Assembly: GCF_025717675.1 (NCBI RefSeq)
Contig: NZ_JAJIRT010000001.1
Span: 496,001-560,000 of the forward strand
Direction of reading: 5' to 3'
DNA: 64,000 nt
Source of the DNA: Paucibacter sp. DJ2R-2
Lineage (GTDB): Bacteria; Pseudomonadota; Gammaproteobacteria; Burkholderiales; Burkholderiaceae_C
Below, in pieces: positions 1 to 64,000 of the stretch; position 1 is the stretch's first letter, and each line of letters starts with the position of its first letter. The notes beneath the pieces were generated by a model. The model saw only the letters and a list, made by a program, of their open reading frames with translations. It ran no database searches and was not told the origin of the DNA. Position numbers and translations under genes: made by a program.

Positions 1-171
1 GGCTGGGAATTTGGGGTCGGGCCCAGCTTGGTGCTGGTCAACGAAGGCGTTGCCAAGAACCTGAGCACCTCCACCTTGAAGGACGATGCCTACGCCTTCA
101 TCACCGACCAGCAAGGCCTGATGGCCAGCCTCAGCATCGAAGGCACCAAGATCAGCCGCATCAAGCGCTGA
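1..171 (+). CDS. SYLF/YSC84-domain protein, C-terminal fragment
   Basis: The window opens inside this gene, so only the last 56 codons and the TGA stop are present. The visible tail has the glycine-rich GWEFGVGPS start, the AYAFITDQQGLMASLS segment and a GTKISRI end, which fit the lipid-binding SYLF (YSC84-related) family. Those proteins are usually small and secreted or periplasmic in proteobacteria and bind lipids; their bacterial role is poorly known. The N-terminus and any signal peptide lie outside the window. Confidence 0.75.
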   Translation, partial: GWEFGVGPSLVLVNEGVAKNLSTSTLKDDAYAFITDQQGLMASLSIEGTKISRIKR

Positions 172-534
172 ATTCGCTGGGACTAGCTGCGGCGGCTCAC
201 GGCACTGAGCGGAAGTTCGATGGCCTGGTTTGCCGCGCTGCGGCGGCTCGGCCCGCCGCTGGGCGATTTGTGAAGGGCTGAGCAGCGCAGCGGCTCGGGG
301 CGCGCGCGTACCCTCGCGCTTCAAGCTCTGACTTGGCGCGTCTGTCTGAACGGAACGAACGCGGTGAGTGAACGAGGTCATTGGCTTAAGCGCCAGCCCC
401 GAGGCTCGAGCAGCGCAAGGCAGCCGGCCCGCGTGGGCCGCCCCCGGAACCATGAGCCCGGCGGTGGCCCGGACTGCAGGGCCTCACGAGGGAAACATGA
501 AGGCTGCTTCGAGCCGCACGCCGCCCCTTGGTCG
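172..534. other. GC-rich intergenic region, no supported gene
   Basis: This 363-bp stretch lies between the SYLF tail and the convergent VF530-like gene. It holds short inverted repeats, for example a 7-bp stem with a 6-base loop at 240-259 (arms GCGGCGG and CCGCCGC), but no T-tract that would make a good terminator. The open frame from 364 runs into the antisense of the next gene and looks non-coding. Confidence 0.5.
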
Positions 535-807
535 CTAGCGCTTGCGCGCTTGCTCACGCTTCATGAACAGATAGAGGCTTTCCACCTTGGCACGTGCCCA
601 CGGTGTCTTGCGCAGGAACTTGAGGCTGGAGGCGACGCTGGGGTCTTGCTGGAAGCAGCGGATGGCGATTTGTTCGCCCAGTTCGCGCCAGCCGAAGTAA
701 TGCGCCAGCTCGGTCACCATGGCTTCTAGGGTGATGCCGTGCAGGGGGTCTTTGGGTTTCTTGGCGGGCGGGGCTGGCGGCGTGGCGCTGTCGTGGTGTT
801 CGCTCAT
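535..807 (-). CDS. VF530-family DNA-binding protein (DUF2132)
   Basis: This 90-residue protein has a proline- and lysine-rich N-terminus followed by a compact domain: DPLHGITLEAMVTELAHYFG, then FQQDPSVASSLKFLRKTPWA, then a basic C-terminus. That is the pattern of the VF530/DUF2132 family, small proteins with a DNA-binding fold of unknown cellular role. The start at 807 is fixed by a 4-base ATGA overlap with the stop of the upstream acyltransferase, so the two are co-transcribed and probably translationally coupled. Confidence 0.8.
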   Translation of the reverse strand: MSEHHDSATPPAPPAKKPKDPLHGITLEAMVTELAHYFGWRELGEQIAIRCFQQDPSVASSLKFLRKTPWARAKVESLYLFMKREQARKR

Positions 808-1394
808 TGGTGATCGAACTGCGAGGCGTTCTTGCCTTTGAACTGGGCGTAAAAGGCCTTGATCTTGACCATATCGGCCTCGATGTCGCCGCTCGGCACA
901 AAGGTTGGCCCGAGGCCGCTGAGCTTGCGCTCGTAGTCCATATAGGCCATCACGATGGGCATTTTCGCGGTGTGGGCGATCCAGTAGAAACCGGTTTTCC
1001 AATAGCGGGTCTTGCTGCGCGTGCCCTCGGGCGGAACGATCAGCTGCACCGGTCCATCCGCGGCCACCAGTGCGGCGGCTGAAGCGGCCACCAGATTGCT
1101 GGACTGCTCTCGGTTCACGCTGATGCCGCCCAGCCAGCGCATCACCGGGCCGAAGGGCCAGCGGAAGATCTGCTGCTTGCCCATCCAGTAGACATTCAGG
1201 CGCAGCGAGAACGCCACCATCAGCGTGTAGGGCAGATCCCAGTTGCTGGTGTGGGGGGCGGCGATCAGCACGCATTTGGGATGTTCGGCCGGCAAGCTGC
1301 CTGAAACCGTCCAGCCGCGCCACCTCAGGAACGCGAGCGAGAAGCGGCGCAACAAGGTGTTGACGACGGGGGTGGTGAAGATGGTTCTATGCAT
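804..1394 (-). CDS. 1-acyl-glycerol-3-phosphate acyltransferase family protein
   Basis: This is a 196-residue PlsC-type acyltransferase, expected to move an acyl chain onto a lysophospholipid or related acceptor at the inner membrane. It shows the HX4D catalytic motif (HTSNWD, about residue 48) and the acceptor-binding PPEGTR motif about 70 residues later. The start was set at the ATG at 1394 (MHRTIFTTP) because the in-frame extension beyond it is low-complexity and unlike the family. The protein is short for PlsC and closer to the small subgroup that includes olsA-like enzymes, so the acceptor is unknown. It overlaps the VF530-like gene by 4 bases. Confidence 0.82.
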   Translation of the reverse strand: MHRTIFTTPVVNTLLRRFSLAFLRWRGWTVSGSLPAEHPKCVLIAAPHTSNWDLPYTLMVAFSLRLNVYWMGKQQIFRWPFGPVMRWLGGISVNREQSSNLVAASAAALVAADGPVQLIVPPEGTRSKTRYWKTGFYWIAHTAKMPIVMAYMDYERKLSGLGPTFVPSGDIEADMVKIKAFYAQFKGKNASQFDHQ

Positions 1395-1679
1395 GTCGGT
1401 GGGGCGCAGCGAACCCGGGATTATCCGGCCCGGTGGCCGGGCCGCTTGCGGCGCCGCTGCCAGTTTTTGCAGCAAACCAGCAAAGTTTTCGTGAAATCAA
1501 TCACTTGCAGCGTGCATGCGCAGGCTGTGCACGGACTTGTCCACAGCGGCTGTGGAGCGAGTGTGCGCCGTGGCTGCTGTGGCATTTGCGATGAGATGGC
1601 CGGTCTTGTGCCGCTTGCTCCGAGCTTGTCGGCCGTCCAAAGCCGGGGACACTGAGCTCCCAGTCTTGGAGGTTTTCGA

Positions 1680-2174
1680 GTGCAAGAAGGGGTGGTTCTG
1701 AGCAATCTGGCACGTGCCTGGTCGGGTCTGACCGGGCAGAGCTGTGCCTTTGCCCCCAGCTCTGATCCGCCGGCTCCCCGAGCCGACGATGCCTGCTTCA
1801 TGCTGCCCATCACCGACTGCGTCACCGGCTTCAGCAGTCACCCGCGCGCCATCGTGCTGCTGCTCCTGGGCGCCGCTGAGAGTCAGGCCTTGGCGGCCGC
1901 CATGTTCGGCCTGCCTCCTGAGCAGCTCAGCGCCGCCGACTTGCAGGACGCCGGAGCCGAGTTGTGCAACATCCTCAGCGCCAGCCTGATGGAATGCCTG
2001 GACGATTCCAGCCTGGCCAATCTGGGCCTGCCCCAACCCCTGGAACTCAGCCGCTGGCCGGATCTCAGCCACCGCGGTGAACGCCGCGCCCTTTTCGAAT
2101 TGAGCGACCAGCCCCGGCGTCTGGTCGTCATGCTGACCGACATCCATCTGGATGACAGCTTCTGCCGCGAGTAA
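1680..2174 (+). CDS. CheX/CheC-like chemotaxis phosphatase
   Basis: This is a 164-residue protein. Its central segment has the phosphatase signature D-x3-E-x2-N (Asp90, Glu94, Asn97) typical of CheC/CheX/FliY proteins, which dephosphorylate CheY-type receivers. The GTG start at 1680 is supported by a GGAGG ribosome site at 1667-1671. The gene is followed at once by a receiver-domain gene, which is the expected partner. I saw no second copy of the signature, so it resembles CheX more than CheC. Its substrate is inferred from the neighbour. Confidence 0.7.
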   Translation: MQEGVVLSNLARAWSGLTGQSCAFAPSSDPPAPRADDACFMLPITDCVTGFSSHPRAIVLLLLGAAESQALAAAMFGLPPEQLSAADLQDAGAELCNILSASLMECLDDSSLANLGLPQPLELSRWPDLSHRGERRALFELSDQPRRLVVMLTDIHLDDSFCRE

Positions 2175-2181
2175 CAAGACC

Positions 2182-3081
2182 ATGCAAACAGCCAACCTAG
2201 CCCCACTGCGTGTCCTGATCGTCGACGACAGCCGAGCCATCCAGGCCATCATCCAGCGTGTGCTGCAGGCGGCATCCCTGGGACCATTGCAATTTGAGCT
2301 GGCCATGGACGGCGAGCAGGCCTTGCGCCTGGTCACCAGCTTCGAGCCCGATCTGGTGATCTCGGACTGGCATATGCCCAAGGTCGGTGGCTTGGAGATG
2401 CTGCAGACCCTGCGTCAGATTGGCCGCCACGAGATCAAGGTCGGCTTCGTCACCACCGAGACGGCCGAGCGTCATCTGTCCCAGGCGCGCAGCAACGGCG
2501 CCATCTTCGTCATCAACAAGCCTTTTAAGGACGAAGACCTGTTGCGCGAGGTGCAGGCGGCCTTGGCTTCCTGCCGCGAGGCCTTGAAAGGCCCGGCGCC
2601 GGCGCTCGAATCGGCCGAGGCTTTGAATCGGCTGATCAAGTCACAGATGCGCGAGATTCCATTCCGTTTGATTCCCGCGCCCGGCCAGGGTCTCGATGAC
2701 TTGAAGCTGCCCCATGACCTGGCCATGTATGTGGCCGATGGTCAGAAGACCCCACATGCCCTGGGCATCCTCGACGTCAATGCCTGCTGCATCCTGGGCG
2801 GCGGTGGCGCGCAGTTGCAGCCGCCGCCGGTGCGGGCCGCTTTGCAGTCGGGTGTGCCAACGCCCGAAATGATGAAGCAGGCCGATCTGTTCCTGCGCTC
2901 TGCCGCTGGGATCCTGATGCGTGAACCGGGCACGGGGCCGGTCTCGCTGAAAGTGGTCAATCTGGTCGCCAAGCCCTTTGACAAGCTGCGCAGCCTGATG
3001 GAGCGCGACGCCGGGCGCAGCGATTACCGTCTGTCCGTGCCGGGCTATGGCGAGGGTCGCATGGCCTTTGTCCGTCTCTGA
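2182..3081 (+). CDS. CheY-like receiver with an uncharacterised C-terminal domain
   Basis: This 299-residue protein begins with a complete receiver domain (residues 9-130): acidic pair Asp15/Asp16, phosphoacceptor Asp62 in SDWHMP, Thr91/Thr92, and Lys113 in NKPF. About 165 residues follow that I cannot assign. They contain a Gly-rich ILGGGG stretch and no recognisable output motif (no HTH, GGDEF, EAL or HD). An upstream ATG at 2152 is in frame and would overlap the CheX-like gene by 23 bases; ATG 2182 was preferred because it lies just after that stop. Pairing with a CheX-type phosphatase suggests a small phosphorelay module. Confidence 0.75.
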   Translation: MQTANLAPLRVLIVDDSRAIQAIIQRVLQAASLGPLQFELAMDGEQALRLVTSFEPDLVISDWHMPKVGGLEMLQTLRQIGRHEIKVGFVTTETAERHLSQARSNGAIFVINKPFKDEDLLREVQAALASCREALKGPAPALESAEALNRLIKSQMREIPFRLIPAPGQGLDDLKLPHDLAMYVADGQKTPHALGILDVNACCILGGGGAQLQPPPVRAALQSGVPTPEMMKQADLFLRSAAGILMREPGTGPVSLKVVNLVAKPFDKLRSLMERDAGRSDYRLSVPGYGEGRMAFVRL

Positions 3082-3131
3082 GCCGGCTCTTGATGCCGCA
3101 GTGGAGCTGAGTCGATGAAACGCGAGCCGCC

Positions 3132-4307
3132 ATGGAACTGACCGTCGAAGGCATTGCCGGCGTCAGCCTGTTCCTCGCCAATGTGGTGGTGATCATTGTC
3201 GTCATCGCCACCTACTGGCGGATGACGCGCTACGAGGAAAGCAACCACATCCATATCGTCAATGCCTTGCGCGAGACCCGTGACGCCGGGCGCGAGATGA
3301 AGATCGCTGCCCATGAGTTGATGCGCGTGGCCGAAGGTCGCGGCGGCAGTGGTGGTGGCGCTTTCGGCGGCGGCCTGCCGCCCGATATGCAAGCTTTGAA
3401 CGAGCTGCCCCAGCTGGTGCGCAGTCTGATCAACAACTACGGCATGGACAGCTCGGCCGAACGCGAGCAACGCGAGGCCGAGCGCGAGCCCTGGCCAGCG
3501 CAGGCGCATGAGATGGATCAGGAAAAGATGGAGCGCCTCAAGCGCAGCCATCGCAATGAGGTCGATCGCTTGCTGGCGCAGCGCCAGCGCGTGCAGATGG
3601 AGCTGGGGCGTACCCGCGAGCGTCTGGAAGAGAGCTTGCGCAACCAGAGCCATGGCCGAGCCCGGCCTGGCGCCGCCAGTGGCGACGCCGGTGAGCTGGC
3701 GGCGGCCAAACAACGCCTTGAACAGCTGCGCGGTCAAGTGACTCAGGCCCAGGACCGCGCCACCAGCTTCGAGATCCGGGCAGAGCGCGCCGAGCGCACC
3801 GCCGCGCGCCTGCAGCGCGAGCTGGAGGATCTGGCCCTGCGCGGGCCGACCGATGCAGCGCCTGCCGCCGCCGAAGCGCCGCCCAGTGCCAGCGCCATCA
3901 AGGCTCTGGAGCGCGAAGCTCAAGCCCAACGCGAGCAGCTCGCCGCCGCCGAGCGCACCATCCAAAAGCTGCGGCATGACCTGGAAGTGCTCTCGGCCGA
4001 CCCGCCGGGGCACGACGAAGCGCCCGACGAGGCGGTGGTCGAGACCCGCGCCAAATTGGAAAAAGAGATTGCCAAGCTCAATGGCCGCATTGAGGAGCTC
4101 GAGGACTCGCTCAAGCGCAATCTGGTCGAGAAAAGTTTCATCGAGCAGCACTACCTGGACGTCACCGCCAAGGAGCGCAACCCGGGCCAGGACTTGGTGG
4201 AGGCCATGTCGGAGGCCACGGCCACTACGGAAGCAGGCGCTGCTGTGCCGGCAACGCCGCTCGAGTCAGACCCAGTCGCAGCACCGGACAGCGCAGCGCG
4301 TGCCTGA
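3132..4307 (+). CDS. N-terminally anchored coiled-coil protein, function unknown
   Basis: This 391-residue protein has one predicted membrane segment near residues 9-27 (hydrophobic run VSLFLANVVVIIVVIA) followed by a long charged region. Residues 120-240 and 255-360 are rich in Glu, Arg, Gln, Lys and Ala with heptad-like spacing, so a long cytoplasmic coiled coil is expected. A Gly-rich linker (GGSGGGAFGGG) separates anchor and coil. I do not recognise the family. It follows the CheX/receiver pair by 50 bp on the same strand and may be co-transcribed. Confidence 0.7.
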   Translation: MELTVEGIAGVSLFLANVVVIIVVIATYWRMTRYEESNHIHIVNALRETRDAGREMKIAAHELMRVAEGRGGSGGGAFGGGLPPDMQALNELPQLVRSLINNYGMDSSAEREQREAEREPWPAQAHEMDQEKMERLKRSHRNEVDRLLAQRQRVQMELGRTRERLEESLRNQSHGRARPGAASGDAGELAAAKQRLEQLRGQVTQAQDRATSFEIRAERAERTAARLQRELEDLALRGPTDAAPAAAEAPPSASAIKALEREAQAQREQLAAAERTIQKLRHDLEVLSADPPGHDEAPDEAVVETRAKLEKEIAKLNGRIEELEDSLKRNLVEKSFIEQHYLDVTAKERNPGQDLVEAMSEATATTEAGAAVPATPLESDPVAAPDSAARA

Positions 4308-4330
4308 CCTGGGTCAGCCCGTACGGCATT

Positions 4331-4627
4331 TCAGTCCTCGCGTCGCACCGGGGCTAGAAGCAGGTCGCTGCGCGCCTCGGCCACGCAAGGCAAGATCCAG
4401 CCGGCGGCCTTCTCCTCGCGGCTGAGCCCTGGCCACTCGATGCGGTAGGCGATCTCGCCTTCGAGCAGCTGACGCACGCAGGCGCGGCAGGTGCCATTGC
4501 GGCAGCTGCTCAGCATGAAGGCGCCCGCCTGCAGCGCGGCTTGCAGCACGGTTTGCTCGGGCCGAGCGGTGAAGGTTTCGCATGGATCCTCGGCTTGGAT
4601 CAGGCGTATCTGAAAGCAGCGGCTCAT
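4331..4627 (-). CDS. Plant-type [2Fe-2S] ferredoxin
   Basis: This is a 98-residue ferredoxin. The cluster motif is C-x4-C-x2-C (SSCRNGTCRACV) with a distal Cys in the ILPCVA segment, all four ligands of a plant-type [2Fe-2S] domain. It should carry single electrons to a partner oxygenase or reductase that is not obvious nearby. The start at 4627 (MSRCFQIRL) was chosen over an upstream in-frame ATG at 4645 because the family begins near this strand. It diverges from the M3 peptidase, whose start lies 71 bp away. Confidence 0.8.
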   Translation of the reverse strand: MSRCFQIRLIQAEDPCETFTARPEQTVLQAALQAGAFMLSSCRNGTCRACVRQLLEGEIAYRIEWPGLSREEKAAGWILPCVAEARSDLLLAPVRRED

Positions 4628-4698
4628 GGAGCCATGATGCTGCAAATCAGGGCAGACGCTATGCTCTCGCCCCTGCCGACTTCACAAGAGCCCGCCTC

Positions 4699-6582
4699 AT
4701 GGAACGCGCCCGCGCCTTTTTCGACCAGCTGAATCTGGACTACAACCGGGTCCACAAGACCAAGGAAGACCTGTTCTGGGCCACGTACATGGCCACCAGC
4801 GAGGACCAGGCCGGCTTTGAGCGGGCCGAAGGCGTGTACAAGGATTTCATCTCCGACCCGGCCCGCCTGGCCGACACGCGCGAGCACATCGCCCGCGTGC
4901 AGGCCGCGCCGGATAGGCCCGAGCGTGAGGCTCTGCTGCATGGCCTGCGCGGCTGGCTGGCCGTGTTCGAGGCCAATATCATCGATAACGAAGCCGGCCG
5001 CGCCTTGATGGCCGGGATCATCGAGGCCGAGAGCCGGATCTTTGCCGCCAAGCGCGAGCTGCAGCCGCGGCACATCAACGAGGCCGGCGAGAGCGAGGTG
5101 GCTTCGCTGTCCATGCTGGCCACCAATCTGGCCACCAACCCCGACGAAGCCCGCCGGCGCAGCTCGCTCGAGGCCTACTACGCGATTGAGCGCTGGGTGC
5201 TGGCGAACGGTTTTCTGGACCTGGTGCGTCTGCGCAATCGCTTCGCCCGGGCCTTGGGTTTTGACAACTACTTCGAGCTCAAGCTGCGCAAGAACGAGCG
5301 CATGACGCCGCAGCAGCTGAAGGACATCCTCGACGATTTCGTGCAGCGCACTGATGTGGCCAACGCCCGCGCCCTGGCGAACCTGAGCTCGCGCCATGGC
5401 GAGCAGGCCCTGCAGCCCTGGAATCTGCGTTTCTACTCGGCTGGAGATGTGGTGCGCCGCATGGATGCCTATATGCCTTTCGGCCCCGCACTGCGCCGCT
5501 GGGTGCAGAGCTTTCGCCGCCTGGGCATCCAGTACCGCGGTGCCACCTTGCAGCTGGACTTGCTGGAGCGTGCCGGCAAGTACCAGAACGGCTTCTGCCA
5601 CGGCCCGATTCCCAGCCATGTCGATGCGCAGGGACGCTGGGTGCCAGGCCAGATCAACTTCACCGCCGAGGCCAAGCCCGACCAGGTCGGCAGTGGCCTG
5701 CGTGCCATCAACACCCTGTTCCACGAGGGGGGGCATGCGGCGCATTTCGCCAATGTGGTGCAGAACTCGCCTTGCTTTTCGCAGGAGTTCGCGCCGACCT
5801 CGATGGCCTACGCCGAGACCCAATCGATGTTCTGCGACAGCCTGCTCGGCGATGCCGACTGGCTCAAGCGTTATGCCCGCAACGCCGCGGGCGAGGCCAT
5901 CCCTGACGAGCTGATCCATGCCCGCATCGCCAGCAGCCAGCCCATGCGCGCCTTTGACGAGCGCTCGATCGCCGTCGTGCCCTATTTCGAGGCGGCGCTG
6001 TATGCCATGCCAGACGACGCACTGACAGCCGAGAACGTGCTGGCCCTGGCGCGCGCGACCGAGCTGCGTGTGCTGGGTGTGCACAGCCCGCGGCCCATGC
6101 TGGCGATTCCGCATTTGCTGAACCAGGAGTCGGCCGCCTCTTACCAGGGTTATCTGCTGGCCCATATGGCGGTTTATCAGACGCGCGCTTTCTTCCTTCG
6201 CGAGCATGGCTATTTGAGCGACAACCCGGCCATCGGCCCGGCCTTGTCGGCGCATTACTGGGAGCCCGGCAACAGCATCGACCACGACGCCACTTTGCGC
6301 AGCCTGACCGGCGAGGGTTTCTCGGCCCGCTACCTAGCCGAGGCCTGCAACCAGTCGGTCGAGGATTGCTGGGCCGAGGCCCAGGCCAGCATGGCCGCCG
6401 CCGCTCAGCGCCAGTATCCGAGTGAGTTCCCGGCGGCACTGGCGGCCGAGATCCGCATCGTCCACGGCGACCAGTTGCTGGCCGACAACCGCGAGGGGGA
6501 CGAAGCCATGTGCAGCCAGTTCGAGGCTTGGATCGCCGCGAACTACAGCATCAGCCCCGCGGCGCTCGCCCAGCCGAGCTGA
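4699..6582 (+). CDS. M3 family metallopeptidase
   Basis: This is a 627-residue helical zinc peptidase. The HExxH motif is HEGGH at residues 342-346, and the expected third-ligand glutamate lies in the SMAYAETQS segment about 25 residues later. Length and motif spacing fit the M3 (oligopeptidase-like) clan, which cleaves short peptides in the cytosol; no signal peptide is seen. The ATG at 4699 was chosen because the upstream in-frame extension overlaps the divergent ferredoxin gene and has no family-like sequence. The YgjP-like gene begins 8 bp after its stop, so the two are probably one transcript. Confidence 0.85.
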   Translation: MERARAFFDQLNLDYNRVHKTKEDLFWATYMATSEDQAGFERAEGVYKDFISDPARLADTREHIARVQAAPDRPEREALLHGLRGWLAVFEANIIDNEAGRALMAGIIEAESRIFAAKRELQPRHINEAGESEVASLSMLATNLATNPDEARRRSSLEAYYAIERWVLANGFLDLVRLRNRFARALGFDNYFELKLRKNERMTPQQLKDILDDFVQRTDVANARALANLSSRHGEQALQPWNLRFYSAGDVVRRMDAYMPFGPALRRWVQSFRRLGIQYRGATLQLDLLERAGKYQNGFCHGPIPSHVDAQGRWVPGQINFTAEAKPDQVGSGLRAINTLFHEGGHAAHFANVVQNSPCFSQEFAPTSMAYAETQSMFCDSLLGDADWLKRYARNAAGEAIPDELIHARIASSQPMRAFDERSIAVVPYFEAALYAMPDDALTAENVLALARATELRVLGVHSPRPMLAIPHLLNQESAASYQGYLLAHMAVYQTRAFFLREHGYLSDNPAIGPALSAHYWEPGNSIDHDATLRSLTGEGFSARYLAEACNQSVEDCWAEAQASMAAAAQRQYPSEFPAALAAEIRIVHGDQLLADNREGDEAMCSQFEAWIAANYSISPAALAQPS

Positions 6583-6590
6583 ACTTCGTG

Positions 6591-7103
6591 ATGCCGACTT
6601 TGAAGTACCTGGCCGGCTATCCGGCCGATTTGCTGGCCCAGGTGCAGCAGCTGATCGACGCCGGCCGCCTGGGCGATACCCTGGCGCGCCGCTACCCGCT
6701 GGGCCATGAGGTGCGCAGCGACACCGCGCTGTTCGACTACACCATGGCGCTGAAGAACCGCTACCTGCGCAATGCGCCGCCCTTGTCCAAGGTCTGTTTC
6801 GATGCCAAGCTCAAGGTGCTGCAGCATGCCCTGGGCACCCACACCCGCGCCTCGCGCGTGCAGGGCGCCAAACTGACCAGCAAGCGCGAGATCCGCGTGG
6901 CCAGCCTGTTCAAGGAGGCGCCGGCGGACTTCCTCAAGATGATCGTGGTGCACGAGCTGGCTCATATTAAGGAGCTGGACCACAACAAAGCCTTCTACCA
7001 GCTCTGCCAGCATATGGAGCCGGCTTACGGCCAACTGGAGTTCGATCTCCGCCTGTATCTGACGCATCAAGACCTGCTGGCAGCGGAGGCTTGCCATGAT
7101 TGA
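6591..7103 (+). CDS. YgjP-like metallopeptidase-domain protein
   Basis: This 170-residue protein carries HELAHIKELDHNKAFYQLC, the H-E-L-x-H-x5-H-x3-F zinc signature of the YgjP/WLM family (DUF45). The Escherichia coli member has been linked to nucleotide pyrophosphatase activity, while the fold is peptidase-like, so the reaction here is left open. The start is ATG 6591, with an alternative GTG at 6588. It follows the M3 peptidase by 8 bp. Confidence 0.8.
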   Translation: MPTLKYLAGYPADLLAQVQQLIDAGRLGDTLARRYPLGHEVRSDTALFDYTMALKNRYLRNAPPLSKVCFDAKLKVLQHALGTHTRASRVQGAKLTSKREIRVASLFKEAPADFLKMIVVHELAHIKELDHNKAFYQLCQHMEPAYGQLEFDLRLYLTHQDLLAAEACHD

Positions 7104-7161
7104 GCTGATGGAACTGCCCTGCATTGAGGGCCGAGCGCCGGGCCGCCCCAAGCCGGCCGGT

Positions 7162-7197
7162 GGCATCCGCAGGATGCCGGTCCCCTCGGGGGACCGG
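7162..7197. repeat. Tandem hairpin pair before dusC
   Basis: Two perfect inverted repeats with 3-base loops lie back to back: GGCATCC/GGATGCC (7162-7168 and 7172-7178) and CCGGTCCCC/GGGGACCGG (7177-7185 and 7189-7197). They share two bases, so only one can form fully at a time. No T-tract follows, so this is not a classical terminator. The surrounding GGCCGCCCC and CCCCTCGGGGG pattern resembles intergenic repeats common in Burkholderiales. Confidence 0.6.
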
Positions 7198-7226
7198 CCA
7201 GCGTACCCTCAGGACGAGGGGCTCAC

Positions 7227-8222
7227 ATGATCTTGTTGGCGCCGATGGAAGGCTTGCTCGATCACATGCTGAGAGATGTGCTGACCCGCGTCGGCGGCAT
7301 CGACCGCTGCGTGTCCGAGTTCATCCGCATCACCGACATGCTGATGCCCAACCGCGTCTTCACCCGCATCGTGCCCGAGTTGCTGAACGGCGGGCGCACG
7401 GCGGCGGGCGTGCCGGTGCGGGCGCAGCTGCTGGGCAGCGACCCGGTCTGCATGGCCGAGAACGCGGCCAAGCTGGCGGCCCTGGGTCCGGCCGGCATCG
7501 ACCTCAATTTCGGCTGCCCGGCCAAGTGCGTGAACCGCCACCGCGGCGGCGCGGTGCTGCTGGACGAGCCGGAGCTGATCTTTGATATCGTCTCGGCCGT
7601 GCGCCGCGCCATGCCGGCCGACATGCCACTCTCGGCCAAGATGCGTCTTGGCTATATGGACAGCCACCGCACGCTCGATTGCGCCCTGGCCATGCAGGAC
7701 GGCGGCGCCGAGGAGCTGGTCATCCACGCCCGCACCAAGGCCGATGGCTACAAGCCGCCGGCCTACTGGGACCGCATCGCGGCGGTGCGCGAGGCGCTGC
7801 AGGCGCGGGTGGTGGCCAATGGTGAGATCTGGACGCCTGCCGACGCCGAGAACTGCCGCGCGCAAAGCGGCTGCAGCGATTTGATGGTGGGCCGCGGCAT
7901 GGTCGCCAACCCGGGCTTGGCCCTGGCCTTGCAGTCCCCGGATGGGCCGCCGCTGAGCTGGGCCGCGCTGCTGCCGCTGATGCGCGGCTTCTTTGATCTG
8001 GTGCGCAGCAACGTCGCCCATCGCCACCAGGCCGGCCGCCTGAAACAATGGCTGCATTACCTGCGCCGGCATTACCCCGAGGCGGAAGAGGCCTATCTGC
8101 GCCTGCGCACGGTCAATTCGCCCGAGGATCTGGACCTGCAGATGTTCGGCCCGGACGATCGCGGGCCGCGGCCACTCCGTCCGCGTCTGATCGATGAAGA
8201 AGTAGAAAGTTGCACTGCATGA
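7227..8222 (+). CDS. dusC: tRNA-dihydrouridine(16) synthase DusC
   Basis: This 331-residue flavoenzyme reduces uridine 16 in the tRNA D-loop. It starts with the FMN-binding LLAPMEGL segment. It carries the DLNFGCPAKCVNRHRGGAVL segment with the catalytic cysteine, plus HARTK and VANGEIW motifs of the Dus barrel. The extended CVNRHRGGA wording is typical of DusC rather than DusA or DusB. The stop overlaps the start of yciH by ATGA, which suggests coupled translation. Confidence 0.88.
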   Translation: MILLAPMEGLLDHMLRDVLTRVGGIDRCVSEFIRITDMLMPNRVFTRIVPELLNGGRTAAGVPVRAQLLGSDPVCMAENAAKLAALGPAGIDLNFGCPAKCVNRHRGGAVLLDEPELIFDIVSAVRRAMPADMPLSAKMRLGYMDSHRTLDCALAMQDGGAEELVIHARTKADGYKPPAYWDRIAAVREALQARVVANGEIWTPADAENCRAQSGCSDLMVGRGMVANPGLALALQSPDGPPLSWAALLPLMRGFFDLVRSNVAHRHQAGRLKQWLHYLRRHYPEAEEAYLRLRTVNSPEDLDLQMFGPDDRGPRPLRPRLIDEEVESCTA

Positions 8223-8599
8223 AGTCCAGCAAATCCCTGTCCGGCCTGGGCGCCTTGTCCGGCCTGGTCTATTCCACCGACAGCGGCCGCACCTGCCCTG
8301 AATGCCGCCAGGCCAAGGCCGATTGCCGCTGCGGCCGGCCCCAGCTGCCCAAGGGCGACGGCATCGTGCGCGTCTCGCGCGAGACCAAGGGCCGGGCCGG
8401 CAAGGGCGTCACCCTGGTCAAGGGCGTGCCGCTGGACGAAGCCGGCCTGATCGCCCTGGGCAAGGAGCTCAAGGCTGCCTGCGGCTCGGGCGGCACGGTC
8501 AAGGACGGGGTGATCGAAGTGCAGGGCGACCACCGCGAGCGCGTGATTGAATTGCTCAAGAAAAAAGGCACGTGGACGGTCAAGCAAGCGGGCGGCTGA
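8219..8599 (+). CDS. yciH: SUI1/eIF1-like translation factor YciH
   Basis: This 126-residue protein has an N-terminal Cys-rich segment (CPECRQAKADCRC) followed by a SUI1 fold: GKGVTLVKGVPLDEAGL, LKAACGSGGTVKDGVIEVQG and a C-terminal RVIELLKKKG helix. Bacterial YciH is related to eukaryotic eIF1 and affects start-site fidelity or stress translation. ATG 8219 was chosen because it makes the ATGA overlap with dusC and follows a purine-rich GAAGAAGTAGAAAG leader; a TTG at 8210 is an unlikely alternative. Confidence 0.85.
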   Translation: MKSSKSLSGLGALSGLVYSTDSGRTCPECRQAKADCRCGRPQLPKGDGIVRVSRETKGRAGKGVTLVKGVPLDEAGLIALGKELKAACGSGGTVKDGVIEVQGDHRERVIELLKKKGTWTVKQAGG

Positions 8600-8677
8600 G
8601 GTCGCCGCTGCCCGGCTCTTGGTCGGCGGACTGGTGTTTTCCCGAGGGGCGTGAGCCGCAGCAGGGATAATCCGTCG

Positions 8678-10108
8678 ATGAACGCCCCCACGCCTGACTC
8701 CAAACTCTCCTTCGCTCAGCTGCCGCTGAGTGCCGCCATGCAGGCCAATTTGGCCCAGCTGGGCTACACGCAGATGACGCCCATCCAGGCTGCCAGCCTG
8801 CCGCTGGCGCTGGAGGGTCAGGACTTGATCGCTCAAGCCCAGACCGGCAGCGGCAAGACCGCCGCCTTCGCCCTGGCTCTGCTGCACCGGCTCGATGCCA
8901 GCCGCTTCGACGTCCAAGCCCTGGTGCTGTGCCCGACACGCGAGCTGGCCGATCAGGTCACGCAAGAGATTCGCCGCTTGGCCCGCGCCGCCGACAACAT
9001 CAAGATCCTGACCCTGTGCGGTGGCTCACCGATGCGGCCGCAGATGGACTCGCTGGGTTTTGGGTGCCACATCGCTGTCGGCACGCCGGGCCGGGTGATG
9101 GACCATCTCGAGCGCGGCAGCCTGCAGCTGGGCGCGCTCAGCACCCTGGTGCTGGATGAGGCCGACCGCATGCTGGACATGGGTTTCTTCGACGACATCG
9201 TCACCGTCGCCCGCCAATGCCCGAAGAAGCGCCAGACCCTGCTGTTCTCGGCCACCTACCCGGAAGGCATCGCCAAGCTGAGCAGCCAGTTCATGCGCGA
9301 GCCCAAGGAAGTGAAGCTCAACAGCAGCACGAGCACCAGCCAGGCGCCGGCGCAGATCGAGCAGATCGCTTTTGAGGTCAGCGAAGGCGAGCGCCTGCAT
9401 GCCGTCTCGCAGCTGCTGCGCCATTTCCGTCCGGCCAGCACCATCGCTTTTTGCAACACCAAGCAGCAATGCCGCGATCTGGTCGATGTGCTGAACGGTC
9501 AGGGCTTTGTGGCCATGGCCTTGCACGGCGATTTGGAGCAGCGCGAGCGCGACCAGGTGCTGATCCAGTTCGCCAACCGCAGCTGCTCGGTCTTGGTGGC
9601 CACCGATGTGGCCGCGCGCGGCCTGGATATTGCGCAGCTGGAATGCGTGATCAATGTCGAGGTCACGCCCGACACCGAGGTCCATGTGCACCGCATCGGC
9701 CGCACCGGCCGCGCCGGCGCGCAAGGCCTGGCCCTGAGCCTGGCCAGCCTGGACGAGATGGGCCGCATTGGCCGCATCGAGCAGCTGCTGGGGCGTGAGT
9801 TCGTCTGGCAGAAGCTCGACAGCCTCAAAGACGCCGACGGCGCGCCGCTGCAGCCCGCCATGGACACCTTGCAGATCCTCGGCGGCCGCAAGGAAAAGAT
9901 CCGCCCGGGCGACATCCTTGGTGCCCTGACCGGCGAAGCGGGCTTCAAGTTCGAACAAGTCGGCAAGATCAACATCACCGAGTTCCACAGCTATGTGGCG
10001 GTGGAGCGCAGCATCGCCCGCGAAGCCGCGCGCCGCCTGAGCGAGGGCAAGCTCAAAGGCCGCAAGGTCAAGGTGCGCCGCATGGCGGACCTGAGCAGCC
10101 TGGACTGA
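8678..10108 (+). CDS. dbpA: ATP-dependent RNA helicase DbpA
   Basis: This is a 476-residue DEAD-box helicase. Visible motifs are the Q motif (MTPIQAASLP), Walker A AQTGSGKT, PTRELA, TPGR, DEAD (VLDEADRML), SAT, and HRIGRTGRAG in the second RecA domain. The last 75 residues (EKIRPGDILGALTGEAG onward) match the DbpA RNA-binding domain that recognises hairpin 92 of 23S rRNA, so it acts in 50S subunit assembly. The ATG at 8678 is preferred over an upstream GTG at 8651 because the conserved protein begins about here. Confidence 0.9.
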   Translation: MNAPTPDSKLSFAQLPLSAAMQANLAQLGYTQMTPIQAASLPLALEGQDLIAQAQTGSGKTAAFALALLHRLDASRFDVQALVLCPTRELADQVTQEIRRLARAADNIKILTLCGGSPMRPQMDSLGFGCHIAVGTPGRVMDHLERGSLQLGALSTLVLDEADRMLDMGFFDDIVTVARQCPKKRQTLLFSATYPEGIAKLSSQFMREPKEVKLNSSTSTSQAPAQIEQIAFEVSEGERLHAVSQLLRHFRPASTIAFCNTKQQCRDLVDVLNGQGFVAMALHGDLEQRERDQVLIQFANRSCSVLVATDVAARGLDIAQLECVINVEVTPDTEVHVHRIGRTGRAGAQGLALSLASLDEMGRIGRIEQLLGREFVWQKLDSLKDADGAPLQPAMDTLQILGGRKEKIRPGDILGALTGEAGFKFEQVGKINITEFHSYVAVERSIAREAARRLSEGKLKGRKVKVRRMADLSSLD

Positions 10109-10250
10109 GGCCCCTGCACAGGGCAAACGCCGATCATCTTCAAACAAGGCCTGCGTTACAGTCGCGCGCTGCCGGGTGAGGACTTCTTGCCCCGGCCTGT
10201 CCGATACAGCCGAAGAGCCTCGGGCCGAGTGAGTTAATCAGGGGAGTGGT

Positions 10251-10994
10251 ATGTCTCGTTCTAATTTTGGCGCAGTTGTGCGCGCGGCAGCTTTGCGTCT
10301 GGGCTGCGTAGCATTGTTGGGTGCTGGTCTCGGTCTTTCGACCGGCACGTCTCAGGCGGCCGAGCACAATCTTGCGCCCGGTTTTTCCAGCCTTCCGACT
10401 GCTGCGCGGGTGGTGGTCATGCCGGTGGATGTGGAGTTGTTTTCCCTGTCAGCGGGCGGTGTGGCAGAGCCTAAAGCCGACTGGACCAGTGCGGCCCATG
10501 GTCATATGAAGGCAGCACTGCTCGCGACCTCGAACCGCCTCGGCTTTAAACACACCGAACTCGAAGACACTGCGGCCGATGAGTATGCCGAGCCCATCGC
10601 CTTGCATGCGGCGGTCGCGCGCTCGATCGCCTTGCACCACGGCGCAAATGCCGGTCCGTGGGCGCTGCCCACCAAGGCGGGGCGTCTGGATTGGAGCTTT
10701 GGCGACGCCATGCAGGGTCTCAAGCAGAAGACCGGTGCTGACTACGGTTTGTTCGTCTGGGTTCGTGACAGCTATGCCAGCGCGGAGCGCAAGGTCGCGA
10801 TGGTTGCGATGGCGTTGCTAGGCGTGGGCTTGAATGCGGGACAGCAAGTCGGCTACGCCTCCTTGGTGGATCTTCATGACGGCCGTGTCGTGTGGTTCAA
10901 CCGCCTGGCTCGGGCCAGTGGTGATTTGCGCGAGGCTGACGCGGCGGCAGAGTCCATCGCTGTCTTGCTGGACAGCTTCCCGCGTACCCGATGA
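10251..10994 (+). CDS. Secreted hypothetical protein, first gene of an M48 operon
   Basis: This 247-residue protein has a clear Sec signal (basic start, hydrophobic ALRLGCVALLGAGLGL, cleavage near SQAAEH). The mature part begins with a strand-like RVVVMPVDVELFSLSAGG, then alternating helices and strands, and ends with YASLVDLHDGRVVWFNR, which recalls periplasmic or outer-membrane-associated proteins that build a peptidoglycan or secretion partner. I do not recognise a named family. A strong AGGGGAG ribosome site precedes ATG 10251. Its stop overlaps the M48 protease start by ATGA, and that gene overlaps the lipoprotein region, so the three proteins probably work together in the envelope. Confidence 0.7.
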   Translation: MSRSNFGAVVRAAALRLGCVALLGAGLGLSTGTSQAAEHNLAPGFSSLPTAARVVVMPVDVELFSLSAGGVAEPKADWTSAAHGHMKAALLATSNRLGFKHTELEDTAADEYAEPIALHAAVARSIALHHGANAGPWALPTKAGRLDWSFGDAMQGLKQKTGADYGLFVWVRDSYASAERKVAMVAMALLGVGLNAGQQVGYASLVDLHDGRVVWFNRLARASGDLREADAAAESIAVLLDSFPRTR

Positions 10995-12133
10995 GGCGTC
11001 GCAAGGTCTTGCTGGCGGCCTGCGCGCAAGCGGTCGCCGCGGGCGGCGCCATGGCCTCCAGTTCGGCGTCGGATTGGGTGGCTCCCTCTCGCTTTGGGCG
11101 ACCCGATGCCAGCAGCGACGAGGGGGGGCTCTGGGCGCTGATGGACCGGGAAGAGACCAAGCTCCGACGCAGTCCGTTTTTGCTCCGCGATGCGCCCTTG
11201 CGCGACTACCTTCAGGGCATTGCCGACAAACTGGCCGGCGAACACGCTGCCGATGTGCGGGTGTATCCGGTGCGGACGCCGCATTTCAATGCCAGCATGG
11301 CGCCCAACGGCATGATGCAGGTCTGGAGCGGGTTGCTCCTGCGAGTCGACAACGAGGCGCAGCTGGCCGCCGTGTTGGGCCACGAGATCGCGCACTATCT
11401 GCAGCGGCACTCGATTGAGCGCTTGCGCGATGTCAAGGCACGTTCGGCCTTCGGCTTGTTCTTCGGCATGCTCGGTGTGGCTGGCCTTGTGGGGCAGTTG
11501 GCCAATACGGCCGGGGCATTCGGCTTTTCCCGGGACCATGAGCGGGAGGCTGATGCGATTGGCCTGACGTTGATGCGTCGGGCGGGTTATGACACCCGCG
11601 AGGCTGCCAAGGTGTGGGACAACCTGCGCTCCGAAGTACAGGCCTCTTATGGTGGTGATCCTGGCAAGTCCAGCCCGATGTTCGCCACGCATCCGGCCTC
11701 TGAAGAGCGCAGTGCCAGCTTGAGTGCGATGGCTGCAGGCGACAGCGGCGGCTTTGTTGGCAGCGCTGAGTTCAACCAGCGGCTGGCCGGCTTGCAGCGC
11801 GGCATGCTTGAGGATGAATTGCGCCGAGGCCAGTTCGGCCCGACCCTGGTCTTGCTGGAGCGACTGATCGCTCGCGATCCGCTGCGCAGCGAACTCTTGT
11901 ATTTCCGGGGCGAGGCTCGGCGTTTGCGTGCCGGCGCTGATGACGCCGAACTGGCCCTGCGTGATTTTGAGCGTGCAATGGAGATGGGGCACGAACCGCC
12001 CGAAGTCCATCGTTCACTCGGCTATATGTACAAACAAAGGGAGGAGATCGACTCGGCGCGCGCTGCGTTTGCGCGTTATCTCGAGCGGGCTCCGCAAGCG
12101 GCCGATGCGGCAATGATCAGGAGTTTTTTGTGA
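10991..12133 (+). CDS. Periplasmic M48 metalloprotease with TPR-like C-terminus
   Basis: This 380-residue protein has an N-terminal export signal, then an M48 core with zinc motif HEIAH (residues 131-135) and the third-ligand glutamate in RDHEREADAIG (about residue 184). A further THPASEER segment matches the extra histidine region of BepA-type proteases. Residues 250-380 form helical repeats of TPR type (FRGEARRLRAGADDAELALR and following). The layout resembles BepA, which degrades or assists outer-membrane proteins. It overlaps the upstream gene by ATGA. Substrate is inferred only. Confidence 0.82.
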   Translation: MRRRKVLLAACAQAVAAGGAMASSSASDWVAPSRFGRPDASSDEGGLWALMDREETKLRRSPFLLRDAPLRDYLQGIADKLAGEHAADVRVYPVRTPHFNASMAPNGMMQVWSGLLLRVDNEAQLAAVLGHEIAHYLQRHSIERLRDVKARSAFGLFFGMLGVAGLVGQLANTAGAFGFSRDHEREADAIGLTLMRRAGYDTREAAKVWDNLRSEVQASYGGDPGKSSPMFATHPASEERSASLSAMAAGDSGGFVGSAEFNQRLAGLQRGMLEDELRRGQFGPTLVLLERLIARDPLRSELLYFRGEARRLRAGADDAELALRDFERAMEMGHEPPEVHRSLGYMYKQREEIDSARAAFARYLERAPQAADAAMIRSFL

Positions 12134-12159
12134 TGGTGTTTCGAGCAAGGGAGTACGGG

Positions 12160-12783
12160 ATGTCGAAAATAGCTGAAGCGCCGACTCGCGGTCTTAGGGG
12201 CGGCCGACATGCTGCTGCAGTTGTGGTGGCGGTGGCAGGCCTGTTGGCCGGATGTGGCGCCATCCTCAAGGTGGCTGAAGGCGATGTGCTGATCAAGGAC
12301 AGGCTGGCTCTGAAAGTCGAGCAACCTTGGAATCAATTTGAGCGAGGCATGGCCGACAACACGCCGACCTGGACCAACGAGGGCGTGACGGTGGATGCGC
12401 TCAAGTTCTATGTGGGCATTCGAGATGGTCAGGAAATCGCTCCACTGCCAGCCCAGGCCAAGGGTGTCCAGCCCCTGGTGTTTCGCGCCACGATGCAGCC
12501 CGCGCAGATGGTCGGCCTGTTCGAGTCCATGCTCACGAGGGACGGCTCTTCGTTCAAGCTCGATCGCCTTGAGCCGGCCGAGTTTCTGGGTGAGAAGGGT
12601 TTTCGTTTCGAGTACAGCCTGAACCGCAAGGTCGATGACGTTCCCATGCAAGGGATGGCCATTGGAGTGGTTCGACGCGGTGAATTGTTCTTGTTGCACT
12701 ACAGCGCGCCGCGCCTGGTGTTTTTCCCGCGCTACAAGGCGCGCGTCGAGGCGATTGCTCGCAGCGCCCAAGTGCGCAGCTGA
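12160..12783 (+). CDS. Lipoprotein of the M48 operon, function unknown
   Basis: This 207-residue protein has a basic n-region, a hydrophobic AAAVVVAVAG segment and the lipobox LLAGC, so it should be lipidated at Cys33 or nearby. The rest has no motif I recognise. ATG 12160 was chosen because GGGAG lies seven bases upstream; an earlier ATG at 12133 touches the stop of the M48 gene and would only lengthen the n-region. Gene order places it with the preceding secreted protein and protease as a three-gene envelope operon. Confidence 0.72.
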   Translation: MSKIAEAPTRGLRGGRHAAAVVVAVAGLLAGCGAILKVAEGDVLIKDRLALKVEQPWNQFERGMADNTPTWTNEGVTVDALKFYVGIRDGQEIAPLPAQAKGVQPLVFRATMQPAQMVGLFESMLTRDGSSFKLDRLEPAEFLGEKGFRFEYSLNRKVDDVPMQGMAIGVVRRGELFLLHYSAPRLVFFPRYKARVEAIARSAQVRS

Positions 12784-12864
12784 GGCGGGCGGCAGGCGCA
12801 CGCAGTTGGGTGCCACTGGTGCTTGCACTGTGGTCGTCGGCACCTGGCACCACTAGCATGGTGC

Positions 12865-15171
12865 ATGGAAACTCGATCGCTTCTTCGGCCCTCGCGGCTG
12901 CTTATGGTCTCGGCCGTGACGCTGGCTTCGGCGGCCTGGGCCGTCCCGGCGCGTACCGCACCCGTCAGGCCACCGACTGGCCCGGCCATTTCCCTAGAGC
13001 GCATCCACAGCGAGCCGCCTCTGGCCGGCCGTCTGCCGCGCGCGCCTGAGCTGTCGCCGGCTGGAGGTTGGGTCACTTACCTGCGCGCATCGGAGCAGGA
13101 CAGCGAGGTCAACGAACTCTGGGGTCAGACCTTGCCTGACGGCCAGCCTCAGCGGCTGGTGTCGGTGAGCGATTTGATCGGTGCGCAAAGCGTGCGCCTG
13201 ACCGAGGCGGAGAAAATGGCGCTGGAGCGCCGTCGCGTGCAGGGCCGGGGCATCACCGGCTACCAGTGGTGCGGCAAGGACGACCGCCGCTTGATCTTGC
13301 CGCTCTCGGGCGATCTGTATCTGGTCGAGCTGACGGCGGCAGGCCCGCGCAGCCAGCGCCTGACTTTTGACGATAAAGAGCCCGAGCGCGACCCGGTCTG
13401 CGATGCTGCCGGACAGCAGATCGCCTATGTCAAAGGCGGTGATCTCTGGGTGCAAAGCCTGGATGCCGGCGCCGCCACCCCGGCAGCCCGGCGCCTGAGC
13501 CAGAGCGGCAGCGAGACGCGCAGCACCGGCCTGGCCGAATTCATCGCGGCGGAGGAGTTTGGCCGTCAGCGTGGTTTCTGGTGGTCGCCCGATGGCCAGC
13601 GCATCTTGGCGCTGGAGGTCGACGAGTCCCAGGTGCCGCTCAAGACCCGCTCGCAGATTTTTGCCGACCGCATGGCCATGACCTCGCAGCGCTATCCCGG
13701 CGCAGGCGAGCGCAATGCCACGGTGCGTGCCTTGGTTTTGGATGTCTCGGCCCAGGCACCTGCCCAGGTGTTGAGCTTGCCGCCGGAGGCCGAGTACATC
13801 CCGCGCGCTGGCTGGTTTGCCGATGGCACGCCCTGGCTGCAGTGGTTCACGCGTGACCAGAAGCAGCTGAGCCTGGTGGAGTTCAGCGGCCCGCAAGCGC
13901 AGGCGCGCACCGTGCTGGTCGAGCGCGACCCGGCCTGGGTCGAGGTGCAAGAGGATTTGCGCGAACTGCCGACGCAGCTGCGTTCTGGCAAGCCGGCCTT
14001 GCTCTGGACCAGCGAGTCCAGCGGCCGCGCACAGTTCTGGCTGGTGGACCGCGTCAGCGGCGAACGCCAGCAACTGAGCCATCAGGCCGAGCCAGTGGCC
14101 CGCCTGATCTGCCAGCGTGAGCAGGGTCTGGTGTTTTCCGGCGCCACCGAGCGAGGCCGCGGGCGCGAGATCTTCGAGCTGAACTGGCAAGGCCAGGCGC
14201 GCATCTTGCAGCCTGGAGAAGCCCGCCGCTGGCGTGATGCGCGGGCCGACCAGGGCTGCCGCCATCTGCTGCTGACGGAGTCCCGCTGGGGGCAGGTGCC
14301 GCGCACCCAAGTGCTGGCGCTGGATAGCCAGCAGCCGGGTCTTTCGCTCAAGGGCGATGCGCCCGATCCTCTGCTGGCCGCCATCACGCCGCAGGTGCAG
14401 GTCCTGGACATCGTTGCCGCCGACGGCAAGACCGCGCTCAACGCCTTCTATCTGCCGCCGCTCAAGGCGGGAGCCAAGCTGGGCCGGCGCCACCCGGTCA
14501 TCGTCAAGGCCTACGGGGGCCCGGGCGCGGCCACGGTGGGCTGGCGCTGGAGCGGTGACACTGCTTTGCTCGCCTTTTTGCAGCGCCAGGGTTTTGGCGT
14601 GCTGCTGCTGGACACGCGAGGCATGAACCACCGCGACCGAGCATTCACTCGCGCTCACGCGGAGGGCTTCGGCAAGGCTGAACTGGCCGATCTGTTTGCG
14701 GCCGTGCGCCAGCTGAGCCAACTCGTGCCCTCGGTGGACCCGGCCCGCATCGGCTTCACCGGCTGGTCTTATGGCGGCTACCTTGCCGCACGAGCCATGC
14801 TGGACGCGGACACGCCGTTTGCCGCCGCCATCGCCGGCGCGCCGCCGACCGACTGGATGTTGTACGACACCGCCTACACCGAGCGTTACCTGGGCCTGCC
14901 TGAGAGCGGGCGCGCCAAACCCTACGCCGAGGCCAATCTGATCAGCCGCGCCAGCCTCCTGCAAAAGCCCTTGATGCTGGTGCACGGAACGGCCGACGAC
15001 AACGTCTTGTTCGAAAACAGCCTGCGCCTGATCGATGCCCTGCAAAACGAAGGCAAGCTGTTCGAGACCGTGATCTATCCCGGTCGGGCCCATGGCATCA
15101 GCGGCAAGAAATCACGTTTGCACCTGGATCGCACGCAGACAGACTTCTTCATCCGGCATTTGAAGCCCTGA
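12865..15171 (+). CDS. S9 family (dipeptidyl peptidase IV-like) prolyl peptidase
   Basis: This 768-residue exported serine peptidase has a signal-like N-terminus (LLMVSAVTLASAAWA) and a DPP-IV-type beta-propeller in residues 50-510. It ends in an alpha/beta hydrolase domain. The catalytic triad is visible: Ser635 in GWSYGGY, Asp711 in HGTADDNV and His743 in RAHGI. The propeller has a DPP4-like EFIAAEEFGRQRGFWWSPDG segment containing the Glu pair that binds the substrate amino terminus. It should remove dipeptides, often X-Pro, from periplasmic peptides. ATG 12865 fits the signal peptide. Confidence 0.88.
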   Translation: METRSLLRPSRLLMVSAVTLASAAWAVPARTAPVRPPTGPAISLERIHSEPPLAGRLPRAPELSPAGGWVTYLRASEQDSEVNELWGQTLPDGQPQRLVSVSDLIGAQSVRLTEAEKMALERRRVQGRGITGYQWCGKDDRRLILPLSGDLYLVELTAAGPRSQRLTFDDKEPERDPVCDAAGQQIAYVKGGDLWVQSLDAGAATPAARRLSQSGSETRSTGLAEFIAAEEFGRQRGFWWSPDGQRILALEVDESQVPLKTRSQIFADRMAMTSQRYPGAGERNATVRALVLDVSAQAPAQVLSLPPEAEYIPRAGWFADGTPWLQWFTRDQKQLSLVEFSGPQAQARTVLVERDPAWVEVQEDLRELPTQLRSGKPALLWTSESSGRAQFWLVDRVSGERQQLSHQAEPVARLICQREQGLVFSGATERGRGREIFELNWQGQARILQPGEARRWRDARADQGCRHLLLTESRWGQVPRTQVLALDSQQPGLSLKGDAPDPLLAAITPQVQVLDIVAADGKTALNAFYLPPLKAGAKLGRRHPVIVKAYGGPGAATVGWRWSGDTALLAFLQRQGFGVLLLDTRGMNHRDRAFTRAHAEGFGKAELADLFAAVRQLSQLVPSVDPARIGFTGWSYGGYLAARAMLDADTPFAAAIAGAPPTDWMLYDTAYTERYLGLPESGRAKPYAEANLISRASLLQKPLMLVHGTADDNVLFENSLRLIDALQNEGKLFETVIYPGRAHGISGKKSRLHLDRTQTDFFIRHLKP

Positions 15172-15369
15172 GCTCCAGGCCCGTGTCGGCATGTCTCGCG
15201 GAGCTTGGGTAAAAAAGTGTGATGGATTCGTGTCAGCGCACTTCCTAGTCCACCGCGAGACTTGCACCGACGTTGAAACGAGACGTTTGCACATGTTGAA
15301 CCCCTCAAGCGGGGCCTAGTCTTGTAGCAAGGACTCAAGGAACATGAACACGTCGTTGGAGAACACCTC

Positions 15370-15642
15370 ATGGACACATTTTTGATGGACCACAGGGAAG
15401 CAAACAAAGCCGCCATGTTGCAGCCGAACACCGAAACGATTCGCCCCCCCGCCGGGCCGGGCGCCTATGAGCTGCGCTTTCAGTCGCTGTTCCACACCGG
15501 CAAGGCCTTGTCCTTTCCCTGCAATGCGCGCGGCGATGTGCAACTCGATTCGCTGAGCGCCAAGGCCCTGGAGAACTACCTGTTCGCCCGCGCCGTGGTC
15601 GGCCATGAGTACGCAACGCCGGTGATCCAGCCGCGCGAGTAG
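15370..15642 (+). CDS. Small conserved-looking hypothetical protein
   Basis: This is a 90-residue protein with no signal or membrane segment. The central part (GAYELRFQSLFHTGKALSFP, then GDVQLDSLSAKALENYLFAR) has normal codon use for the genome and looks folded, but I do not recognise a family. A GGAG element precedes ATG 15370; ATG 15385 is an alternative. A strong terminator lies 63 bp after its stop, which supports it as a real transcription unit. Confidence 0.6.
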   Translation: MDTFLMDHREANKAAMLQPNTETIRPPAGPGAYELRFQSLFHTGKALSFPCNARGDVQLDSLSAKALENYLFARAVVGHEYATPVIQPRE

Positions 15643-15704
15643 TCGGGCTTCAGCAGCCCAGTGGGCTGTGCTTTGCTCCTTCGATCAAGAACTTCTTGAA
15701 TAGA

Positions 15705-15741
15705 AAAAGGGCCGCATCACTTCGGGTGATGCGGCCCTTTT
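15705..15741 (+). terminator. Strong intrinsic terminator, possibly bidirectional
   Basis: A perfect 16-bp inverted repeat has arms at 15705-15720 and 15726-15741 with a TTCGG loop. The outer pairs are A-T, giving an A-run before and a T-run (CCCTTTTGTCTT) after the GC core GGGCCGCATCAC. It would end the + transcript of the small gene upstream and, by symmetry, could stop transcripts coming from the other side. Confidence 0.9.
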
Positions 15742-15850
15742 GTCTTGATTTGCTGTGCCATACCCAGGCTCAGTTGAGCCGTTGGCTGGCGTCTGTCGGC
15801 ACTGAGCAGCCTTTCGATTGGGCGGAGATTGGGCCGCCTGGTTGAACTGA

Positions 15851-16018
15851 CAAGGGGTGTCGGGTGAGTGGTGAAGCGAGGTTAAGGAGGAGGTCCGCGC
15901 GCAGCGCGGGCCGGGGGACTGAGCCCGGACTCAAACAGTCCTGAGGACTGTTTGAGCCTGGCGAAGGGCTGGGCCGCTGGCCCAGACATGAGCGGAAGCA
16001 TTCGCCCGGCGACCCTTG
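15851..16018 (+). repeat. Multi-hairpin repeat element, copy A
   Basis: In the convergent gap between the small + gene and the DUF3224 gene lies a structured element. From 5' to 3' it has GTTAAGGAGGAG (15881-15892); hairpin 1 CCGCGC-gca-GCGCGG (15895-15909); linker CCGGGGGACTGAG; hairpin 2, a 12-bp stem with loop TGA (15930-15956); and hairpin 3 CTGGGCC-gct-GGCCCAG (15969-15985). A looser outer stem pairs 15851-15864 with 16005-16018 (13 of 14 positions, two of them G-U). Copy C at 34871-34999 shares order, linkers and 3-base loops but not stem sequences. Function unknown. The rest of 15742-16073 shows no gene. Confidence 0.65.
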
Positions 16019-16073
16019 GCAACAGCCCAAGCTGGGCGACTGCTATGTGCCGAGAACTAACATCCACGCCAAA

Positions 16074-16625
16074 TCAGGGACTCACGCCGGCCTCCGGCAA
16101 GCTGTACTCAAAACGGTAGCTGTGCGCGCCGCCCGGGGCGATGTCGATGACCATGCGGCCGATCAAGCCGGTCAAGGCATCGGTGCCGGAGTCGGGCACC
16201 ACGGTGATGCTTTGCGAAGGCGCGCCGCGGTTCATGGTGGAGCTGTGCTGCAGCACAAAGCTGCCAGCGCGGCCGTCCAGCGTGCCCTGCACGCGCTCCA
16301 TGGCCACATAGCCGGCCGAGCCGCTGACGGCGCTGCGGAAGGCGAGCATCTCGCCAGTGCTGGTGGCTTCCAGTGCGCCGTGGAAGCGCTTGTCCAAGGA
16401 CATTCGGCCCAGGCCGCTGCTGGCGGCTACCGCGCTCATATCCTGAGGCGCGAGCTTCACTTCAAAAGGGCCGCTGACTTGATGGCTGAAATGACTGCGG
16501 TCGCTCATGGCACGCTCCGTTTGAATTGCGGGTTTGGCTGACTGGGTTTGCGAGAGCACCGGGCTGCTGCCCGTAGCCAGCGCGGCGGCCCAGAGGATAG
16601 AGGTGAAGAGATGCAGAGGCTTCAT
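16074..16625 (-). CDS. DUF3224 domain-containing secreted protein
   Basis: This 183-residue protein has a signal peptide (LFTSILWAAALATGSSPVLS). The mature domain matches the DUF3224 pattern: an FEVKL start, LDKRFHGALEATSTGEML, GYVAMERVQGTLDGR, and GSFVLQHSSTMNRG, ending with YRFEYSLPE. The fold is a small beta-barrel related to allene-oxide-cyclase-like domains; the role is not known. It is divergent from an AraC-type regulator 64 bp away, a common local pairing for such proteins. Confidence 0.8.
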   Translation of the reverse strand: MKPLHLFTSILWAAALATGSSPVLSQTQSAKPAIQTERAMSDRSHFSHQVSGPFEVKLAPQDMSAVAASSGLGRMSLDKRFHGALEATSTGEMLAFRSAVSGSAGYVAMERVQGTLDGRAGSFVLQHSSTMNRGAPSQSITVVPDSGTDALTGLIGRMVIDIAPGGAHSYRFEYSLPEAGVSP

Positions 16626-16689
16626 GGCAAGATGAACTTTCTTCTAAGCTGATTCGGTGCGGATCCGTCCCGCCGCCATTGAACCCGCC

Positions 16690-17523
16690 ATGCCCCAAGA
16701 CCGGATTGGAAAAACACGACAGACTGGGCTGCACCCCCTAAGCACCTCGCCGCGCGGCGTGCTGCACCGCGTGCCGGTCGGCGAGTTCGAACACCAACGC
16801 CTGGCGCCGCCCGAGGGCCTGGCCGACTGGATTGAGCATATCTGGCGCGTGCGCTGGAATCTCGAAGGGCTACCGCCGCAGTTGCAAGAGACCCTGCCCC
16901 ACCCCAATATTCATCTGGTGCTGGAGCCCGGCATGGCGGCCCTTTGGGGCGTGCACAGCAGGCGATGGTCGCGCGAGCTGAGCGGGCGTTCGCTGGCCCT
17001 GGGCATCAAGTTTCGGCCCGGCGCTTTTCGCCCCTGGCTGGGCGGGCCGGTGTCGGCCTTGAGCGACCGCTCGCTAGCGCTGCAGGAGCTGTTCGGGCCC
17101 GAAGTACAAGCCTTGGACGCGGCGCTGGAGATCGACGCGCTGGCCGCAGCGGCCACGCCCGTCCTGGACTTTCTGCGCGCCCGCCTGCCCGCGCCCGACC
17201 CGCAAGCCCTGCTCGCCGGCCGCATCGTCGACAGCGCGGCCGCCGACCTGAGCCTGCACAGCGCAGAAGCGCTGGCCGCGCGTTGGAGTCTGAGCCTGCG
17301 CTCGCTGCAGCGCCTGTTTGCGGAGTACGTCGGCGTCGGGCCGAAGTGGGTGATTCAGCGCTACCGCATGCACGAGGCCGTGGCCCGCGTACAGGCCGGC
17401 GAGGCGGTCTCCTGGGCGGCATTGGCCCATGACCTGGGCTTCTTCGATCAGGCGCATTTCAGCGCCGCCTTTCGGCGCCTGATCGGGCAGACACCCGGCA
17501 GCTACTCCAAGGCCATCGCCTAG
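16690..17523 (+). CDS. AraC family transcriptional regulator
   Basis: This regulator is 277 residues from ATG 16690. The N-terminal half holds a DUF6597-type sensor segment (DWIEHIWRVRW, PHPNIHLVLEPG, GIKFRPGAF). The C-terminal half (about 180-277) has the two AraC helix-turn-helix units, seen as LAARWSLSLRSLQRLFAEYV and WAALAHDLGFFDQAHFSAAF. A GTG start at 16657 would add 11 residues. It diverges from the DUF3224 gene, which is its likely target, although no operator is obvious. Confidence 0.82.
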   Translation: MPQDRIGKTRQTGLHPLSTSPRGVLHRVPVGEFEHQRLAPPEGLADWIEHIWRVRWNLEGLPPQLQETLPHPNIHLVLEPGMAALWGVHSRRWSRELSGRSLALGIKFRPGAFRPWLGGPVSALSDRSLALQELFGPEVQALDAALEIDALAAAATPVLDFLRARLPAPDPQALLAGRIVDSAAADLSLHSAEALAARWSLSLRSLQRLFAEYVGVGPKWVIQRYRMHEAVARVQAGEAVSWAALAHDLGFFDQAHFSAAFRRLIGQTPGSYSKAIA

Positions 17524-17598
17524 GTCGGTGCCGGCGCAGATGCCACTCAGCCCGCATTCGCTGCGCTGCCGGCGGAGGCATGTCGAACCTTGTTCGCC

Positions 17599-18165
17599 CT
17601 AACCGTGCTTGCCCGGCCCGCGAGCAGCCATGGCCGCACGCACCGCGTGGCGCAAGCCGTCCAGGCCTTGCGAGACATCGATCAGCAAATCATCGAGCAG
17701 CAAGGCCGGCGTGCTTTGCAACTGCAGGGCGTGGCCGGCGACGCGGTGCTCTTGCACGCGCTGGGTGTAGATGCGGTCAGCCATCTCGCCCCGGAAGCGC
17801 AGCATGTCCAGGCCGAGGGCCTTGGCATGTTGCTCCAGGTCCGCCATGCTCAGACGCGGCGGCGGGCTGTAGAGCGAGCGATGCATCAGCCAGAAATGGC
17901 CTTGCGCGGCGGCCGCTTCGGCGGCCTCGGCCGCCAGTTCCGCCTGCGGATGCAGTTCCACCCAGGGGTAGTGGCGGTAGACAAAACGCAGGCCGGGGCC
18001 GATGTCGTCGAGCAGCAATTGCAGGCCCGGCTGCAGGCGCTGGCAAGCCGGGCATTGGTAGTCACCGTACTGCAGCAGGGTGACGGGTGAATGGGCGTCG
18101 CCCTGGCTGTGCTCCAGCGCCGGCATGCCGCTGCGCGGCGCGGCCAGCACTCGAGCGGCGCTCAT
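17599..18165 (-). CDS. DsbA-family thioredoxin-fold protein
   Basis: This is a 188-residue protein. It has the redox motif CPAC (Cys38, Cys41) after VTLLQYGDYQ, and the cis-proline loop STPALLLDD near residue 155. The helical insert (LAAEAAEAAAAQGHFWLMHR) is typical of DsbA/FrnE-type oxidoreductases. No signal peptide is seen, so a cytoplasmic disulfide reductase or glutathione-linked role is more likely than periplasmic oxidation. Its start overlaps the stop of the upstream 89-residue gene by ATGA. Confidence 0.82.
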   Translation of the reverse strand: MSAARVLAAPRSGMPALEHSQGDAHSPVTLLQYGDYQCPACQRLQPGLQLLLDDIGPGLRFVYRHYPWVELHPQAELAAEAAEAAAAQGHFWLMHRSLYSPPPRLSMADLEQHAKALGLDMLRFRGEMADRIYTQRVQEHRVAGHALQLQSTPALLLDDLLIDVSQGLDGLRHAVRAAMAARGPGKHG

Positions 18166-18431
18166 GCCAGGCCTCGCAAGGTTTGTTGAGGCTCAGACGA
18201 AGACGAAGAAGCGCCGCCGTCCGGCGACCAGCGGATGGCCGCGCTGAGCAGATAGCGCTGGAAGTCATTCAGCGGCATGGCGGCCGCGCCGTGGCTGGCG
18301 CCGTCCACCCAGCTCAGGGTGGCATCCTGCGCGCCCTGCTCCACTTCGCACAGCCCCGGGCGTATCAGCATGCTGGCGCCGTCGCCCTCGCGGTACTCGA
18401 CCCGGCCTTCGATCACAGCAGTCCTGCTCAT
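18162..18431 (-). CDS. Small hypothetical protein co-transcribed with the DsbA-like gene
   Basis: This is an 89-residue protein with a beta-rich N-terminal half (TAVIEGRVEYREGDGASMLI) and a Ser-rich stretch near the C-terminus. I do not recognise the family. ATGA overlap with the DsbA-like gene and the short gap to the upstream 158-residue gene place it in the middle of a three-gene operon. Confidence 0.6.
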   Translation of the reverse strand: MSRTAVIEGRVEYREGDGASMLIRPGLCEVEQGAQDATLSWVDGASHGAAAMPLNDFQRYLLSAAIRWSPDGGASSSSSEPQQTLRGLA

Positions 18432-18450
18432 GGTGACACCTCGCGAATCT

Positions 18451-18927
18451 TCAGATCAGCTCTTCGACAATCCAGGCCCGGTAATGCACGGCCAGATCGG
18501 CACCGCCCTCCCGGGCGATGGCCGCCACCACCGCCGCCTGTTCGACGCCGTCGACCTTGATCAAGAGCCAGCGGTAGCCTTGCTCAGCCAGGCTCAGGTA
18601 GCGGCGCAGCAAGGTGATCTCGTAGCCGAAGCCGGCCAACGGGCCGGCTCGCTCGATCAGCGCGGCCAACTCGGCCACGGTCTCTTGCGGCGTGAAATGC
18701 AAAAGCCCATCGGCCGGCCAGCCGGCATGGTGGAAGGTGAGCACCAAGGCCTCCGCGTCCTCCTGCGTCGGCAGTCCCAGCATCACATGGCCGACCGGGT
18801 TGAACACCCCGAAAGAGCTGGGCAGCGAGGCCTGGGACATGGTGTCGCTCCACTCGGCGCGCGGCGCACTGCGCGGCCCGGCGGGGCGAGCCTGGAAGGG
18901 TTGGCCCATCGATTCAACAACGCTCAT
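18451..18927 (-). CDS. Hypothetical protein, first gene of the DsbA-like operon
   Basis: This is a 158-residue soluble protein. A conserved-looking section runs FNPVGHVMLGLPTQEDAEAL, then LAALIERAGPLAGFGYEITL, then RWLLIKVDGVEQAAVVA, which reads like an alternating alpha/beta domain. No motif is recognised. ATG 18927 (MSVVESMG) was chosen because AAGGGG lies about eight bases upstream; a later ATG at 18840 is possible. It leads the operon with the 89-residue and DsbA-like genes. Confidence 0.6.
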   Translation of the reverse strand: MSVVESMGQPFQARPAGPRSAPRAEWSDTMSQASLPSSFGVFNPVGHVMLGLPTQEDAEALVLTFHHAGWPADGLLHFTPQETVAELAALIERAGPLAGFGYEITLLRRYLSLAEQGYRWLLIKVDGVEQAAVVAAIAREGGADLAVHYRAWIVEELI

Positions 18928-19032
18928 GTCTGCCCCTTGAGCGGGGCGGAACGCCGCCCCTTTGAAGGGCATCATGCGAGCCGACGCGGCGCCCGGCTGT
19001 TCGCCAGCGCACGCAGCGCGGCTGCTTTAGCC

Positions 19033-19533
19033 TCAGTGCAGGTCGAGGCTCATTTCGACGTCGCGCAAGCGCCAGCCCTGCTGCCACAAGGCCTGCACAG
19101 CCTGACGCTGCGCGGCTTGCAGCAAGGCGGCCGGGCGCTGCCCGGGTCGCGCCCAGACCGGCTCGCTCAGCCATTGCAAGCCAGCCGCCGAGGCGCCCTC
19201 GCGGCGCCACAGGGCTAGGCGCCAGGCCTGCTGCAGGCCATGGCCCAGGCTTTCATCGGCCAGCACACCACACCAGTCCGAACTCTGGAGGCCCAGAGCA
19301 GCGCGCAGGATCTGCGCCGGCGCGGCCGAGCGCGGCAAGGTGGCCAGCAGCTGACCTTGCGGGCTCAGCAAATGCTGGTGCGCGGCCACCGGCCGGGTCG
19401 GAAAGGAAAGCGGGGAAGCCTGGGCAGGCTGAGCGCCAGACGCCAGATCTGCGGGCCGGCCGACGCGCGCGGCGCTGCTGGGGCGGGGGCTGCGGCGGGT
19501 CAGCCAGCGGTCAAAAGAAGCGAGACCTTGCAT
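19033..19533 (-). CDS. Hypothetical protein preceded by an attenuator-like hairpin
   Basis: This 166-residue protein is rich in Ala, Leu, Gln and Arg. It has an Arg/Pro-rich N-terminus (DRWLTRRSPRPSSAARVGRP) and two helical stretches near the C-terminus. No family is recognised. ATG 19533 was chosen because a terminator-like hairpin ends 13 bases before it, which makes a longer protein unlikely, although the frame stays open upstream. The gene is divergent from the CheB/CheR gene. Confidence 0.5.
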   Translation of the reverse strand: MQGLASFDRWLTRRSPRPSSAARVGRPADLASGAQPAQASPLSFPTRPVAAHQHLLSPQGQLLATLPRSAAPAQILRAALGLQSSDWCGVLADESLGHGLQQAWRLALWRREGASAAGLQWLSEPVWARPGQRPAALLQAAQRQAVQALWQQGWRLRDVEMSLDLH

Positions 19534-19542
19534 GATGAAATG

Positions 19543-19594
19543 AAAACTCCGAGAGCCCTGAAACCGGCGTTTGCCGGCCCAGGGCATCTCGGAG
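19543..19594 (-). terminator. Terminator-like hairpin in the leader of the 166-residue gene
   Basis: Read on the minus strand, an outer stem (19588-19594 with 19547-19553) is followed by an inner stem (19580-19585 with 19555-19560) and an apical CCGGC/GCCGG hairpin. Right after the stem comes TTTTCATTTCATC and the ATG at 19533. No minus-strand gene lies upstream before the divergent CheB/CheR start, so the hairpin is better explained as attenuation of the downstream gene than as the end of another. Confidence 0.6.
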
Positions 19595-19810
19595 CCGCAA
19601 CGCTTTAGCCGTATTTGATAGCCCGCCCGCAAGTAGTTGGTAAATCGGCGGTGACCCGGTTTGCACCCGGTCGGCCTGTATTCTAGCCGCAGCTTGCAAC
19701 AGCCACGGCGGCAGAAATGCGCGCTTTTCCGGTTTGCGCTTTCAGCCGCCTCCCGGCCTCGCTCAGGCAGAACCAGAGAGCCACCCCAGCACCGCCCCCC
19801 ATAATCCGGC

Positions 19811-22399
19811 ATGCCCACGCCAGCCCCTCCCAGCCCACCCACTCACGAGAGCCCGGGCGTCGGGCTGGCCATGGTGGCGCTCGGCGCCTCGGCCGGCGGC
19901 CTGATCGCCCTGCAAGACTTTCTGGCGCGGGTGCCGGCGAACACCGGCCTGGTCTATCTGGTGGTCCAGCATCTCGACCCCGACCACGAGCCCATGCTGG
20001 CCCAGTTGCTGCAGCGTGTCACCGCCCTGCCGGTCCAGGACGCCAGCGACGGCATCCGCCCGCATGCCAATGCCGTCTATGTGATCCCGCCCAATACCGA
20101 GCTGACCGTGGCCGGCGGCCTGCTTCGCCTGGCGCCGCCGGCTCAGCCCCGCGGCCAGCGCCTGCCCATCGATCTGCTGCTGCTGTCGATGGCCGAAGAT
20201 CTCGGTGCGCGCGCTTGCGGCGTGCTGCTGTCGGGCATGGGCAGCGACGGCAGCCTGGGCCTGCAGGCCCTGCGCGCCAGCGGCGGGCTGACTCTGGCGC
20301 AGACGCCTGAAAACGCACAGTTCGATTCCATGCCGCGCAGCGCCATCGCCAGCGGCTGCGTCGACATCGTCGCACCCGCCCATGAACTGCCGGAACGCTT
20401 GCTGCAAGCGCTGGCCCAGCGCGGGCCAACGAAGGGTCAGGCCACGGCGCCCGACAGTCGGGTGAACGCGCCGGAAGGCGAGGCGCTGCTCGATGAGGAC
20501 GCCGCCTTGCCGGTCATCGTCGGCCTGCTGCGTGCGCATTGCAAACACGACCTCTCGGACTACAAGCCCAGCACCCTGGGCCGGCGCATCCAGCGCCGCA
20601 TGGGCGTGCACGGCCTGGCCACGGCATCGGCTTATGCCGAGTTCTTGCGTCAGAACCCGCAGGAGTTGGACCTGCTGTTCAAGGAGATGCTGATCGGCGT
20701 GACCCAGTTCTTCCGCGACCCCGACACCTGGTTGGAGCTGGCGCAGAAGGTCTTGCCGACCTTGCTCGAGCGCAGCGAACCGGGCAGCCGCCTGCGCGCC
20801 TGGGTGGTCGGCTGTTCGACCGGCGAGGAGGCCTACAGCCTGGCCATCCTGTTCCAGGAAGCGCTGGCACAGCAGCCCGAACACCAAGGCCTCAGCCTGC
20901 AGATCTTCGCCAGCGACCTCAGCGGCGACGCCATCGCCCTGGCCCGGCGCGGCTTCTACCCGGCAAAGATAGCCGGCGATATGGACCCCGCGCTGTTGGC
21001 ACGTTACTTCAGCCCTCAGGCGGACGGCTACCTGATCAACAAGCAGATCCGCGAGATGGTGCTGTTCGCCCAGCACGATGTGATCCAGGACCCACCCTTC
21101 ACCAAGCTGGACCTGCTCTCCTGTCGCAACCTGATGATTTATTTCAACGCCGGCCTGCAGCGCCGGCTGCTGCCGCTGTTCAGCTACAGCCTGCGCCCCG
21201 GCGGCGCGCTGCTGCTGGGCGCGGCCGAGACCGTCGGCAGCGCCCAGGCCTTGTTCACGCCGCTGAGCTTGAAGTCCAGGATCTTTTGGCGCAGCGGCCT
21301 GGCCGTGGGCGCCAGCACGGTGGACTTCCCCATCAACCCGCGCCCCCAGCCCAAGCGCCCTCCCGAGGAGTCCCCCGTGTCCCAAACGGCCGTCCCGTCC
21401 ACCCAGTTGCAGGCCCATGCCGAGCAAGCCTTGCTGCAGGAGTTTTCGCCCGCCGCGGTGCTGGTCAATGCGCAGGGCGATGTGGTCTTCATCAACGGCC
21501 GGGTCGGCCGCTTCCTGGAGCCCGCGGCCGGCAAGGCCAACTGGAACATCCATGTCATGGCCCACCCGGCCATCCGCAGCCAACTGGCCGCGGCCCTGCG
21601 TCAGCTGCTGCAAGACAGGCATGGCTGCATCGAACTGCCCGGCTTGGAACTAGACCCGCCTTCGCCGACCCGCCTGGACCTGACCCTCAAGTACATGCGT
21701 GAACCAAGTTCGCTGGCCGGCATGGTGATGGTCGTGTTCCGCGAACGGGCCGCGCCAACGCGCAGCCGGCGCAAGCCCGGCAGTGCCGCCGATGCCGGCG
21801 CCATCGCCGACCTGGAACGCTGCCGCGAGGAGATCCAAGCCCTGCGCCAGGAAATGGGCGCGGCGGCCGAGGAGCTACAGGCGGCCAACGAGGAATTGCA
21901 GTCCACCAACGAGGAGCTGCAATCGGCCAACGAAGAGCTGACCACCTCCAAGGAAGAGTCTCAGTCCATGAACGAGGAGCTGCAGACCCTGAACGGCGAA
22001 CTGCAGACCAAGCTCGACGACCTGGCGCTGGCGCAGAGCGATATGCAGAACCTGCTCAACAGCACCGACATCGCCACCCTTTTCCTGGACAGCCAGCTCC
22101 ATGTGCGGCGCTACACCGAGCAGATCACCCGCATCGTGCATCTGCGCCCCAGCGATGTCGGCCGGCCCTTGACCGATCTGGCCAGCACCCTGATCTACCC
22201 CGAGCTGCTTGCAGACGCGCAGGAAACCCTGCGCAGCCTGAGCTTCAGTGAAAAAGAGATCCACACCACCGACGGCCTGTGCTTCCAGGTGCGCATCAAG
22301 CCCTACCGCACGCTCTCCAATGTGATCCAGGGCGTGGTCATCACCCTGATCGACATCACCGCCGCCAAGGCGCTGGAAGCACGCCTGCGCAAGGCCTGA
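19811..22399 (+). CDS. CheB/CheR hybrid chemotaxis methylation protein with PAS domain
   Basis: This is an 862-residue fusion. Residues 18-200 form a CheB methylesterase domain without receiver, with GASAGG (Ser), QHLDPDHEP (His) and GMGSDGSLGL (Asp). Residues 220-490 form a CheR methyltransferase (VVGCSTGEEAYSLA binding S-adenosylmethionine, CRNLMIYF). A coiled coil of repeated NEELQS/NEELQT units (about 680-740) leads to a PAS domain (740-862). Related proteins often continue into a histidine kinase, which is absent here. It should set glutamate methylation of chemoreceptors or control a linked kinase. There is no clear ribosome site before ATG 19811. Confidence 0.87.
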   Translation: MPTPAPPSPPTHESPGVGLAMVALGASAGGLIALQDFLARVPANTGLVYLVVQHLDPDHEPMLAQLLQRVTALPVQDASDGIRPHANAVYVIPPNTELTVAGGLLRLAPPAQPRGQRLPIDLLLLSMAEDLGARACGVLLSGMGSDGSLGLQALRASGGLTLAQTPENAQFDSMPRSAIASGCVDIVAPAHELPERLLQALAQRGPTKGQATAPDSRVNAPEGEALLDEDAALPVIVGLLRAHCKHDLSDYKPSTLGRRIQRRMGVHGLATASAYAEFLRQNPQELDLLFKEMLIGVTQFFRDPDTWLELAQKVLPTLLERSEPGSRLRAWVVGCSTGEEAYSLAILFQEALAQQPEHQGLSLQIFASDLSGDAIALARRGFYPAKIAGDMDPALLARYFSPQADGYLINKQIREMVLFAQHDVIQDPPFTKLDLLSCRNLMIYFNAGLQRRLLPLFSYSLRPGGALLLGAAETVGSAQALFTPLSLKSRIFWRSGLAVGASTVDFPINPRPQPKRPPEESPVSQTAVPSTQLQAHAEQALLQEFSPAAVLVNAQGDVVFINGRVGRFLEPAAGKANWNIHVMAHPAIRSQLAAALRQLLQDRHGCIELPGLELDPPSPTRLDLTLKYMREPSSLAGMVMVVFRERAAPTRSRRKPGSAADAGAIADLERCREEIQALRQEMGAAAEELQAANEELQSTNEELQSANEELTTSKEESQSMNEELQTLNGELQTKLDDLALAQSDMQNLLNSTDIATLFLDSQLHVRRYTEQITRIVHLRPSDVGRPLTDLASTLIYPELLADAQETLRSLSFSEKEIHTTDGLCFQVRIKPYRTLSNVIQGVVITLIDITAAKALEARLRKA

Positions 22400-22466
22400 G
22401 CGGCCAGGCGACGCCAAACACTGCCGTCGCCCCCACGTTTTTCTCTCTCTCACTCCCGGACCCACC

Positions 22467-23090
22467 ATGACCCCAGCCGCCACCGCCCTCGACCCCAACG
22501 GCGAGCTGCGTCTGCGCGCCCAGGCCCAGCTGCAGGCCGACCGGGGTTCGCCGCCGGCGCGCAGTGCCACCGAGGCCCTGGCCGTGCTCTACCGCTTGGC
22601 GGCCTCGCCGGCCACCGCAGGCGAGGCCCTGGCCCTGCTCCATGAGCTGCAGGTGCACCAGGTGGAGCTGGAACTGCAGCAGGAAGAATTGCAGCGCACG
22701 CGGATTGAGCTCGAGCAGGCCCTGCAGCGCCAGACTGAGCGAATGGAACGCGCACCGCTGGGCTGCCTCAGCCTCGATGCCGCCGGCCGGATCACCGAGC
22801 TCAACAGCGCAGCCGCGCATCTGCTCGGCGCGGCCGTTGCCACCTTGTGGGGCCGCACGCTGGGCAGTCTGCTGACAACATCCGGAGCGCAAGCTCTGCA
22901 GGCCTTGCTGCTGCAGGTCGGCGCCGCAGGCCCCGCTTCCGCCGAGGTCTGTGTCCTGGAGCTCTTGCCGAGCCCAGGCCAAGCGAGCCAGTTCTTGCAT
23001 GCCAGTGCCTCCGCGGATCAGCGGCCCGGCCATTGGCTGTTGGCCCTGCTGGCCCCGCCAGAGACAGCGCTTCAGTCGCCGCGGCGGTAG
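22467..23090 (+). CDS. PAS-domain protein downstream of CheB/CheR
   Basis: This is a 207-residue protein. Residues 55-95 form the LLHELQVHQVELELQQEEL coiled coil that often precedes PAS sensors next to CheB/CheR hybrids, followed by a PAS core (APLGCLSLDAAGRITELNSA). No kinase, GGDEF or other output domain is present. It lies 67 bp after the hybrid on the same strand and may act as a partner in the same pathway. Its stop codon lies inside the 3' end of the convergent methyltransferase gene (19-bp overlap). Confidence 0.72.
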   Translation: MTPAATALDPNGELRLRAQAQLQADRGSPPARSATEALAVLYRLAASPATAGEALALLHELQVHQVELELQQEELQRTRIELEQALQRQTERMERAPLGCLSLDAAGRITELNSAAAHLLGAAVATLWGRTLGSLLTTSGAQALQALLLQVGAAGPASAEVCVLELLPSPGQASQFLHASASADQRPGHWLLALLAPPETALQSPRR

Positions 23091-24013
23091 AGCAAGACCT
23101 TGAGCGAGCGGTCCTCGTCCACATCGGCAAAGGCCGGTGGATTGGCCAGGCGCTGCACCAGGCTCAGCTCAGGCGCCAGCTCGGCCATCTGATCCTGCAA
23201 GAAGGCGACGCCAAGCTTGGGCGTGTTCAGGCACAGCAGGGCATGGCCGCCGGGCAGCAGCAGCTCGGGCAGGCGCCGCATCAGGCGCGCATAGTCCTTG
23301 CTCGCGACAAAGCTGCCCTTCTGGTAGCTCGGCGGGTCGAGGATGATCAGGCCATAGGGCCCGCTGCGGCCAATCTTGCCCCAGGAATTGAAGATGTCGT
23401 GGGCCAGAAAACTGGCGCCGGACTTGAGCCCGTTGAGCGCATGGTTCTGCCGCCCAGTCGCCAGGGCGCCGGCACTCATGTCGACATTGACCACCTGGCC
23501 GGCGCCGGCCTGCAAGGCCACCACCGAGAAGGCGCAGCTGTAGGCAAACAGATTGAGCACGCGAAGCCGCTCGGGCTGGGCCAGGCCGGCCACATGCTCA
23601 CGCACCCAGCGCCGGCCCTCGGCCATGTCCAGGAACAGGCCATGGTTCTGGCCCTTGAGCACATGGACACGGTAGCGCGCGCCTTGCTCGCTCACTTCAT
23701 GCGGCTCAGGCACAGCGCCGGCCATCAGCCGCGTCTCCAGCTGCCCTTCATGCCGGCATTGGTAGACCCAGTTGAGGGCTTGGCCGGGCGCCAGAGCCGC
23801 CACGCGTTCGGCCAGGGCCGCGTGCACGGCGGCCAGCTCGGCCTCGCTGGCCGGGGCAAAGCTGGTCAGCACAAAGACCGGCGGGAACAGGTCGAGCGAC
23901 CATTGCTCGCAGCCGGGGTGGAGGCCGCCACGGCCATGGAAGAGGCGCTGAGCCTCGCTGGACAGAGAAGCCATCTGCGCGATGGCGTGAAGGAGCGCTT
24001 GCATGGGCGGCAT
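23072..24013 (-). CDS. Class I SAM-dependent methyltransferase, RlmI/RlmK-like
   Basis: This 313-residue protein has the SAM-binding FAYSCAFSVVALQAGAG motif, the acidic VVNVDMS strand and the catalytic DPPSY motif (LIILDPPSYQKGS). These are typical of the C-terminal half of 23S rRNA methyltransferases RlmI and RlmK. The N-terminal PUA part of RlmI is missing and the gene is shorter. It probably methylates rRNA, but the target base cannot be told. An alternative start is ATG 24004. Confidence 0.82.
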   Translation of the reverse strand: MPPMQALLHAIAQMASLSSEAQRLFHGRGGLHPGCEQWSLDLFPPVFVLTSFAPASEAELAAVHAALAERVAALAPGQALNWVYQCRHEGQLETRLMAGAVPEPHEVSEQGARYRVHVLKGQNHGLFLDMAEGRRWVREHVAGLAQPERLRVLNLFAYSCAFSVVALQAGAGQVVNVDMSAGALATGRQNHALNGLKSGASFLAHDIFNSWGKIGRSGPYGLIILDPPSYQKGSFVASKDYARLMRRLPELLLPGGHALLCLNTPKLGVAFLQDQMAELAPELSLVQRLANPPAFADVDEDRSLKVLLYRRGD

Positions 24014-24040
24014 TCTCGCCGCCCAAGGCCGGTTCGGCCC

Positions 24041-24379
24041 TCAGTCTTGGGGGCGCAGGCCTGGGCCTTCGGGCAGCGGGTAGGCATCGGCCACATAAGC
24101 CGGGCCCTTCATGACCCGGACGATGAAGCAGCCCAGGGCCAGGGCGATCCACAAGCTCCAGTGCAACATGATGAAGCCGAGCAAGCCATACATCCACAGG
24201 CTCAGCGCCCGTTCAGCCCCAGCGCCGGCCTCCATCTGCGAGGCCATCCACAGGCAAGCACAGGCCAGCAAGGGCAGAGCCGTGCCCCAGAGCAACAGAC
24301 CGGACAGGCGCCGCCAGATGCGTTGCTCAAGGCCAGGGGCAGCGCGCTGGAAACCGGGGAGCTTCTGAAACAAGGGCAT
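24041..24379 (-). CDS. Small membrane protein with two hydrophobic segments
   Basis: This 112-residue protein has two long hydrophobic runs (LLLWGTALPLLACACLWMA and LLGFIMLHWSLWIALALGCF) linked by a short acidic loop. It has a Pro-rich C-terminal tail, so it should be a bitopic or hairpin inner-membrane protein. No family is recognised. ATG 24379 has AGGAG six bases upstream and is preferred over 24397. It sits between the methyltransferase and the DUF2256 gene, all on the minus strand. Confidence 0.65.
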   Translation of the reverse strand: MPLFQKLPGFQRAAPGLEQRIWRRLSGLLLWGTALPLLACACLWMASQMEAGAGAERALSLWMYGLLGFIMLHWSLWIALALGCFIVRVMKGPAYVADAYPLPEGPGLRPQD

Positions 24380-24410
24380 GGAGTTCTCCTGATGCATCGC
24401 CCAGACCTTC

Positions 24411-24578
24411 TCAGCCGGGTTTGGGCGCGGCGCGGCGGCAGCGCTCGGAGCAGAACTTGACCTCGTCCCAGTTCTTGGCCCAGCTGCGCCGCCAGCTCAT
24501 GGGTCGGCCGCAGGCCACACAAGGCTTGCTGGCCAGCGCGGCCTTGTTGCCGCGAAAACCGCTTGGGTGCGCGCTCAT
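24411..24578 (-). CDS. DUF2256 domain-containing small protein
   Basis: This 55-residue protein matches DUF2256 closely: KPCVACGRPMSWRRSWAKNW followed by DEVKFCSERCRR, with two CxxC/CxxxC pairs that probably bind one zinc. The family is often found near photolyase or cryptochrome genes; none is seen here. The start was set at ATG 24578 because the family is always this short. Confidence 0.82.
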   Translation of the reverse strand: MSAHPSGFRGNKAALASKPCVACGRPMSWRRSWAKNWDEVKFCSERCRRAAPKPG

Positions 24579-24828
24579 GGCGGGGGACAGGTCTTGCCAT
24601 TCATGCCCGGCACGATACGCCACTGCAGGGCGCGGCGAATGCGCACCGGCTACCGCCAACGTGGCCGGCGCGGTCTTTCGGACAGCGCCGCCCGCCCGTG
24701 CACCGGGAATAGTGCCTCGATCCACTGTGCCATATCGCACAGACCGAAAGCCCCCCCGGCGGCTACCGTCCGTTTCAGTCTCACCACGAACCGCCACGTC
24801 ATGAGCCGGCCACACCAGGAGTCTCACC

Positions 24829-25107
24829 ATGACATACGCAAGCAAGAACGACGCCTTCACTGAACATGCCGCTTGGCATTGCCCCCGCTGCCACGGCGTC
24901 GTGCACCGCATCAGCCGCCGCAGCCTGGATCGCTTGCTGAGCCTGTTCAGCCCCGTCTGGCGCTACCGCTGCCGGGACCGCCGTTGCGAGTGGGAAGGGC
25001 GCGTGCGGGTCAGCCGCATGGGCGAACGGCAGCGCCATTGCGATGTGCTGGCGCCGTTCCCGCAACGCAATGTCGAACTGCCCGAGCTGCGCAAGACCTG
25101 GCGCTGA
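24829..25107 (+). CDS. Small zinc-ribbon-like hypothetical protein
   Basis: This 92-residue protein has two paired-cysteine knuckles, CPRC (residues 18-21) and CRDRRC (about 48-53), 27 residues apart, which fits a zinc ribbon. The region between is basic and helical (ISRRSLDRLLSLFSPVW). An AGGAG ribosome site precedes ATG 24829. The 250 bp before it and 258 bp after it show no other gene. Function unknown. Confidence 0.65.
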   Translation: MTYASKNDAFTEHAAWHCPRCHGVVHRISRRSLDRLLSLFSPVWRYRCRDRRCEWEGRVRVSRMGERQRHCDVLAPFPQRNVELPELRKTWR

Positions 25108-25365
25108 TACCGACCGCCGACTTTGTCGGCCGATCCGATGGCTCAGCGGGGCCCTGCCGCGCGCATCGGCCTCGAATTCGGGCAACCGCGCGCGCGGCGA
25201 CGCTGGTTTCTGGTGCGTGAGCCGCTGATCCGCGGGGGAACTGGAGGCCGGTACACCCCCAACTGCTACCGTCCGTCACGGCGTACACGCATCCTGTCGC
25301 ACGTCATGCCTGTGCTTGGGCGCTCGCAGCAACAATCGCGGCTTGATCGACTTCAGGCCTGACCC

Positions 25366-27036
25366 ATGTTGCCACTGCCCTTGCGCCATGCGCTGAATGC
25401 CAGCGCTCTTGCCGGCGCTATTGCCGCCCCCTTGTTGACCCCCCTGGCCGCGTTCGCGCAAACCCTGCCCGACGCAGCCGCGGTCAGTCGATTCACGCAG
25501 GAACTGCTGGACCGCGAGAACATCACCCCCCAGGGGCCCGGCCTGGCCGTGCTGGTGGCCCGAGGCGATCAGCTGCTGGTGCAAACCGCGCGCGGCGCGG
25601 CCAGCCTGGAGCTGGGTGTGCCTCTAGGCCCGGAGCAGCGCTTCCGCCTGGGTTCGGTGACCAAGCAGTTCGCCGCGGCCTTGTTGCTCAAGCTGGTGGA
25701 CGAGGGCCGGGCCAGCCTGAATGATCCGCTGTCCAAATACCTGCCCCAGTACCCCAATGGCCAGGCCATCACCCTGACCATGCTGCTGAACCACACCGGG
25801 GGCATGAAGAGCTACACCGGCATCGCCGGCTATATGGGCAATCCGGTCCGGCGCGACCTGAGCACGGCCGAACTGGTCAAGGAGTTCCAGGACCAGCCGG
25901 TCGACTTCGCGCCGGGCAGCGCCTGGGCTTACAACAACTCGGGCTATGTGCTGGTCGGGGCGGTCATCGAGGCCATCACCGGCAAGCCTTGGTGGGAGGG
26001 CTTGAACGCCCTGAAAACGCCGGTGTTCTACCCCGCGCCCGAGCGCCTGGTCCCCGGCCACGTGGCCGGCTACACCCGCGGCGAAGGCGGCAAGTTTGCG
26101 CCGGCTGGTTTGATCAGCATGAGCCAGCCGCACGCGGCCGGCGCCCTGGTCGGCGATCTGCAATCACTGTGGCGCTGGAACCAGCTGCTGCACGAGGGTG
26201 CGTTCCTGAAGCCCGCCAGCTACCAGCGCATGACCACGCCCGAAGGCGCAGCCGTGGCCTCCAAGTACGGCTACGGCGTTTTCGTTGACAGCCTGCGCGG
26301 CGAACGCCTGATCCAGCACGGCGGCGCCATCCACGGCTTCAACTCGATGCTGCAATACCTGCCGGCCCAGCGCATCACCGTGGCCCTGCTGCGCAATGCC
26401 GACGGCGGCATGAACCTCGATGCCATCGCTCGCCAACTGGCCGCCTTTGCCGCCGGCAAGCCCTTCCCCAAACCCGCGACCGTCACGCTGGCCCCGGCCC
26501 AGCTCAAGGCCTTCGAAGGCGTCTACGGCCTGGGCAAGGACAGCCGCAGGCTGCGTGTCGTGGACGGCGCGCTGACCAGCCAGCGCAATGGCGGCGCCGT
26601 GCAGCCGCTCGCAGCCGTTGGCCCGGCCCGTTTCGTCGCCACGTCCGGCCCGGCACAGATTGCCTTCGAGCGCGACGCCGAGCAAAAGGTCAGCGGCCTG
26701 CGCTTCTTCGCGGAAGGCGACGGTGAAGGCGAGCTGTGGACACGCAGCGGCGATCTGCCGCAGCGGGCCGATCTGGCGCTCAGCGAGGCCCAGAAGCAAG
26801 CGCTGCTGGGCGAATACCTGAGCCCGCAGTTTCGGATCAAGATCTATCTGGGCGAGCAGGGCCAGCTGATGGGCCAGGCGCCGGGTCAGCCGGCCCTGGT
26901 GCTGAAGGCCGCCGGCCCGCGCGAGCTCTACACCACCACGGTTGACGCCACCCTGCTGTTCGAGCCCGCCGACGGTCAGGCCGCCAGCGCCACCTTGGTG
27001 CAAGGCCCGGCGCGCATCAAGATGCAGCGCCAGTGA
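25366..27036 (+). CDS. Exported serine hydrolase of the beta-lactamase/class C family
   Basis: This is a 556-residue protein with a signal peptide (AGAIAAPLLTPLAAFAQ). The penicillin-binding-like domain has SxxK (Ser97-Val-Thr-Lys100), YxN (Tyr189-Asn-Asn191) and HGG in LIQHGGAIHGF near residue 323. Two beta-rich C-terminal domains (about 380-556) follow, as in D-aminopeptidase/DAP-type hydrolases. It may be an esterase, peptidase or beta-lactamase-like enzyme, and the sequence does not decide which. Its 3' end overlaps the convergent AraC gene by 20 bp. Confidence 0.82.
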   Translation: MLPLPLRHALNASALAGAIAAPLLTPLAAFAQTLPDAAAVSRFTQELLDRENITPQGPGLAVLVARGDQLLVQTARGAASLELGVPLGPEQRFRLGSVTKQFAAALLLKLVDEGRASLNDPLSKYLPQYPNGQAITLTMLLNHTGGMKSYTGIAGYMGNPVRRDLSTAELVKEFQDQPVDFAPGSAWAYNNSGYVLVGAVIEAITGKPWWEGLNALKTPVFYPAPERLVPGHVAGYTRGEGGKFAPAGLISMSQPHAAGALVGDLQSLWRWNQLLHEGAFLKPASYQRMTTPEGAAVASKYGYGVFVDSLRGERLIQHGGAIHGFNSMLQYLPAQRITVALLRNADGGMNLDAIARQLAAFAAGKPFPKPATVTLAPAQLKAFEGVYGLGKDSRRLRVVDGALTSQRNGGAVQPLAAVGPARFVATSGPAQIAFERDAEQKVSGLRFFAEGDGEGELWTRSGDLPQRADLALSEAQKQALLGEYLSPQFRIKIYLGEQGQLMGQAPGQPALVLKAAGPRELYTTTVDATLLFEPADGQAASATLVQGPARIKMQRQ

Positions 27037-28057
27037 AGCCAGCGCGGCAAGCGGCACGGTAGTCAGTGGGCGACATGCCTTGCCAGCGCCGGAAGGCGCG
27101 GCGGAAATTGGCGAGGTCGGTGTAGCCCAGGGCGAACGCCACCTCCTGCACGCTCAGCTGGCCGCGCTGCAGATGCTCGGTCGCCAGCCGGTGGCGCAGC
27201 TCGTCGCTGATCTCCCGGAAGCTGCGGCCTTCGTCCAGCAGGCGGCGGTGCAGGGTGCGAGGCCCCAGGTGCAGCTGGCGCGCCACCCGGCTCAGCGAGG
27301 GCGGCGTGCCACTCGCCTCCAGCAGCAGGCGCTGCACACGCGCCGTGGTGCTTTGCTGTGGCGCGAGGCGGCGCAGCTCGGCCTCGCACAAGTGCTCGGC
27401 CTGCGCAAACGCGGCCGCATCGGCGGCGCTCAGCGGCACATCGGCCTGCGCCAGCGGCAGGGCCAGGCCGCTCCAGGCGCAGTTCCAGCTCAGCTCGCAG
27501 CGCAGCAGCTGCTGGGCAAAATCAGCGTAAGCCGGCGCCGGCAGTGCAAAGGCAGCGCGGCTGATCGCGGCGCGTCCCGGAGCCCCCGCCTCCAGCGCAT
27601 GTTTGAGCGCCAGGATCACCGCCTCCAGCACCGGCCGGCGGATGCGGCCCAGAGCCACAGGCTCCAGGATCAGCAAGCGCAACTCCTGACCATGCAGCTC
27701 CACAGCCAAGGACACCAGCGAAGTGCGCAAGCCGATGTAGCGCACCAGCAGCTCGATCACCTGGCGCAGCGTCGCCCCGCTCATGGCCGCAAAGCCCAGC
27801 ACGCCCAGGGTGTTGACGCGCAGCCGCTCGCCGACCAGCAAGCCCAGGGCCGGCTCGCGCGTGAGCGCCAGGGCTCCGTCGATCAAGCGGGCCAGGGCGT
27901 CCATGGGCAGCTCGGGCAAGGCTCCCTCCAGCTGCTCGGGTCGCAAGCCGCCTTGCGCCAACCAGGCCGCCACATCACCGCCGACCGCCGCCACATGGTC
28001 GGCGACCTGGCGGATGTAGAGCGACTGCAGCTGGATGTTCGGCGAGGGCGGCGTCAT
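27017..28057 (-). CDS. AraC family regulator with arabinose-binding-like N-terminal domain
   Basis: This is a 346-residue regulator. The N-terminal domain (about 20-210, with EPALGLLVGERLRVNTLGVLG) matches the AraC_binding_2/OruR-type sensor. The C-terminal HTH pair is seen as LSRVARQLHLGPRTLHRRLL and QEVAFALGYTDLANFRRAFR, ending in the GMSPTDYR motif. It is divergent from the fused hydroxylase gene 135 bp away and is the obvious candidate activator, since such regulators often control alkane, sterol or aromatic oxidation genes. Confidence 0.87.
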   Translation of the reverse strand: MTPPSPNIQLQSLYIRQVADHVAAVGGDVAAWLAQGGLRPEQLEGALPELPMDALARLIDGALALTREPALGLLVGERLRVNTLGVLGFAAMSGATLRQVIELLVRYIGLRTSLVSLAVELHGQELRLLILEPVALGRIRRPVLEAVILALKHALEAGAPGRAAISRAAFALPAPAYADFAQQLLRCELSWNCAWSGLALPLAQADVPLSAADAAAFAQAEHLCEAELRRLAPQQSTTARVQRLLLEASGTPPSLSRVARQLHLGPRTLHRRLLDEGRSFREISDELRHRLATEHLQRGQLSVQEVAFALGYTDLANFRRAFRRWQGMSPTDYRAACRAGFTGAAS

Positions 28058-28084
28058 GCGGCGAACTCTAGCCCGGATCGCCCC

Positions 28085-28111
28085 ATGTCAAGAAATGACC
28101 TCCGAATGTCA
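28085..28111. promoter_or_regulatory. Candidate AraC operator, ATGTCA direct repeats
   Basis: Two ATGTCA hexamers start 21 bp apart (28085 and 28106), two helical turns, with a reversed TGAC between them. The site lies in the 135-bp gap between the divergent AraC gene and the hydroxylase fusion. AraC-family dimers commonly bind direct repeats with this spacing. Binding is inferred. Confidence 0.4.
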
Positions 28112-28192
28112 TAGCGCGACCTGTGCAGATGGCGCCGGAGTTTCTAGCATCGAGGCACAAGCCGCAGACCCTGCGCGCAGACTGCACCCGCC

Positions 28193-30415
28193 ATGTCCTC
28201 AAGAGAAGCTCACAGCGCCCTGATCAATGCGCAGCGCATCCACGTCGCGGGCGACGAGACCTTGCTGCAAGCCGCCCTGCGCGAGGGGCTGGACTTCCCC
28301 AACAGCTGCCGGGTCGGCGGCTGCGCCAGCTGCAAATGCCGGCTGCTTGAAGGCCAGGTCGAGCAGCGCCGCGACACCAGCTATCTGCTCAGCGACGCGG
28401 AGCTGGACGCCGGCATGATCCTGGCGTGCCAGAGCCGGCCGCTCAGCGATGTGCGCATCGCCGTGGACCTGCCGCAAGCGGCAGCAGCACGGCCACTCCG
28501 GGTCAGCGGCACCATCATCGGCCAGCAGCGCCTGACGGCCGACATCACCCGGCTGCGCGTGCAGCTGGACAGCCCGCTGCCCTACCAGGCCGGGCAATAC
28601 GCCGCGCTCACCCTGAGCAGCCTGCCCGGCCTGCGCCGCAACTACTCCTTCGCCGCGCCCTGCAGCCCGGACGCTCACGTCGAGTTCTTCGTGCGCCAGC
28701 TGCCAGGCGGCGCCTTCTCAAGCCGGGTCCACGGGCAGGACCTGCGCGGCGAAACGCTTCAGCTCGAAGGACCGCTGGGCGACTTCACCCTGCGCGCCTC
28801 GGACGCCGCGCCCTTGCTGATGGTGGCCGCCGGCAGCGGCCTGGCGCCCGTGCTGGCCATCCTGAAGGACGCTCTCGCCCAAGGCCTGCGCCGGCCCGCC
28901 ACCCTGCTCTTCGGCGCCCGCAGCGCCAGCGACTTGTACGCACAGGACGAGATCGAGGCCCTGGCCAGGCAATGGCCAGCCGAGTTCCGCTTCGTGCCCG
29001 TACTCTCCGGAGCGGCCCCTGACAGCGCCTGGCAGGGCGCGCGCGGCCATGTCACCGACTTGCTGGCCGAGCAACTCAGTGCGGGCGCCCACGCTTCCGC
29101 TTACCTCTGCGGCCCTCCGGCCATGGTCGATGCAGCGCAGAGCCGCTTGCTCGAGCTGGGCTTGCCTGCCACTCACATCCATGCCGACCGCTTCCTCAGC
29201 GGGCATGAATCGCCGGCGCCTAGCGGCAAACCCGCGCCGCAGCCGCGCCGGCCCGCACATCTGCTGGACTACCTGAAGTTCGCCCTTTTCCATGGCGTCG
29301 GCCTGGGCTCAGCGGCCGCGCTGGCGGCGGGCGGCGCCTGGATCAGCGCCGGCCTGCTGGCCGTGCTGCTGCTCTACACGGTGGGCGACGCCCTGTGCGG
29401 CGATGACATCCGCACGCCCGAGTACCGCCACCCCGGCCTGCTGACCTTGCAACTCTGGCTGGCCTTGCCACTCTTGATGCTGATCGTGTTCATCGCCGTC
29501 TGGGGCGTGTCCAACGGTGACCCCCTGGACTTTGGCGCCTGGGCCAGCGCCTGGAGCGGGCACGACCTGCTGGCCGCGCGCGCGGCCACCGCCTGGGGCC
29601 ACCATGTCTCGGCCTTTGTCCTCACCGGCTTGCTGATCGGCCTGGTGGGCACCATCACGGCCCATGAGCTGACTCACCGCAGCTGGGACCCGGTCTCGAT
29701 GCTGATAGGCCGATGGTTGCTGGCCTTCAGCTTCGACACCGTGTTTTCCATCGAGCATGTCTACGGCCACCACCGTTATGTCGCCACGCTCGAAGATCCG
29801 GCGACGGCGCCGCGCGGGCGCAACGTCTACCGCCACATCCTGAGCTCCACGATCAAAGGCAATGTCAGCGCCTGGAAGATCGAGCGGCGCAGCTTGCGCC
29901 GCCGCGGCCGGCCGGTGTTCAGCCTACATAACGCCGTGATTCGCGGGCATCTGATGAGCCTGGGCCTGGTGCTTCTGGCCGGGGGCTTGGGTGGCGCGGC
30001 CGCGGCGGGCTTCTTCGTGCTGTGCGCGCTCTGGGGCAAGGCGCTGCTGGAGATCGTCAACTATATGGAGCACTACGGCATCGTGCGCGACCCCGCCACG
30101 CCGGTGCAGCCGCACCACTCCTGGAATACCAACAAGCGCATCAGCTCCTGGTCGATGTTCAATCTGAGCCGCCACTCGCACCACCATGCCCAGGGCGAAG
30201 TGCCTTTCCACGCCCTGCAGCCCTACCCCGAGGCGCCCACCATGATCAGCGGCTACCTCAGCACCATCGTCGTGGCCCTGATCCCGCCGCTCTGGCATCA
30301 CTTGATGGCGCCGAAGCTGCAGCATTGGGACCGCCACTACGCCACGGCGGCGGAGCGTGAGCTGGCACGCCAGGCGGAGGCCAAGGCCAGGCTGGGCCCG
30401 CTGGCCTCAGCCTGA
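28193..30415 (+). CDS. Self-sufficient membrane hydroxylase: ferredoxin-reductase-AlkB/XylM fusion
   Basis: This is a 740-residue fusion. Residues 10-90 form a plant-type [2Fe-2S] domain (Cys39, Cys44, Cys47, Cys79). Residues 100-200 bind flavin (RNYS at 149-152), and 205-335 bind NAD(P)H (GSGLAP at 214-219, YLCGPPAM). Residues 355-740 are an AlkB/XylM-type integral-membrane diiron hydroxylase with the histidine boxes HELTH (491-495), EHVYGHH (521-527), NYMEHYG (623-629) and LSRHSHHHA (659-667). The reductase order matches XylA, whereas AlkB systems normally use rubredoxin. The enzyme should take electrons from NAD(P)H directly to oxidise a terminal alkyl or methyl group. Substrate unknown. 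Confidence 0.88.
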   Translation: MSSREAHSALINAQRIHVAGDETLLQAALREGLDFPNSCRVGGCASCKCRLLEGQVEQRRDTSYLLSDAELDAGMILACQSRPLSDVRIAVDLPQAAAARPLRVSGTIIGQQRLTADITRLRVQLDSPLPYQAGQYAALTLSSLPGLRRNYSFAAPCSPDAHVEFFVRQLPGGAFSSRVHGQDLRGETLQLEGPLGDFTLRASDAAPLLMVAAGSGLAPVLAILKDALAQGLRRPATLLFGARSASDLYAQDEIEALARQWPAEFRFVPVLSGAAPDSAWQGARGHVTDLLAEQLSAGAHASAYLCGPPAMVDAAQSRLLELGLPATHIHADRFLSGHESPAPSGKPAPQPRRPAHLLDYLKFALFHGVGLGSAAALAAGGAWISAGLLAVLLLYTVGDALCGDDIRTPEYRHPGLLTLQLWLALPLLMLIVFIAVWGVSNGDPLDFGAWASAWSGHDLLAARAATAWGHHVSAFVLTGLLIGLVGTITAHELTHRSWDPVSMLIGRWLLAFSFDTVFSIEHVYGHHRYVATLEDPATAPRGRNVYRHILSSTIKGNVSAWKIERRSLRRRGRPVFSLHNAVIRGHLMSLGLVLLAGGLGGAAAAGFFVLCALWGKALLEIVNYMEHYGIVRDPATPVQPHHSWNTNKRISSWSMFNLSRHSHHHAQGEVPFHALQPYPEAPTMISGYLSTIVVALIPPLWHHLMAPKLQHWDRHYATAAERELARQAEAKARLGPLASA

Positions 30416-30838
30416 TGAACGCGCGCCGTTCGCCTGCTCGTACAACTCCAGCGGCAGGCCGTCGGGGTCGGCGAAGAAGACGAAGCGGCGCTCGGTGTAA
30501 GGGTCCAGCCGGATCGCCTCGACGGCGATGCCCTGCGCCTGCAGCGCGGCCCGGCAAGCCTCGACGTCCTCCACCTCGAAAGCCAGATGGCGCAGGCCCT
30601 GCGCTTCCGGGTAGGACGGGCGCGGCGGCGCGCCCGGCATGGAGAACAGCTCGATCTGGCCACCGTCGGGCAAGGCCAGATCGAGCTTGTAGGATTGGCG
30701 CTCCGGCCGGAAGTTCTCGGCCAGCACCCGCAGGCCGAGGCACTCGGTGTAGAAGCGCTTGGAGACCGGGTAGTCCGAGCAGATGATGGCCGCATGGTGG
30801 ATACGCTTCAACACGGCAAACACCCCATCCTCACCCAT
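30407..30838 (-). CDS. VOC/glyoxalase-superfamily protein, YaeR-like
   Basis: This 143-residue protein is a single vicinal-oxygen-chelate domain: RIHHAAIICSDYPVSKRFYT, LDLALPDGGQIELFSMP, GLRHLAFEVEDVEACRAAL, and FFADPDGLPLELYE, with the metal-ligand His and Glu positions present. It most resembles the YaeR/GloA2 group of small VOC proteins; the reaction is unproven. The ATG at 30838 is the last triplet of a GTGAATG repeat; the family usually begins at the GTG at 30814 (VLKRIHH), which has GGATGGGG before it. Either start may be used. Confidence 0.8.
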   Translation of the reverse strand: MGEDGVFAVLKRIHHAAIICSDYPVSKRFYTECLGLRVLAENFRPERQSYKLDLALPDGGQIELFSMPGAPPRPSYPEAQGLRHLAFEVEDVEACRAALQAQGIAVEAIRLDPYTERRFVFFADPDGLPLELYEQANGARSSG

Positions 30839-30870
30839 TCACCATTCACCATTCACCATTCACCATTCAC
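30836..30870. repeat. Five tandem GTGAATG heptamers (minus-strand sense)
   Basis: Five perfect copies of CATTCAC on the + strand (GTGAATG in the sense of the VOC gene) run without a break, followed by a degenerate copy at 30880-30886. The first + strand triplet is the complement of the VOC start ATG. Each unit carries a GTG and an ATG and is 7 bases long, so successive units change frame. Copy-number change would alter initiation without touching the coding sequence. Confidence 0.85.
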
Positions 30871-30886
30871 CTGTTCACCCATTCAC

Positions 30887-32149
30887 TCACTTCGCCCCAT
30901 ACATCGACGCGTACTTCACGCCGAAATACAGGATGAAGCCGTAGCAGGCCGCGGGCAGCAGGAAGGAGGTCTGCACGCCCATGGCATCGGCCATGGCGCC
31001 CTGCGCAAACGGCACCAGGGCACCGCCGACGATGGCCATGCACAGAATGCCCGAGCCCTGGCCGGTGTGCTTGCCCAGGCCATTCAGCGCCATGCTGAAG
31101 ATGGTGGGGAACATGATGGAGTTGCACAGGCCCACGGCCAGGATGGCCCACATGGCCACACTGCCCTTGCCGAACACGGCCGCCAGCACCAGGGCGATGG
31201 CCGCCAGCGAGTTGAAAGCCAGGGTCTTGCCCGGGCTGACCGTGCGCATCACCGCAAAGCCGATGAAGCGGCCGATCATGGCGCCGCCCCAGTAGACGCT
31301 GACGTAATGCGCAGCGTCGCCATGGGAGAGGCCGGCGATGTGCGACTCACCGAGGAAGTTGACCAGGAAGCTGCCGATGCTGACCTCGGCGCCCACATAC
31401 AGAAAGATGCCGATGGCACCCAGCACCAGATGGCGGTGTGACCAGGCAGAAGCACCCTGGCCTTCAGCACTCGTGCTGACCGATTCGCTATCCGTGATTT
31501 GCGGCAGCTTGGCGGCCCAGAACAGCACGGCCAGCAAGGCCAGTGCCGCGGCCAGGCCCAGGTAGGGGCCGCGCACCGTGGCGGCATCAGCGGCCACACC
31601 CACGGCCGACAGGATCAGCAGGCCGCCGACCGCCGGGCCGATGGTGGTGCCCAGGGAGTTGAAGGCCTGAGTCAGGGTCAGGCGGCTGGAGGCCGTGCGG
31701 GCCGGGCCGAGCACGGTGACGTACGGGTTGGCCGCCACCTGCAGCACGGTGATGCCCGAGGCCAGCACGAAGAAGGCAAACAGGAACACGCCGTAACCGC
31801 TGGACGCCGCCGGGTAGAACAGCGCGCAGCCGCAGGCCGCGATCAAGAGGCCGGCCACGGCCCCTTTTTGATAGCCGATGCGGCGGATCAGCGCACCCGC
31901 CGGCAGCGAGACGATGAAGTAGGCGCCGAAGAAGCAGAACTGCACCAGCATGGCCTGCACATAGCTCAAGGTGTAGATGGCCTTGAGGTGGGGAATGAGC
32001 ACGTCGTTGAGCGAGGTGATCAGGCCCCACATGAAGAACAGCAGGGTGACGATGACCAGGGCGCTGGTGTTGCTGTTGCCCTGCTCCACGCCGCTGCCTC
32101 CCTGGATGTCCGCCGCCCGGGGCGCGGTGTTGTGTGACATGTTTGCCAT
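30887..32149 (-). CDS. Sugar:proton symporter, FucP/GluP-type MFS transporter
   Basis: This 420-residue permease has about 12 hydrophobic segments. It shows the FucP/GluP family features [19 protein letters not shown], the [15 protein letters not shown] loop, [13 protein letters not shown] and [11 protein letters not shown], and a [20 protein letters not shown] stretch near helix 10. Such proteins import hexoses or fucose with protons across the inner membrane. Being last in the mannosidase operon, it probably carries mannose or fructose to the isomerase and kinase. ATG 32149 has AGGAG eight bases upstream. Confidence 0.85.
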
Positions 32150-32165
32150 TGAATTTGTCTCCTGT

Positions 32166-32216
32166 TGTGGGTCTTGTCTTGCTTGGCTTGGCTTGTCTTG
32201 TCTTGCTTGTCTTATC
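32166..32216. repeat. Low-complexity CTTGT/CTTGG pentamer tract upstream of the MFS gene
   Basis: The 50 bases between the ribosome site of the MFS gene and the GH92 stop are nearly all CTTGT, CTTGG and CTTGC units (about ten). On the transcribed strand this is an A- and C-rich leader (AAGAC/AAGCA) with little structure. It may serve as an unstructured standby for ribosomes or simply reflect slippage. Confidence 0.7.
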
Positions 32217-32240
32217 CGGTGCCGGCTCCTGGCAGCAGGC

Positions 32241-34739
32241 TCAAGGCCTGAGGCCCGGCGGCGCCTTGGGCAGATCGCGGGCACGCGTGCCCCAACCTTG
32301 TGGGTCGGGCTGCGGGCTCAGCTTGAAGCTCAGGGTAGCACCCGACTGCATGGCTTCCCATGAGAGCCATACCGGATGGTGTTCGCGGCCCGCCCAGTTG
32401 ACGGACTCCACAAAGCGTCGCTCGCCCGGCTTCGCCTCCGGTGCTTCGATGCGCAAGGTGCGTCCAGTGCCGAGGTCAATCTCGGCGCGGGCGAAGCGCG
32501 GCGCATGCAGCAAGAAGCGGCCGCTGCCCGGCATGTCGGGGTAGAGCCCCAGGGCGCTGAACAGATACCAGGCCGACATGGTGCCGAGATCGTCATTGCC
32601 GGTCACGCCGTTGGGCGCGTTGCCAAACAGGGTCTCGGCGGCGCGCAACACGGTGGCGGTTTTCCAGGGCTGGCCGATCAGGGTGTAAACCCAGGGCGCA
32701 TGCAGATCGGGCTCGTTGTTGGGGTTGTAGCGGAACTGGCTGTAATAGCTGTAGGGCCCCACCACCCAGGACTTGCGCACCGCGGCCGCCGGGTCGGCGA
32801 GCAGGGCCTCGTAGTCGAAGAAATGATCCAAGCGCTGCGCGGCCTGGGGCTGGCCGCCCATGGCCGCGACCAGGCCGGGGATGTCCTGCGGCACCAACCA
32901 TTGGTACTGCCAGGCCGTGCCCTCGTGGAAGCCGCGCTCGGAGCGTGGGTCGTAGCCGCCATTGAGCTCGGTGAACCAGCTGCCGTCCGGCCGGCGTGGG
33001 CGCGGGAAGCCGCGCTGACTGGTGGCCGCGTCAAGCACGCTTTCGTCCCAGATGCGGCGCCAGTTCAGGGCGCGCTGGGCCAACACCTTGGCGTCTTGCT
33101 TGTGGCCCAGGGCCTGAGCCATCTCGGCCAGGGCGCCATCGGCCAGGGCGTATTCCAGCGTCGACGAGGCGCCGTGGTGCGGGTCCACATCCATGCCCTT
33201 GGAGACAAAGCCGCGGTCGTACTGGACGAAGCCCTGCTTCAGATAGCTGGGGTTGCCCGCCCGGCCCTGGGCGCGGATGCGGTGCGGCGGCACACCAAAG
33301 GCGTTCTCGCGCAGGGCAGCATAGGCCTCGCGTTCGCGACCCTTGAGCGCACCGAGGCGCCACAGGTCCACCAGGAAAGGAGTCACCGGGTCGCCGGTCA
33401 TGATGTTGGTCTCGAAGTTGGCATAGCCCCAGCGCGGCAGCCAGCCGCCTTGCTCGCGGATCTTCAGCACCGAGTAGGCGATGTCGCGCGCACGCTCCGG
33501 CCGCAACAGGGCCAGGAGCTGGTTCTGCGTGCGGTAGGTGTCCCAGAGCGAGAAGAACTCGTAGTAGGTCCAGTCCTTGCCTTGATGGTTGGCGCTGTGG
33601 ATCGCATCGTCATAGCCACGGTAGCGCCCGTCGGCATCGCTGCCGGTCAAGGGCTGCAGCAGCGAGTGGTAGAGCGCGGTGTAGAACACGGTGCGCTCGT
33701 CCACGCTGCCGCCTTCGATGCGCACGCTGTTCAGCTCGCGCTGCCAGTTGGCCTCGGCCTTGGCGCGCATGGCGTCGAAGCTCAGCGGCTCGCCGCCCGG
33801 AGCCAGGCCTTCGGCGCGCAGATTGATGCGGGCGCCTTCGGCATCGACATGGGAGATGGCGCTGACCGCCGTCACCGCCGCCTTGCCGCCTTGCAGATCA
33901 AAGCTCAGCCAGGCGCCATGTGGGCGCGCTTCGCCTTGGTGGCTGGGGCCTTTGGCGCCCGGCCAGGCGCCGGCGCCGTCCCAGATGCCATGGGCCACAA
34001 AGGGCCGGTCGAAGACCATGCGGAACCAAGTGGTGTACTGAGCGCCGCCGCAAAAGCTCTTGGTGGTGATCTTGCCTTCGATGCTGCGCTGGTCGTCCCC
34101 CACACGCAGCTCGCTGCCGACCACCGAGTGCTTCTCGTTGGCCTGGCCGAGGTTGACCAGCACATGGCCGGTGGGCGCGCCGGCGGCAAAGCTGTAGCGC
34201 TCGGCCGCCGCGCGGGTCAGGGCGGTGGCTTCGGCGGTGATGCCGCCGTAGCTGGTCAGCTGCACCTTGTAGTAACCGGCCTGGCCCACTTCGCCCGCAT
34301 GCGTGTACTCGGCCGCATAGCGCTTGTGGTCAAAACTGCCGACCTTGGCCGTGTCGAATTCACCACCCGGGGCGATGCGCCCCGTGACCGGCAACACCGA
34401 GAGCTGGCCGCCCTGCTCCCAGCAGCCCGCGCCAGACAGGTAGGAATGGCCGAAGCCGCGGATGCGGGTGTCGTTGTAGCGCCAGCCGGCGTAATGCTCG
34501 CCGGTCGGGCTGACTTGGATCATGCCGAAGGGCGCCGACGCACCGGGGAAGGTGTTGCCGTCGTCCTGGGTGCCGATGAAGGTGTTGACGGGCATGCTGC
34601 CCACGCTGAGCGGGGCTGCTTCGGCCTGCAGCGGCACGGCGGCCGGCAGCAGGCAGAAGCCGGCCAGCAAGCCCAGTAGGCTGCGCATGCGCAAAGGCCA
34701 GGCGTTGCGGCGGACGGCGGCTGGGTACGTCCACTTCAT
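32241..34739 (-). CDS. GH92 family alpha-mannosidase
   Basis: This is an 832-residue exported enzyme with a signal peptide ([21 protein letters not shown]). The GH92 signature regions are all present: [20 protein letters not shown] at the start, [65 protein letters not shown], and the C-terminal [20 protein letters not shown] with the catalytic-acid region. GH92 enzymes are calcium-dependent exo-alpha-mannosidases acting mostly on high-mannose N-glycans. ATG 34739 was chosen for the signal peptide. AAGGAGGAG lies 21 bases upstream with a 15-base hairpin between (copy B element). It is 348 bp downstream of GH47. Confidence 0.92.
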
Positions 34740-34769
34740 GTCCCCCGGCCGCTCCGCGGCCTCCTCCTT
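34740..34769 (-). repeat. Half copy (B) of the multi-hairpin element forming the GH92 leader
   Basis: Read on the minus strand this is AAGGAGGAG, then hairpin GGCCGC-gga-GCGGCC, then GGGGGAC directly before the GH92 ATG. The order equals the first third of copies A and C. The strong ribosome site is too far from the ATG (21 bases) unless the hairpin forms, which would bring it to about seven bases. Hairpins 2 and 3 are absent because the coding sequence begins. Confidence 0.6.
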
Positions 34770-34870
34770 AACTTCCGTGGCCGCACCCACCCACCGTCCG
34801 CCGCCGTCCAACGACTCCCTTTGCGAAGAGGGAACCCTCGACGATCTGCTCAAGCAGGCTGGCGGGGTGA

Positions 34871-34999
34871 CCCTGCGACGTAAGTCAAGGAGGAGCCCGC
34901 GCAGCGGGCGGGGGATCGAGCTGGGGCACAGGGAGTCCAGTGGACTCCCTGTGCCAAGCGAGAGCCAAAGCCCTTGGGCTTTGGCATGGAGTCGCAGGG
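34871..34999 (+). repeat. Multi-hairpin repeat element, copy C
   Basis: The element is closed by a perfect 9-bp outer stem (CCCTGCGAC 34871-34879 with GTCGCAGGG 34991-34999). Inside are GTCAAGGAGGAG (34884-34895), hairpin 1 CCCGC-gca-GCGGG (34896-34908), linker CGGGGGATCGAG, hairpin 2 with a 13-bp stem and AGT loop (34926-34954), and hairpin 3 CCAAAGCC-cttg-GGCTTTGG (34965-34984). It lies between GH92 and GH47, inverted with respect to half copy B about 100 bp away. The remainder of the 347-bp gap shows no gene. Confidence 0.7.
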
Positions 35000-35086
35000 G
35001 TGCGCCGTCAGCCTGCGTCTCACGAGCAAGCTCCGGATCGCCTTGCCAGGATGTGTGCTTCATCACGGTCATCTCCTGGAGGGACT

Positions 35087-36514
35087 TCAACGCACCGGCG
35101 CCGACAGGCGCATCGGGTGGGCTTCGGTGTTGAAGGTCACGGCGTCAAAGTCCAGCGCCGATTTCGGCGAGAACAGCAGGTAGAAGTACTTGAAGGTCTC
35201 GGCGAAGAGGAAGCTTTCCATCGAGTCTTCATGCACCTTGCTGCGCACATCCTTGAGCGCCGCATAGCCCGCTTCCGTGCGGCAGTGGCGCACGAAGTCC
35301 TCGAAGAACTCGCGGCCCATGGCGCGGTAACGGGTGTCGCCGGTGAGCTGGTGCAAGTAGTAGGCCGACTCGACGATCTCGGGGCGCAGCGCGTACTCGG
35401 GCGACAGCACCTTCATGGTCTTGTAGTCCATGGACTCGGGTTCGATGCCGTGCAGACGCCACATGCGCAGGTTCGATTCCTGCAGCTTGCGCGCACGCTT
35501 GAGGTCGCCGCCCACGGCCAGCAGGGCCGGCATGAAGGCGTCCAGCGCGCCGTACTGCGTCTTGGTGCGGCGGCCGGTCTTCATGTCGGCGTGGCCGTAC
35601 CAGAAGCCGGTCTTGGTTTCGTCGCCCAGCACCTTGTTGACGCCGGCAATGCTGTGGTCCCACATGGCCTTGCACTCGTTGTCACCAAACAAGCGCCAGC
35701 ATTTGTACAGGTACTCGTAGTAGGAATCGATGCCGCCGCCGATGTGGGCGTCCGTACGCTCCCAGCGGCCGGTCTCGACGTTGATGGCCGAGCCGACCAC
35801 ACCGTCCGGTGAAGCACGGCGGTAGGTTTCCACCAGGGCGCGCTTGGCCTTCTCGAAGTAAATCGGCTGGCCGGTCAGCTTGCTCAGCATGCCGAACTCG
35901 ATGATCAGGGTGCCGGTTTCGGCCGGGTTGCTGATCGTGCCGCTGACCAGACCCGTGCGCAGATTGACATGGGTGTAGGGCAGGCCGGTGGGCGAATCGA
36001 ACACCGGCAGCAGGCGTTTGCCCAGATCTTCCGCCTTGGCCAGCAGTCGGGCATCGCCGCTGAGCTGGTAGGCCGAGACCAGGCCGCCGAGCAGGCGGAT
36101 GGTGATCTCGAAGTTCTGCACCGAGAGGTCCTGGTCAAAGTTCAGCTGGCTGGCGATCAGCTCGCGCGCCTCGTCGGACTCTTCCTTCAGCCCCATCACC
36201 AACAAGGTGCTCAGAGCGTCGACCGGGGTCATCAGCAGCGAGCTCTTGTACCAGTTGTGGCCGCTCTTGCTCAGGGGCTTGAGGGCGTCCTGGCCCCAGG
36301 CGTACTGCTTGTAGCCGCGCCAGGCGTGGCGGGTTTCTTCCTTGACGCGCTGGGCCAGCTGGGCTGATTCGGCCTCGCTGACCGGCTTGAGCGCGGGCAG
36401 GGGCGCGGCTTGGGCCATGGTGGCCACAGCGGCCAGGCACAGGCCGCTGAGCGCGCGGCGCGCTGGAGACCAAGCGGCAGAACGGGAAACAGAAGACAAG
36501 AAACGCTGACTCAT
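35087..36514 (-). CDS. GH47 family class I alpha-1,2-mannosidase
   Basis: This 475-residue protein has a signal peptide (ALSGLCLAAVATMAQAA). GH47 features include GHNWYKSSLLMTPVDALSTL, LRTGLVSGTISNPAETGTLI, GGGIDSYYEYLYKCWRLFGD, LRPEIVESAYYLHQLTGDTR, SMESFLFAETFKYFYLLFSP and the calcium-binding C-terminal FNTEAHP. GH47 is mainly eukaryotic (ER and Golgi trimming) and has a few studied bacterial members, including one from Caulobacter. It should cut alpha-1,2-mannose from high-mannose glycans in the periplasm. Start 36514 makes an ATGA overlap with the kinase. Confidence 0.92.
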   Translation of the reverse strand: MSQRFLSSVSRSAAWSPARRALSGLCLAAVATMAQAAPLPALKPVSEAESAQLAQRVKEETRHAWRGYKQYAWGQDALKPLSKSGHNWYKSSLLMTPVDALSTLLVMGLKEESDEARELIASQLNFDQDLSVQNFEITIRLLGGLVSAYQLSGDARLLAKAEDLGKRLLPVFDSPTGLPYTHVNLRTGLVSGTISNPAETGTLIIEFGMLSKLTGQPIYFEKAKRALVETYRRASPDGVVGSAINVETGRWERTDAHIGGGIDSYYEYLYKCWRLFGDNECKAMWDHSIAGVNKVLGDETKTGFWYGHADMKTGRRTKTQYGALDAFMPALLAVGGDLKRARKLQESNLRMWRLHGIEPESMDYKTMKVLSPEYALRPEIVESAYYLHQLTGDTRYRAMGREFFEDFVRHCRTEAGYAALKDVRSKVHEDSMESFLFAETFKYFYLLFSPKSALDFDAVTFNTEAHPMRLSAPVR

Positions 36515-37449
36515 GAGGAAACCTTTTCTTGAAGCTGATCGAACAGCCGGCCCATGGCCAGCGGTGTCGGTGGGGTGGCGCCCGCCTGCAGGCAGGCGGC
36601 GGAGCCGGCGGCCAAGGCCGCGTGCAGATGGGCTTGCAAAGGGCGATCGGGGTGGCGGCTGAGGCTGTGGAGCAGACCGGCGGCGCTGGCATCGCCCGCG
36701 CCCACCGTGTCCACCACGGCCACGGCCGGGGCCATGGCGTCCACGCGCTCTTCGCCACGGTAGAGGCTGGCACCATGGCCGCCGCGGGTCAGCAGGCACA
36801 GCGCGTTCGGGTTCAGCGCGCGCAGGCGCTGCAGCGCCGCGTCCAGTTCCAGGCCGGGGCATAGATCGGGGAAAAGACCGCGCAGATCGTCGTCCGAGAC
36901 CTTGATCAGGTCGGCGACGGCGGCCATGCGATGGAGCGTCGGTGTGTAGCGTTCGTCCATCACCTTGCGGAAGTTCGGGTCGTAGCTGATGGCCACGCCC
37001 TGCTCTTTCAAATGCTCGGCCAAGGCGACCAGGCGGCCGGCCAGGGGCTCGCGCGCCAGGCTGATGCCGCCGAAATGCGCCCAGCGCAGCTGGCGTGACC
37101 AGCCCTCGGGCAGGGCCGCGGGGTCGAAGTAGAGGTCGGCGCTGTCGTCGCCAATGAAGAAGTAGCGCGGCGGCTCGCCCTGCTCCACCATGGCCAGCAG
37201 CGGCGAGCGCGGCGAGCGCTGCAGCAGGCGCATGTCCAGGCCCACGGCCTCGCTGGCGGACCAGAGATCATCGCCAAAGCGGTCGGCGCTGATGGCGCCG
37301 GCAAAAGCCGTGCGCTCACCCAGCGCCGCCAGCGCACGCGCCACATTCCAGGTGGAGCCGCCCGCCCGGGCCTGCCAATGGCCCTCGCCCTGGTGGATCA
37401 TGTCGGTCAGCGCCTCGCCGGCGCAGAGCATCAGCGGCGCGTCATGCAT
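36511..37449 (-). CDS. PfkB-family sugar kinase, probable fructokinase
   Basis: This is a 312-residue kinase. It shows the N-terminal CAGEALTDMI start, the RAGGSTWNVARALAALGE motif, and the C-terminal VVDTVGAGDASAAGLLHSL with the catalytic Asp of GAGD. The sequence fits fructokinases of the PfkB group better than ribokinase. Placed just after the AGE-family isomerase, it should phosphorylate fructose made from mannose. The start at 37449 overlaps the isomerase end by 8 bp, and its stop overlaps the GH47 start by ATGA. Confidence 0.85.
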   Translation of the reverse strand: MHDAPLMLCAGEALTDMIHQGEGHWQARAGGSTWNVARALAALGERTAFAGAISADRFGDDLWSASEAVGLDMRLLQRSPRSPLLAMVEQGEPPRYFFIGDDSADLYFDPAALPEGWSRQLRWAHFGGISLAREPLAGRLVALAEHLKEQGVAISYDPNFRKVMDERYTPTLHRMAAVADLIKVSDDDLRGLFPDLCPGLELDAALQRLRALNPNALCLLTRGGHGASLYRGEERVDAMAPAVAVVDTVGAGDASAAGLLHSLSRHPDRPLQAHLHAALAAGSAACLQAGATPPTPLAMGRLFDQLQEKVSS

Positions 37450-38683
37450 GGCCAGAGCCCTCAGCCGATGCAGCGTCCAGTACCGCCACGATGTCGTAGC
37501 AGGCGCCCATGGTGTGATAGTCCACCTTGCCGGCCGGGCTCTTTTCGTCGCTGTACTTGCGGTTCTGCGCGTCGAGGATGCGCCACCAGGCGCCATGCTC
37601 GTGGTCGACAAAATGCGTCCAGCTGTAAGCCCAGAGGCGCTCGTACCAGTCCCAGTAGAAGGGGTGCTTGGTGCGCTGGGCCAGCATGGCGGCGGCGGCC
37701 GCGCTTTCGGCCTGGACCCAGAAGTACTTGTCTGCGTCGCAGATTTCCAGCTCGGGCGAGATGGAATAGCACAGGCCGCCATGCTCGGCATGCCAGCCCT
37801 TCTCCACCGCCACCTTGAACAGGCGCTCGGCCGTGGGCAGAGCCCAGCTGAGGTCGCGCTCCAAGGCACCGCCCAGCGACTCCAGCTGCAGCAACAGCTT
37901 GGCCCATTCGGTGAAATGGCCGGGCTGGTAGCCCCAGGGCCGGAACAGATTGGCCGGGTCGTTGATGTTGAACTGCCAGTCGGGCTGCCAGTTCGCGTCG
38001 TAGTGCTCCCAGATCAAGCCGCCGCAGCGCTCGGCCTGGCGCTGGGTGATGTTGAAAGCCACGGTGTAGGCGCGCTCCAAGTAACGCGTTTCGCCCGTGG
38101 CACGGTAGGCGGCCAGCAGCGCCTCGCAGGCGTGCATGTTCGCGTTCTGGCCGCGGTAGCTGGAGCGCTCGCTCCAGTCGCGGCTGGCTTCGTCGGCGTA
38201 GAGGCCGGCCTCGGGCTCCCAGAAACTGCGCTCCATCAGCTCGAAGGTCTCGGCCACCCAGGGCCGCGCTTCTTCCAGCCCGGCCATCAGCGCATGCGAG
38301 TAGGCCAGCAGCACAAAGGCCTGGCCGTAGGCATGCTGGGTGCCATCCACCACTTCACGGCCGCCAGGGTGGCAACGCAACAGCCAGCTGTAACCGCCAA
38401 ACTCGCTGTCGCGGTGCGCCTCGCGCAAGAAGCTCAGCGCATGGCGCAGGCCGTCCAGATACTCTGGCTGGCCGAAGTGGCGGTAGGCCATGGCGTAGGT
38501 GAAGACGAAGCGCGTGCTGCTGACCAGATGGCGCTGCTCGGCGTCGTAGACGCTGCCGTCGTCCTTGAAGAAGTGGTACATGCCACCGCTCCAGTCGATG
38601 CAGCGCGGGTGGTAGAAGCTCATGCTGTGCTGCGCATGGGCGAGCAGCACCGCCCGAGAGCGAAAGTCGGGGAGATTGGACAT
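37442..38683 (-). CDS. AGE-family isomerase, probable D-mannose isomerase
   Basis: This 413-residue alpha/alpha-barrel protein of the N-acylglucosamine 2-epimerase superfamily has RFVFTYAMAYRHFG, DGTQHAYGQAFVLLAYSHAL, RGQNANMHACEALLAAYRAT, and FRPWGYQPGHFTEWAKLLLQ, with the conserved histidines of the catalytic pair. It could interconvert mannose and fructose (mannose isomerase) or act as a 2-epimerase. The adjoining mannosidases and kinase favour mannose to fructose. It follows lacI by 75 bp and heads the catabolic genes of the operon. Confidence 0.83.
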   Translation of the reverse strand: MSNLPDFRSRAVLLAHAQHSMSFYHPRCIDWSGGMYHFFKDDGSVYDAEQRHLVSSTRFVFTYAMAYRHFGQPEYLDGLRHALSFLREAHRDSEFGGYSWLLRCHPGGREVVDGTQHAYGQAFVLLAYSHALMAGLEEARPWVAETFELMERSFWEPEAGLYADEASRDWSERSSYRGQNANMHACEALLAAYRATGETRYLERAYTVAFNITQRQAERCGGLIWEHYDANWQPDWQFNINDPANLFRPWGYQPGHFTEWAKLLLQLESLGGALERDLSWALPTAERLFKVAVEKGWHAEHGGLCYSISPELEICDADKYFWVQAESAAAAAMLAQRTKHPFYWDWYERLWAYSWTHFVDHEHGAWWRILDAQNRKYSDEKSPAGKVDYHTMGACYDIVAVLDAASAEGSGHA

Positions 38684-38758
38684 GGTGAGGAAAATTAGAG
38701 TTAGGCGCTTTGAGCGAATGGGGCCCGTGTCGATTGCCTTGAATGACTCATCCGTCGG

Positions 38759-39778
38759 TCAATCGTCACTGCTGCTCTCCCGCACGATCATCTGGACCGG
38801 CAGAACCAGTTCGGCAGGGGGTTCATCGGGTTTGAGGCGCAGCAAAAGCTCCACGCCCGAGGCACCCAGCGCCTCTTTGTCCACGTGCACCGTGCTCAGC
38901 GGCGGCACGGCCACGGCCGCGCTGCTGATGTCGTCGAAGCCGACGACCATGATGTCGTAGGGAACCTTCAAGCCCTCGTTCAGACAGGCCTTCATCGCCA
39001 CCAGGGCGGTGCTGTCGTTGTAGCAAAACACGGCATCGGGCGGCTTGGGCAGCTTGAGCAGGCTGCGCATGGCCTCGACCACGCCCTCGTCGCCCTCGCC
39101 CATGGTCGGCACGATGACCTCAAGGTCGGGGTCAGCGTGCACCTTGGCATCGAACAGCGCGCGGCGAAAACCGCGGTTGCGCTGCTGAATGCTGTAGTGG
39201 GCCAGGGAGCCCGAGAGCATGGCGATGCGCCGCTTGCCGCTGCGCAGCAGATGCCGGGTGGCCAGGTAGCCGCCCAGGGCGTTGTCCGGGTTGATGGAAC
39301 TGAAGCCGCGGCGGTGCATGTCCACCAGCACCATGGGCTTGCCCGTCAGCATCAGCGCACTCAACACCTCGGGCTCAAAAAAGCCCGCGCACAAAATCGC
39401 ATCGGGCGCATGCACCCGCACCTGCTCCAGCACCGGCTCCGCCGGGCCCACGACGATGAAGGACAGCGCAATCCCCTCGCGCCGGCAGGCCGCCTCGGCG
39501 CCATGCAGCACCGGCGAGAAGAAGGGGCTGGACGCCAGCGTGTTGTGCTGGCTGTGAAGCAAGAAGGCGATGCGCCGGATGCGGCCTTTTTTCAGCTGCG
39601 AATGGTCATAACCGAGCCGAGCCGCAGCCTCGCGCACCTTGTTGCGCGTCACCTCGGTCATGCCGGCCTGGTTCTTCAGCGCCCGCGACACGGTGCCGAT
39701 CGACAAGCCCGTGGCCTCCGCGATGTCGCGGATGGTGACCGACTGGCCGCCGCCGTTGCCATTGCCGCTTCCGCTCAT
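38759..39778 (-). CDS. LacI family transcriptional regulator of the glycan locus
   Basis: This is a 339-residue repressor. The HTH and hinge occupy residues 14-70 (VTIRDIAEATGLSIGTVSRA then LKNQAGMTEVTRNKVREAAA). The periplasmic-binding-like effector domain follows, ending with FDDISSAAVAVPPLSTVHVD. It is the first gene of the isomerase-kinase-mannosidase operon and has GTTTAnTAAAC palindromes on both sides of its promoter, so it probably represses itself, the operon and the receptor operon at 61 kb. The inducer is probably mannose, fructose or a glycan fragment; this is inference. Confidence 0.88.
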   Translation of the reverse strand: MSGSGNGNGGGQSVTIRDIAEATGLSIGTVSRALKNQAGMTEVTRNKVREAAARLGYDHSQLKKGRIRRIAFLLHSQHNTLASSPFFSPVLHGAEAACRREGIALSFIVVGPAEPVLEQVRVHAPDAILCAGFFEPEVLSALMLTGKPMVLVDMHRRGFSSINPDNALGGYLATRHLLRSGKRRIAMLSGSLAHYSIQQRNRGFRRALFDAKVHADPDLEVIVPTMGEGDEGVVEAMRSLLKLPKPPDAVFCYNDSTALVAMKACLNEGLKVPYDIMVVGFDDISSAAVAVPPLSTVHVDKEALGASGVELLLRLKPDEPPAELVLPVQMIVRESSSDD

Positions 39779-39902
39779 GCCGGCACTCCGGGTTGGCAGG
39801 GCGGCGTGCAGCCTAGCGCTGCGCGAAGGCGCAACAAGCCCAGCAGCGGCGATTTCGAATGCAGCATCAGCAACACGGTGTCTCCGGTGTTCTCGATCTT
39901 AG

Positions 39903-39913
39903 GTTTAATAAAC
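39903..39913. promoter_or_regulatory. LacI-type operator O2 of the lacI operon (GTTTAATAAAC)
   Basis: A perfect palindrome of the form GTTTA-n-TAAAC lies about 60 bp downstream of the predicted start of the lacI operon transcript. The same word recurs at 40040, 61343 (one mismatch) and 61467, and I saw no others in the window. Confidence 0.7.
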
Positions 39914-39977
39914 GCATCATCGTGCGCTTCCAAGGCTCAGGCGAAGGCACTTCACCCGGCTTTGTTCATGGGTGATG

Positions 39978-40006
39978 TTTATATCCAGCGCTTTTTTGAG
40001 CGTCAA
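39978..40006 (-). promoter_or_regulatory. Sigma70-type promoter of the lacI/mannosidase operon
   Basis: On the minus strand TTGACG (40006-40001) is separated by exactly 17 bp from TATAAA (39983-39978). Transcription would start near 39971, giving a leader of about 190 bases before lacI. Operators lie 33 bp upstream of the -35 box and 64 bp downstream of the -10 box. Confidence 0.72.
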
Positions 40007-40039
40007 CCAAAGTGACGGAAGACAGGTGTTTTTAGCGCG

Positions 40040-40050
40040 GTTTACTAAAC
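40040..40050. promoter_or_regulatory. LacI-type operator O1 of the lacI operon (GTTTACTAAAC)
   Basis: A perfect GTTTA-n-TAAAC palindrome lies 33 bp upstream of the -35 box of the lacI promoter. Its centre is 137 bp from O2, close to 13 helical turns, which would allow repression by looping. The rest of the gap from 39779 to 40161 shows no gene. Confidence 0.7.
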
Positions 40051-40161
40051 AAGCGCGAAGAGGAGGGTGCGGCAGGCCATGCGCATGCACGAGCACCTTC
40101 ATTCGCTCGCCGCGACACCGGGTACATTCCGGTAGGCGGTCAACGTACCGGAGAAGCTCGG

Positions 40162-40983
40162 ATGCGCATGAAGTTGCAATGGCCCCCGGGGAAAACATGC
40201 TTGAGGCGGCTTGCACCCCGCCTCATCGCGCTTGTGCTCTCTTGCCTGGCCCCAGGGCTCGCGGCGGCGGCAGCCGATGAGGTGTTGCGAATCTGTGTGG
40301 TCGATGTGCCGCTGCCCCCGTTTTTCAGCGGTGACGAGAACAAGCCTGGTTTGACGGAGAGGCTGCTTCGTGACGCCGCACGAGGCGCCAGCCTCCAGAT
40401 TGAATTCGAGCGCTTACCCCAGCCAAGATGCCGGGCCTTGTTGTTAAAGGGCACGATCGACGGCATGTTTGCTGCCCCGATCTCGGTGCACACCGAATCT
40501 TTCGCCTTTCCCCGACTCGCCGACCGGCAGATTGATCGATCGCGCCGAGTGATGACCATTGAGTACGTCCTGGTACGTCGGGCCGGAACTCACTTCGACT
40601 GGGACGGCAGAGAGTTCTCGCCAGAGGCTCAACCCTTGATCGGTGTGAGGCGCGGTGTGTCCTTGCTGATGGAGCGACTCACCGCGGTCGGCGCCAGAGT
40701 CGATGATGGAGCAGCCTCCTACGAGCAGGCGCTGAACAAGCTCGTAGCCGGACGCACCCATCTAGCGGTCGTACCCCGACATTCGCTGCAGGCCTACCAG
40801 GCCAACTTGAAACCGACGGAGCAGGAGTTGCCTAAGTTGGAAGCGCTCCGAACTTCGCTGCTCACTCAGGACTTCTACATTGCGATACGGCCAGACCTGG
40901 ACCCCATCAGGCGTTCGACGGCTGAGTCTTTTTGGCAAGAAATCGGGCGACTGCGTGATCTTGACGCCTATCGCCTGAAATAG
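40162..40983 (+). CDS. Periplasmic amino-acid-type substrate-binding protein
   Basis: This 273-residue protein has a signal peptide (LIALVLSCLAPGLAAAAA) and a bacterial family 3 solute-binding fold (SBP_bac_3): LRICVVDVPLPPFFSGDENK, GLTERLLRDAARG, DGMFAAPIS, IGVRRGVSLLMERL and QALNKLVAGRTHLAVVP. No permease or ATPase genes are adjacent, so it may feed a distant transporter or act as a sensor input. It is divergent from lacI. Confidence 0.78.
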   Translation: MRMKLQWPPGKTCLRRLAPRLIALVLSCLAPGLAAAAADEVLRICVVDVPLPPFFSGDENKPGLTERLLRDAARGASLQIEFERLPQPRCRALLLKGTIDGMFAAPISVHTESFAFPRLADRQIDRSRRVMTIEYVLVRRAGTHFDWDGREFSPEAQPLIGVRRGVSLLMERLTAVGARVDDGAASYEQALNKLVAGRTHLAVVPRHSLQAYQANLKPTEQELPKLEALRTSLLTQDFYIAIRPDLDPIRRSTAESFWQEIGRLRDLDAYRLK

Positions 40984-41147
40984 CTGATGAGTCCATGGGG
41001 CCCGCCCCCCGACCCGGGCCCTGGACGTCGATTCGCCGGGCCTCCAGGCAGAATCCCGAGGATCGGGGCGAGCTTGGCGTCTGGCCTACCGGGAAGCCCA
41101 CCTTTAATGAATGAATAAATGAACGAGTTAAGAACGGAGCCGCATCC

Positions 41148-41591
41148 ATGGCACTGACGAAAAAGGGCGAGTTCTGGTACGGCACGACCTCGGGCGACAC
41201 CCAAGCCGAGCTGCGCAGCTACAGCGTGGCGAATCGCCACGAGGCCACTCGCTTTGCCGCATCCAAATGCAGCAGTTGCGGCTGCCGGACCTTCGCGCTG
41301 CAGAGCGATGAAGAAGCCGGCGTGGCCATCCGCACCTGCACCGACTGCGGCCAGGAGCACCTGATGGGCGACAGCGCGAACCACCTGGAAGGATCCGCAC
41401 CCGAGACGCACGAGTGCGTGTGCGAGAACGAAGTTTTCGAGCTGATGTCCGGCGTCTCCGTGGTCGAGGGCAGCCACAAGCTGCGCTGGTACTACATCGG
41501 CTGCCACTGCGTGGAATGCAATCTGGTCGGGGTCTTCGCCGACTGGCCGTGCGAAGCGGGCGATGCGGCGGCCTTTCTCGCCAAGGTGTGA
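41148..41591 (+). CDS. Hypothetical protein with several zinc-binding-like cysteine pairs
   Basis: This 147-residue protein contains CSSCGC, CTDCG, CVCE and CHCVEC motifs, which could hold one or two zinc ions in a ribbon fold. A central segment (VAIRTCTDCGQEHLMGDS) resembles rubredoxin-like or zinc-ribbon insertions. No family is recognised. The 164 bp upstream contain an imperfect inverted repeat (40990-41023) without a T-tract. Confidence 0.65.
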   Translation: MALTKKGEFWYGTTSGDTQAELRSYSVANRHEATRFAASKCSSCGCRTFALQSDEEAGVAIRTCTDCGQEHLMGDSANHLEGSAPETHECVCENEVFELMSGVSVVEGSHKLRWYYIGCHCVECNLVGVFADWPCEAGDAAAFLAKV

Positions 41592-41650
41592 AGGCCGGCC
41601 GAAGCCCACTCCGGGTTCAGGCTCGCAAGCTCGGGGTCACTGCAGGCTTA

Positions 41651-41700
41651 GAGTCAGGGCTCAAGCTTCAAGCCCTGGCTTGAGCACGACCTGACCCTCT
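41651..41700. repeat. REP-like palindromic repeat, degenerate copy 1
   Basis: The segment GAGTCAGGGCTCAAG, then arms CAGGGCT (41655-41661) and AGCCCTG (41671-41677), then CCTGACCCT, resembles the GGTCAGG…CCTGACC palindromes at 42066, 47238 and 47320. It lies directly before the AraC remnant. Confidence 0.45.
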
Positions 41701-42055
41701 CGCGCCGGCGCGCCAGCACGTCCGCTCGCCGCCCTGGCTGCTGCAATGCCGAGATGCCTTGCAGGCCGACAGCCTGTACACCGTGTGCGAGCATGGCCTG
41801 TGCAAGCTGATGCTGGAGTTGGGCCTGCATCCCGTCCATCTGGCACGCGTTTTCCGCAGCCACTTCCGCTGCTCACCGGGCAACTTCGCGCGCCAGTACC
41901 GGCTGCAGCGCGCAGCCAGGCTGCTGGCACACGGCCGCCTCAGCCTCAGCGATATGGCGCGGGACTGCGGTTTCTTCGAGCAGCCCCATCTGAGCCGCAG
42001 CTTCCGCGCGCGTTTCGGTATGACGCCTCGTGAGTACAGAGTTCGGGCGGGATGA
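41684..42055 (+). pseudogene. AraC-family C-terminal remnant
   Basis: About 123 codons remain between a stop at 41681 and TGA 42053-42055. They encode only the double HTH of an AraC regulator: PPWLLQCRDALQADSLYTVC, LHPVHLARVFRSHFRCSPGN, YRLQRAARLLAHGRLSLSDM and GMTPREYRVRAG. There is no sensor domain and no good start (TTG 41759 is the first candidate), so it is most simply the end of a decayed gene. A second, shorter copy of the last 12 codons lies at 47271-47309. Confidence 0.7.
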
Positions 42056-42105
42056 AGCTCGGTGAGAGTCAGGTCTTGCCTTCAGACTTAAGGCCTGACC
42101 CCGAG
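42017..42105 (+). repeat. Left direct repeat of the accessory island (AraC end plus REP-like palindrome)
   Basis: This segment holds the codons GMTPREYR to the stop, a short linker, then GTCAGGTCTT (42068-42077) and AAGGCCTGAC (42090-42099), a near-perfect inverted repeat. It aligns over its whole length with 47271-47357, in the same orientation, with many substitutions. The two copies bracket four genes. Confidence 0.6.
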
Positions 42106-42266
42106 CCCTGCTTAAGGCCTAACCCCGAGCCCTGCTCAGCCGGTAGACCCTCAGCCGGATCAGCGAGGCCTTCTCGTTCGCCTGCTGTCCTGAAGCTTGT
42201 GGATGGCAGCTTCCTGGGCCGTCGATAACGTCGCGGTCCCTGTCACCCCAAACATTGGAGAACGAA

Positions 42267-42875
42267 ATGGCGAAAGTCCTCTATATCGATGATATTCACC
42301 TGGCAACTACGCGCAGTCGTCCGCCTCGACTTCTCGTGACAGTACAAGGTCGAGTCACGAGCACTGGCTGGTCAGGCGGGCGTCTTGAGCCTTGGGTGTA
42401 CATCGTGCCGCCTGGCGATGGCCTGCAAGACCTCGATTTCGTCGCAACACCTCCATCGGGACCGGCCGGTCAAGCATTGATGCCGATTACCGGCGGGACC
42501 AGCTTTTGGTTGCCCGAATGGTGCAAGGGCGTGCGCGTGCATGCCAGCGCCAACTGCATGGAGAGCTTGGTTCCAGGACGTGAGCCTCTCCATCTTCTTG
42601 GCGCAACTGAAGAAGGAGATCCCGGCGATAGCTGGCCTTGGCAAGATCCCGACTCTTGGCCTTGGCTTATCGCACCGGAACACGCAGAAACGTTGCAGCG
42701 CTTAGCCTCTACAGGATCTGCGGCAACTGCTGAGTGCAAGGTATCAGACCTGATCGGCCGGCCGGCACGGATCATTCGAGATGGTGATCCGACCGACATG
42801 ATGTATTTGCCTGAGAGGGTGACGGTGGTGCTCGCACGAGACAAGAGCGTGATCGTTGATGTTCGGTTCGGATAG
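42267..42875 (+). CDS. Hypothetical protein with a C-terminal I78 inhibitor-like segment
   Basis: This is a 202-residue protein. The last 45 residues (SDLIGRPARIIRDGDPTDMM, then YLPERVTVVLARDKSVIVDV) follow the pattern of the I78 peptidase inhibitor family (core G-x-P-x-R-V-I-x-P-G, D-Y-x-P-x-R-L-x-V). The usual disulfide cysteines are only partly present. The N-terminal 150 residues are unfamiliar and include a Trp/Asp-rich DSWPWQDPDSWPWL stretch. There is no signal peptide. GGAG precedes ATG 42267. Confidence 0.6.
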   Translation: MAKVLYIDDIHLATTRSRPPRLLVTVQGRVTSTGWSGGRLEPWVYIVPPGDGLQDLDFVATPPSGPAGQALMPITGGTSFWLPEWCKGVRVHASANCMESLVPGREPLHLLGATEEGDPGDSWPWQDPDSWPWLIAPEHAETLQRLASTGSAATAECKVSDLIGRPARIIRDGDPTDMMYLPERVTVVLARDKSVIVDVRFG

Positions 42876-43140
42876 CCAGACGGACGGCACAGCGCTCCTT
42901 GGGGCACGTTGCGGTAACGAACGCCGACGCAACAGTGGCGCGCTGCTTCATCAAATCTGCTGACCTCTGTCCCGATAGTTTCATCAAGCAGCGACTGCCC
43001 GCACCTAGACTGCCCTCAAACACAGAGGTAGCTCTCGTTCATCCCATCTTCAAACGCCCACACGGCGGGTGACGAGACAGCGAACGGACAAGGCCAAGTT
43101 CTCGCTCTTGCAAGCGCCCCTCTGCTTCAAGGGACAAATC

Positions 43141-45750
43141 ATGAAGCGTGTATTGAGTTTGGCCGCACCCGCGCTGGGAGCGCTCATCGCTGGGTGCAGC
43201 AGCTTGCCGTTCGGCCAAGTCGCGAAGTACGACGCCACGCCCCACGCGGCGGTTGGCACGATCACGTTGTCCGATGCCAAGGTCTACAGCCGCGAGACCC
43301 TGATCAATGAACGGACCAAGGAAGTTGCCCGCCTTCAAAAGCTGATCGACGGCGTGGACCAGCAGGAATTCAAGCCAGACATTGTGCGAGAGACCGAGCT
43401 GATTACAGCTTTCGCCGCGTCGCTCGGGCTGCGCAGCGACCCAGCAGCCGGGCTGACGGCGCGCAGGGCAAAAGAGACGGCCGACGTGCAGCAGGAGATC
43501 TCGACGCTGCAACTGCAACTGCAGCTCGAGCAGCTGCGCAAGGACGCGGAGTTGCTGCGGTCCAAGCTGCCTGAGCAGACCGAGCCGCTGAATAAGGAAC
43601 TAGGGAAGCTGGCTGCCGACAAGCCCGCTGCTGCCGCAAGCGGTGTCACGGCACCGTCGGTTGACTACCTCTTGGGCAAGATTGACGCGACGCTGCTCAG
43701 CCTGAGGGAACGCTTCAACGCCGAAACCAAGCCCATCGCCCAAACGGCGGCTTCCTCCAATCCCTTCGACACGTTCCGCGACCGCCAGGCCTACCTTGAC
43801 ATGGTCCGCAGCGCGCGCAATGCCAGCGCATTGGATGAGTTGCATGACCTGGGCAACGCCGCGCTGATGCGCATCAACCTGCAGGCGGCAGTGATCCCCG
43901 ACCCAAACTATCCGAAGTCGCTTGGTGCAGTTGAGGTGGTGGTATCCGAGGAAACTTTCAACAACGATGCGAAATCCGCCTTCCTGCGCGAGTGGATGGA
44001 CCACATCAACAAGGATGGTCCAGCTCGGACAGCACAGCTTTTCAACGACTCGTCAGACGCAAAACGCCTGAACCGCGCCGGCAAGGTGGTGTTCTTGGCG
44101 GTCGGAGGCTATGAGTACGCATTGCCGCGCAGTGCGCCTGCTGGCCAACCGGACGCGCTGCTTGCCAACCTGCAAGCGGCGAGTTGGTCCACCAATCCAG
44201 ATCAGCGTGCCTCCCGCGGCCTAATGTCTGCTCACCAGGTCGCTGGCGGGTCCAAGGCGCCGATCTTTGCGGCCCTCTGCGATACGACCAAGGGCAGCAG
44301 CCTGCCAGCCAGGGAGCAGGCGCAGCAACTCGAACTCCAGGACGACGCCTACCAGGCTGAAGTTCGGGTGCGAACGTTCGAGATCGCGACCTGGCTTGAC
44401 CAGAGTCAAACCTCGCGTGGTCAGGGTCCCTTTGCGCTCGACGCAGCCAAAGGGCACGCCGACGCGACGGACTTCCTCAAGAGTCTTAACGCCATTCTCA
44501 CGGGCATTCCGGAGTGCGCCGGCTACAGCAGCCGATTGACGAAGCTCACCAGCGCTTTCGCGTGGGGGCAGTTGTTCGAGCAGCTCGACAAGGCATCCAC
44601 CAAAGGCAAGGCCCGTGTGTACGAAGTGGGGCCACGCGAACAGGTACAGCAGATGTCCACCGTGGCTCGTTCAGCCAGCAGTCTGATGCTCGCGGCCACG
44701 GTGGCGGCGAACTCTCCATCTTCGGGGACTGCCGCTGAGGCGGCTCTGGCCTACTCACGCCAGGCCATGGGCCGAGCAACGACCCTGGAGCGAATCCCGT
44801 CAGTGGTCGGCTACTCGGTGGGTGGCCAGCAGACCTTTGGCTGGGTGTTTGGTCCGCGGGCATGGCTCGATCCGAAAGGCAGAATCGATGTCGAGCAGGC
44901 GCTGAAACCGTACGACTTGTCTGTCGACCTTTCAGTTCCGACCTGGTGGCCGACCCTCAAGTTGAAAGTCACCTCCGTATGGGGACCTTCGCCGCAAGAC
45001 TTGGCATATGGCAGTCTGGCTTCGTCCGGTCGCGGAACGCGGCAGTTAGAGATCCCGATGGTGCGCCGAGCGCCGGACTACGACTGGTTCACGTACTCGA
45101 TCATAGGCGTACCGAGCCGGGCTCCCAAGATCGATTCCATCGTCGGCGGCGGTCCGATCAATGCCTGCAGTCCAACCACGCTGCTGATAGGTGGTCGCAA
45201 CCTCTGGCGCACAGACAAGGTGATTGTGCTGGGGCAACTGCTCGACGCTAACGCCGTCACGATCGCACCGGACATGGACGGCATCATCGTCAACGTCCCG
45301 GCGGTTCATCCGATTGCCGCACCGGGAGCGCTGGATGCCTTCCTCCATATCGTCACCCCGTTTGGGCGCGATAGGGTGGCCGTTGACTACCAGAAGGATC
45401 CGTCTGGCGAAGGCTGCAAGCCCAAGAAAGCTGAGGCTGCGGCAGATCCGACCAAGCCTGCCATTGCGGGTGTGCTGCCTAAGCCGTTGTACTTCATCGT
45501 TCCTTCCGACTTCACGATCACGGCCACCGGCACAGCGCTGGACAAGATCACGCAGGTCACTTTGCACAATCAGCGCGGGGATCTTGTGGAGCCGCGAACT
45601 GCCACAAGCCTGCAGGTCTCGTTCACGACTGCACGTACCGGCGGCATTCCCCCGGGTAAGAACATCGAGCTCATGTTCTACACCAAAGACAAGGACGGCA
45701 AGGTCGTGAAGGTGGGGGACCCGATTTCGGTCCGGATCACAAAGAAGTGA
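43141..45750 (+). CDS. Large coiled-coil lipoprotein with C-terminal Ig-like domains
   Basis: This is an 869-residue lipoprotein (lipobox ALIAGC, Cys19). Residues 60-150 form a charged coiled coil (LQLQLQLEQLRKDAELLRSK). Residues 220-620 are unfamiliar, and the C-terminus carries two Ig/IPT-like units, one starting PKIDSIVGGGPINACSPTTL and one PAIAGVLPKPLYFIVPSDFT. ATG 43141 has AAGGGA before it. It is probably a surface or periplasmic structural protein. The following small gene starts 11 bp after the stop with GGAGG, so the two form an operon. Confidence 0.7.
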   Translation: MKRVLSLAAPALGALIAGCSSLPFGQVAKYDATPHAAVGTITLSDAKVYSRETLINERTKEVARLQKLIDGVDQQEFKPDIVRETELITAFAASLGLRSDPAAGLTARRAKETADVQQEISTLQLQLQLEQLRKDAELLRSKLPEQTEPLNKELGKLAADKPAAAASGVTAPSVDYLLGKIDATLLSLRERFNAETKPIAQTAASSNPFDTFRDRQAYLDMVRSARNASALDELHDLGNAALMRINLQAAVIPDPNYPKSLGAVEVVVSEETFNNDAKSAFLREWMDHINKDGPARTAQLFNDSSDAKRLNRAGKVVFLAVGGYEYALPRSAPAGQPDALLANLQAASWSTNPDQRASRGLMSAHQVAGGSKAPIFAALCDTTKGSSLPAREQAQQLELQDDAYQAEVRVRTFEIATWLDQSQTSRGQGPFALDAAKGHADATDFLKSLNAILTGIPECAGYSSRLTKLTSAFAWGQLFEQLDKASTKGKARVYEVGPREQVQQMSTVARSASSLMLAATVAANSPSSGTAAEAALAYSRQAMGRATTLERIPSVVGYSVGGQQTFGWVFGPRAWLDPKGRIDVEQALKPYDLSVDLSVPTWWPTLKLKVTSVWGPSPQDLAYGSLASSGRGTRQLEIPMVRRAPDYDWFTYSIIGVPSRAPKIDSIVGGGPINACSPTTLLIGGRNLWRTDKVIVLGQLLDANAVTIAPDMDGIIVNVPAVHPIAAPGALDAFLHIVTPFGRDRVAVDYQKDPSGEGCKPKKAEAAADPTKPAIAGVLPKPLYFIVPSDFTITATGTALDKITQVTLHNQRGDLVEPRTATSLQVSFTTARTGGIPPGKNIELMFYTKDKDGKVVKVGDPISVRITKK

Positions 45751-45760
45751 GGAGGCTCCC

Positions 45761-46189
45761 GTGAACAACATTGATTCCGGCGTGGTGCGCCGTCGAGACT
45801 CTGGCGTGTGGGAGATCGTGGACGGGGCTGAAACAGTGCTGGCCCGATACAGCCACGCGGCGTTTCCGGACATCGTCGCGGGTTCTGATGTCTATTTCGT
45901 GCGCAATCCGGCAGACGGGAGGGCAGCCATCAACGTCCAACCGGTGATGCTGGTCGACGAAAGCGTGGAGGCGGCCGCACCGACCAACGGCTACAACAGC
46001 TCGGCTGAGGCCAGGCTACGCAGCTTCATCATGGATCGATTGCTGGCTGCGACAAGGCTGGCCGGCGACCCAAGGAAAGCCATCCTCCGTGAGTTAGCTG
46101 AGACCATGGACGAGATCAAGTCGGCTGCCGAGAAATCGCGCTCGAAGAAGGTCACCCTCGTACTGCTGACGTCCCTGAGTATTCCCTGA
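45761..46189 (+). CDS. Hypothetical protein co-transcribed with the large lipoprotein
   Basis: This 142-residue protein starts at a GTG with GAGGAGG upstream. The N-terminal 60 residues are beta-rich and the C-terminal third is a charged helix (ILRELAETMDEIKSAAEKSR). No motif is recognised. Its placement 11 bp after the lipoprotein gene suggests a partner protein. Confidence 0.6.
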   Translation: MNNIDSGVVRRRDSGVWEIVDGAETVLARYSHAAFPDIVAGSDVYFVRNPADGRAAINVQPVMLVDESVEAAAPTNGYNSSAEARLRSFIMDRLLAATRLAGDPRKAILRELAETMDEIKSAAEKSRSKKVTLVLLTSLSIP

Positions 46190-46304
46190 TCGCCTGAGAA
46201 GCTTCCTCTCGGAGCGACGGCGGCATTACTGGTAACGCGGTGCGCCAGCCAGATCGTTTTGTACTGGCCTGCTTTGTTCGCCGCCGCTGGCGGTCATCAA
46301 ACAC

Positions 46305-47051
46305 ATGGAAGGATTTAATGTGGACATCAAATGGGATTCTGCTGATTACGGAATTGAAAGCACCTACCGCAGCCTCAGATATTTCGCAGCTATTTCCCTG
46401 ATTCTTATGCCCGCTCTTATTCCACTCGTCAGTGGCGTGCCACTCCAACAATCTCTGAGCGCCTACTACTTCGCCTTGCCCGACGGTGGCACTCCGAGAA
46501 CGCTGTTCGTGATGTTCCTGTCCTTTCTCGGGTGCATACTGCTTGCCTATCGCGGCCTTACGCAACTGGACAATTACATCCACAACCTCGCAGGCGTGTT
46601 TTCTCTTGCTGTTGCCCTCTTTCCTATGGCTTGCCTCCAAAAACATTGCATTCCTGGCTTAGGACCAACTTGGATTCATGGACTCTCTGCAGGACTGATG
46701 TTTGCCGGCGCCCTCGCTTCGGTTGCATATGCGGGCGGCAAACCATTACGAGACAAGCTCAACGAGGTAGGTGATCAGAAGTTGATCGACAGACTGCTGC
46801 AAATTCGACTATTGTCTGGCGGTTTTATGTTGGTCGGCATCACAGCATTCGTCTATGGCGCGATCGAAAAACTCGATACCCCCTATGTCTATTGGGTCGA
46901 ATATTTGGGATTTGCTTGGTTTGGAATCTATTGGCTTCGTCTAATGATTTTGATTGACGACTTGAACACGAAAGACGATTCGGCTCCAGAAGGTGCTTCG
47001 CGGACCTTGCGACTTCACGCGGCGAAAGGCGGGAAGGCGCGCCTGCCGTAG
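46305..47051 (+). CDS. Multi-spanning membrane protein (DUF998-like)
   Basis: This 248-residue protein has about six hydrophobic segments (for example AAISLILMPALIPLVSGV, LFVMFLSFLGCILLAY, LMFAGALASVAYAGG, GGFMLVGITAFVYGAI). Its overall look is that of DUF998-type proteins, but the match is not certain. Its AT content is clearly higher than that of neighbouring genes, which fits recent acquisition. Confidence 0.6.
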   Translation: MEGFNVDIKWDSADYGIESTYRSLRYFAAISLILMPALIPLVSGVPLQQSLSAYYFALPDGGTPRTLFVMFLSFLGCILLAYRGLTQLDNYIHNLAGVFSLAVALFPMACLQKHCIPGLGPTWIHGLSAGLMFAGALASVAYAGGKPLRDKLNEVGDQKLIDRLLQIRLLSGGFMLVGITAFVYGAIEKLDTPYVYWVEYLGFAWFGIYWLRLMILIDDLNTKDDSAPEGASRTLRLHAAKGGKARLP

Positions 47052-47270
47052 CGCCGGTGTCGCTCACTGCAGCGGCTGGCCTTTTGCCGGCCGGTAGAAC
47101 GGCCGTAAGCGGTCAGCCAAATCATGTTGACTTCGTGCGCCGAAGTCGCAGTCCTGAAGGAGTACTCAATTCGTCTAAGTAATGTACAGCGGCCGGAATC
47201 GCCAATCCGACGGCACCCGGAACACCAGACGCGAGACCAGGCCTTGAATTTCAAGGTCTGACGCTGCAAC
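47052..47270. other. Intergenic region with REP-like palindrome
   Basis: No gene is seen. At 47239-47260 CAGGCCTTGA and TCAAGGTCTG form an inverted repeat with a 2-base loop, matching the REP-like family. The AraC remnant tail follows directly. Confidence 0.5.
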
Positions 47271-47357
47271 GGGATGACGCCGCGCGAGTACCGAGCTTGG
47301 GCCAACTGAGGATTGACGAGGGTCAGGTCATGCTTTCAGATTCAAGGCCTGACCTCA
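47271..47357 (+). repeat. Right direct repeat of the accessory island
   Basis: Thirteen codons including the stop (GMTPREYRAWAN) end at 47309 and are followed by GGTCAGGTCATG…AAGGCCTGACC. The order and most bases match 42017-42105. Nothing upstream in frame looks like the rest of an AraC gene, so this is a second broken end. Confidence 0.6.
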
Positions 47358-47384
47358 ACTCCCTGACCCCAACTCCCCGTTCGC

Positions 47385-49043
47385 TCAGGCATTACCCGCG
47401 AGCGCCTTGCATTTGGCGAGATTCTTGAAAAGGCTTGCCGGATATGAGTCGGCAAAGTCTGATTTCACCAAATCGATGACTCTCTCGATCGTAGCCTGAA
47501 CAGCTGCTTGAACTTCGCCCTCACTTCTCGAAAAGGGTTTCGAGCTTGCGTACTCGAGCCTTCTGAGGGCGGCCCATTGAATGAACCGATTACCATGTAC
47601 GCAAATCAAGTTCTCACGCCCAGAGTACGTCGAGGTTGTGGCAGCAAGTGCCTGATCAACGATTCGCATTGCCTGAACCGCCTGCCACACCATCGGTCCT
47701 GTGACGCCAGAGTTGAAGAGTTGCTTATAAGGAGCTTTAGATAGGTCCTCCCAAAGCTTGCCAATCTCGCGCTTCGCTTGAACCGCAAGAGTCACGTCGA
47801 TGCTTGAACAGGCCAACGCGACAGTTGCCTCAGCTAGGTCAAATCGCTTTGCTGCGGTGCCCGTGCTTGCCCCAGATTTGTAGGCGTACTCGACACCTTC
47901 GATGTGCAACTCTTGGCGAATTCGCTCCTGCTGTGGATCCAAGGCAACAAAGTCGCGCTTCTCGATCGCATTCTGCGTGTTCGTGAATCGAGTAACTTCG
48001 GATGCGAACGGATCCGCGCTTTTCGCACTCGAAATGATTCTGACTGGCACCATCGCTTTGGCCACAGCCTCAGCATTCTGAGTCGCAGCCGCAAAGATGG
48101 AGCCCACGGTCTGTGCTCCGTTCACAACGCAAAAACCCGTGCACTCAAAGATTGCAGACTCAGAGGAATTTCCCCCAATGGGTTTTTTGGCCACGTCAGA
48201 CGCGACAGCAGTAATTCCGTTATTGAAGTACCAAAAGTCTTCAGGTCTTTGCACCAATGTGTCAACAATATCTTGATTGACGGCGCTGGTCCCAAGAAAC
48301 TGCCTCAGGTTCTTCTCGAACAGGCGCGGTCCGTTCGCTTTCATCCAGCCAGCGACGTCAGCAGCGCATACCTGTCCATACACCGCAAAGTGCGGCTCTC
48401 TCACCTGACCCCAGCCATACAGTTGCACTTCAGCAGAAACGGGGGCTCCGGCTAGCCCCGCCGCAACTGCCTTGTGCAGTTCGCTCTGCTTCAGAACTCG
48501 TAAGAACATTAGTTCGGAGGTGTCGTTTTGGGTTTCTACGTACGTGCTTAGCGCCGCCTCGACCTCTTCACTGAGCTCTTCCTGTCCTGTATGAGCAAGC
48601 ACGAGCATGAACTTTGCGTTCGCGTCGAACAAAGCTCGCTCAATGTCGGCCCTCTTCGTCTGCACTCGCTCATTGAGGCCGTCTAGATTGTTGTCAAGCA
48701 CCTTCTTTACACCCTCAATGAACTTGAGCACTTCGCCAAGTTCCATTGAGCCATGGCCGTCCTCATGCCATTTGGTCTGTACAAGGTAAAGCGTTAGCTC
48801 AGCAGCATTGAAATAAATGAGGTCGATGCCACCATCCTTCGAGCCATCAGTAATCGCCGATCCGAGTTCTGCGATTGGAGTCTCGGTCATATGGGAAGCA
48901 GCTAGTGCCCCCAAGCCTCGGGTCAAAAATGCCTTTTTTACTTGGCTGGTGTCTGAGTGATGCGCGTAGTCACTCATGTCGATGCGCCCCTTCAAGGTCG
49001 TCGACAGATACCCCTCGATTTGCGTAACGTGCAGCTTTGACAT
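47385..49043 (-). CDS. AIPR-family abortive infection protein with PD-(D/E)xK-like N-terminus
   Basis: This 552-residue protein carries the AIPR (abortive infection phage resistance) core: FWYFNNGITAV near residue 265, FCVVNGAQTVGSIFAAA and VRIISS, then TRFTNTQNAIEKRDFVALDP. The N-terminal 100 residues look like a restriction-endonuclease fold: Asp74 in GGIDLIYF, then Gln89-x-Lys91 in LYLVQTKW, a D-x14-QxK spacing. It probably defends against phage by cutting nucleic acid, although this is inferred from the family. It is lower in GC than its neighbours and lies at the edge of the accessory region. Confidence 0.8.
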   Translation of the reverse strand: MSKLHVTQIEGYLSTTLKGRIDMSDYAHHSDTSQVKKAFLTRGLGALAASHMTETPIAELGSAITDGSKDGGIDLIYFNAAELTLYLVQTKWHEDGHGSMELGEVLKFIEGVKKVLDNNLDGLNERVQTKRADIERALFDANAKFMLVLAHTGQEELSEEVEAALSTYVETQNDTSELMFLRVLKQSELHKAVAAGLAGAPVSAEVQLYGWGQVREPHFAVYGQVCAADVAGWMKANGPRLFEKNLRQFLGTSAVNQDIVDTLVQRPEDFWYFNNGITAVASDVAKKPIGGNSSESAIFECTGFCVVNGAQTVGSIFAAATQNAEAVAKAMVPVRIISSAKSADPFASEVTRFTNTQNAIEKRDFVALDPQQERIRQELHIEGVEYAYKSGASTGTAAKRFDLAEATVALACSSIDVTLAVQAKREIGKLWEDLSKAPYKQLFNSGVTGPMVWQAVQAMRIVDQALAATTSTYSGRENLICVHGNRFIQWAALRRLEYASSKPFSRSEGEVQAAVQATIERVIDLVKSDFADSYPASLFKNLAKCKALAGNA

Positions 49044-49230
49044 GGTGCCCCCTCGTCTTTAACTCGGAAGTATTGCAGATCAAGTCGCCGTGACCCGGCT
49101 ATTGATCACACAGCATCCAAGCGCCAGCCTTACGGCCAGGCGAGGACCAGAGGATCAGGCCCAAAGAACTCGAGGCGAAACTTGGCCATTCAACAACCAG
49201 AGGAGCCCGAAACACCGACCAAGTGCAGCC

Positions 49231-51039
49231 TCACTCCCACACCAACACCCCCGACACATTCCATGAACTGAAACTCGTCCCCTCGCGCGGCCCTTGCGGA
49301 ATCCGCACCGTCATGCGGTGCCGCCCGGCTTTCAAGTTACCGAGGTCGATGTAGATCGGGTTGGTTGCCGTTCCGGGGCACCAGTTGGAGCGGCTGATGT
49401 CGGAGGAGGACAGGCCGTCGTTGAAGTTGCCGGAGGCGGGGTTGAAGAGGCGGAAGGCGCCGCAGTCCTGGCGCCAGGGGACGAAGGAGAACACCTCTTT
49501 GCCGTTGAGAAGGATGGTGTTTTTCTTGGGCACGAATTCGTCGCCGTTGGTCCAGCCGCCGTGGCCGGTGCTGATGTAGCGCAGGCGGGCGTTTTTGAGC
49601 GGGCGGTCGAGGGTGAAATCCACCTCCAGGCCCTTGGGCTTGTCGAACATGGTGGCGTAGTCCTGCTCGGCCATCTCCATCACATTGGTGGTGTTGAACA
49701 GCGGGATCAGGCGCGGAGCTGAAGAAGAAGAAGCCGAAGAAGCCGCTGCACCCGTGCTCGGGCTCACCGGCTTGGAGAACATGGCGGTGGCGGCGTCGCT
49801 GGGGTGGATGGTGAGGTTGAGATCCAGCTTGTGGCCGCCCTTGTCGTAGTTGCCGATGAACACGCCCAGGGCCAGTTGCTGGCCCGAGAGGCGCTGGGCC
49901 AGATCGGTGATGTCCATGCGGTAGGGCGCGGCCTCGTGCCAGGTCTTGCCCTTGAGCTGCAGGTGGTTGTAGTGCTTGACGCCAAAGGGCGTGAAGAAAC
50001 GCATCAGCTCGATCAGGGGCGCATAGTCCTCGGTGGCGACCACGCCGCGGTAGGTCCGGTCATTGCCGTTCTGATAGGCCGGCAAGGCGGCCACGCCGCG
50101 CTGCAGGCCGTCCAGGAAGGTGCGCGTGGCCTTCTTTCCCTTCTCTGGATCCTTCGTGCCCAGCGGGATCACAAAGACCGAGCCGGTGCGGTCATACGCA
50201 TCGCCGTTCGAGCGGGCGAGAAGATCCACAAACACCTGGCTGCCCGGCGCGATCTCGGGCAGCTGCACGGTCTTGAGCACCACTGTACCGTTTGCGTAAC
50301 GGGTCACGCCCTCGCGTGGCTCGCGGTCCTCGCCCGAGAAGTTGACGATCTGGTCCTGGAACACCGGAATGGTGGTGAAGCGGCTGCGCCAGACGCGATC
50401 TTTGTAGCTGAGGCCGTCGAGCAGCGGCGCGGCCTCAACCTTCCCACCCTGCGCCATCTCGGCCAGATCCAGGCCCTGGAAGGGCTCGATCTGCGTGGCG
50501 CTGATGACGAAGTTGCCGTTGCGCACCAGCTCCAGCACCAGGCCCAGCTGGTGGCCCAGCACGGTGGGCGCGCCGGCCGCGGGCAGCTCGGTCGTGTACC
50601 AGAGCTCGATGGTGTTGGAGTTCACCACCGTCTTGGCCTTTTTGCAGCGGTAGCCGAGGATGGTGCGCGTCTCCTCGCTGAACTCGTAGCTTTGCTTGGG
50701 CAGCGATTCGCGGTCCAGGGTGGCGATGCCCTCCCCTGGGCTCAGGCGCGCCAGCTGCAGCAGCTCTTGCGCGGCGGGCTTGATGAACTGCTGCTCGAAG
50801 GGAAAGCCGGCCTTGCCGGCCAGGATGGCCTCGGAGCTGATCAAGGCCTCGCCCTTGGCGGCGAACACCCAGATCGGGTCCTGGCCTTCGACCGGCTTGC
50901 CGTTGTAGCTGCGCTGGTAGCGCAGCTTCCAACCCTCGGTGGGCGCGGCCAGCACCAGGCTGGGCGCCAGGGCTGCCAGTGCGGCCAGCAGAACGCCGGC
51001 CAGGCGGGCTTTGTTGAAGATCAGGCGTGTCGTGCGCAT
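49231..51039 (-). CDS. PNGase F-like peptide-N-glycosidase with an extra N-terminal domain
   Basis: This 602-residue exported protein has a signal peptide (AGVLLAALAALAPSLVLAA). Residues 30-210 resemble the GLPGLI-type beta domain (GWKLRYQRSYNGKPVEGQDP, ILGYRCKKAKTVVNSNTIEL). Residues 230-602 match the two PNGase F jelly-rolls: SNGDAYDRTGSVFV, RYISTGHGGWTNGDEFV, SFVPWRQDC and SRSNWCPGTATNPIYIDL. PNGase F hydrolyses the amide bond between Asn and GlcNAc and so frees N-glycans from glycoprotein. It is last in the receptor operon. ATG 51039 has AGGA five bases upstream. Confidence 0.82.
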   Translation of the reverse strand: MRTTRLIFNKARLAGVLLAALAALAPSLVLAAPTEGWKLRYQRSYNGKPVEGQDPIWVFAAKGEALISSEAILAGKAGFPFEQQFIKPAAQELLQLARLSPGEGIATLDRESLPKQSYEFSEETRTILGYRCKKAKTVVNSNTIELWYTTELPAAGAPTVLGHQLGLVLELVRNGNFVISATQIEPFQGLDLAEMAQGGKVEAAPLLDGLSYKDRVWRSRFTTIPVFQDQIVNFSGEDREPREGVTRYANGTVVLKTVQLPEIAPGSQVFVDLLARSNGDAYDRTGSVFVIPLGTKDPEKGKKATRTFLDGLQRGVAALPAYQNGNDRTYRGVVATEDYAPLIELMRFFTPFGVKHYNHLQLKGKTWHEAAPYRMDITDLAQRLSGQQLALGVFIGNYDKGGHKLDLNLTIHPSDAATAMFSKPVSPSTGAAASSASSSSAPRLIPLFNTTNVMEMAEQDYATMFDKPKGLEVDFTLDRPLKNARLRYISTGHGGWTNGDEFVPKKNTILLNGKEVFSFVPWRQDCGAFRLFNPASGNFNDGLSSSDISRSNWCPGTATNPIYIDLGNLKAGRHRMTVRIPQGPREGTSFSSWNVSGVLVWE

Positions 51040-51091
51040 CGTTGTCCTCATTCTTCTCGTCTTGTTGCTCTTGGCAATCTGCCCGCTCGCC

Positions 51092-53581
51092 TCAGTGCGC
51101 CAGCCGGATCTGGTGCAAGCCCTCGTCCGCCCCAGCGGGCAACTCCAGCAGCAGCCGGCCCGCCTCAGCATCCAGCGTCTGAGCCGGCAATGGCAGTCCG
51201 TCGAACGCCCAGGTACGCGTAGGCACTGCGCCCCCCAAGCCCAGAATCTCCAGCCGCGCCAGCCGCTGAAATCCGGCGTTCGGGGGCAGCTCCAGCGTCA
51301 GCCCCTGGCCATCCTGGCGGACGCCGATGCGGCGCGACGCACCCTGGCGATAGCCATAGCCCTCACCGGCATCTTGAAACACCTCGCTGTGGCCAGGGCC
51401 GCCCCAGGCCACGGTCAGAGTCAGCGGCGCCGCGCGCATCTCGCCGGTATGCTGCAGCGGCGCCTGCGTGGGCACGGCGGCGCCCACGCGGACGAACAGG
51501 GGCAGGCGGTCCAGCGGCGCGGCCACGGTGGCCTCGCTGCCGCCCTCAAAGCGGCGGCCGGTCCACCAGTCCAGCCAGGCTTCGCCGGCGGGGAAGTAGA
51601 CGCTGCGCTGGCGCTCGCCCTCGCGCAGCACCGGCGCCACCAGCAGGTCGCGGCCGAGCAGGAACTGGTCGTCCACCAGGCTGGCGCGCACATCGCGCGG
51701 GAAGTTGAACCACAGCGGCCGCAGCGGCGGCAAGCCGCTGCGCTCGTTCTCCTCAAACAAGCTGTAGAGGTAGGGCAGCAGGCGGTAGCGCAGCTCGATG
51801 GTGGCGCGGTTGATGCGCTCGAACTCGGGGCCGAAAGCCCAGGGCTCGCGCGGCGCCGAGACATCGTTGGAATGCGTACGGAAGAAGGGCGTGAGCACGG
51901 CCGCCTGCAGCCAGCGGCTGTGCAGCTCGGCGCTGGGGCTGCCCATGAAGCCGCCGACATCGGCGCCTACAAAAGGCACGCCCGAGATGGACAGATTGCT
52001 CAGCATGGGGATGGTGAGCGCCAGATGCGTCCAGGTGGGCGAGTTGTCGCCCGTCCAGACCGCCGCATAGCGCTGCACACCGGCCGCGCCCGCGCGCGTC
52101 AGCACCATGGGCCGCTGCTCGGGGCGCAGGCGGCGCAGGCCCTCGAAGCTGGCGCGGGCCATCTGCAGGCCGAACACATTGTGATAACGCGCATGATCAC
52201 CGGGCCGGCCGTCGCCGGCATGGCGAGCGTCCAGCGGCAGAGTCTTTTGCGGGCCGAGCGAGATCTCGGGTTGCTTGAAGCCATCGGGCGCGAACACGCC
52301 CGGCTCGTTCATATCGTTCCAGAAGCCATCGACGCCCAGGTCCAGCGGCGCGGCGTAGAGCTGGCCGAACCAATCGCGTGCGGCAGGCGAGGTGAAATCC
52401 GGGAAGGCGCAGATGCCGGGCCAGACCTTGGCGTGCAGCTCTTGGCCATCGGCGCCGCGCATGAACACGCCGGCCTCGCGGCCGCTGCGGTAGATGGCAA
52501 AGCCTTCGTCGCGCTTGATGCCGGGGTCGACGATGGTGACGGCGCGGAAGCCCTGCGCATGCAGCTGGCCCAGCATCTCGCGCGGCTGCGGGAAGGTGCC
52601 GGGGTTCCAGGTGAAGACGCGGAAGCCGTCCATGTGGTCGATGTCGAGGTAGAGCACATCGGCCGGGATCTGGCGCTGGCGGAACTCGCGCGCCACGCTC
52701 AGAACTTCATCCTGCGTTTTGTAGGACCAACGCGACTGCTGGTAGCCCAGGGCCCAAAGCGGCGGCAGCGGGCCGCGGCCGGTGAGCGCGGTGTAGTCCT
52801 GCAGCACCCGGGCCGGGCTGCGATCCGGGCCGCCGGTGAAGACGAAGTAATCCAGCTCGCCACGCGCCGAGCCGAAGCGCCAGCGCTGCGGCTCGGTCTT
52901 GCCCATGTCGAACCAGCTGCGGCTGCTGTTGTTGAGGAAGACGCCGTGGCTCAAGCCCTGGTGCAGGGCGATGAAGAAAGGGATGGCCTGGTAAGACGGG
53001 TCGTGGCCGGGCGCGTAATCGGGCACGTCGGCGTTCCACATCACCAGATGCTGCTGGTGGCGCGAGAGCGGCAGGGCTTTTTCGCCAAAGCCGTAGTAGA
53101 GCTCGTAGTCGTCGCGCCGCTTGCTGGCCTCCACACTGCCCTCTTGGGCATCAAACATCGTCGGTCGTGCCGGATCATCGGCGCTGATCAGGCGGCCGGC
53201 GCTGTCGAACACGCTCAGCTGCAGCTCAGGGGAGCGACGGATCTGCACCCGCGTGCCGCTGGCCGAGCGCAGCTCCAGCAATTGCGGGCCGATGCGGCGC
53301 AGCTCCGCCTTGGCTTGCGACGGCGACGCGCTCAGCGCATAGCTGGCCGTGTCGGGCTCGAAAGGCGCGCCGCTGGGGCTGATGCGCACGCGCAGCACCT
53401 CGGGCGTGACGAAGCTGATGCGGGCCCGGGCGCCACGCGCCAAGCGCAGGTCCACGCCGTCCTCGCGCGGGCTGATCTGCGTGACCGGGCCGAGGCTTCG
53501 TTGCGTCGCCTCGGCAGGCAGCGGTGCGAGCACGGCGAACAGCAATGCCGTTGTGCACAGGGGATTCCACAAGCTCATCAC
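51092..53581 (-). CDS. GH31 family alpha-glucosidase/alpha-xylosidase
   Basis: This is an 829-residue exported enzyme. The (beta/alpha)8 barrel has LYLDIDHMDGFRVFTWNPGT, VDGFWNDMNEPGVF with the nucleophile Asp423, RTHSNDVSAPREPW with the acid/base region, and a C-terminal beta domain. GH31 members remove alpha-glucose or alpha-xylose. In an N-glycan locus, removal of the glucose caps of immature high-mannose glycans is the likely job. Its start overlaps the GH2 stop by ATGA; a second ATG follows directly. Confidence 0.9.
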   Translation of the reverse strand: MMSLWNPLCTTALLFAVLAPLPAEATQRSLGPVTQISPREDGVDLRLARGARARISFVTPEVLRVRISPSGAPFEPDTASYALSASPSQAKAELRRIGPQLLELRSASGTRVQIRRSPELQLSVFDSAGRLISADDPARPTMFDAQEGSVEASKRRDDYELYYGFGEKALPLSRHQQHLVMWNADVPDYAPGHDPSYQAIPFFIALHQGLSHGVFLNNSSRSWFDMGKTEPQRWRFGSARGELDYFVFTGGPDRSPARVLQDYTALTGRGPLPPLWALGYQQSRWSYKTQDEVLSVAREFRQRQIPADVLYLDIDHMDGFRVFTWNPGTFPQPREMLGQLHAQGFRAVTIVDPGIKRDEGFAIYRSGREAGVFMRGADGQELHAKVWPGICAFPDFTSPAARDWFGQLYAAPLDLGVDGFWNDMNEPGVFAPDGFKQPEISLGPQKTLPLDARHAGDGRPGDHARYHNVFGLQMARASFEGLRRLRPEQRPMVLTRAGAAGVQRYAAVWTGDNSPTWTHLALTIPMLSNLSISGVPFVGADVGGFMGSPSAELHSRWLQAAVLTPFFRTHSNDVSAPREPWAFGPEFERINRATIELRYRLLPYLYSLFEENERSGLPPLRPLWFNFPRDVRASLVDDQFLLGRDLLVAPVLREGERQRSVYFPAGEAWLDWWTGRRFEGGSEATVAAPLDRLPLFVRVGAAVPTQAPLQHTGEMRAAPLTLTVAWGGPGHSEVFQDAGEGYGYRQGASRRIGVRQDGQGLTLELPPNAGFQRLARLEILGLGGAVPTRTWAFDGLPLPAQTLDAEAGRLLLELPAGADEGLHQIRLAH

Positions 53582-56235
53582 AGCGCCGCACTCCCGAGCA
53601 CACGCAGGCGCAGGGCGCGCTGCAAGTCTTCCACATTAGCTTTGCTGTTGAGTTTGAGGCGCAGCGACTCGCCCGGCAGCAGAGTCAAAGCGTTGTCAGC
53701 CACATCCACGTCCAAGCCCTCGAACTCAATCCAGACGCCACGCGCGAGACTGCGCGCTTGCACATGCAGCTGCAGCTCTCCGCCCACGCGCTCGACCTGG
53801 GCCTGCAGGGCTGAGGCTTGTGGCCAGGCCAGGTCTTTGGCGGGCTTGAAATACACCACGCTGCGCGAAGGCGGTTCGCCCTCGACCTGCAGCTCAAACA
53901 CGGCCACGGCGGAGGCCGGGTCGGCATCGCCGAGCAAATCGGCATCGGCATAACGAGTGAGCAGCTGGGACGAGAGCGGCGCCAGGGTCAGCGCCTGGCG
54001 CTCCTCGAGCAGGGTGCGGCCTTGCAGCGTCATCACGCGCAGGCTCAGCTTGCCGCGCCTGGGTTCCGTGCGGTCGTTGATGACATGCAGCCGCGTCTGG
54101 CCAGAGGCCTCACGGAGCGCTGCCACAGTCACCGGCGCGAAGAAGCGCCGAGCCTGGAAATGCAGCGCCTTCCAGCGGCCGACATGGTCGATGCTGGACC
54201 AGGACGCGCCGGGCCAGACATCGTTGAGCTGCCAGTACAGCGAGCCCATGGTGAAGGGCCGGCTGGCGCGATGGTGCAGGGCGGCGAGCTGGATGCCCTC
54301 GGCCTGCATCAGCTGGCTGCGGTAGATGAAGTCGCCAAAATCGCGCGGCTCGCCGAACTCCTCGCGGATGTATTTCACCAGCCGCTCATTGCCCTGGCCG
54401 GCCATGAATTTCTGGTGCGCGGTGATCAGCGGCGCGCTGATGCCCTGCGCACTGCGCGGCGCGAACGCATCCACCGTGGCCTGCACCGGCCAGGCCTGCA
54501 GGCCGTACTCGGACATGAAGCGCGGTGTGATCTCCAGGTACTTGCTGACCGGGTGGGCCGGGTTGCCCCAGACCTCCCAGTAGTGCATATCGCCGCTGGC
54601 GGGCGTGTTGGCCACCTCGGCCAGGTCGTCACCGGGCGAGCTGGACCAGTAGGCGATGCCACCGCCCTCCTCGGCCACCACCTGGCGCAGATCGCGGCCG
54701 AAGAGCTGCACATAGCCCTGCCAGACGCGCTCGGCCAGGGCCGGGTCGGCGGCCTTCATGTCACGGCCATGGCCCCAGTATTTCCAGGCGATCTCCTGCT
54801 CGTTGTTGCCGCACCAAAGCACCAGGCTGGGGTGGTGGCGCAGGCGCTGCACCTGCTCGCGCGCCTCGACCGCCACATTGGCGCGGAAGGCCGGGTCGTA
54901 GGCCGGCTGCATGCCGCCGCCAAACATGAAGTCCTGCCAGATCATCAGGCCCAGCTCATCGGCCAGGTCGAAGAAGGCCTCGCTCTCGTAGTAGCCGCCG
55001 CCCCAGCTGCGGATCATATTCATGTTGGCATCACGCGCGGACTGCATCACCCGGCGCAGCTGCACAGCACTGACGCGCGACTGGAACATATCGAAAGGAA
55101 TGGAATTGGCACCCTTGGCGAAGACAGGGATGCCGTTGACCTCGAAGTGGAAGCCGCGGCCTTGCACGTCGGGCTCGCGCTTCAAGGCCACGCTGCGCAG
55201 GCCGGTGCGCTGGCTCAGCGCATCGATGCGCCGGCCCGCTTGCAAAACCTCCAACTCGTAGCGGTACAAGGCCTGCTCGCCATAGCCGTTAGGGAACCAG
55301 CGCCGCGGTTGCTCGACCTGCAGGGGCAGTTCGATTTTCTGCAGGCCGGCCTCTGTGGCCTGGCCCCGCCGCTCGGCGGCCAGCTGGCGGCGGCCATCGG
55401 GGGCGGTCTGCCAAAGACGCAGCTGATAGCCCCCCGCACGCGCCAGCTCCAGCGTGGCGATGGCGCGCAAGCGGGCCCGCTCGGCCGTGACTTCATCCTG
55501 CAGCAGCTGCAGCGATTCGATGCGCAGGCCGCTCCAGCTCTGCAGGGTCACCGGCTGACTGATGCCGGCGGTGACGTAGCGCGGGCCCCAGTCCCAGCCG
55601 TAGTGGTAGCCAGGCTTGCGGACGAAGTTGCCCGTCATGGCATCGGGCGGCTCGTCGCCATAAGGCGAGGGGTAGTTGCCGGCCAGCTTGACCGGCATGG
55701 CCTGCACCTGAGGGAGGAGTTTGGCGATGGGCGAATGGAAGACGATGCGCAGCTCATTGCCAGACGCGCGCAGCAAGCCCTGCTGCACCGGCACGCGCCA
55801 GCGGCGGAAGGCGTTGTCGGCACGGAGCAAGGTGCGGCCGTTGAGCTGCACCTCGGCGTACGTGTCCAGGCCTTCGAAGACCAGCTCCTGGCGTGCCTGC
55901 GCCAGCTGAGCGCGTGGCACATCAAAGCGCGTGCGGTACTCCCAGTCGGCCAGTCCTATCCATTGCAGCGCAGCCTCGGGCGCGCCGACATATGGATCGG
56001 GGATCAGCTGGGCGGCCAGCAGGTCGGTGTGCACCGTGCCGGGCACCTGGGCCGGGCGCCAGGCCGTGGCTGCGGCATGGGCGGCAGCCTGGTTGCTGGC
56101 GGGGCTGAGGCGGAACTGCCAGGCTTGGGTGAGGGGCAGCAGGTCGGCGGCTGAGGCGGGCATGGCGAGCAAGAGAGGCATGAGCAAGGCAGCCATGAGC
56201 AAGGCCGGGCGACGAAGCAAGGTCCGAAACTTCAT
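53578..56235 (-). CDS. GH2 family beta-mannosidase
   Basis: This is an 885-residue exported enzyme with a signal peptide (LLMAALLMPLLLAMPASAA). It has the GH2 sugar-binding domain (VPGTVHTDLLAAQLIPDPYV), a barrel with GWDWGPRYVTAGI, MNMIRSWGGGYYESEAFFDL, DELGLMIWQDFMFGGGMQPA and the acid/base WCGNNEQEIAW, and a C-terminal beta domain. The WDWGPR and WCGNNE wording is typical of beta-mannosidases rather than beta-galactosidases. It should cut the core Man-beta-1,4-GlcNAc. Its stop overlaps the GH31 start and its own start overlaps the halogenase stop by 4 bases. Confidence 0.9.
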   Translation of the reverse strand: MKFRTLLRRPALLMAALLMPLLLAMPASAADLLPLTQAWQFRLSPASNQAAAHAAATAWRPAQVPGTVHTDLLAAQLIPDPYVGAPEAALQWIGLADWEYRTRFDVPRAQLAQARQELVFEGLDTYAEVQLNGRTLLRADNAFRRWRVPVQQGLLRASGNELRIVFHSPIAKLLPQVQAMPVKLAGNYPSPYGDEPPDAMTGNFVRKPGYHYGWDWGPRYVTAGISQPVTLQSWSGLRIESLQLLQDEVTAERARLRAIATLELARAGGYQLRLWQTAPDGRRQLAAERRGQATEAGLQKIELPLQVEQPRRWFPNGYGEQALYRYELEVLQAGRRIDALSQRTGLRSVALKREPDVQGRGFHFEVNGIPVFAKGANSIPFDMFQSRVSAVQLRRVMQSARDANMNMIRSWGGGYYESEAFFDLADELGLMIWQDFMFGGGMQPAYDPAFRANVAVEAREQVQRLRHHPSLVLWCGNNEQEIAWKYWGHGRDMKAADPALAERVWQGYVQLFGRDLRQVVAEEGGGIAYWSSSPGDDLAEVANTPASGDMHYWEVWGNPAHPVSKYLEITPRFMSEYGLQAWPVQATVDAFAPRSAQGISAPLITAHQKFMAGQGNERLVKYIREEFGEPRDFGDFIYRSQLMQAEGIQLAALHHRASRPFTMGSLYWQLNDVWPGASWSSIDHVGRWKALHFQARRFFAPVTVAALREASGQTRLHVINDRTEPRRGKLSLRVMTLQGRTLLEERQALTLAPLSSQLLTRYADADLLGDADPASAVAVFELQVEGEPPSRSVVYFKPAKDLAWPQASALQAQVERVGGELQLHVQARSLARGVWIEFEGLDVDVADNALTLLPGESLRLKLNSKANVEDLQRALRLRVLGSAAL

Positions 56236-57791
56236 GCGGCCCTCCAGTAACGCTCAATCCACTGCTGGTGGGTGGGCATGACGGCCACGGCGTCGCTCAG
56301 GATGTGGCGCGTGCCTTCCACGAAAGCGTGCAGGCGGTCTTCGGGCATGTCGTCGACGATGGGGTGGTAGCTGCGCGGAAGGATGCGCTGGCCCAGCATC
56401 ACTTGCACCCAGCTGGGCAGGGCGAAGAAATCCTCGCCGTGGCGGAAATAGCGGCCGTCGGCGCGGAACAGGTCCATGGCCTCGCGCAGGCTGTCAGGCA
56501 CGGACATGGTGCGGCAGTCGTTCCAGAAATCGGAATCGTCGCGCTCGGTCGCGTGGTAGTGCAGGATCAAGAAGTCGCGCACGCGCTCGTACTCGAACGC
56601 GGTCTCGCGGTTGAAGCGCTCGGCCAGCTGCGGGTTGAACTCACGACCCGGGAACAGGCTGAGCAAGCGGCTGAGGCCCGATTGCACGAGGTAGATGCTG
56701 GTGGATTCCAGCGGCTCCAGGAATCCGCTGGCCAGGCCCAGGGCGATCACGTTCTTGTTCCAGACCTGCTTGCGCATGCCGGTGGTGAAGCGCAGCAGGC
56801 GCGGGTCGGCCAGGGGCTTGCCGTCGAGATTCGCCATCAGGGTGGCGGCGGCCTGGTCCTCGCTGAGGTGCTGGCTGGAGAAGACATAGCCGTTGCCGAT
56901 GCGGTGCTGCAGCGGGATGCGCCATTGCCAGCCGGCGGCCTGGGCGGTTGCGCGGGTGTATGGGGTGATCGGATTGGCGCCTTCGCAAGGCACGGCCAGG
57001 GCGCGATCGCAAGGCAGCCAGTGTGACCAGTCGGTGTAGCCGGTCTTCAGGGTCTCTTCGATCAGCAGGCCGCGAAAGCCCGAGCAGTCGATGAAGAGAT
57101 CACCCTCGACGCGCTCGCCGCTTTCCAGCTGCACGGCCTCGATGAAGCCGTCGTCAGTGCGCTGCAGGGCGCGCACGATCTTGCCTTCGATGCGCTGCAC
57201 GCCGCGGCGTTCGGAGATCTCGCGCAGAAAGCGCGCGTAGAGGCTGGCGTCGAAATGGTAGGCATACGCGATATCGGCCAGCGGCGAATCCGGCGCCGCC
57301 GAAGGGTCGCCGGGGATGAACTTGCCCTGCGGTGCCATCAAGGTCTGCAGCGAGTAGTCGCCAATCGGCCCGGCCCGGCCGGCCAGGAATTGCTTGAGCC
57401 AGAACTGGTGAAAGGGCAGCGGCCCGCGCGAGCGGCCGATGACGCCGAAGCCGTGGGTGTAGCGGTCGCCGATGCGGGCCCAGTCGCGGAACTCGATGCC
57501 GAGCTTGACGGTGCCCTGGGTGCGGCGCACGAACTCCGTCTCGTCGATGCCCAGCATCTGGCCGTTGAACATGCGGATGTGCGGCACGCTGGCCTCACCG
57601 ACGCCGACGATGCCGATCTCCTCGGACTCGATCAAGCGCACCGAGGCCTGCCGGCCCAGGTAGGTGGCCAGGGTGACTGCGGCCATCCAGCCGGCGCTGC
57701 CGCCCCCGACCACCACCACGCGGCGGATGCGCGCGTCCTGGGCTGGATTGCTGATGCTGAGGCCCTTGTCGAGACTGCTGCTTTCACTCAT
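56232..57791 (-). CDS. Tryptophan-halogenase-like flavoprotein of the glycan locus
   Basis: This 519-residue protein has the FAD motif GGGSAGW (29-35), the lysine of the halogenase active site in TVKLGIEFRDW (Lys96) and the WxWxIP motif (Trp288, Trp290). Homologues are repeatedly found beside TonB-dependent receptors in carbohydrate loci of Caulobacter, Xanthomonas and relatives, where halogenation has rarely been shown. ATG 57791 has AGGAGGG upstream. It lies between the receptor and GH2 with a 4-base overlap on the GH2 side. Confidence 0.85.
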   Translation of the reverse strand: MSESSSLDKGLSISNPAQDARIRRVVVVGGGSAGWMAAVTLATYLGRQASVRLIESEEIGIVGVGEASVPHIRMFNGQMLGIDETEFVRRTQGTVKLGIEFRDWARIGDRYTHGFGVIGRSRGPLPFHQFWLKQFLAGRAGPIGDYSLQTLMAPQGKFIPGDPSAAPDSPLADIAYAYHFDASLYARFLREISERRGVQRIEGKIVRALQRTDDGFIEAVQLESGERVEGDLFIDCSGFRGLLIEETLKTGYTDWSHWLPCDRALAVPCEGANPITPYTRATAQAAGWQWRIPLQHRIGNGYVFSSQHLSEDQAAATLMANLDGKPLADPRLLRFTTGMRKQVWNKNVIALGLASGFLEPLESTSIYLVQSGLSRLLSLFPGREFNPQLAERFNRETAFEYERVRDFLILHYHATERDDSDFWNDCRTMSVPDSLREAMDLFRADGRYFRHGEDFFALPSWVQVMLGQRILPRSYHPIVDDMPEDRLHAFVEGTRHILSDAVAVMPTHQQWIERYWRAA

Positions 57792-57850
57792 GCTTGAAAA
57801 CCCTCCTGCCGGGTCAGGGGCGCGGCACACGCACACACAAACACACAAAG

Positions 57851-57886
57851 AAAAAGGTCGGCCCTGGGTTGCAGCCCATGCCGACC
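57851..57886 (-). terminator. Partial terminator between receptor and halogenase
   Basis: On the minus strand the arm GGTCGGC pairs with GCCGACC (57880-57886 with 57856-57862) around a GGG/CCC inner stem, and is followed directly by TTTTTCTTTG. It is placed after the receptor stop and before the halogenase gene, so it should lower, not end, expression of the enzyme genes relative to the receptor. A CA-rich tract (57825-57848) follows. Confidence 0.75.
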
Positions 57887-57947
57887 GGTGGCCCCCTCAC
57901 GAGGTCAGCGCGAGGGGTCGAGGAACATCGTGCAATTGGCCGGTGCG

Positions 57948-60900
57948 TCAGTACTTGTAGGTTAGGCCCACATAGGCAATGCGCCCGGCGTAGCTGTTGC
58001 CATAGAAGCGATCCTGCGTGTCATTGCCCAGGTGCGAGCGTGCTTCCTGCTTGGTCAGGTTGAGCACCGAGGCCGTGAGGCTCAGCGCCTTGCTGACGTT
58101 GTAGGCGGCATTCAGGTCGATCTGGCTGTAGGGGTCGGAGTAGACATTCAAGCCGTTCATCAGACCGCCCACCACCACACCGCGGCGGTTGTAAGAGGCG
58201 CGCAGCAAGTACTGGTCGTTGCCGTAGAACACGGTCAGATTGCCCTGGTTCTTGGCGCTGCCGACCAGAGGCGACTTGCCGATCACCTTGCCGTCGGCCA
58301 AGGTGATCTCGGCCTGGTTGGTCTTGTTGTAGGTGTAGTTGAACTGGAAACCCAGGCCGAAGTCCAGGGTGTGCTGGCCGTACAGCTCGATGCCTTGCGA
58401 GACGGCGTCGCGGCCGCCGGCGCTGGTGGCGTAGTTCTGCACGGTGACGCTGGTGCCGCCCACGTCCATCACCATATCGCGCACCACGGGCACCGAGAAG
58501 TTGCTGACGTTCTTGCGGAACAAGCCCGCGCCCAGCACCGAGCCGCGGTGGAAGTACCACTCCAGGCCCAGGTCGTACTGCGTGGCCTTGTAGGGCTCCA
58601 GGCTCTTGTTGCTGCCCTGGCCGAACCAGCCCACCTTGTCGGCGCCACCGATCAGGCGACGGTCGTTGACGTATTCCTGGCTGTAAGACTTGAGGCCACC
58701 GGGCGAGGCGATGTCGCCGTAGCTCGGGCGGGCAATCACCTTGGATGCAGCGGCGCGCAGCAGCAGGTTCTTGCTCAGGTCATAGGCCAGGTTGAGGCTG
58801 GGCAGCACATCGGTGTAGCTGCGGTCCAGCGAGCTGACCACGAAGGACGAGACATGGCCGGTGGCCGGGTTGCTGTTGCTGTCCGGCAGCTTGGTGAAGC
58901 CGCTGACGCAGCCCGAGCCGGCCGGGGCGCCGGTGGCCGGCAGGCCGCCCGGCAAGCAGGGCGCGGGGTTGCCGTCCGGGCCGTCGAAGAAGTAGTCGTT
59001 GTAGTAATCGACCTGGTCCGTCGAATCGGCATGCTGCTTGGTGCGCACCAGGCGCAGGCCCACATTGCCGCGCAGGCGGTCGGCGCGGATGTTTGCCTGC
59101 AGGTAGGCGGCCGTGATTTTCTCGCCCACGTTGTAGACGAAGTTGTTCTCCTGGCGGGTCTGCATTGCACCGTAGGTCTTGTTCAGGTGCGCGATATAGG
59201 CCGGGTAGTCGATGGCCGGGAAGGCGCTGGCGCTGAGGCCGCCGGCCAGATTGCCGAGCGAGTCACCGTAGAGGAAGGACGGCAGGAACTTGGACGCCGT
59301 GGCGTCGCAGCCGTTCTGGAAGCGCTTGTCGTAGTTGGCGGGGTCCGCACCCTGGCAGACCCAGTAGTTGTTGCCGGTGCTGCGGCGGGTGCCGCCATCG
59401 CGGGTCTTGAGGCCGAACTGCAGGGAGTCGAGCCACTCGCTGTCTTGCTGCCAGGTGAAATCGGCCTGGGCGTATTTCTGCTCGGTGCCGTTCTTGGTCC
59501 AGGACGAGGAGGTGGAGCCGAGGTCGATCTCGCCAATGCCCTTCTGCAGATTGGCCATCAGCTCGGGCGCAAAAGTCATGGTCGGCGTGCCGACCAAGCT
59601 CCAGGCACTGGCGGTGTTGCCCATGGTCCAGCTGCCGTTGGCGTTCTGCATGCGCGGCTTGATGGGCATGGAGAACTGCATGTCCGGGCCGCCCTTGGCC
59701 CAGGTACGGCCGAGCTTGAAGCTGGCTTCGATGCTGTCGCCCTTCCACTCGGCGGTGAGGTCGGCGGTCTGCGACAAGGCCTTCTCGCGGTTGTAGCTGC
59801 CGGTGATCTGCGGCGTGGGCACGGTGCAATCGTCCGGGCCCCAGCCACCAGGCTTCTGGCCGCCGGCAGCTGCGGCGCCTTCGCTGCAGTAATAGGTCTT
59901 TCCGGGGTGGGCGCTGTACTGGGCGCCAGTGACGATGGTGCCGCTGGGATCGAAGGTCAGGCGGTCCAGCAGGCGGCCGGTGGGCCAGTTGCCGTCACCG
60001 TCGTAACGGGCCAGGTTCCACTCGGGCACCTTGAGGATATTGGTCTGCGAGTTCTGCGACAGATTGAAGCGGAAGTAGTTGCCGGTCAGGGTCAGCCGGT
60101 CGATGGGCTTGGCTTGCAGGGTCAGCTGCCCGCCTTGGCGCTCACGCTCTTCGCTCTTCACGTTGAGGTTGACCGAGGTCGGCATCATGAAGTTCTTGTA
60201 GTACTTGCCGCTCTGGTCGTAGAAGCCGGACTGGCCCCACCAGTAGCTGCTCATGCCCGAGGGCTTGCCATTGACATCGGTGGCGGGGTTGGTCTTGTAG
60301 TTGTCGCCGTACCACTGCCAGTTTTCGGTGCTGGCGCCCATGGTTCGGGTGGTGCGCTTTTGCTGCGTCACACCCACCAGCACGCCGAAGCGCTTGGCCT
60401 CGTCATGCCAGGCGTACTGGCCGGAGAACTGGCCATCGATCTTGTTCGTGGTGTCGGCCGAGGTGCCCTCGGCAGTGAAGAAGCCGCTGTTGGACTTCAT
60501 GTCCAGCGGGCGGCGTGTGTGCAGGATCACCGTGCCGCCGACGCCGCCTTCATCGAGGCGCGCTTCCGGCGACTTGAACAGCTCGGCGCTGGACAGCATG
60601 TTCGCCGGCATCAGCATGTAGTTGAAGGAACGGGTCGGGTCGCCGTTGGACTCGGCCGTGGCGATGTAGTTGCCGTTCAGCTGGGTCAGGGTCAGCTCGG
60701 ACGAGAGCCCGCGCACGCTGACGTTCTTGCCCTCGCCGCCGCTGCGGTCCACCACCACGCCGGGCACGCGCTGCAGCGCGTCGGCCACGTTCTTGTCGGG
60801 GAACTTGCCCACGTCTTCGGCATTGACCACTTCGACGATGGCATTGGCATTGCGCTTCTGGTCGAGGCTCTTCTCGATCGAGCTGCGATAGCCGGTGACG

Positions 60901-61082
60901 ACCACCGTGTCCATCTGCGCCGGTTCGGCCTTCTTGTCGGCGGGCTTGTCGGCCACAGCGGCCTGCGCGTGGGCGCTGCCGCCCAAGGCCAACAAAGCGA
61001 TGCCGACCGCCGTGGCAATCGGCGTCTTGGCGGTGAAGGCCCAGCGACGCTGTCGTGATTCGTGCGTGTTCTTCGATGTCAT
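57948..61082 (-). CDS. TonB-dependent receptor for glycan uptake
   Basis: This 1044-residue outer-membrane receptor has a signal peptide (AVGIALLALGGSAHAQA), a TonB box-like MDTVVVTGYRSS, and the plug domain (EDVGKFPDKNVADALQRVPG, VSVRGLSSELTLTQLNG). Its long barrel ends in an aromatic residue (YVGLTYKY). The EDVGKFPDKNVADALQRVPG wording is typical of the carbohydrate-type receptors of Caulobacter, Xanthomonas and Burkholderiales. It should import released N-glycans. ATG 61082 has AGGAG upstream. It heads the halogenase-GH2-GH31-PNGase operon. Confidence 0.92.
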   Translation of the reverse strand: MTSKNTHESRQRRWAFTAKTPIATAVGIALLALGGSAHAQAAVADKPADKKAEPAQMDTVVVTGYRSSIEKSLDQKRNANAIVEVVNAEDVGKFPDKNVADALQRVPGVVVDRSGGEGKNVSVRGLSSELTLTQLNGNYIATAESNGDPTRSFNYMLMPANMLSSAELFKSPEARLDEGGVGGTVILHTRRPLDMKSNSGFFTAEGTSADTTNKIDGQFSGQYAWHDEAKRFGVLVGVTQQKRTTRTMGASTENWQWYGDNYKTNPATDVNGKPSGMSSYWWGQSGFYDQSGKYYKNFMMPTSVNLNVKSEERERQGGQLTLQAKPIDRLTLTGNYFRFNLSQNSQTNILKVPEWNLARYDGDGNWPTGRLLDRLTFDPSGTIVTGAQYSAHPGKTYYCSEGAAAAGGQKPGGWGPDDCTVPTPQITGSYNREKALSQTADLTAEWKGDSIEASFKLGRTWAKGGPDMQFSMPIKPRMQNANGSWTMGNTASAWSLVGTPTMTFAPELMANLQKGIGEIDLGSTSSSWTKNGTEQKYAQADFTWQQDSEWLDSLQFGLKTRDGGTRRSTGNNYWVCQGADPANYDKRFQNGCDATASKFLPSFLYGDSLGNLAGGLSASAFPAIDYPAYIAHLNKTYGAMQTRQENNFVYNVGEKITAAYLQANIRADRLRGNVGLRLVRTKQHADSTDQVDYYNDYFFDGPDGNPAPCLPGGLPATGAPAGSGCVSGFTKLPDSNSNPATGHVSSFVVSSLDRSYTDVLPSLNLAYDLSKNLLLRAAASKVIARPSYGDIASPGGLKSYSQEYVNDRRLIGGADKVGWFGQGSNKSLEPYKATQYDLGLEWYFHRGSVLGAGLFRKNVSNFSVPVVRDMVMDVGGTSVTVQNYATSAGGRDAVSQGIELYGQHTLDFGLGFQFNYTYNKTNQAEITLADGKVIGKSPLVGSAKNQGNLTVFYGNDQYLLRASYNRRGVVVGGLMNGLNVYSDPYSQIDLNAAYNVSKALSLTASVLNLTKQEARSHLGNDTQDRFYGNSYAGRIAYVGLTYKY

Positions 61083-61342
61083 GGTCTGTCTCCTGATCTT
61101 GCCCAAGGGCGGGCTTTGTTTTGCGGAAGCCGGGCCTCGATCGCCTGTGTTCCAGACGGCATGCCCCGCTACCCATTTCGAATTGGCTCGGACGCCCTGG
61201 CGTTCCTTGACTTGAACGCGTCGGACCCGCCACCGTGAAGCTCGATGCAAGGCTCAGCGCCAAAACCCGATCCGGGTTCGCAGGTTGATGTCGGGTCCTT
61301 GTCTCAGGCCGCGTCGTGCGCAGTTTCGGGAGAACCCTGAGG

Positions 61343-61353
61343 ATTTACTAAAC
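61343..61353. promoter_or_regulatory. LacI-type operator O2 of the receptor operon (ATTTACTAAAC)
   Basis: This site matches GTTTAnTAAAC at 10 of 11 positions and lies about 45 bp downstream of the predicted receptor transcript start, the same side as O2 of the lacI operon. Confidence 0.62.
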
Positions 61354-61404
61354 GACTAAAAGACCACCTGCTTTTCGCTGGGTACTGCATTCCACCCAGG
61401 TAAA

Positions 61405-61433
61405 TTTATACAAAGGAAGCCAGCACGGCTCAA
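61405..61433 (-). promoter_or_regulatory. Sigma70-type promoter of the receptor operon
   Basis: On the minus strand TTGAGC (61433-61428) lies 17 bp from TATAAA (61410-61405). Transcription would start near 61398. The spacing and the 33-bp distance to the upstream operator equal those of the lacI promoter. Confidence 0.65.
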
Positions 61434-61466
61434 CAAACTTTCAATGTTTGGATTCAGTTTAGTTTT

Positions 61467-61477
61467 GTTTAGTAAAC
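61467..61477. promoter_or_regulatory. LacI-type operator O1 of the receptor operon (GTTTAGTAAAC)
   Basis: A perfect palindrome lies 33 bp upstream of the receptor -35 box, with a half-like CAGTTTAG next to it. It may also control the divergent ROK kinase gene 120 bp away. Confidence 0.68.
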
Positions 61478-61596
61478 GAAACGAGGCGGGCTTGCGACAG
61501 TGGCCGAAAACGCCGTGCCGGGCCTGGACTGCGCGGCACGCCCGGTCCTAGACTCCGCGCCGAAGCGACCCCGCCCACACCAGGAGTTCCCGCCGC

Positions 61597-62613
61597 ATGA
61601 GCCCGACCGAAGCCCCTTGCCACACTGCCCATGCCGCCAGTCATGCCGCCGCGGGCGAGCTCCTGGTGGCCGACATCGGCGGCTCGCAGCTGCGCCTGGC
61701 GCGCTACCTGGGGGGCAGCCGCTGCGAGCTGATCAGCACCCTGCCGACGCCGACGCAAGACTGGGCGGATTTCTGTGCCACGCTGCGCACGGCCGTGAAA
61801 GGCGTGGCCGGGCGGACCCGGGGCTTGTCGATCTCGATCGCCGGCGTGGTAGTGCCCGACACCGGCCAGGTGGTGGCCGCCAACATTCCTTGCATCCGAG
61901 GGCGCCCTTTGGCCCAGGAATTGGCCAGCCTGCTGGGCATGCCGGTGCAATCCAGCAACGATGCCGATTGCGCCGCCCTGGCCGAGGCGCGGGTGGGCGT
62001 GGGCCAGGGCCATGAGGTCGTGTTCGGCGCCGTGCTCGGCACCGGCGTGGGCGGCGGCCTGGTCGTGCGCGGGCAGCTGGTGCAAGGGGCTGGCGGCCTG
62101 TGCGGCGAATGGGGCCATGGCCCCAGCATCAACGAAGCCACCTTGCTGAACGGCGCGGGCCAGCGCGTGCACCTGCCACGCTTTCGCTGCGGCTGCGGCC
62201 TGAGCGGCTGCGCCGACACGGTGGGCGGCGCCCGCGGCCTGGAGCGCCTGCACCTGGCCCTGAACGGCGGCGCGGCGCACAGCAGCCATCAGATCCTGAC
62301 CGACTGGCAGGCCGGCGAGCGCGCTGCCAGCGCCACCGTGGCGGCTTATGTCGAGCTGCTGTCCGGCCCCTTGGCCCTGGTTGTCAACGTCACCGGTGCC
62401 AGCGTGGTGCCGGTCTGCGGCGGCCTGAGCCGCTCGGCAGAGCTCATCAGCGCACTCGATGCCGCCGTGCGCCGGCAGATCTTGCGCCGCAGCCGCAATG
62501 ACAGCAAGGACTGCGATCAAGCCTTGCTGCGGCCCAGTGTCTTGAACGACCAAGCCGGTCTGATCGGTGCCGCCTTCGCCTTTGAGCACGGTGCTGCCGA
62601 GGTGCGCGCATGA
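61597..62613 (+). CDS. ROK-family kinase, probable N-acetylglucosamine kinase
   Basis: This 338-residue ROK protein has the ATP-binding VADIGGSQLRLA, the catalytic-Asp segment SSNDADCAALAEA, VLGTGVGGGLVVRG, EWGHGPS and the zinc-binding CGCGLSGC motif. The GxWGHxxx wording and length fit NagK-type GlcNAc kinases, with glucose or mannose also possible. It should phosphorylate the GlcNAc from the chitobiose core. Its stop overlaps the cutC start by ATGA. Confidence 0.83.
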   Translation: MSPTEAPCHTAHAASHAAAGELLVADIGGSQLRLARYLGGSRCELISTLPTPTQDWADFCATLRTAVKGVAGRTRGLSISIAGVVVPDTGQVVAANIPCIRGRPLAQELASLLGMPVQSSNDADCAALAEARVGVGQGHEVVFGAVLGTGVGGGLVVRGQLVQGAGGLCGEWGHGPSINEATLLNGAGQRVHLPRFRCGCGLSGCADTVGGARGLERLHLALNGGAAHSSHQILTDWQAGERAASATVAAYVELLSGPLALVVNVTGASVVPVCGGLSRSAELISALDAAVRRQILRRSRNDSKDCDQALLRPSVLNDQAGLIGAAFAFEHGAAEVRA

Positions 62614-63350
62614 GCGTCTTGCTGGAAGTCTGTGTCGACGACATCGCCGGCCTCGACGCCGCACAGAAAGGCGGGGCCGACCGCATCGAGCTGTGCAGCA
62701 GCCTGGGCTGCGGCGGGCTCACGCCCTCGGCCGGCTTGATGGCCGAAGCGGCGACGCGCAGCCTGCCCGTGATCGCCCTGATCCGCCCGCGCAGCGGCGG
62801 CTTTGTCTACAGCGAGGCCGAGGCGCGCATCATGTTGCAAGACATCGCCCTGGCGGCGGAGCTGGGTCTGGCCGGCGTGGCCATCGGTGCGCTCACGCCC
62901 GAACGCCAACTCGACCGGCCGCTGCTGGAACGCCTGATCCGCGTGGCCAATGGACGCCTGCAGCTGACCCTGCACCGCGCCTTTGACCTGGTACGTGACC
63001 CGGGTGCCGCGCTGGAGGTGGCCATCGCCCTGGGCTTCCAACGCGTGCTCACATCGGGCGGCGCGCCGAGCGCCTTGGCAGGCAGCGCTCAGTTGGCCGC
63101 CCTGGTTCGCCAGAGCCAGGGGCGCATCCGCATCCTCGCCGGCAGCGGCATCCGCCCCGACAAGGTGGCCGCCTTGCTGGCCGCGACGGGGGTGCGTGAG
63201 GTGCATGCCTCTTGCCGCCTGCCCGCGAGCGAAGCGCCAGCTGCTGAGTTGCTGGAGTTTGGGTTCAGCGAAGCCTTGTCGCGGCAGACCTCAGCCGAAG
63301 AAGTCAGAGCGATGCAGCAGCAGATCTCAAGTCAAGAAGATCGCATCTGA
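62610..63350 (+). CDS. cutC: CutC family protein
   Basis: This 246-residue TIM barrel begins LLEVCVDDIAGLDAAQKGGA and shows RIELCSSLGCGGLTPSAGL, VIALIRPRSGGFVYSEAE, LTLHRAFDLVRDPGAALE, RVLTSGGAPSAL, ILAGSGIRPDKVAAL and VREVHAS. The name comes from copper sensitivity in Escherichia coli, but the biochemical role is unclear and cutC is often found in sugar and GlcNAc gene clusters. It overlaps the ROK kinase by ATGA and is probably co-regulated. Confidence 0.9.
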   Translation: MSVLLEVCVDDIAGLDAAQKGGADRIELCSSLGCGGLTPSAGLMAEAATRSLPVIALIRPRSGGFVYSEAEARIMLQDIALAAELGLAGVAIGALTPERQLDRPLLERLIRVANGRLQLTLHRAFDLVRDPGAALEVAIALGFQRVLTSGGAPSALAGSAQLAALVRQSQGRIRILAGSGIRPDKVAALLAATGVREVHASCRLPASEAPAAELLEFGFSEALSRQTSAEEVRAMQQQISSQEDRI

Positions 63351-63403
63351 CGCAGGGCCGTCAAACCCAGCGGAGACAGGGCTCACGCTGCAATTCACTG
63401 AGG

Positions 63404-64000
63404 TCAATCGGCGCGCGCAGGCAATGCCCCCTGAATGGCCGCAATCAAAAGGCTGATATCTGCACTCGGATTGGCTGCGACATTGCGGAACCACCGCACA
63501 CCCGCGATGGAGGTGGTGGACGTGGAACCCACCGGCAGTTGCTGCAGCACCTGCTCAAACAGGCTTTCGTCTTTCAGACGCCAAAGCACGACGCCGGTTT
63601 GGGGTTCCGCATAGAGCTCAAGGCGCTCATCGGCCGCGACAAAATCTCTCAAGCTGCGAGCGAGGTCCATGCAGTGCTCAATGCGCTGAGCAATTCCTTC
63701 GCGTCCCCAGGCAAGCAGCGTTGCCAGAAGGGCTGTGGCCACGGCGCCATGGGAACCCAGAACGCCGACATTGGGCGTGGCAAGGTAGGCACCACCGAAG
63801 CTCACTGCCGCATGGGCTTTCGCCGTGTCTTTGAACAAAACCAGCGCGGACTCTTTGGGTTGAAACAGCCACTTGTGCGCGGACACGGCCACGGAATCTG
63901 CCGCCTCGATGCCGGCCAGTGAGTCGGCGTATTTGCTCAGTCGCAATGGGCCTGCCCAGGCCGCATCGACATGGGTCCATGCGGCCCTGCCGGCCAGATG
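63404..64000 (-). CDS. PLP-dependent decarboxylase/aminotransferase, C-terminal part
   Basis: The gene runs off the window; 198 C-terminal residues are visible. They include HVDAAWAGPLRLSKY, the PLP-lysine motif SAHKWLFQPKESAL, and a C-terminal domain with YAEPQTGVVLWRL, as in group II (aromatic/glutamate-type) decarboxylases. The start and substrate pocket are outside. It converges with cutC across 53 bp. Confidence 0.78.
   Translation of the reverse strand, partial: HLAGRAAWTHVDAAWAGPLRLSKYADSLAGIEAADSVAVSAHKWLFQPKESALVLFKDTAKAHAAVSFGGAYLATPNVGVLGSHGAVATALLATLLAWGREGIAQRIEHCMDLARSLRDFVAADERLELYAEPQTGVVLWRLKDESLFEQVLQQLPVGSTSTTSIAGVRWFRNVAANPSADISLLIAAIQGALPARAD

Follow-up and report, generated by a model that had tools for sequence, protein, structure and literature searches.

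LacI-family proteins are the classical repressors of textbooks and are often used to engineer switches. How does such a protein act on a promoter that it does not cover? The question is raised by a 64,000-nucleotide stretch of DNA from Paucibacter sp. DJ2R-2 (hereafter the window), in which the predicted promoters of a lacI-type gene and of a gene for a TonB-dependent receptor are each flanked by two short palindromes. Since both presumed operators leave the predicted core promoter uncovered, simple blocking is unlikely.

Gene content of the two blocks

The genes that follow the two promoters (Table 1) read, from their predicted domains, as a locus for the utilization of N-glycans and mannosides. 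PNGase, GH92 and GH47 enzymes, beta-mannosidase, TonB receptor, mannose isomerase, kinase and transporter are found together, and their products would provide for uptake, trimming and the conversion of mannose to fructose and then to fructose-6-phosphate. Genes for a ROK kinase and CutC come next, on the other strand.

Table 1. Predicted genes, promoter elements and operator sites of the locus (window coordinates).
Feature	Position	Strand	Basis or remark
MFS sugar transporter, GluP subfamily, FucP-like	30887..32284	-	domain search
GH92 alpha-mannosidase family	32241..35090	-	domain search
GH47 alpha-mannosidase family	35087..36862	-	domain search
PfkB sugar kinase, fructokinase-like, domain from about residue 150	36511..37869	-	below equivalog cut-off
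AGE-family epimerase, mannose isomerase-like	37442..38683	-	domain search; below equivalog cut-off
LacI/GalR-family regulator gene, 339 aa, hinge-shortened subfamily	38759..39778	-	Pfam LacI and Peripla_BP_3
Downstream simple operator, lacI promoter, GTTTAATAAAC	39903..39913	.	word search; pair kept in four congeners at 136-137 bp
Predicted -10 TATAAA, lacI	39978..39983	-	consensus; same in five congeneric promoters
Predicted -35 TTGACG, lacI	40001..40006	-	consensus; also congeneric promoters
Tail half-site CTAAA, lacI upstream composite element	40031..40035	-	pattern search; tail and register counts in relatives
Upstream palindrome, lacI, GTTTAGTAAAC	40040..40050	-	word search; 33 bp from -35; kept in congeners
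PNGase F-like N-glycanase	49231..51171	-	domain search
GH31 glycosidase	51092..53581	-	domain search
GH2 beta-mannosidase-like	53578..56235	-	domain search
Tryptophan-halogenase-like flavoprotein	56232..57848	-	domain search
TonB-dependent receptor, TonB-Xanth-Caul type	57948..61082	-	start inferred at Met before signal peptide
Downstream operator, receptor promoter, GTTTAGTAAAT on minus strand	61343..61353	.	same variant as many relatives
Predicted -10 TATAAA, receptor	61405..61410	-	consensus
Predicted -35 TTGAGC, receptor	61428..61433	-	consensus
Tail half-site CTAAA, receptor upstream composite element	61458..61462	-	pattern search
Upstream palindrome, receptor, GTTTACTAAAC	61467..61477	-	word search; 33 bp from -35

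Palindromes and a third half-site

A sequence-only reading of the window had proposed four GTTTAnTAAAC palindromes. Three are exact (39903, 40040 and 61467), and they are the only exact copies in the window; the fourth, at 61343, is ATTTACTAAAC and departs from the word by one mismatch. Shuffling the window 100 times gives no exact copy, and at up to one mismatch four sites are present where 0.07 are expected. In the 5,795,653-base assembly the exact word occurs at three places, all within this locus, and at up to one mismatch at nine, four of them here, while the same word written backwards has 30 places at up to one mismatch and one exact. The genome scan that the reading called for thus finds three exact places in 5.8 Mb, all in this locus, and the word is not common at random. 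On shuffles, expected counts and genome-wide scan, chance occurrence of the sites was rejected; an RNA element was also rejected, since no Rfam family reaches its gathering score within the window.

The geometry described by the same reading holds at both predicted promoters: the upstream operator lies 33 bp from the -35 box, the -35/-10 spacer is 17 bp, and the operator centres are 137 and 124 bp apart, which corresponds to 13.05 and 11.81 turns at 10.5 bp. What had been overlooked is a third half-site, CTAAA, on the promoter side of each upstream palindrome. The resulting composite element can be written GTTTAnTAAAn-N(3-5)-CTAAA, with the tail towards the promoter. A loose pattern of palindrome plus tail, TTTANTAAN{5,8}TAAA, is matched three times in the genome and each time within this locus, by the two upstream sites and, with a closer tail, by the plus-strand 61343 site. 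The latter was considered as a promoter element of the divergent kinase gene and rejected, as the plus-strand tail is there but a TTG at 26-41 bp is lacking. Searches of the literature for the strings GTTTAGTAAAC and GTTTACTAAAC gave no match in papers on bacterial gene regulation, as judged by title, a type of search that does not find motif logos, and word searches returned nothing on the composite element.

Linkage of the sites to the lacI gene

Which protein reads these sites? Among 18 congeneric genomes, all five with a lacI ortholog (90-100% identity) carry two to three exact sites, and 12 of the 13 without one have none (Fisher p = 7e-4). The lone match in a genome without lacI (G008) was dismissed, since it lies within a reading frame and has no tail. 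Four congeners have two sites upstream of lacI, 136-137 bp apart, with a mismatch in one of these eight sites. Around other LacI paralogs, the site at up to one mismatch was found at none of 22 loci.

The same linkage is seen in more distant relatives. The homolog set consists of the best 80 of 295 relatives (57-93% identity; Massilia, Duganella, Undibacterium, Roseateles and others, with Paucibacter oligotrophus, L053, among the closest), found by a search with peptide patterns, one of them within the hinge, so that the set favours short-hinge proteins. In 75 of these 80 loci there is a site at up to one mismatch within 380 bp upstream of lacI, tailed in 73 of the 80, and near misses are present in three (L061, L095, L096) of the five loci without a site (L067 and L127 being the others). 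Gene maps of relatives place similar gene sets behind the sites. Congeners, homologous loci and gene maps together lend good support to the proposal that the two separated blocks form one regulon under this LacI protein. The comparisons also make it very probable that the sites belong to this protein and are bound by it.

In wider searches the picture is more varied. Of 300 genomes sampled from the order, 19 have lacI (E<=1e-60), and 15 of these are without the exact composite word; the word itself is present in nine of the 300, four with lacI and five without, and the backwards control word is also found singly in some of these genomes. Among 13 homologous loci that were read singly, clear composites are present in L157 and L158, and variant composites occur in L159, L162, L163, L015 and L016, the one in L163 standing just ahead of the lacI start codon and therefore too close for the -35 register. 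L164 has two palindromes and no exact tail. In L160, L161 and L017, and in a homolog from outside the order (L166, genome G341), lacI directly follows another reading frame and no site is found upstream. A distinct arrangement is seen in family f32, to which L135 and L165 belong: the tailed site of L167 points away from lacI and has no -35 box at 33 bp, the site of L168 is untailed, and L165 has no site at up to one mismatch.

Register of the composite element with the promoter

The tail is polar. In the homologous loci, 109 of 192 sites have TAAA at an offset of 4-6 on the side towards which lacI is transcribed, and six have it on the opposite side, in a count that omits sites lying within 40 bases of the start or 60 bases of the end of a locus; some of the six opposite-side tails face leftward genes. 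The tail also goes together with a -35 box: of the 98 palindrome readings that have TTGA at +31 to +36, 92 carry the tail, compared to 23 of the 285 that have no TTGA there. A recount by side, for which the edges were cut slightly wider than for the 98 readings, places the tail of readings with TTGA in range on the -35 side only in 90 cases, on both sides in two, on the opposite side only in two and on neither in three. Of 40 sites, 97% have a C immediately ahead of TAAA, a position that played no part in the selection.

The register was measured on 66 non-redundant tailed sites (reduced below 70% identity, tail offset 3-7), with -35 boxes that are consensus predictions taken as the best TTG at 26-41 bp. 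The -35 box lies 32, 33, 34, 35 or 36 bp from the palindrome in 58 of the 66 sites (7, 19, 24, 6 and 2, respectively), counts whose independence is overstated because the loci are related by descent. From the TAAA of the tail the distance is 28, 29 or 30 bp (27, 25 and 6 of these 58 promoters), with a variance of 0.44 compared to 0.89 for the distance from the palindrome; a variance as low as 0.44 is not reached in any of 20,000 permutations. Eight of the 66 sites are out of register, seven of them without TTG at 26-41 bp and one (L073) with a distance of 38. In the window, the lacI and receptor spacers have just 10 of 33 bases in common, so that the distance is conserved more than the sequence. 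With a transcription start placed 7 bp downstream of the -10 box, the tail would be at about -62 and the palindrome at about -74. A reading-frame test on the 58 promoters gave 58 of 58; such a test is weak, since long frames are common in DNA of this kind, and was given no weight. In L055, a further promoter with a composite element lies ahead of a gene for a CBM9-like protein.

The downstream operator

The downstream operator is usually without a tail. At up to one mismatch, it is present in 36 and absent from 22 of the 58 non-redundant promoters with an upstream element. The -10 boxes are weaker in the promoters with the upstream element only (mean 4.0 vs 4.8 matches of 6; Mann-Whitney p = 5e-5, from related sequences). 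Centre distances at lacI promoters are 77, 81, 91, 100, 101, 115, 122, 134-139, 142, 148 and 150 bp, where 150 bp (L058/L084) was added to the spacing list by hand, 91 bp (L073) fell out of it with its row, and pairs of 67-78 bp in L104, L108, L109 and L112 were not counted, since in these the upstream partner is itself a second composite or lies close to one. The receptor-side pairs are 122-125 bp apart in 15 of 15 loci with two adjoining sites at up to one mismatch, and the operators of a second lacI copy in L080, L081, L083 and L102 are 113 bp apart. At a period of 10.5 bp, the phase concentration R is 0.06 for the lacI promoters (best-period p = 0.41) and 0.20 for all promoters (p = 0.068). 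No clear helical period stands out in either group, and a fixed phase of the two operators was not found as the conserved feature of the lacI promoters.

The regulator and its shortened hinge

The regulator belongs to the LacI/GalR family by its domains (PF00356, E 1.1e-10; PF13377, E 1.1e-34). Alignment to PurR leaves a four-residue gap in the hinge. The stretch from the GY motif to the first core strand counts 12 residues in the window protein and in all 80 homologs, compared to 16 in 22 of 22 canonical paralogs. A separate genome search, free of the hinge-pattern selection, gave 19 loci (44-93% identity, some genomes shared), of which 16 also have 12 residues; the remaining three, all of family f32, have 11. 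Right after the first core strand, the short-hinge subfamily has about five extra residues. In AlphaFold2 models, which drew on 28 homologs from the set of 80 and on 12 of the 22 loci of paralogs, only residues 59-61 of the window protein are predicted as helical in the hinge (mean pLDDT 88.9, lower in the hinge), compared to a helix at 52-59 in a control canonical paralog (mean pLDDT 87.9, only 53 for residues 51-60).

What would such a hinge mean for the operator? The hinge alanine and leucine of the family are tied to the central CG of operators, with rare exceptions for which work on CytR is cited (PMC2978694). Here the leucine (L62) is kept, invariant in 32, and the four missing residues are those where the hinge alanine would be. 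The operator is odd, 11 bp long and has no central CG. A hinge helix of normal length with a leucine entering a central CG, which is typical of the family but not strictly defining, as CytR departs from it, is therefore not what is found, and we infer that the short hinge is linked to the short operator.

The other end of the protein bears on looping. The alignment with LacI stops at residue 335 of 339, which corresponds to LacI 328 of 360, and LacI residues 329-360, with the tetramerization helix, are unmatched. The sequence-only reading had suggested DNA looping by a tetrameric LacI; given the missing tetramerization tail, lacI operator distances of 77-150 bp without clear period and the many promoters that lack a downstream site, tetrameric looping is unsupported as a general mechanism.

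How might the regulator act?

The upstream composite, in which the third half-site faces the promoter, is constant in its -35 register across species, which is the geometry of direct action on RNA polymerase. Promoter-locked action from this element is, by a modest preference drawn from sequence comparison, the main mechanism that we propose. The LacI protein would be the local regulator of the N-glycan/mannoside regulon and would bind the upstream composite at each target promoter, with the tail held 28-30 bp before the -35 box. From there it would act at close range on RNA polymerase, probably near the alpha C-terminal domains, and keep the promoter off until a ligand, presumably mannose-derived, appears. 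The downstream operator, which in the window would lie around +50 to +63, may add stronger control of strong promoters by way of a roadblock or an optional loop. Repression is likely to be the net effect and is favoured because of the biology of local sugar regulators. In gal, GalR bound to OE on its own acts as a repressor of one promoter and as an activator of the other (PMC4693257).

Alternatively, as in GalR, whose repression loop depends on contact between dimers and on HU, a dimer at the upstream operator could pair with one at the downstream operator, so that the promoter is enclosed in a loop of 124 or 137 bp. The layout mirrors E. coli gal (OE at -60.5, OI at +53.5), the distances in the window are near whole turns, and the receptor pairs and the second lacI copy keep to narrow values. 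However, gal repression is optimal at 103, 113, 123 and 133 bp and is lifted by half-turn (5-bp) changes (PMC4693257), whereas the lacI distances described above show no clear period, and more than a third of the upstream elements have no downstream partner with which to close a loop. Since the one-sided tail and the near-fixed distance to the -35 box would also be left unexplained, a loop of this type is rather unlikely to be the main mechanism.

Another reading is activation. A tail close to -62, a polar element and a fixed register are typical activator traits, and Cra/FruR is a LacI-family protein that activates some genes. The upstream composite could then be a class-I-type site from which the LacI protein activates, with the downstream site as a brake, and the weaker -10 boxes of upstream-only promoters agree with this. 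However, both promoters of the window combine a good -10 box with a downstream site, and LacI proteins of local sugar operons mostly repress, which makes activation as the general role improbable. It is even less probable, to the point of being remote, that palindrome or tail is read by another protein. An odd 11-bp palindrome without a central CG is indeed atypical of the family, in which even palindromes of 16-22 nt are reported for 1251 of 1303 regulators (PMC4052901), but the sites track lacI in the genus and stand upstream of it in nearly all homologous loci, the tail is the same half-site word, and the shortened hinge gives a reason for an atypical operator.

Promoter-locked action may be part of a wider change in the subfamily. 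We advance tentatively that it has lost one turn of the hinge helix together with the central-CG mode, and that it reads half-sites singly, three of them forming a polar, -35-registered element. Such a protein would contact RNA polymerase directly instead of acting by occlusion or looping, and would activate or repress depending on the added downstream operator.

Relation to known systems

E. coli gal is alike in that two operators flank the promoter, 113 bp apart, with a LacI-family dimer at each (PMC4693257). Differently to gal, with its 16-bp operators, the elements described here have an 11-bp core and a one-sided third half-site, the distance between lacI operators varies and some promoters have only the upstream element. 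The use of half-sites as inverted or direct repeats at variable spacing resembles CytR of E. coli (PMC3454398), and the composite is DNA of this type in its sequence, a palindrome with a direct repeat CTAAA at 9-11 bp. The linker of CytR, however, is flexible and CytR cooperates with CRP, whereas here the linker is four residues shorter and the motif is strong. The cre-var of CcpA in Clostridium is another non-canonical operator of a LacI-family protein, with TGTAAA/TTTACA halves (PMC5263246); it belongs to a Gram-positive global regulator and has a variable spacer, and the abstract of that paper mentions no promoter-locked tail. In function, there is a likeness to the ManR regulons of RegPrecise, five groups of LacI-family regulators of mannose and mannoside genes (PMC4052901). 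The palindromes searched in that survey were of 14-24 bp, compared to the 11-bp core found here.

Implications

A promoter-registered operator with a third half-site appears, from the sequences compared, to be unusual for the well-studied LacI family. If the proposed reading is true, this clade shows how hinge length sets the form of the operator, and also a route from a looping-type repressor to a regulator that contacts the promoter. Family f32, with a hinge of 11 instead of 12 residues and another operator layout, is a natural test of the link between hinge and operator. For the Burkholderiales, the locus would represent a regulon for the use of N-glycans, with some 58 distinct natural promoters.

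The receptor promoter

The imperfect downstream operator of the promoter of the TonB-dependent receptor gene reads GTTTAGTAAAT, and the same asymmetric variant is found at the receptor promoter in many relatives. From this recurrence across related sequences, the mismatch looks to be kept. The predicted receptor mRNA leader would span ~316 nt by hand count, provided that both the promoter and the start codon have been predicted correctly, and an Rfam search of the window returned no family match within it.

Features of the window considered in this part
Feature	Position	Strand	Remark
Stretch separating lacI from the PNGase F gene	40060-49218		~9 kb
AbiU/AIPR-like gene	47385-49043		within this stretch
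Predicted receptor mRNA leader	61082-61398
Downstream operator, receptor promoter	61343-61353		GTTTAGTAAAT on the minus strand

Variation among related loci

The stretch separating lacI from the PNGase F gene is missing in L053, where the two genes adjoin; at that place L052 has a shorter stretch, with ~1.1 kb in common. Four homologous loci (L080, L081, L083, L102) carry a second lacI copy (60-61% identical) ~9.5 kb past lacI, after a transporter gene, with its own pair of composite element (palindrome plus promoter-side CTAAA tail) and downstream operator, 113 bp apart. Where transporter and lacI are divergent (L104, L108, L112), each gene has one composite facing its own promoter, the two lying 67-69 bp apart. 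The lacI homologs of family f32 (L165, L167, L168) have a hinge of 11 residues, one shorter still than that of the window protein; the operator layout also differs at these loci, and in L167 the tail is directed away from lacI.

A lacI ortholog was searched for in genome G181 and none was found there. The composite word occurs 12 times (L136, L144, L147-L156) over three of its contigs; many of the copies face each other in opposite orientation at a distance of 48 bp, an arrangement that looks like a repeated element.
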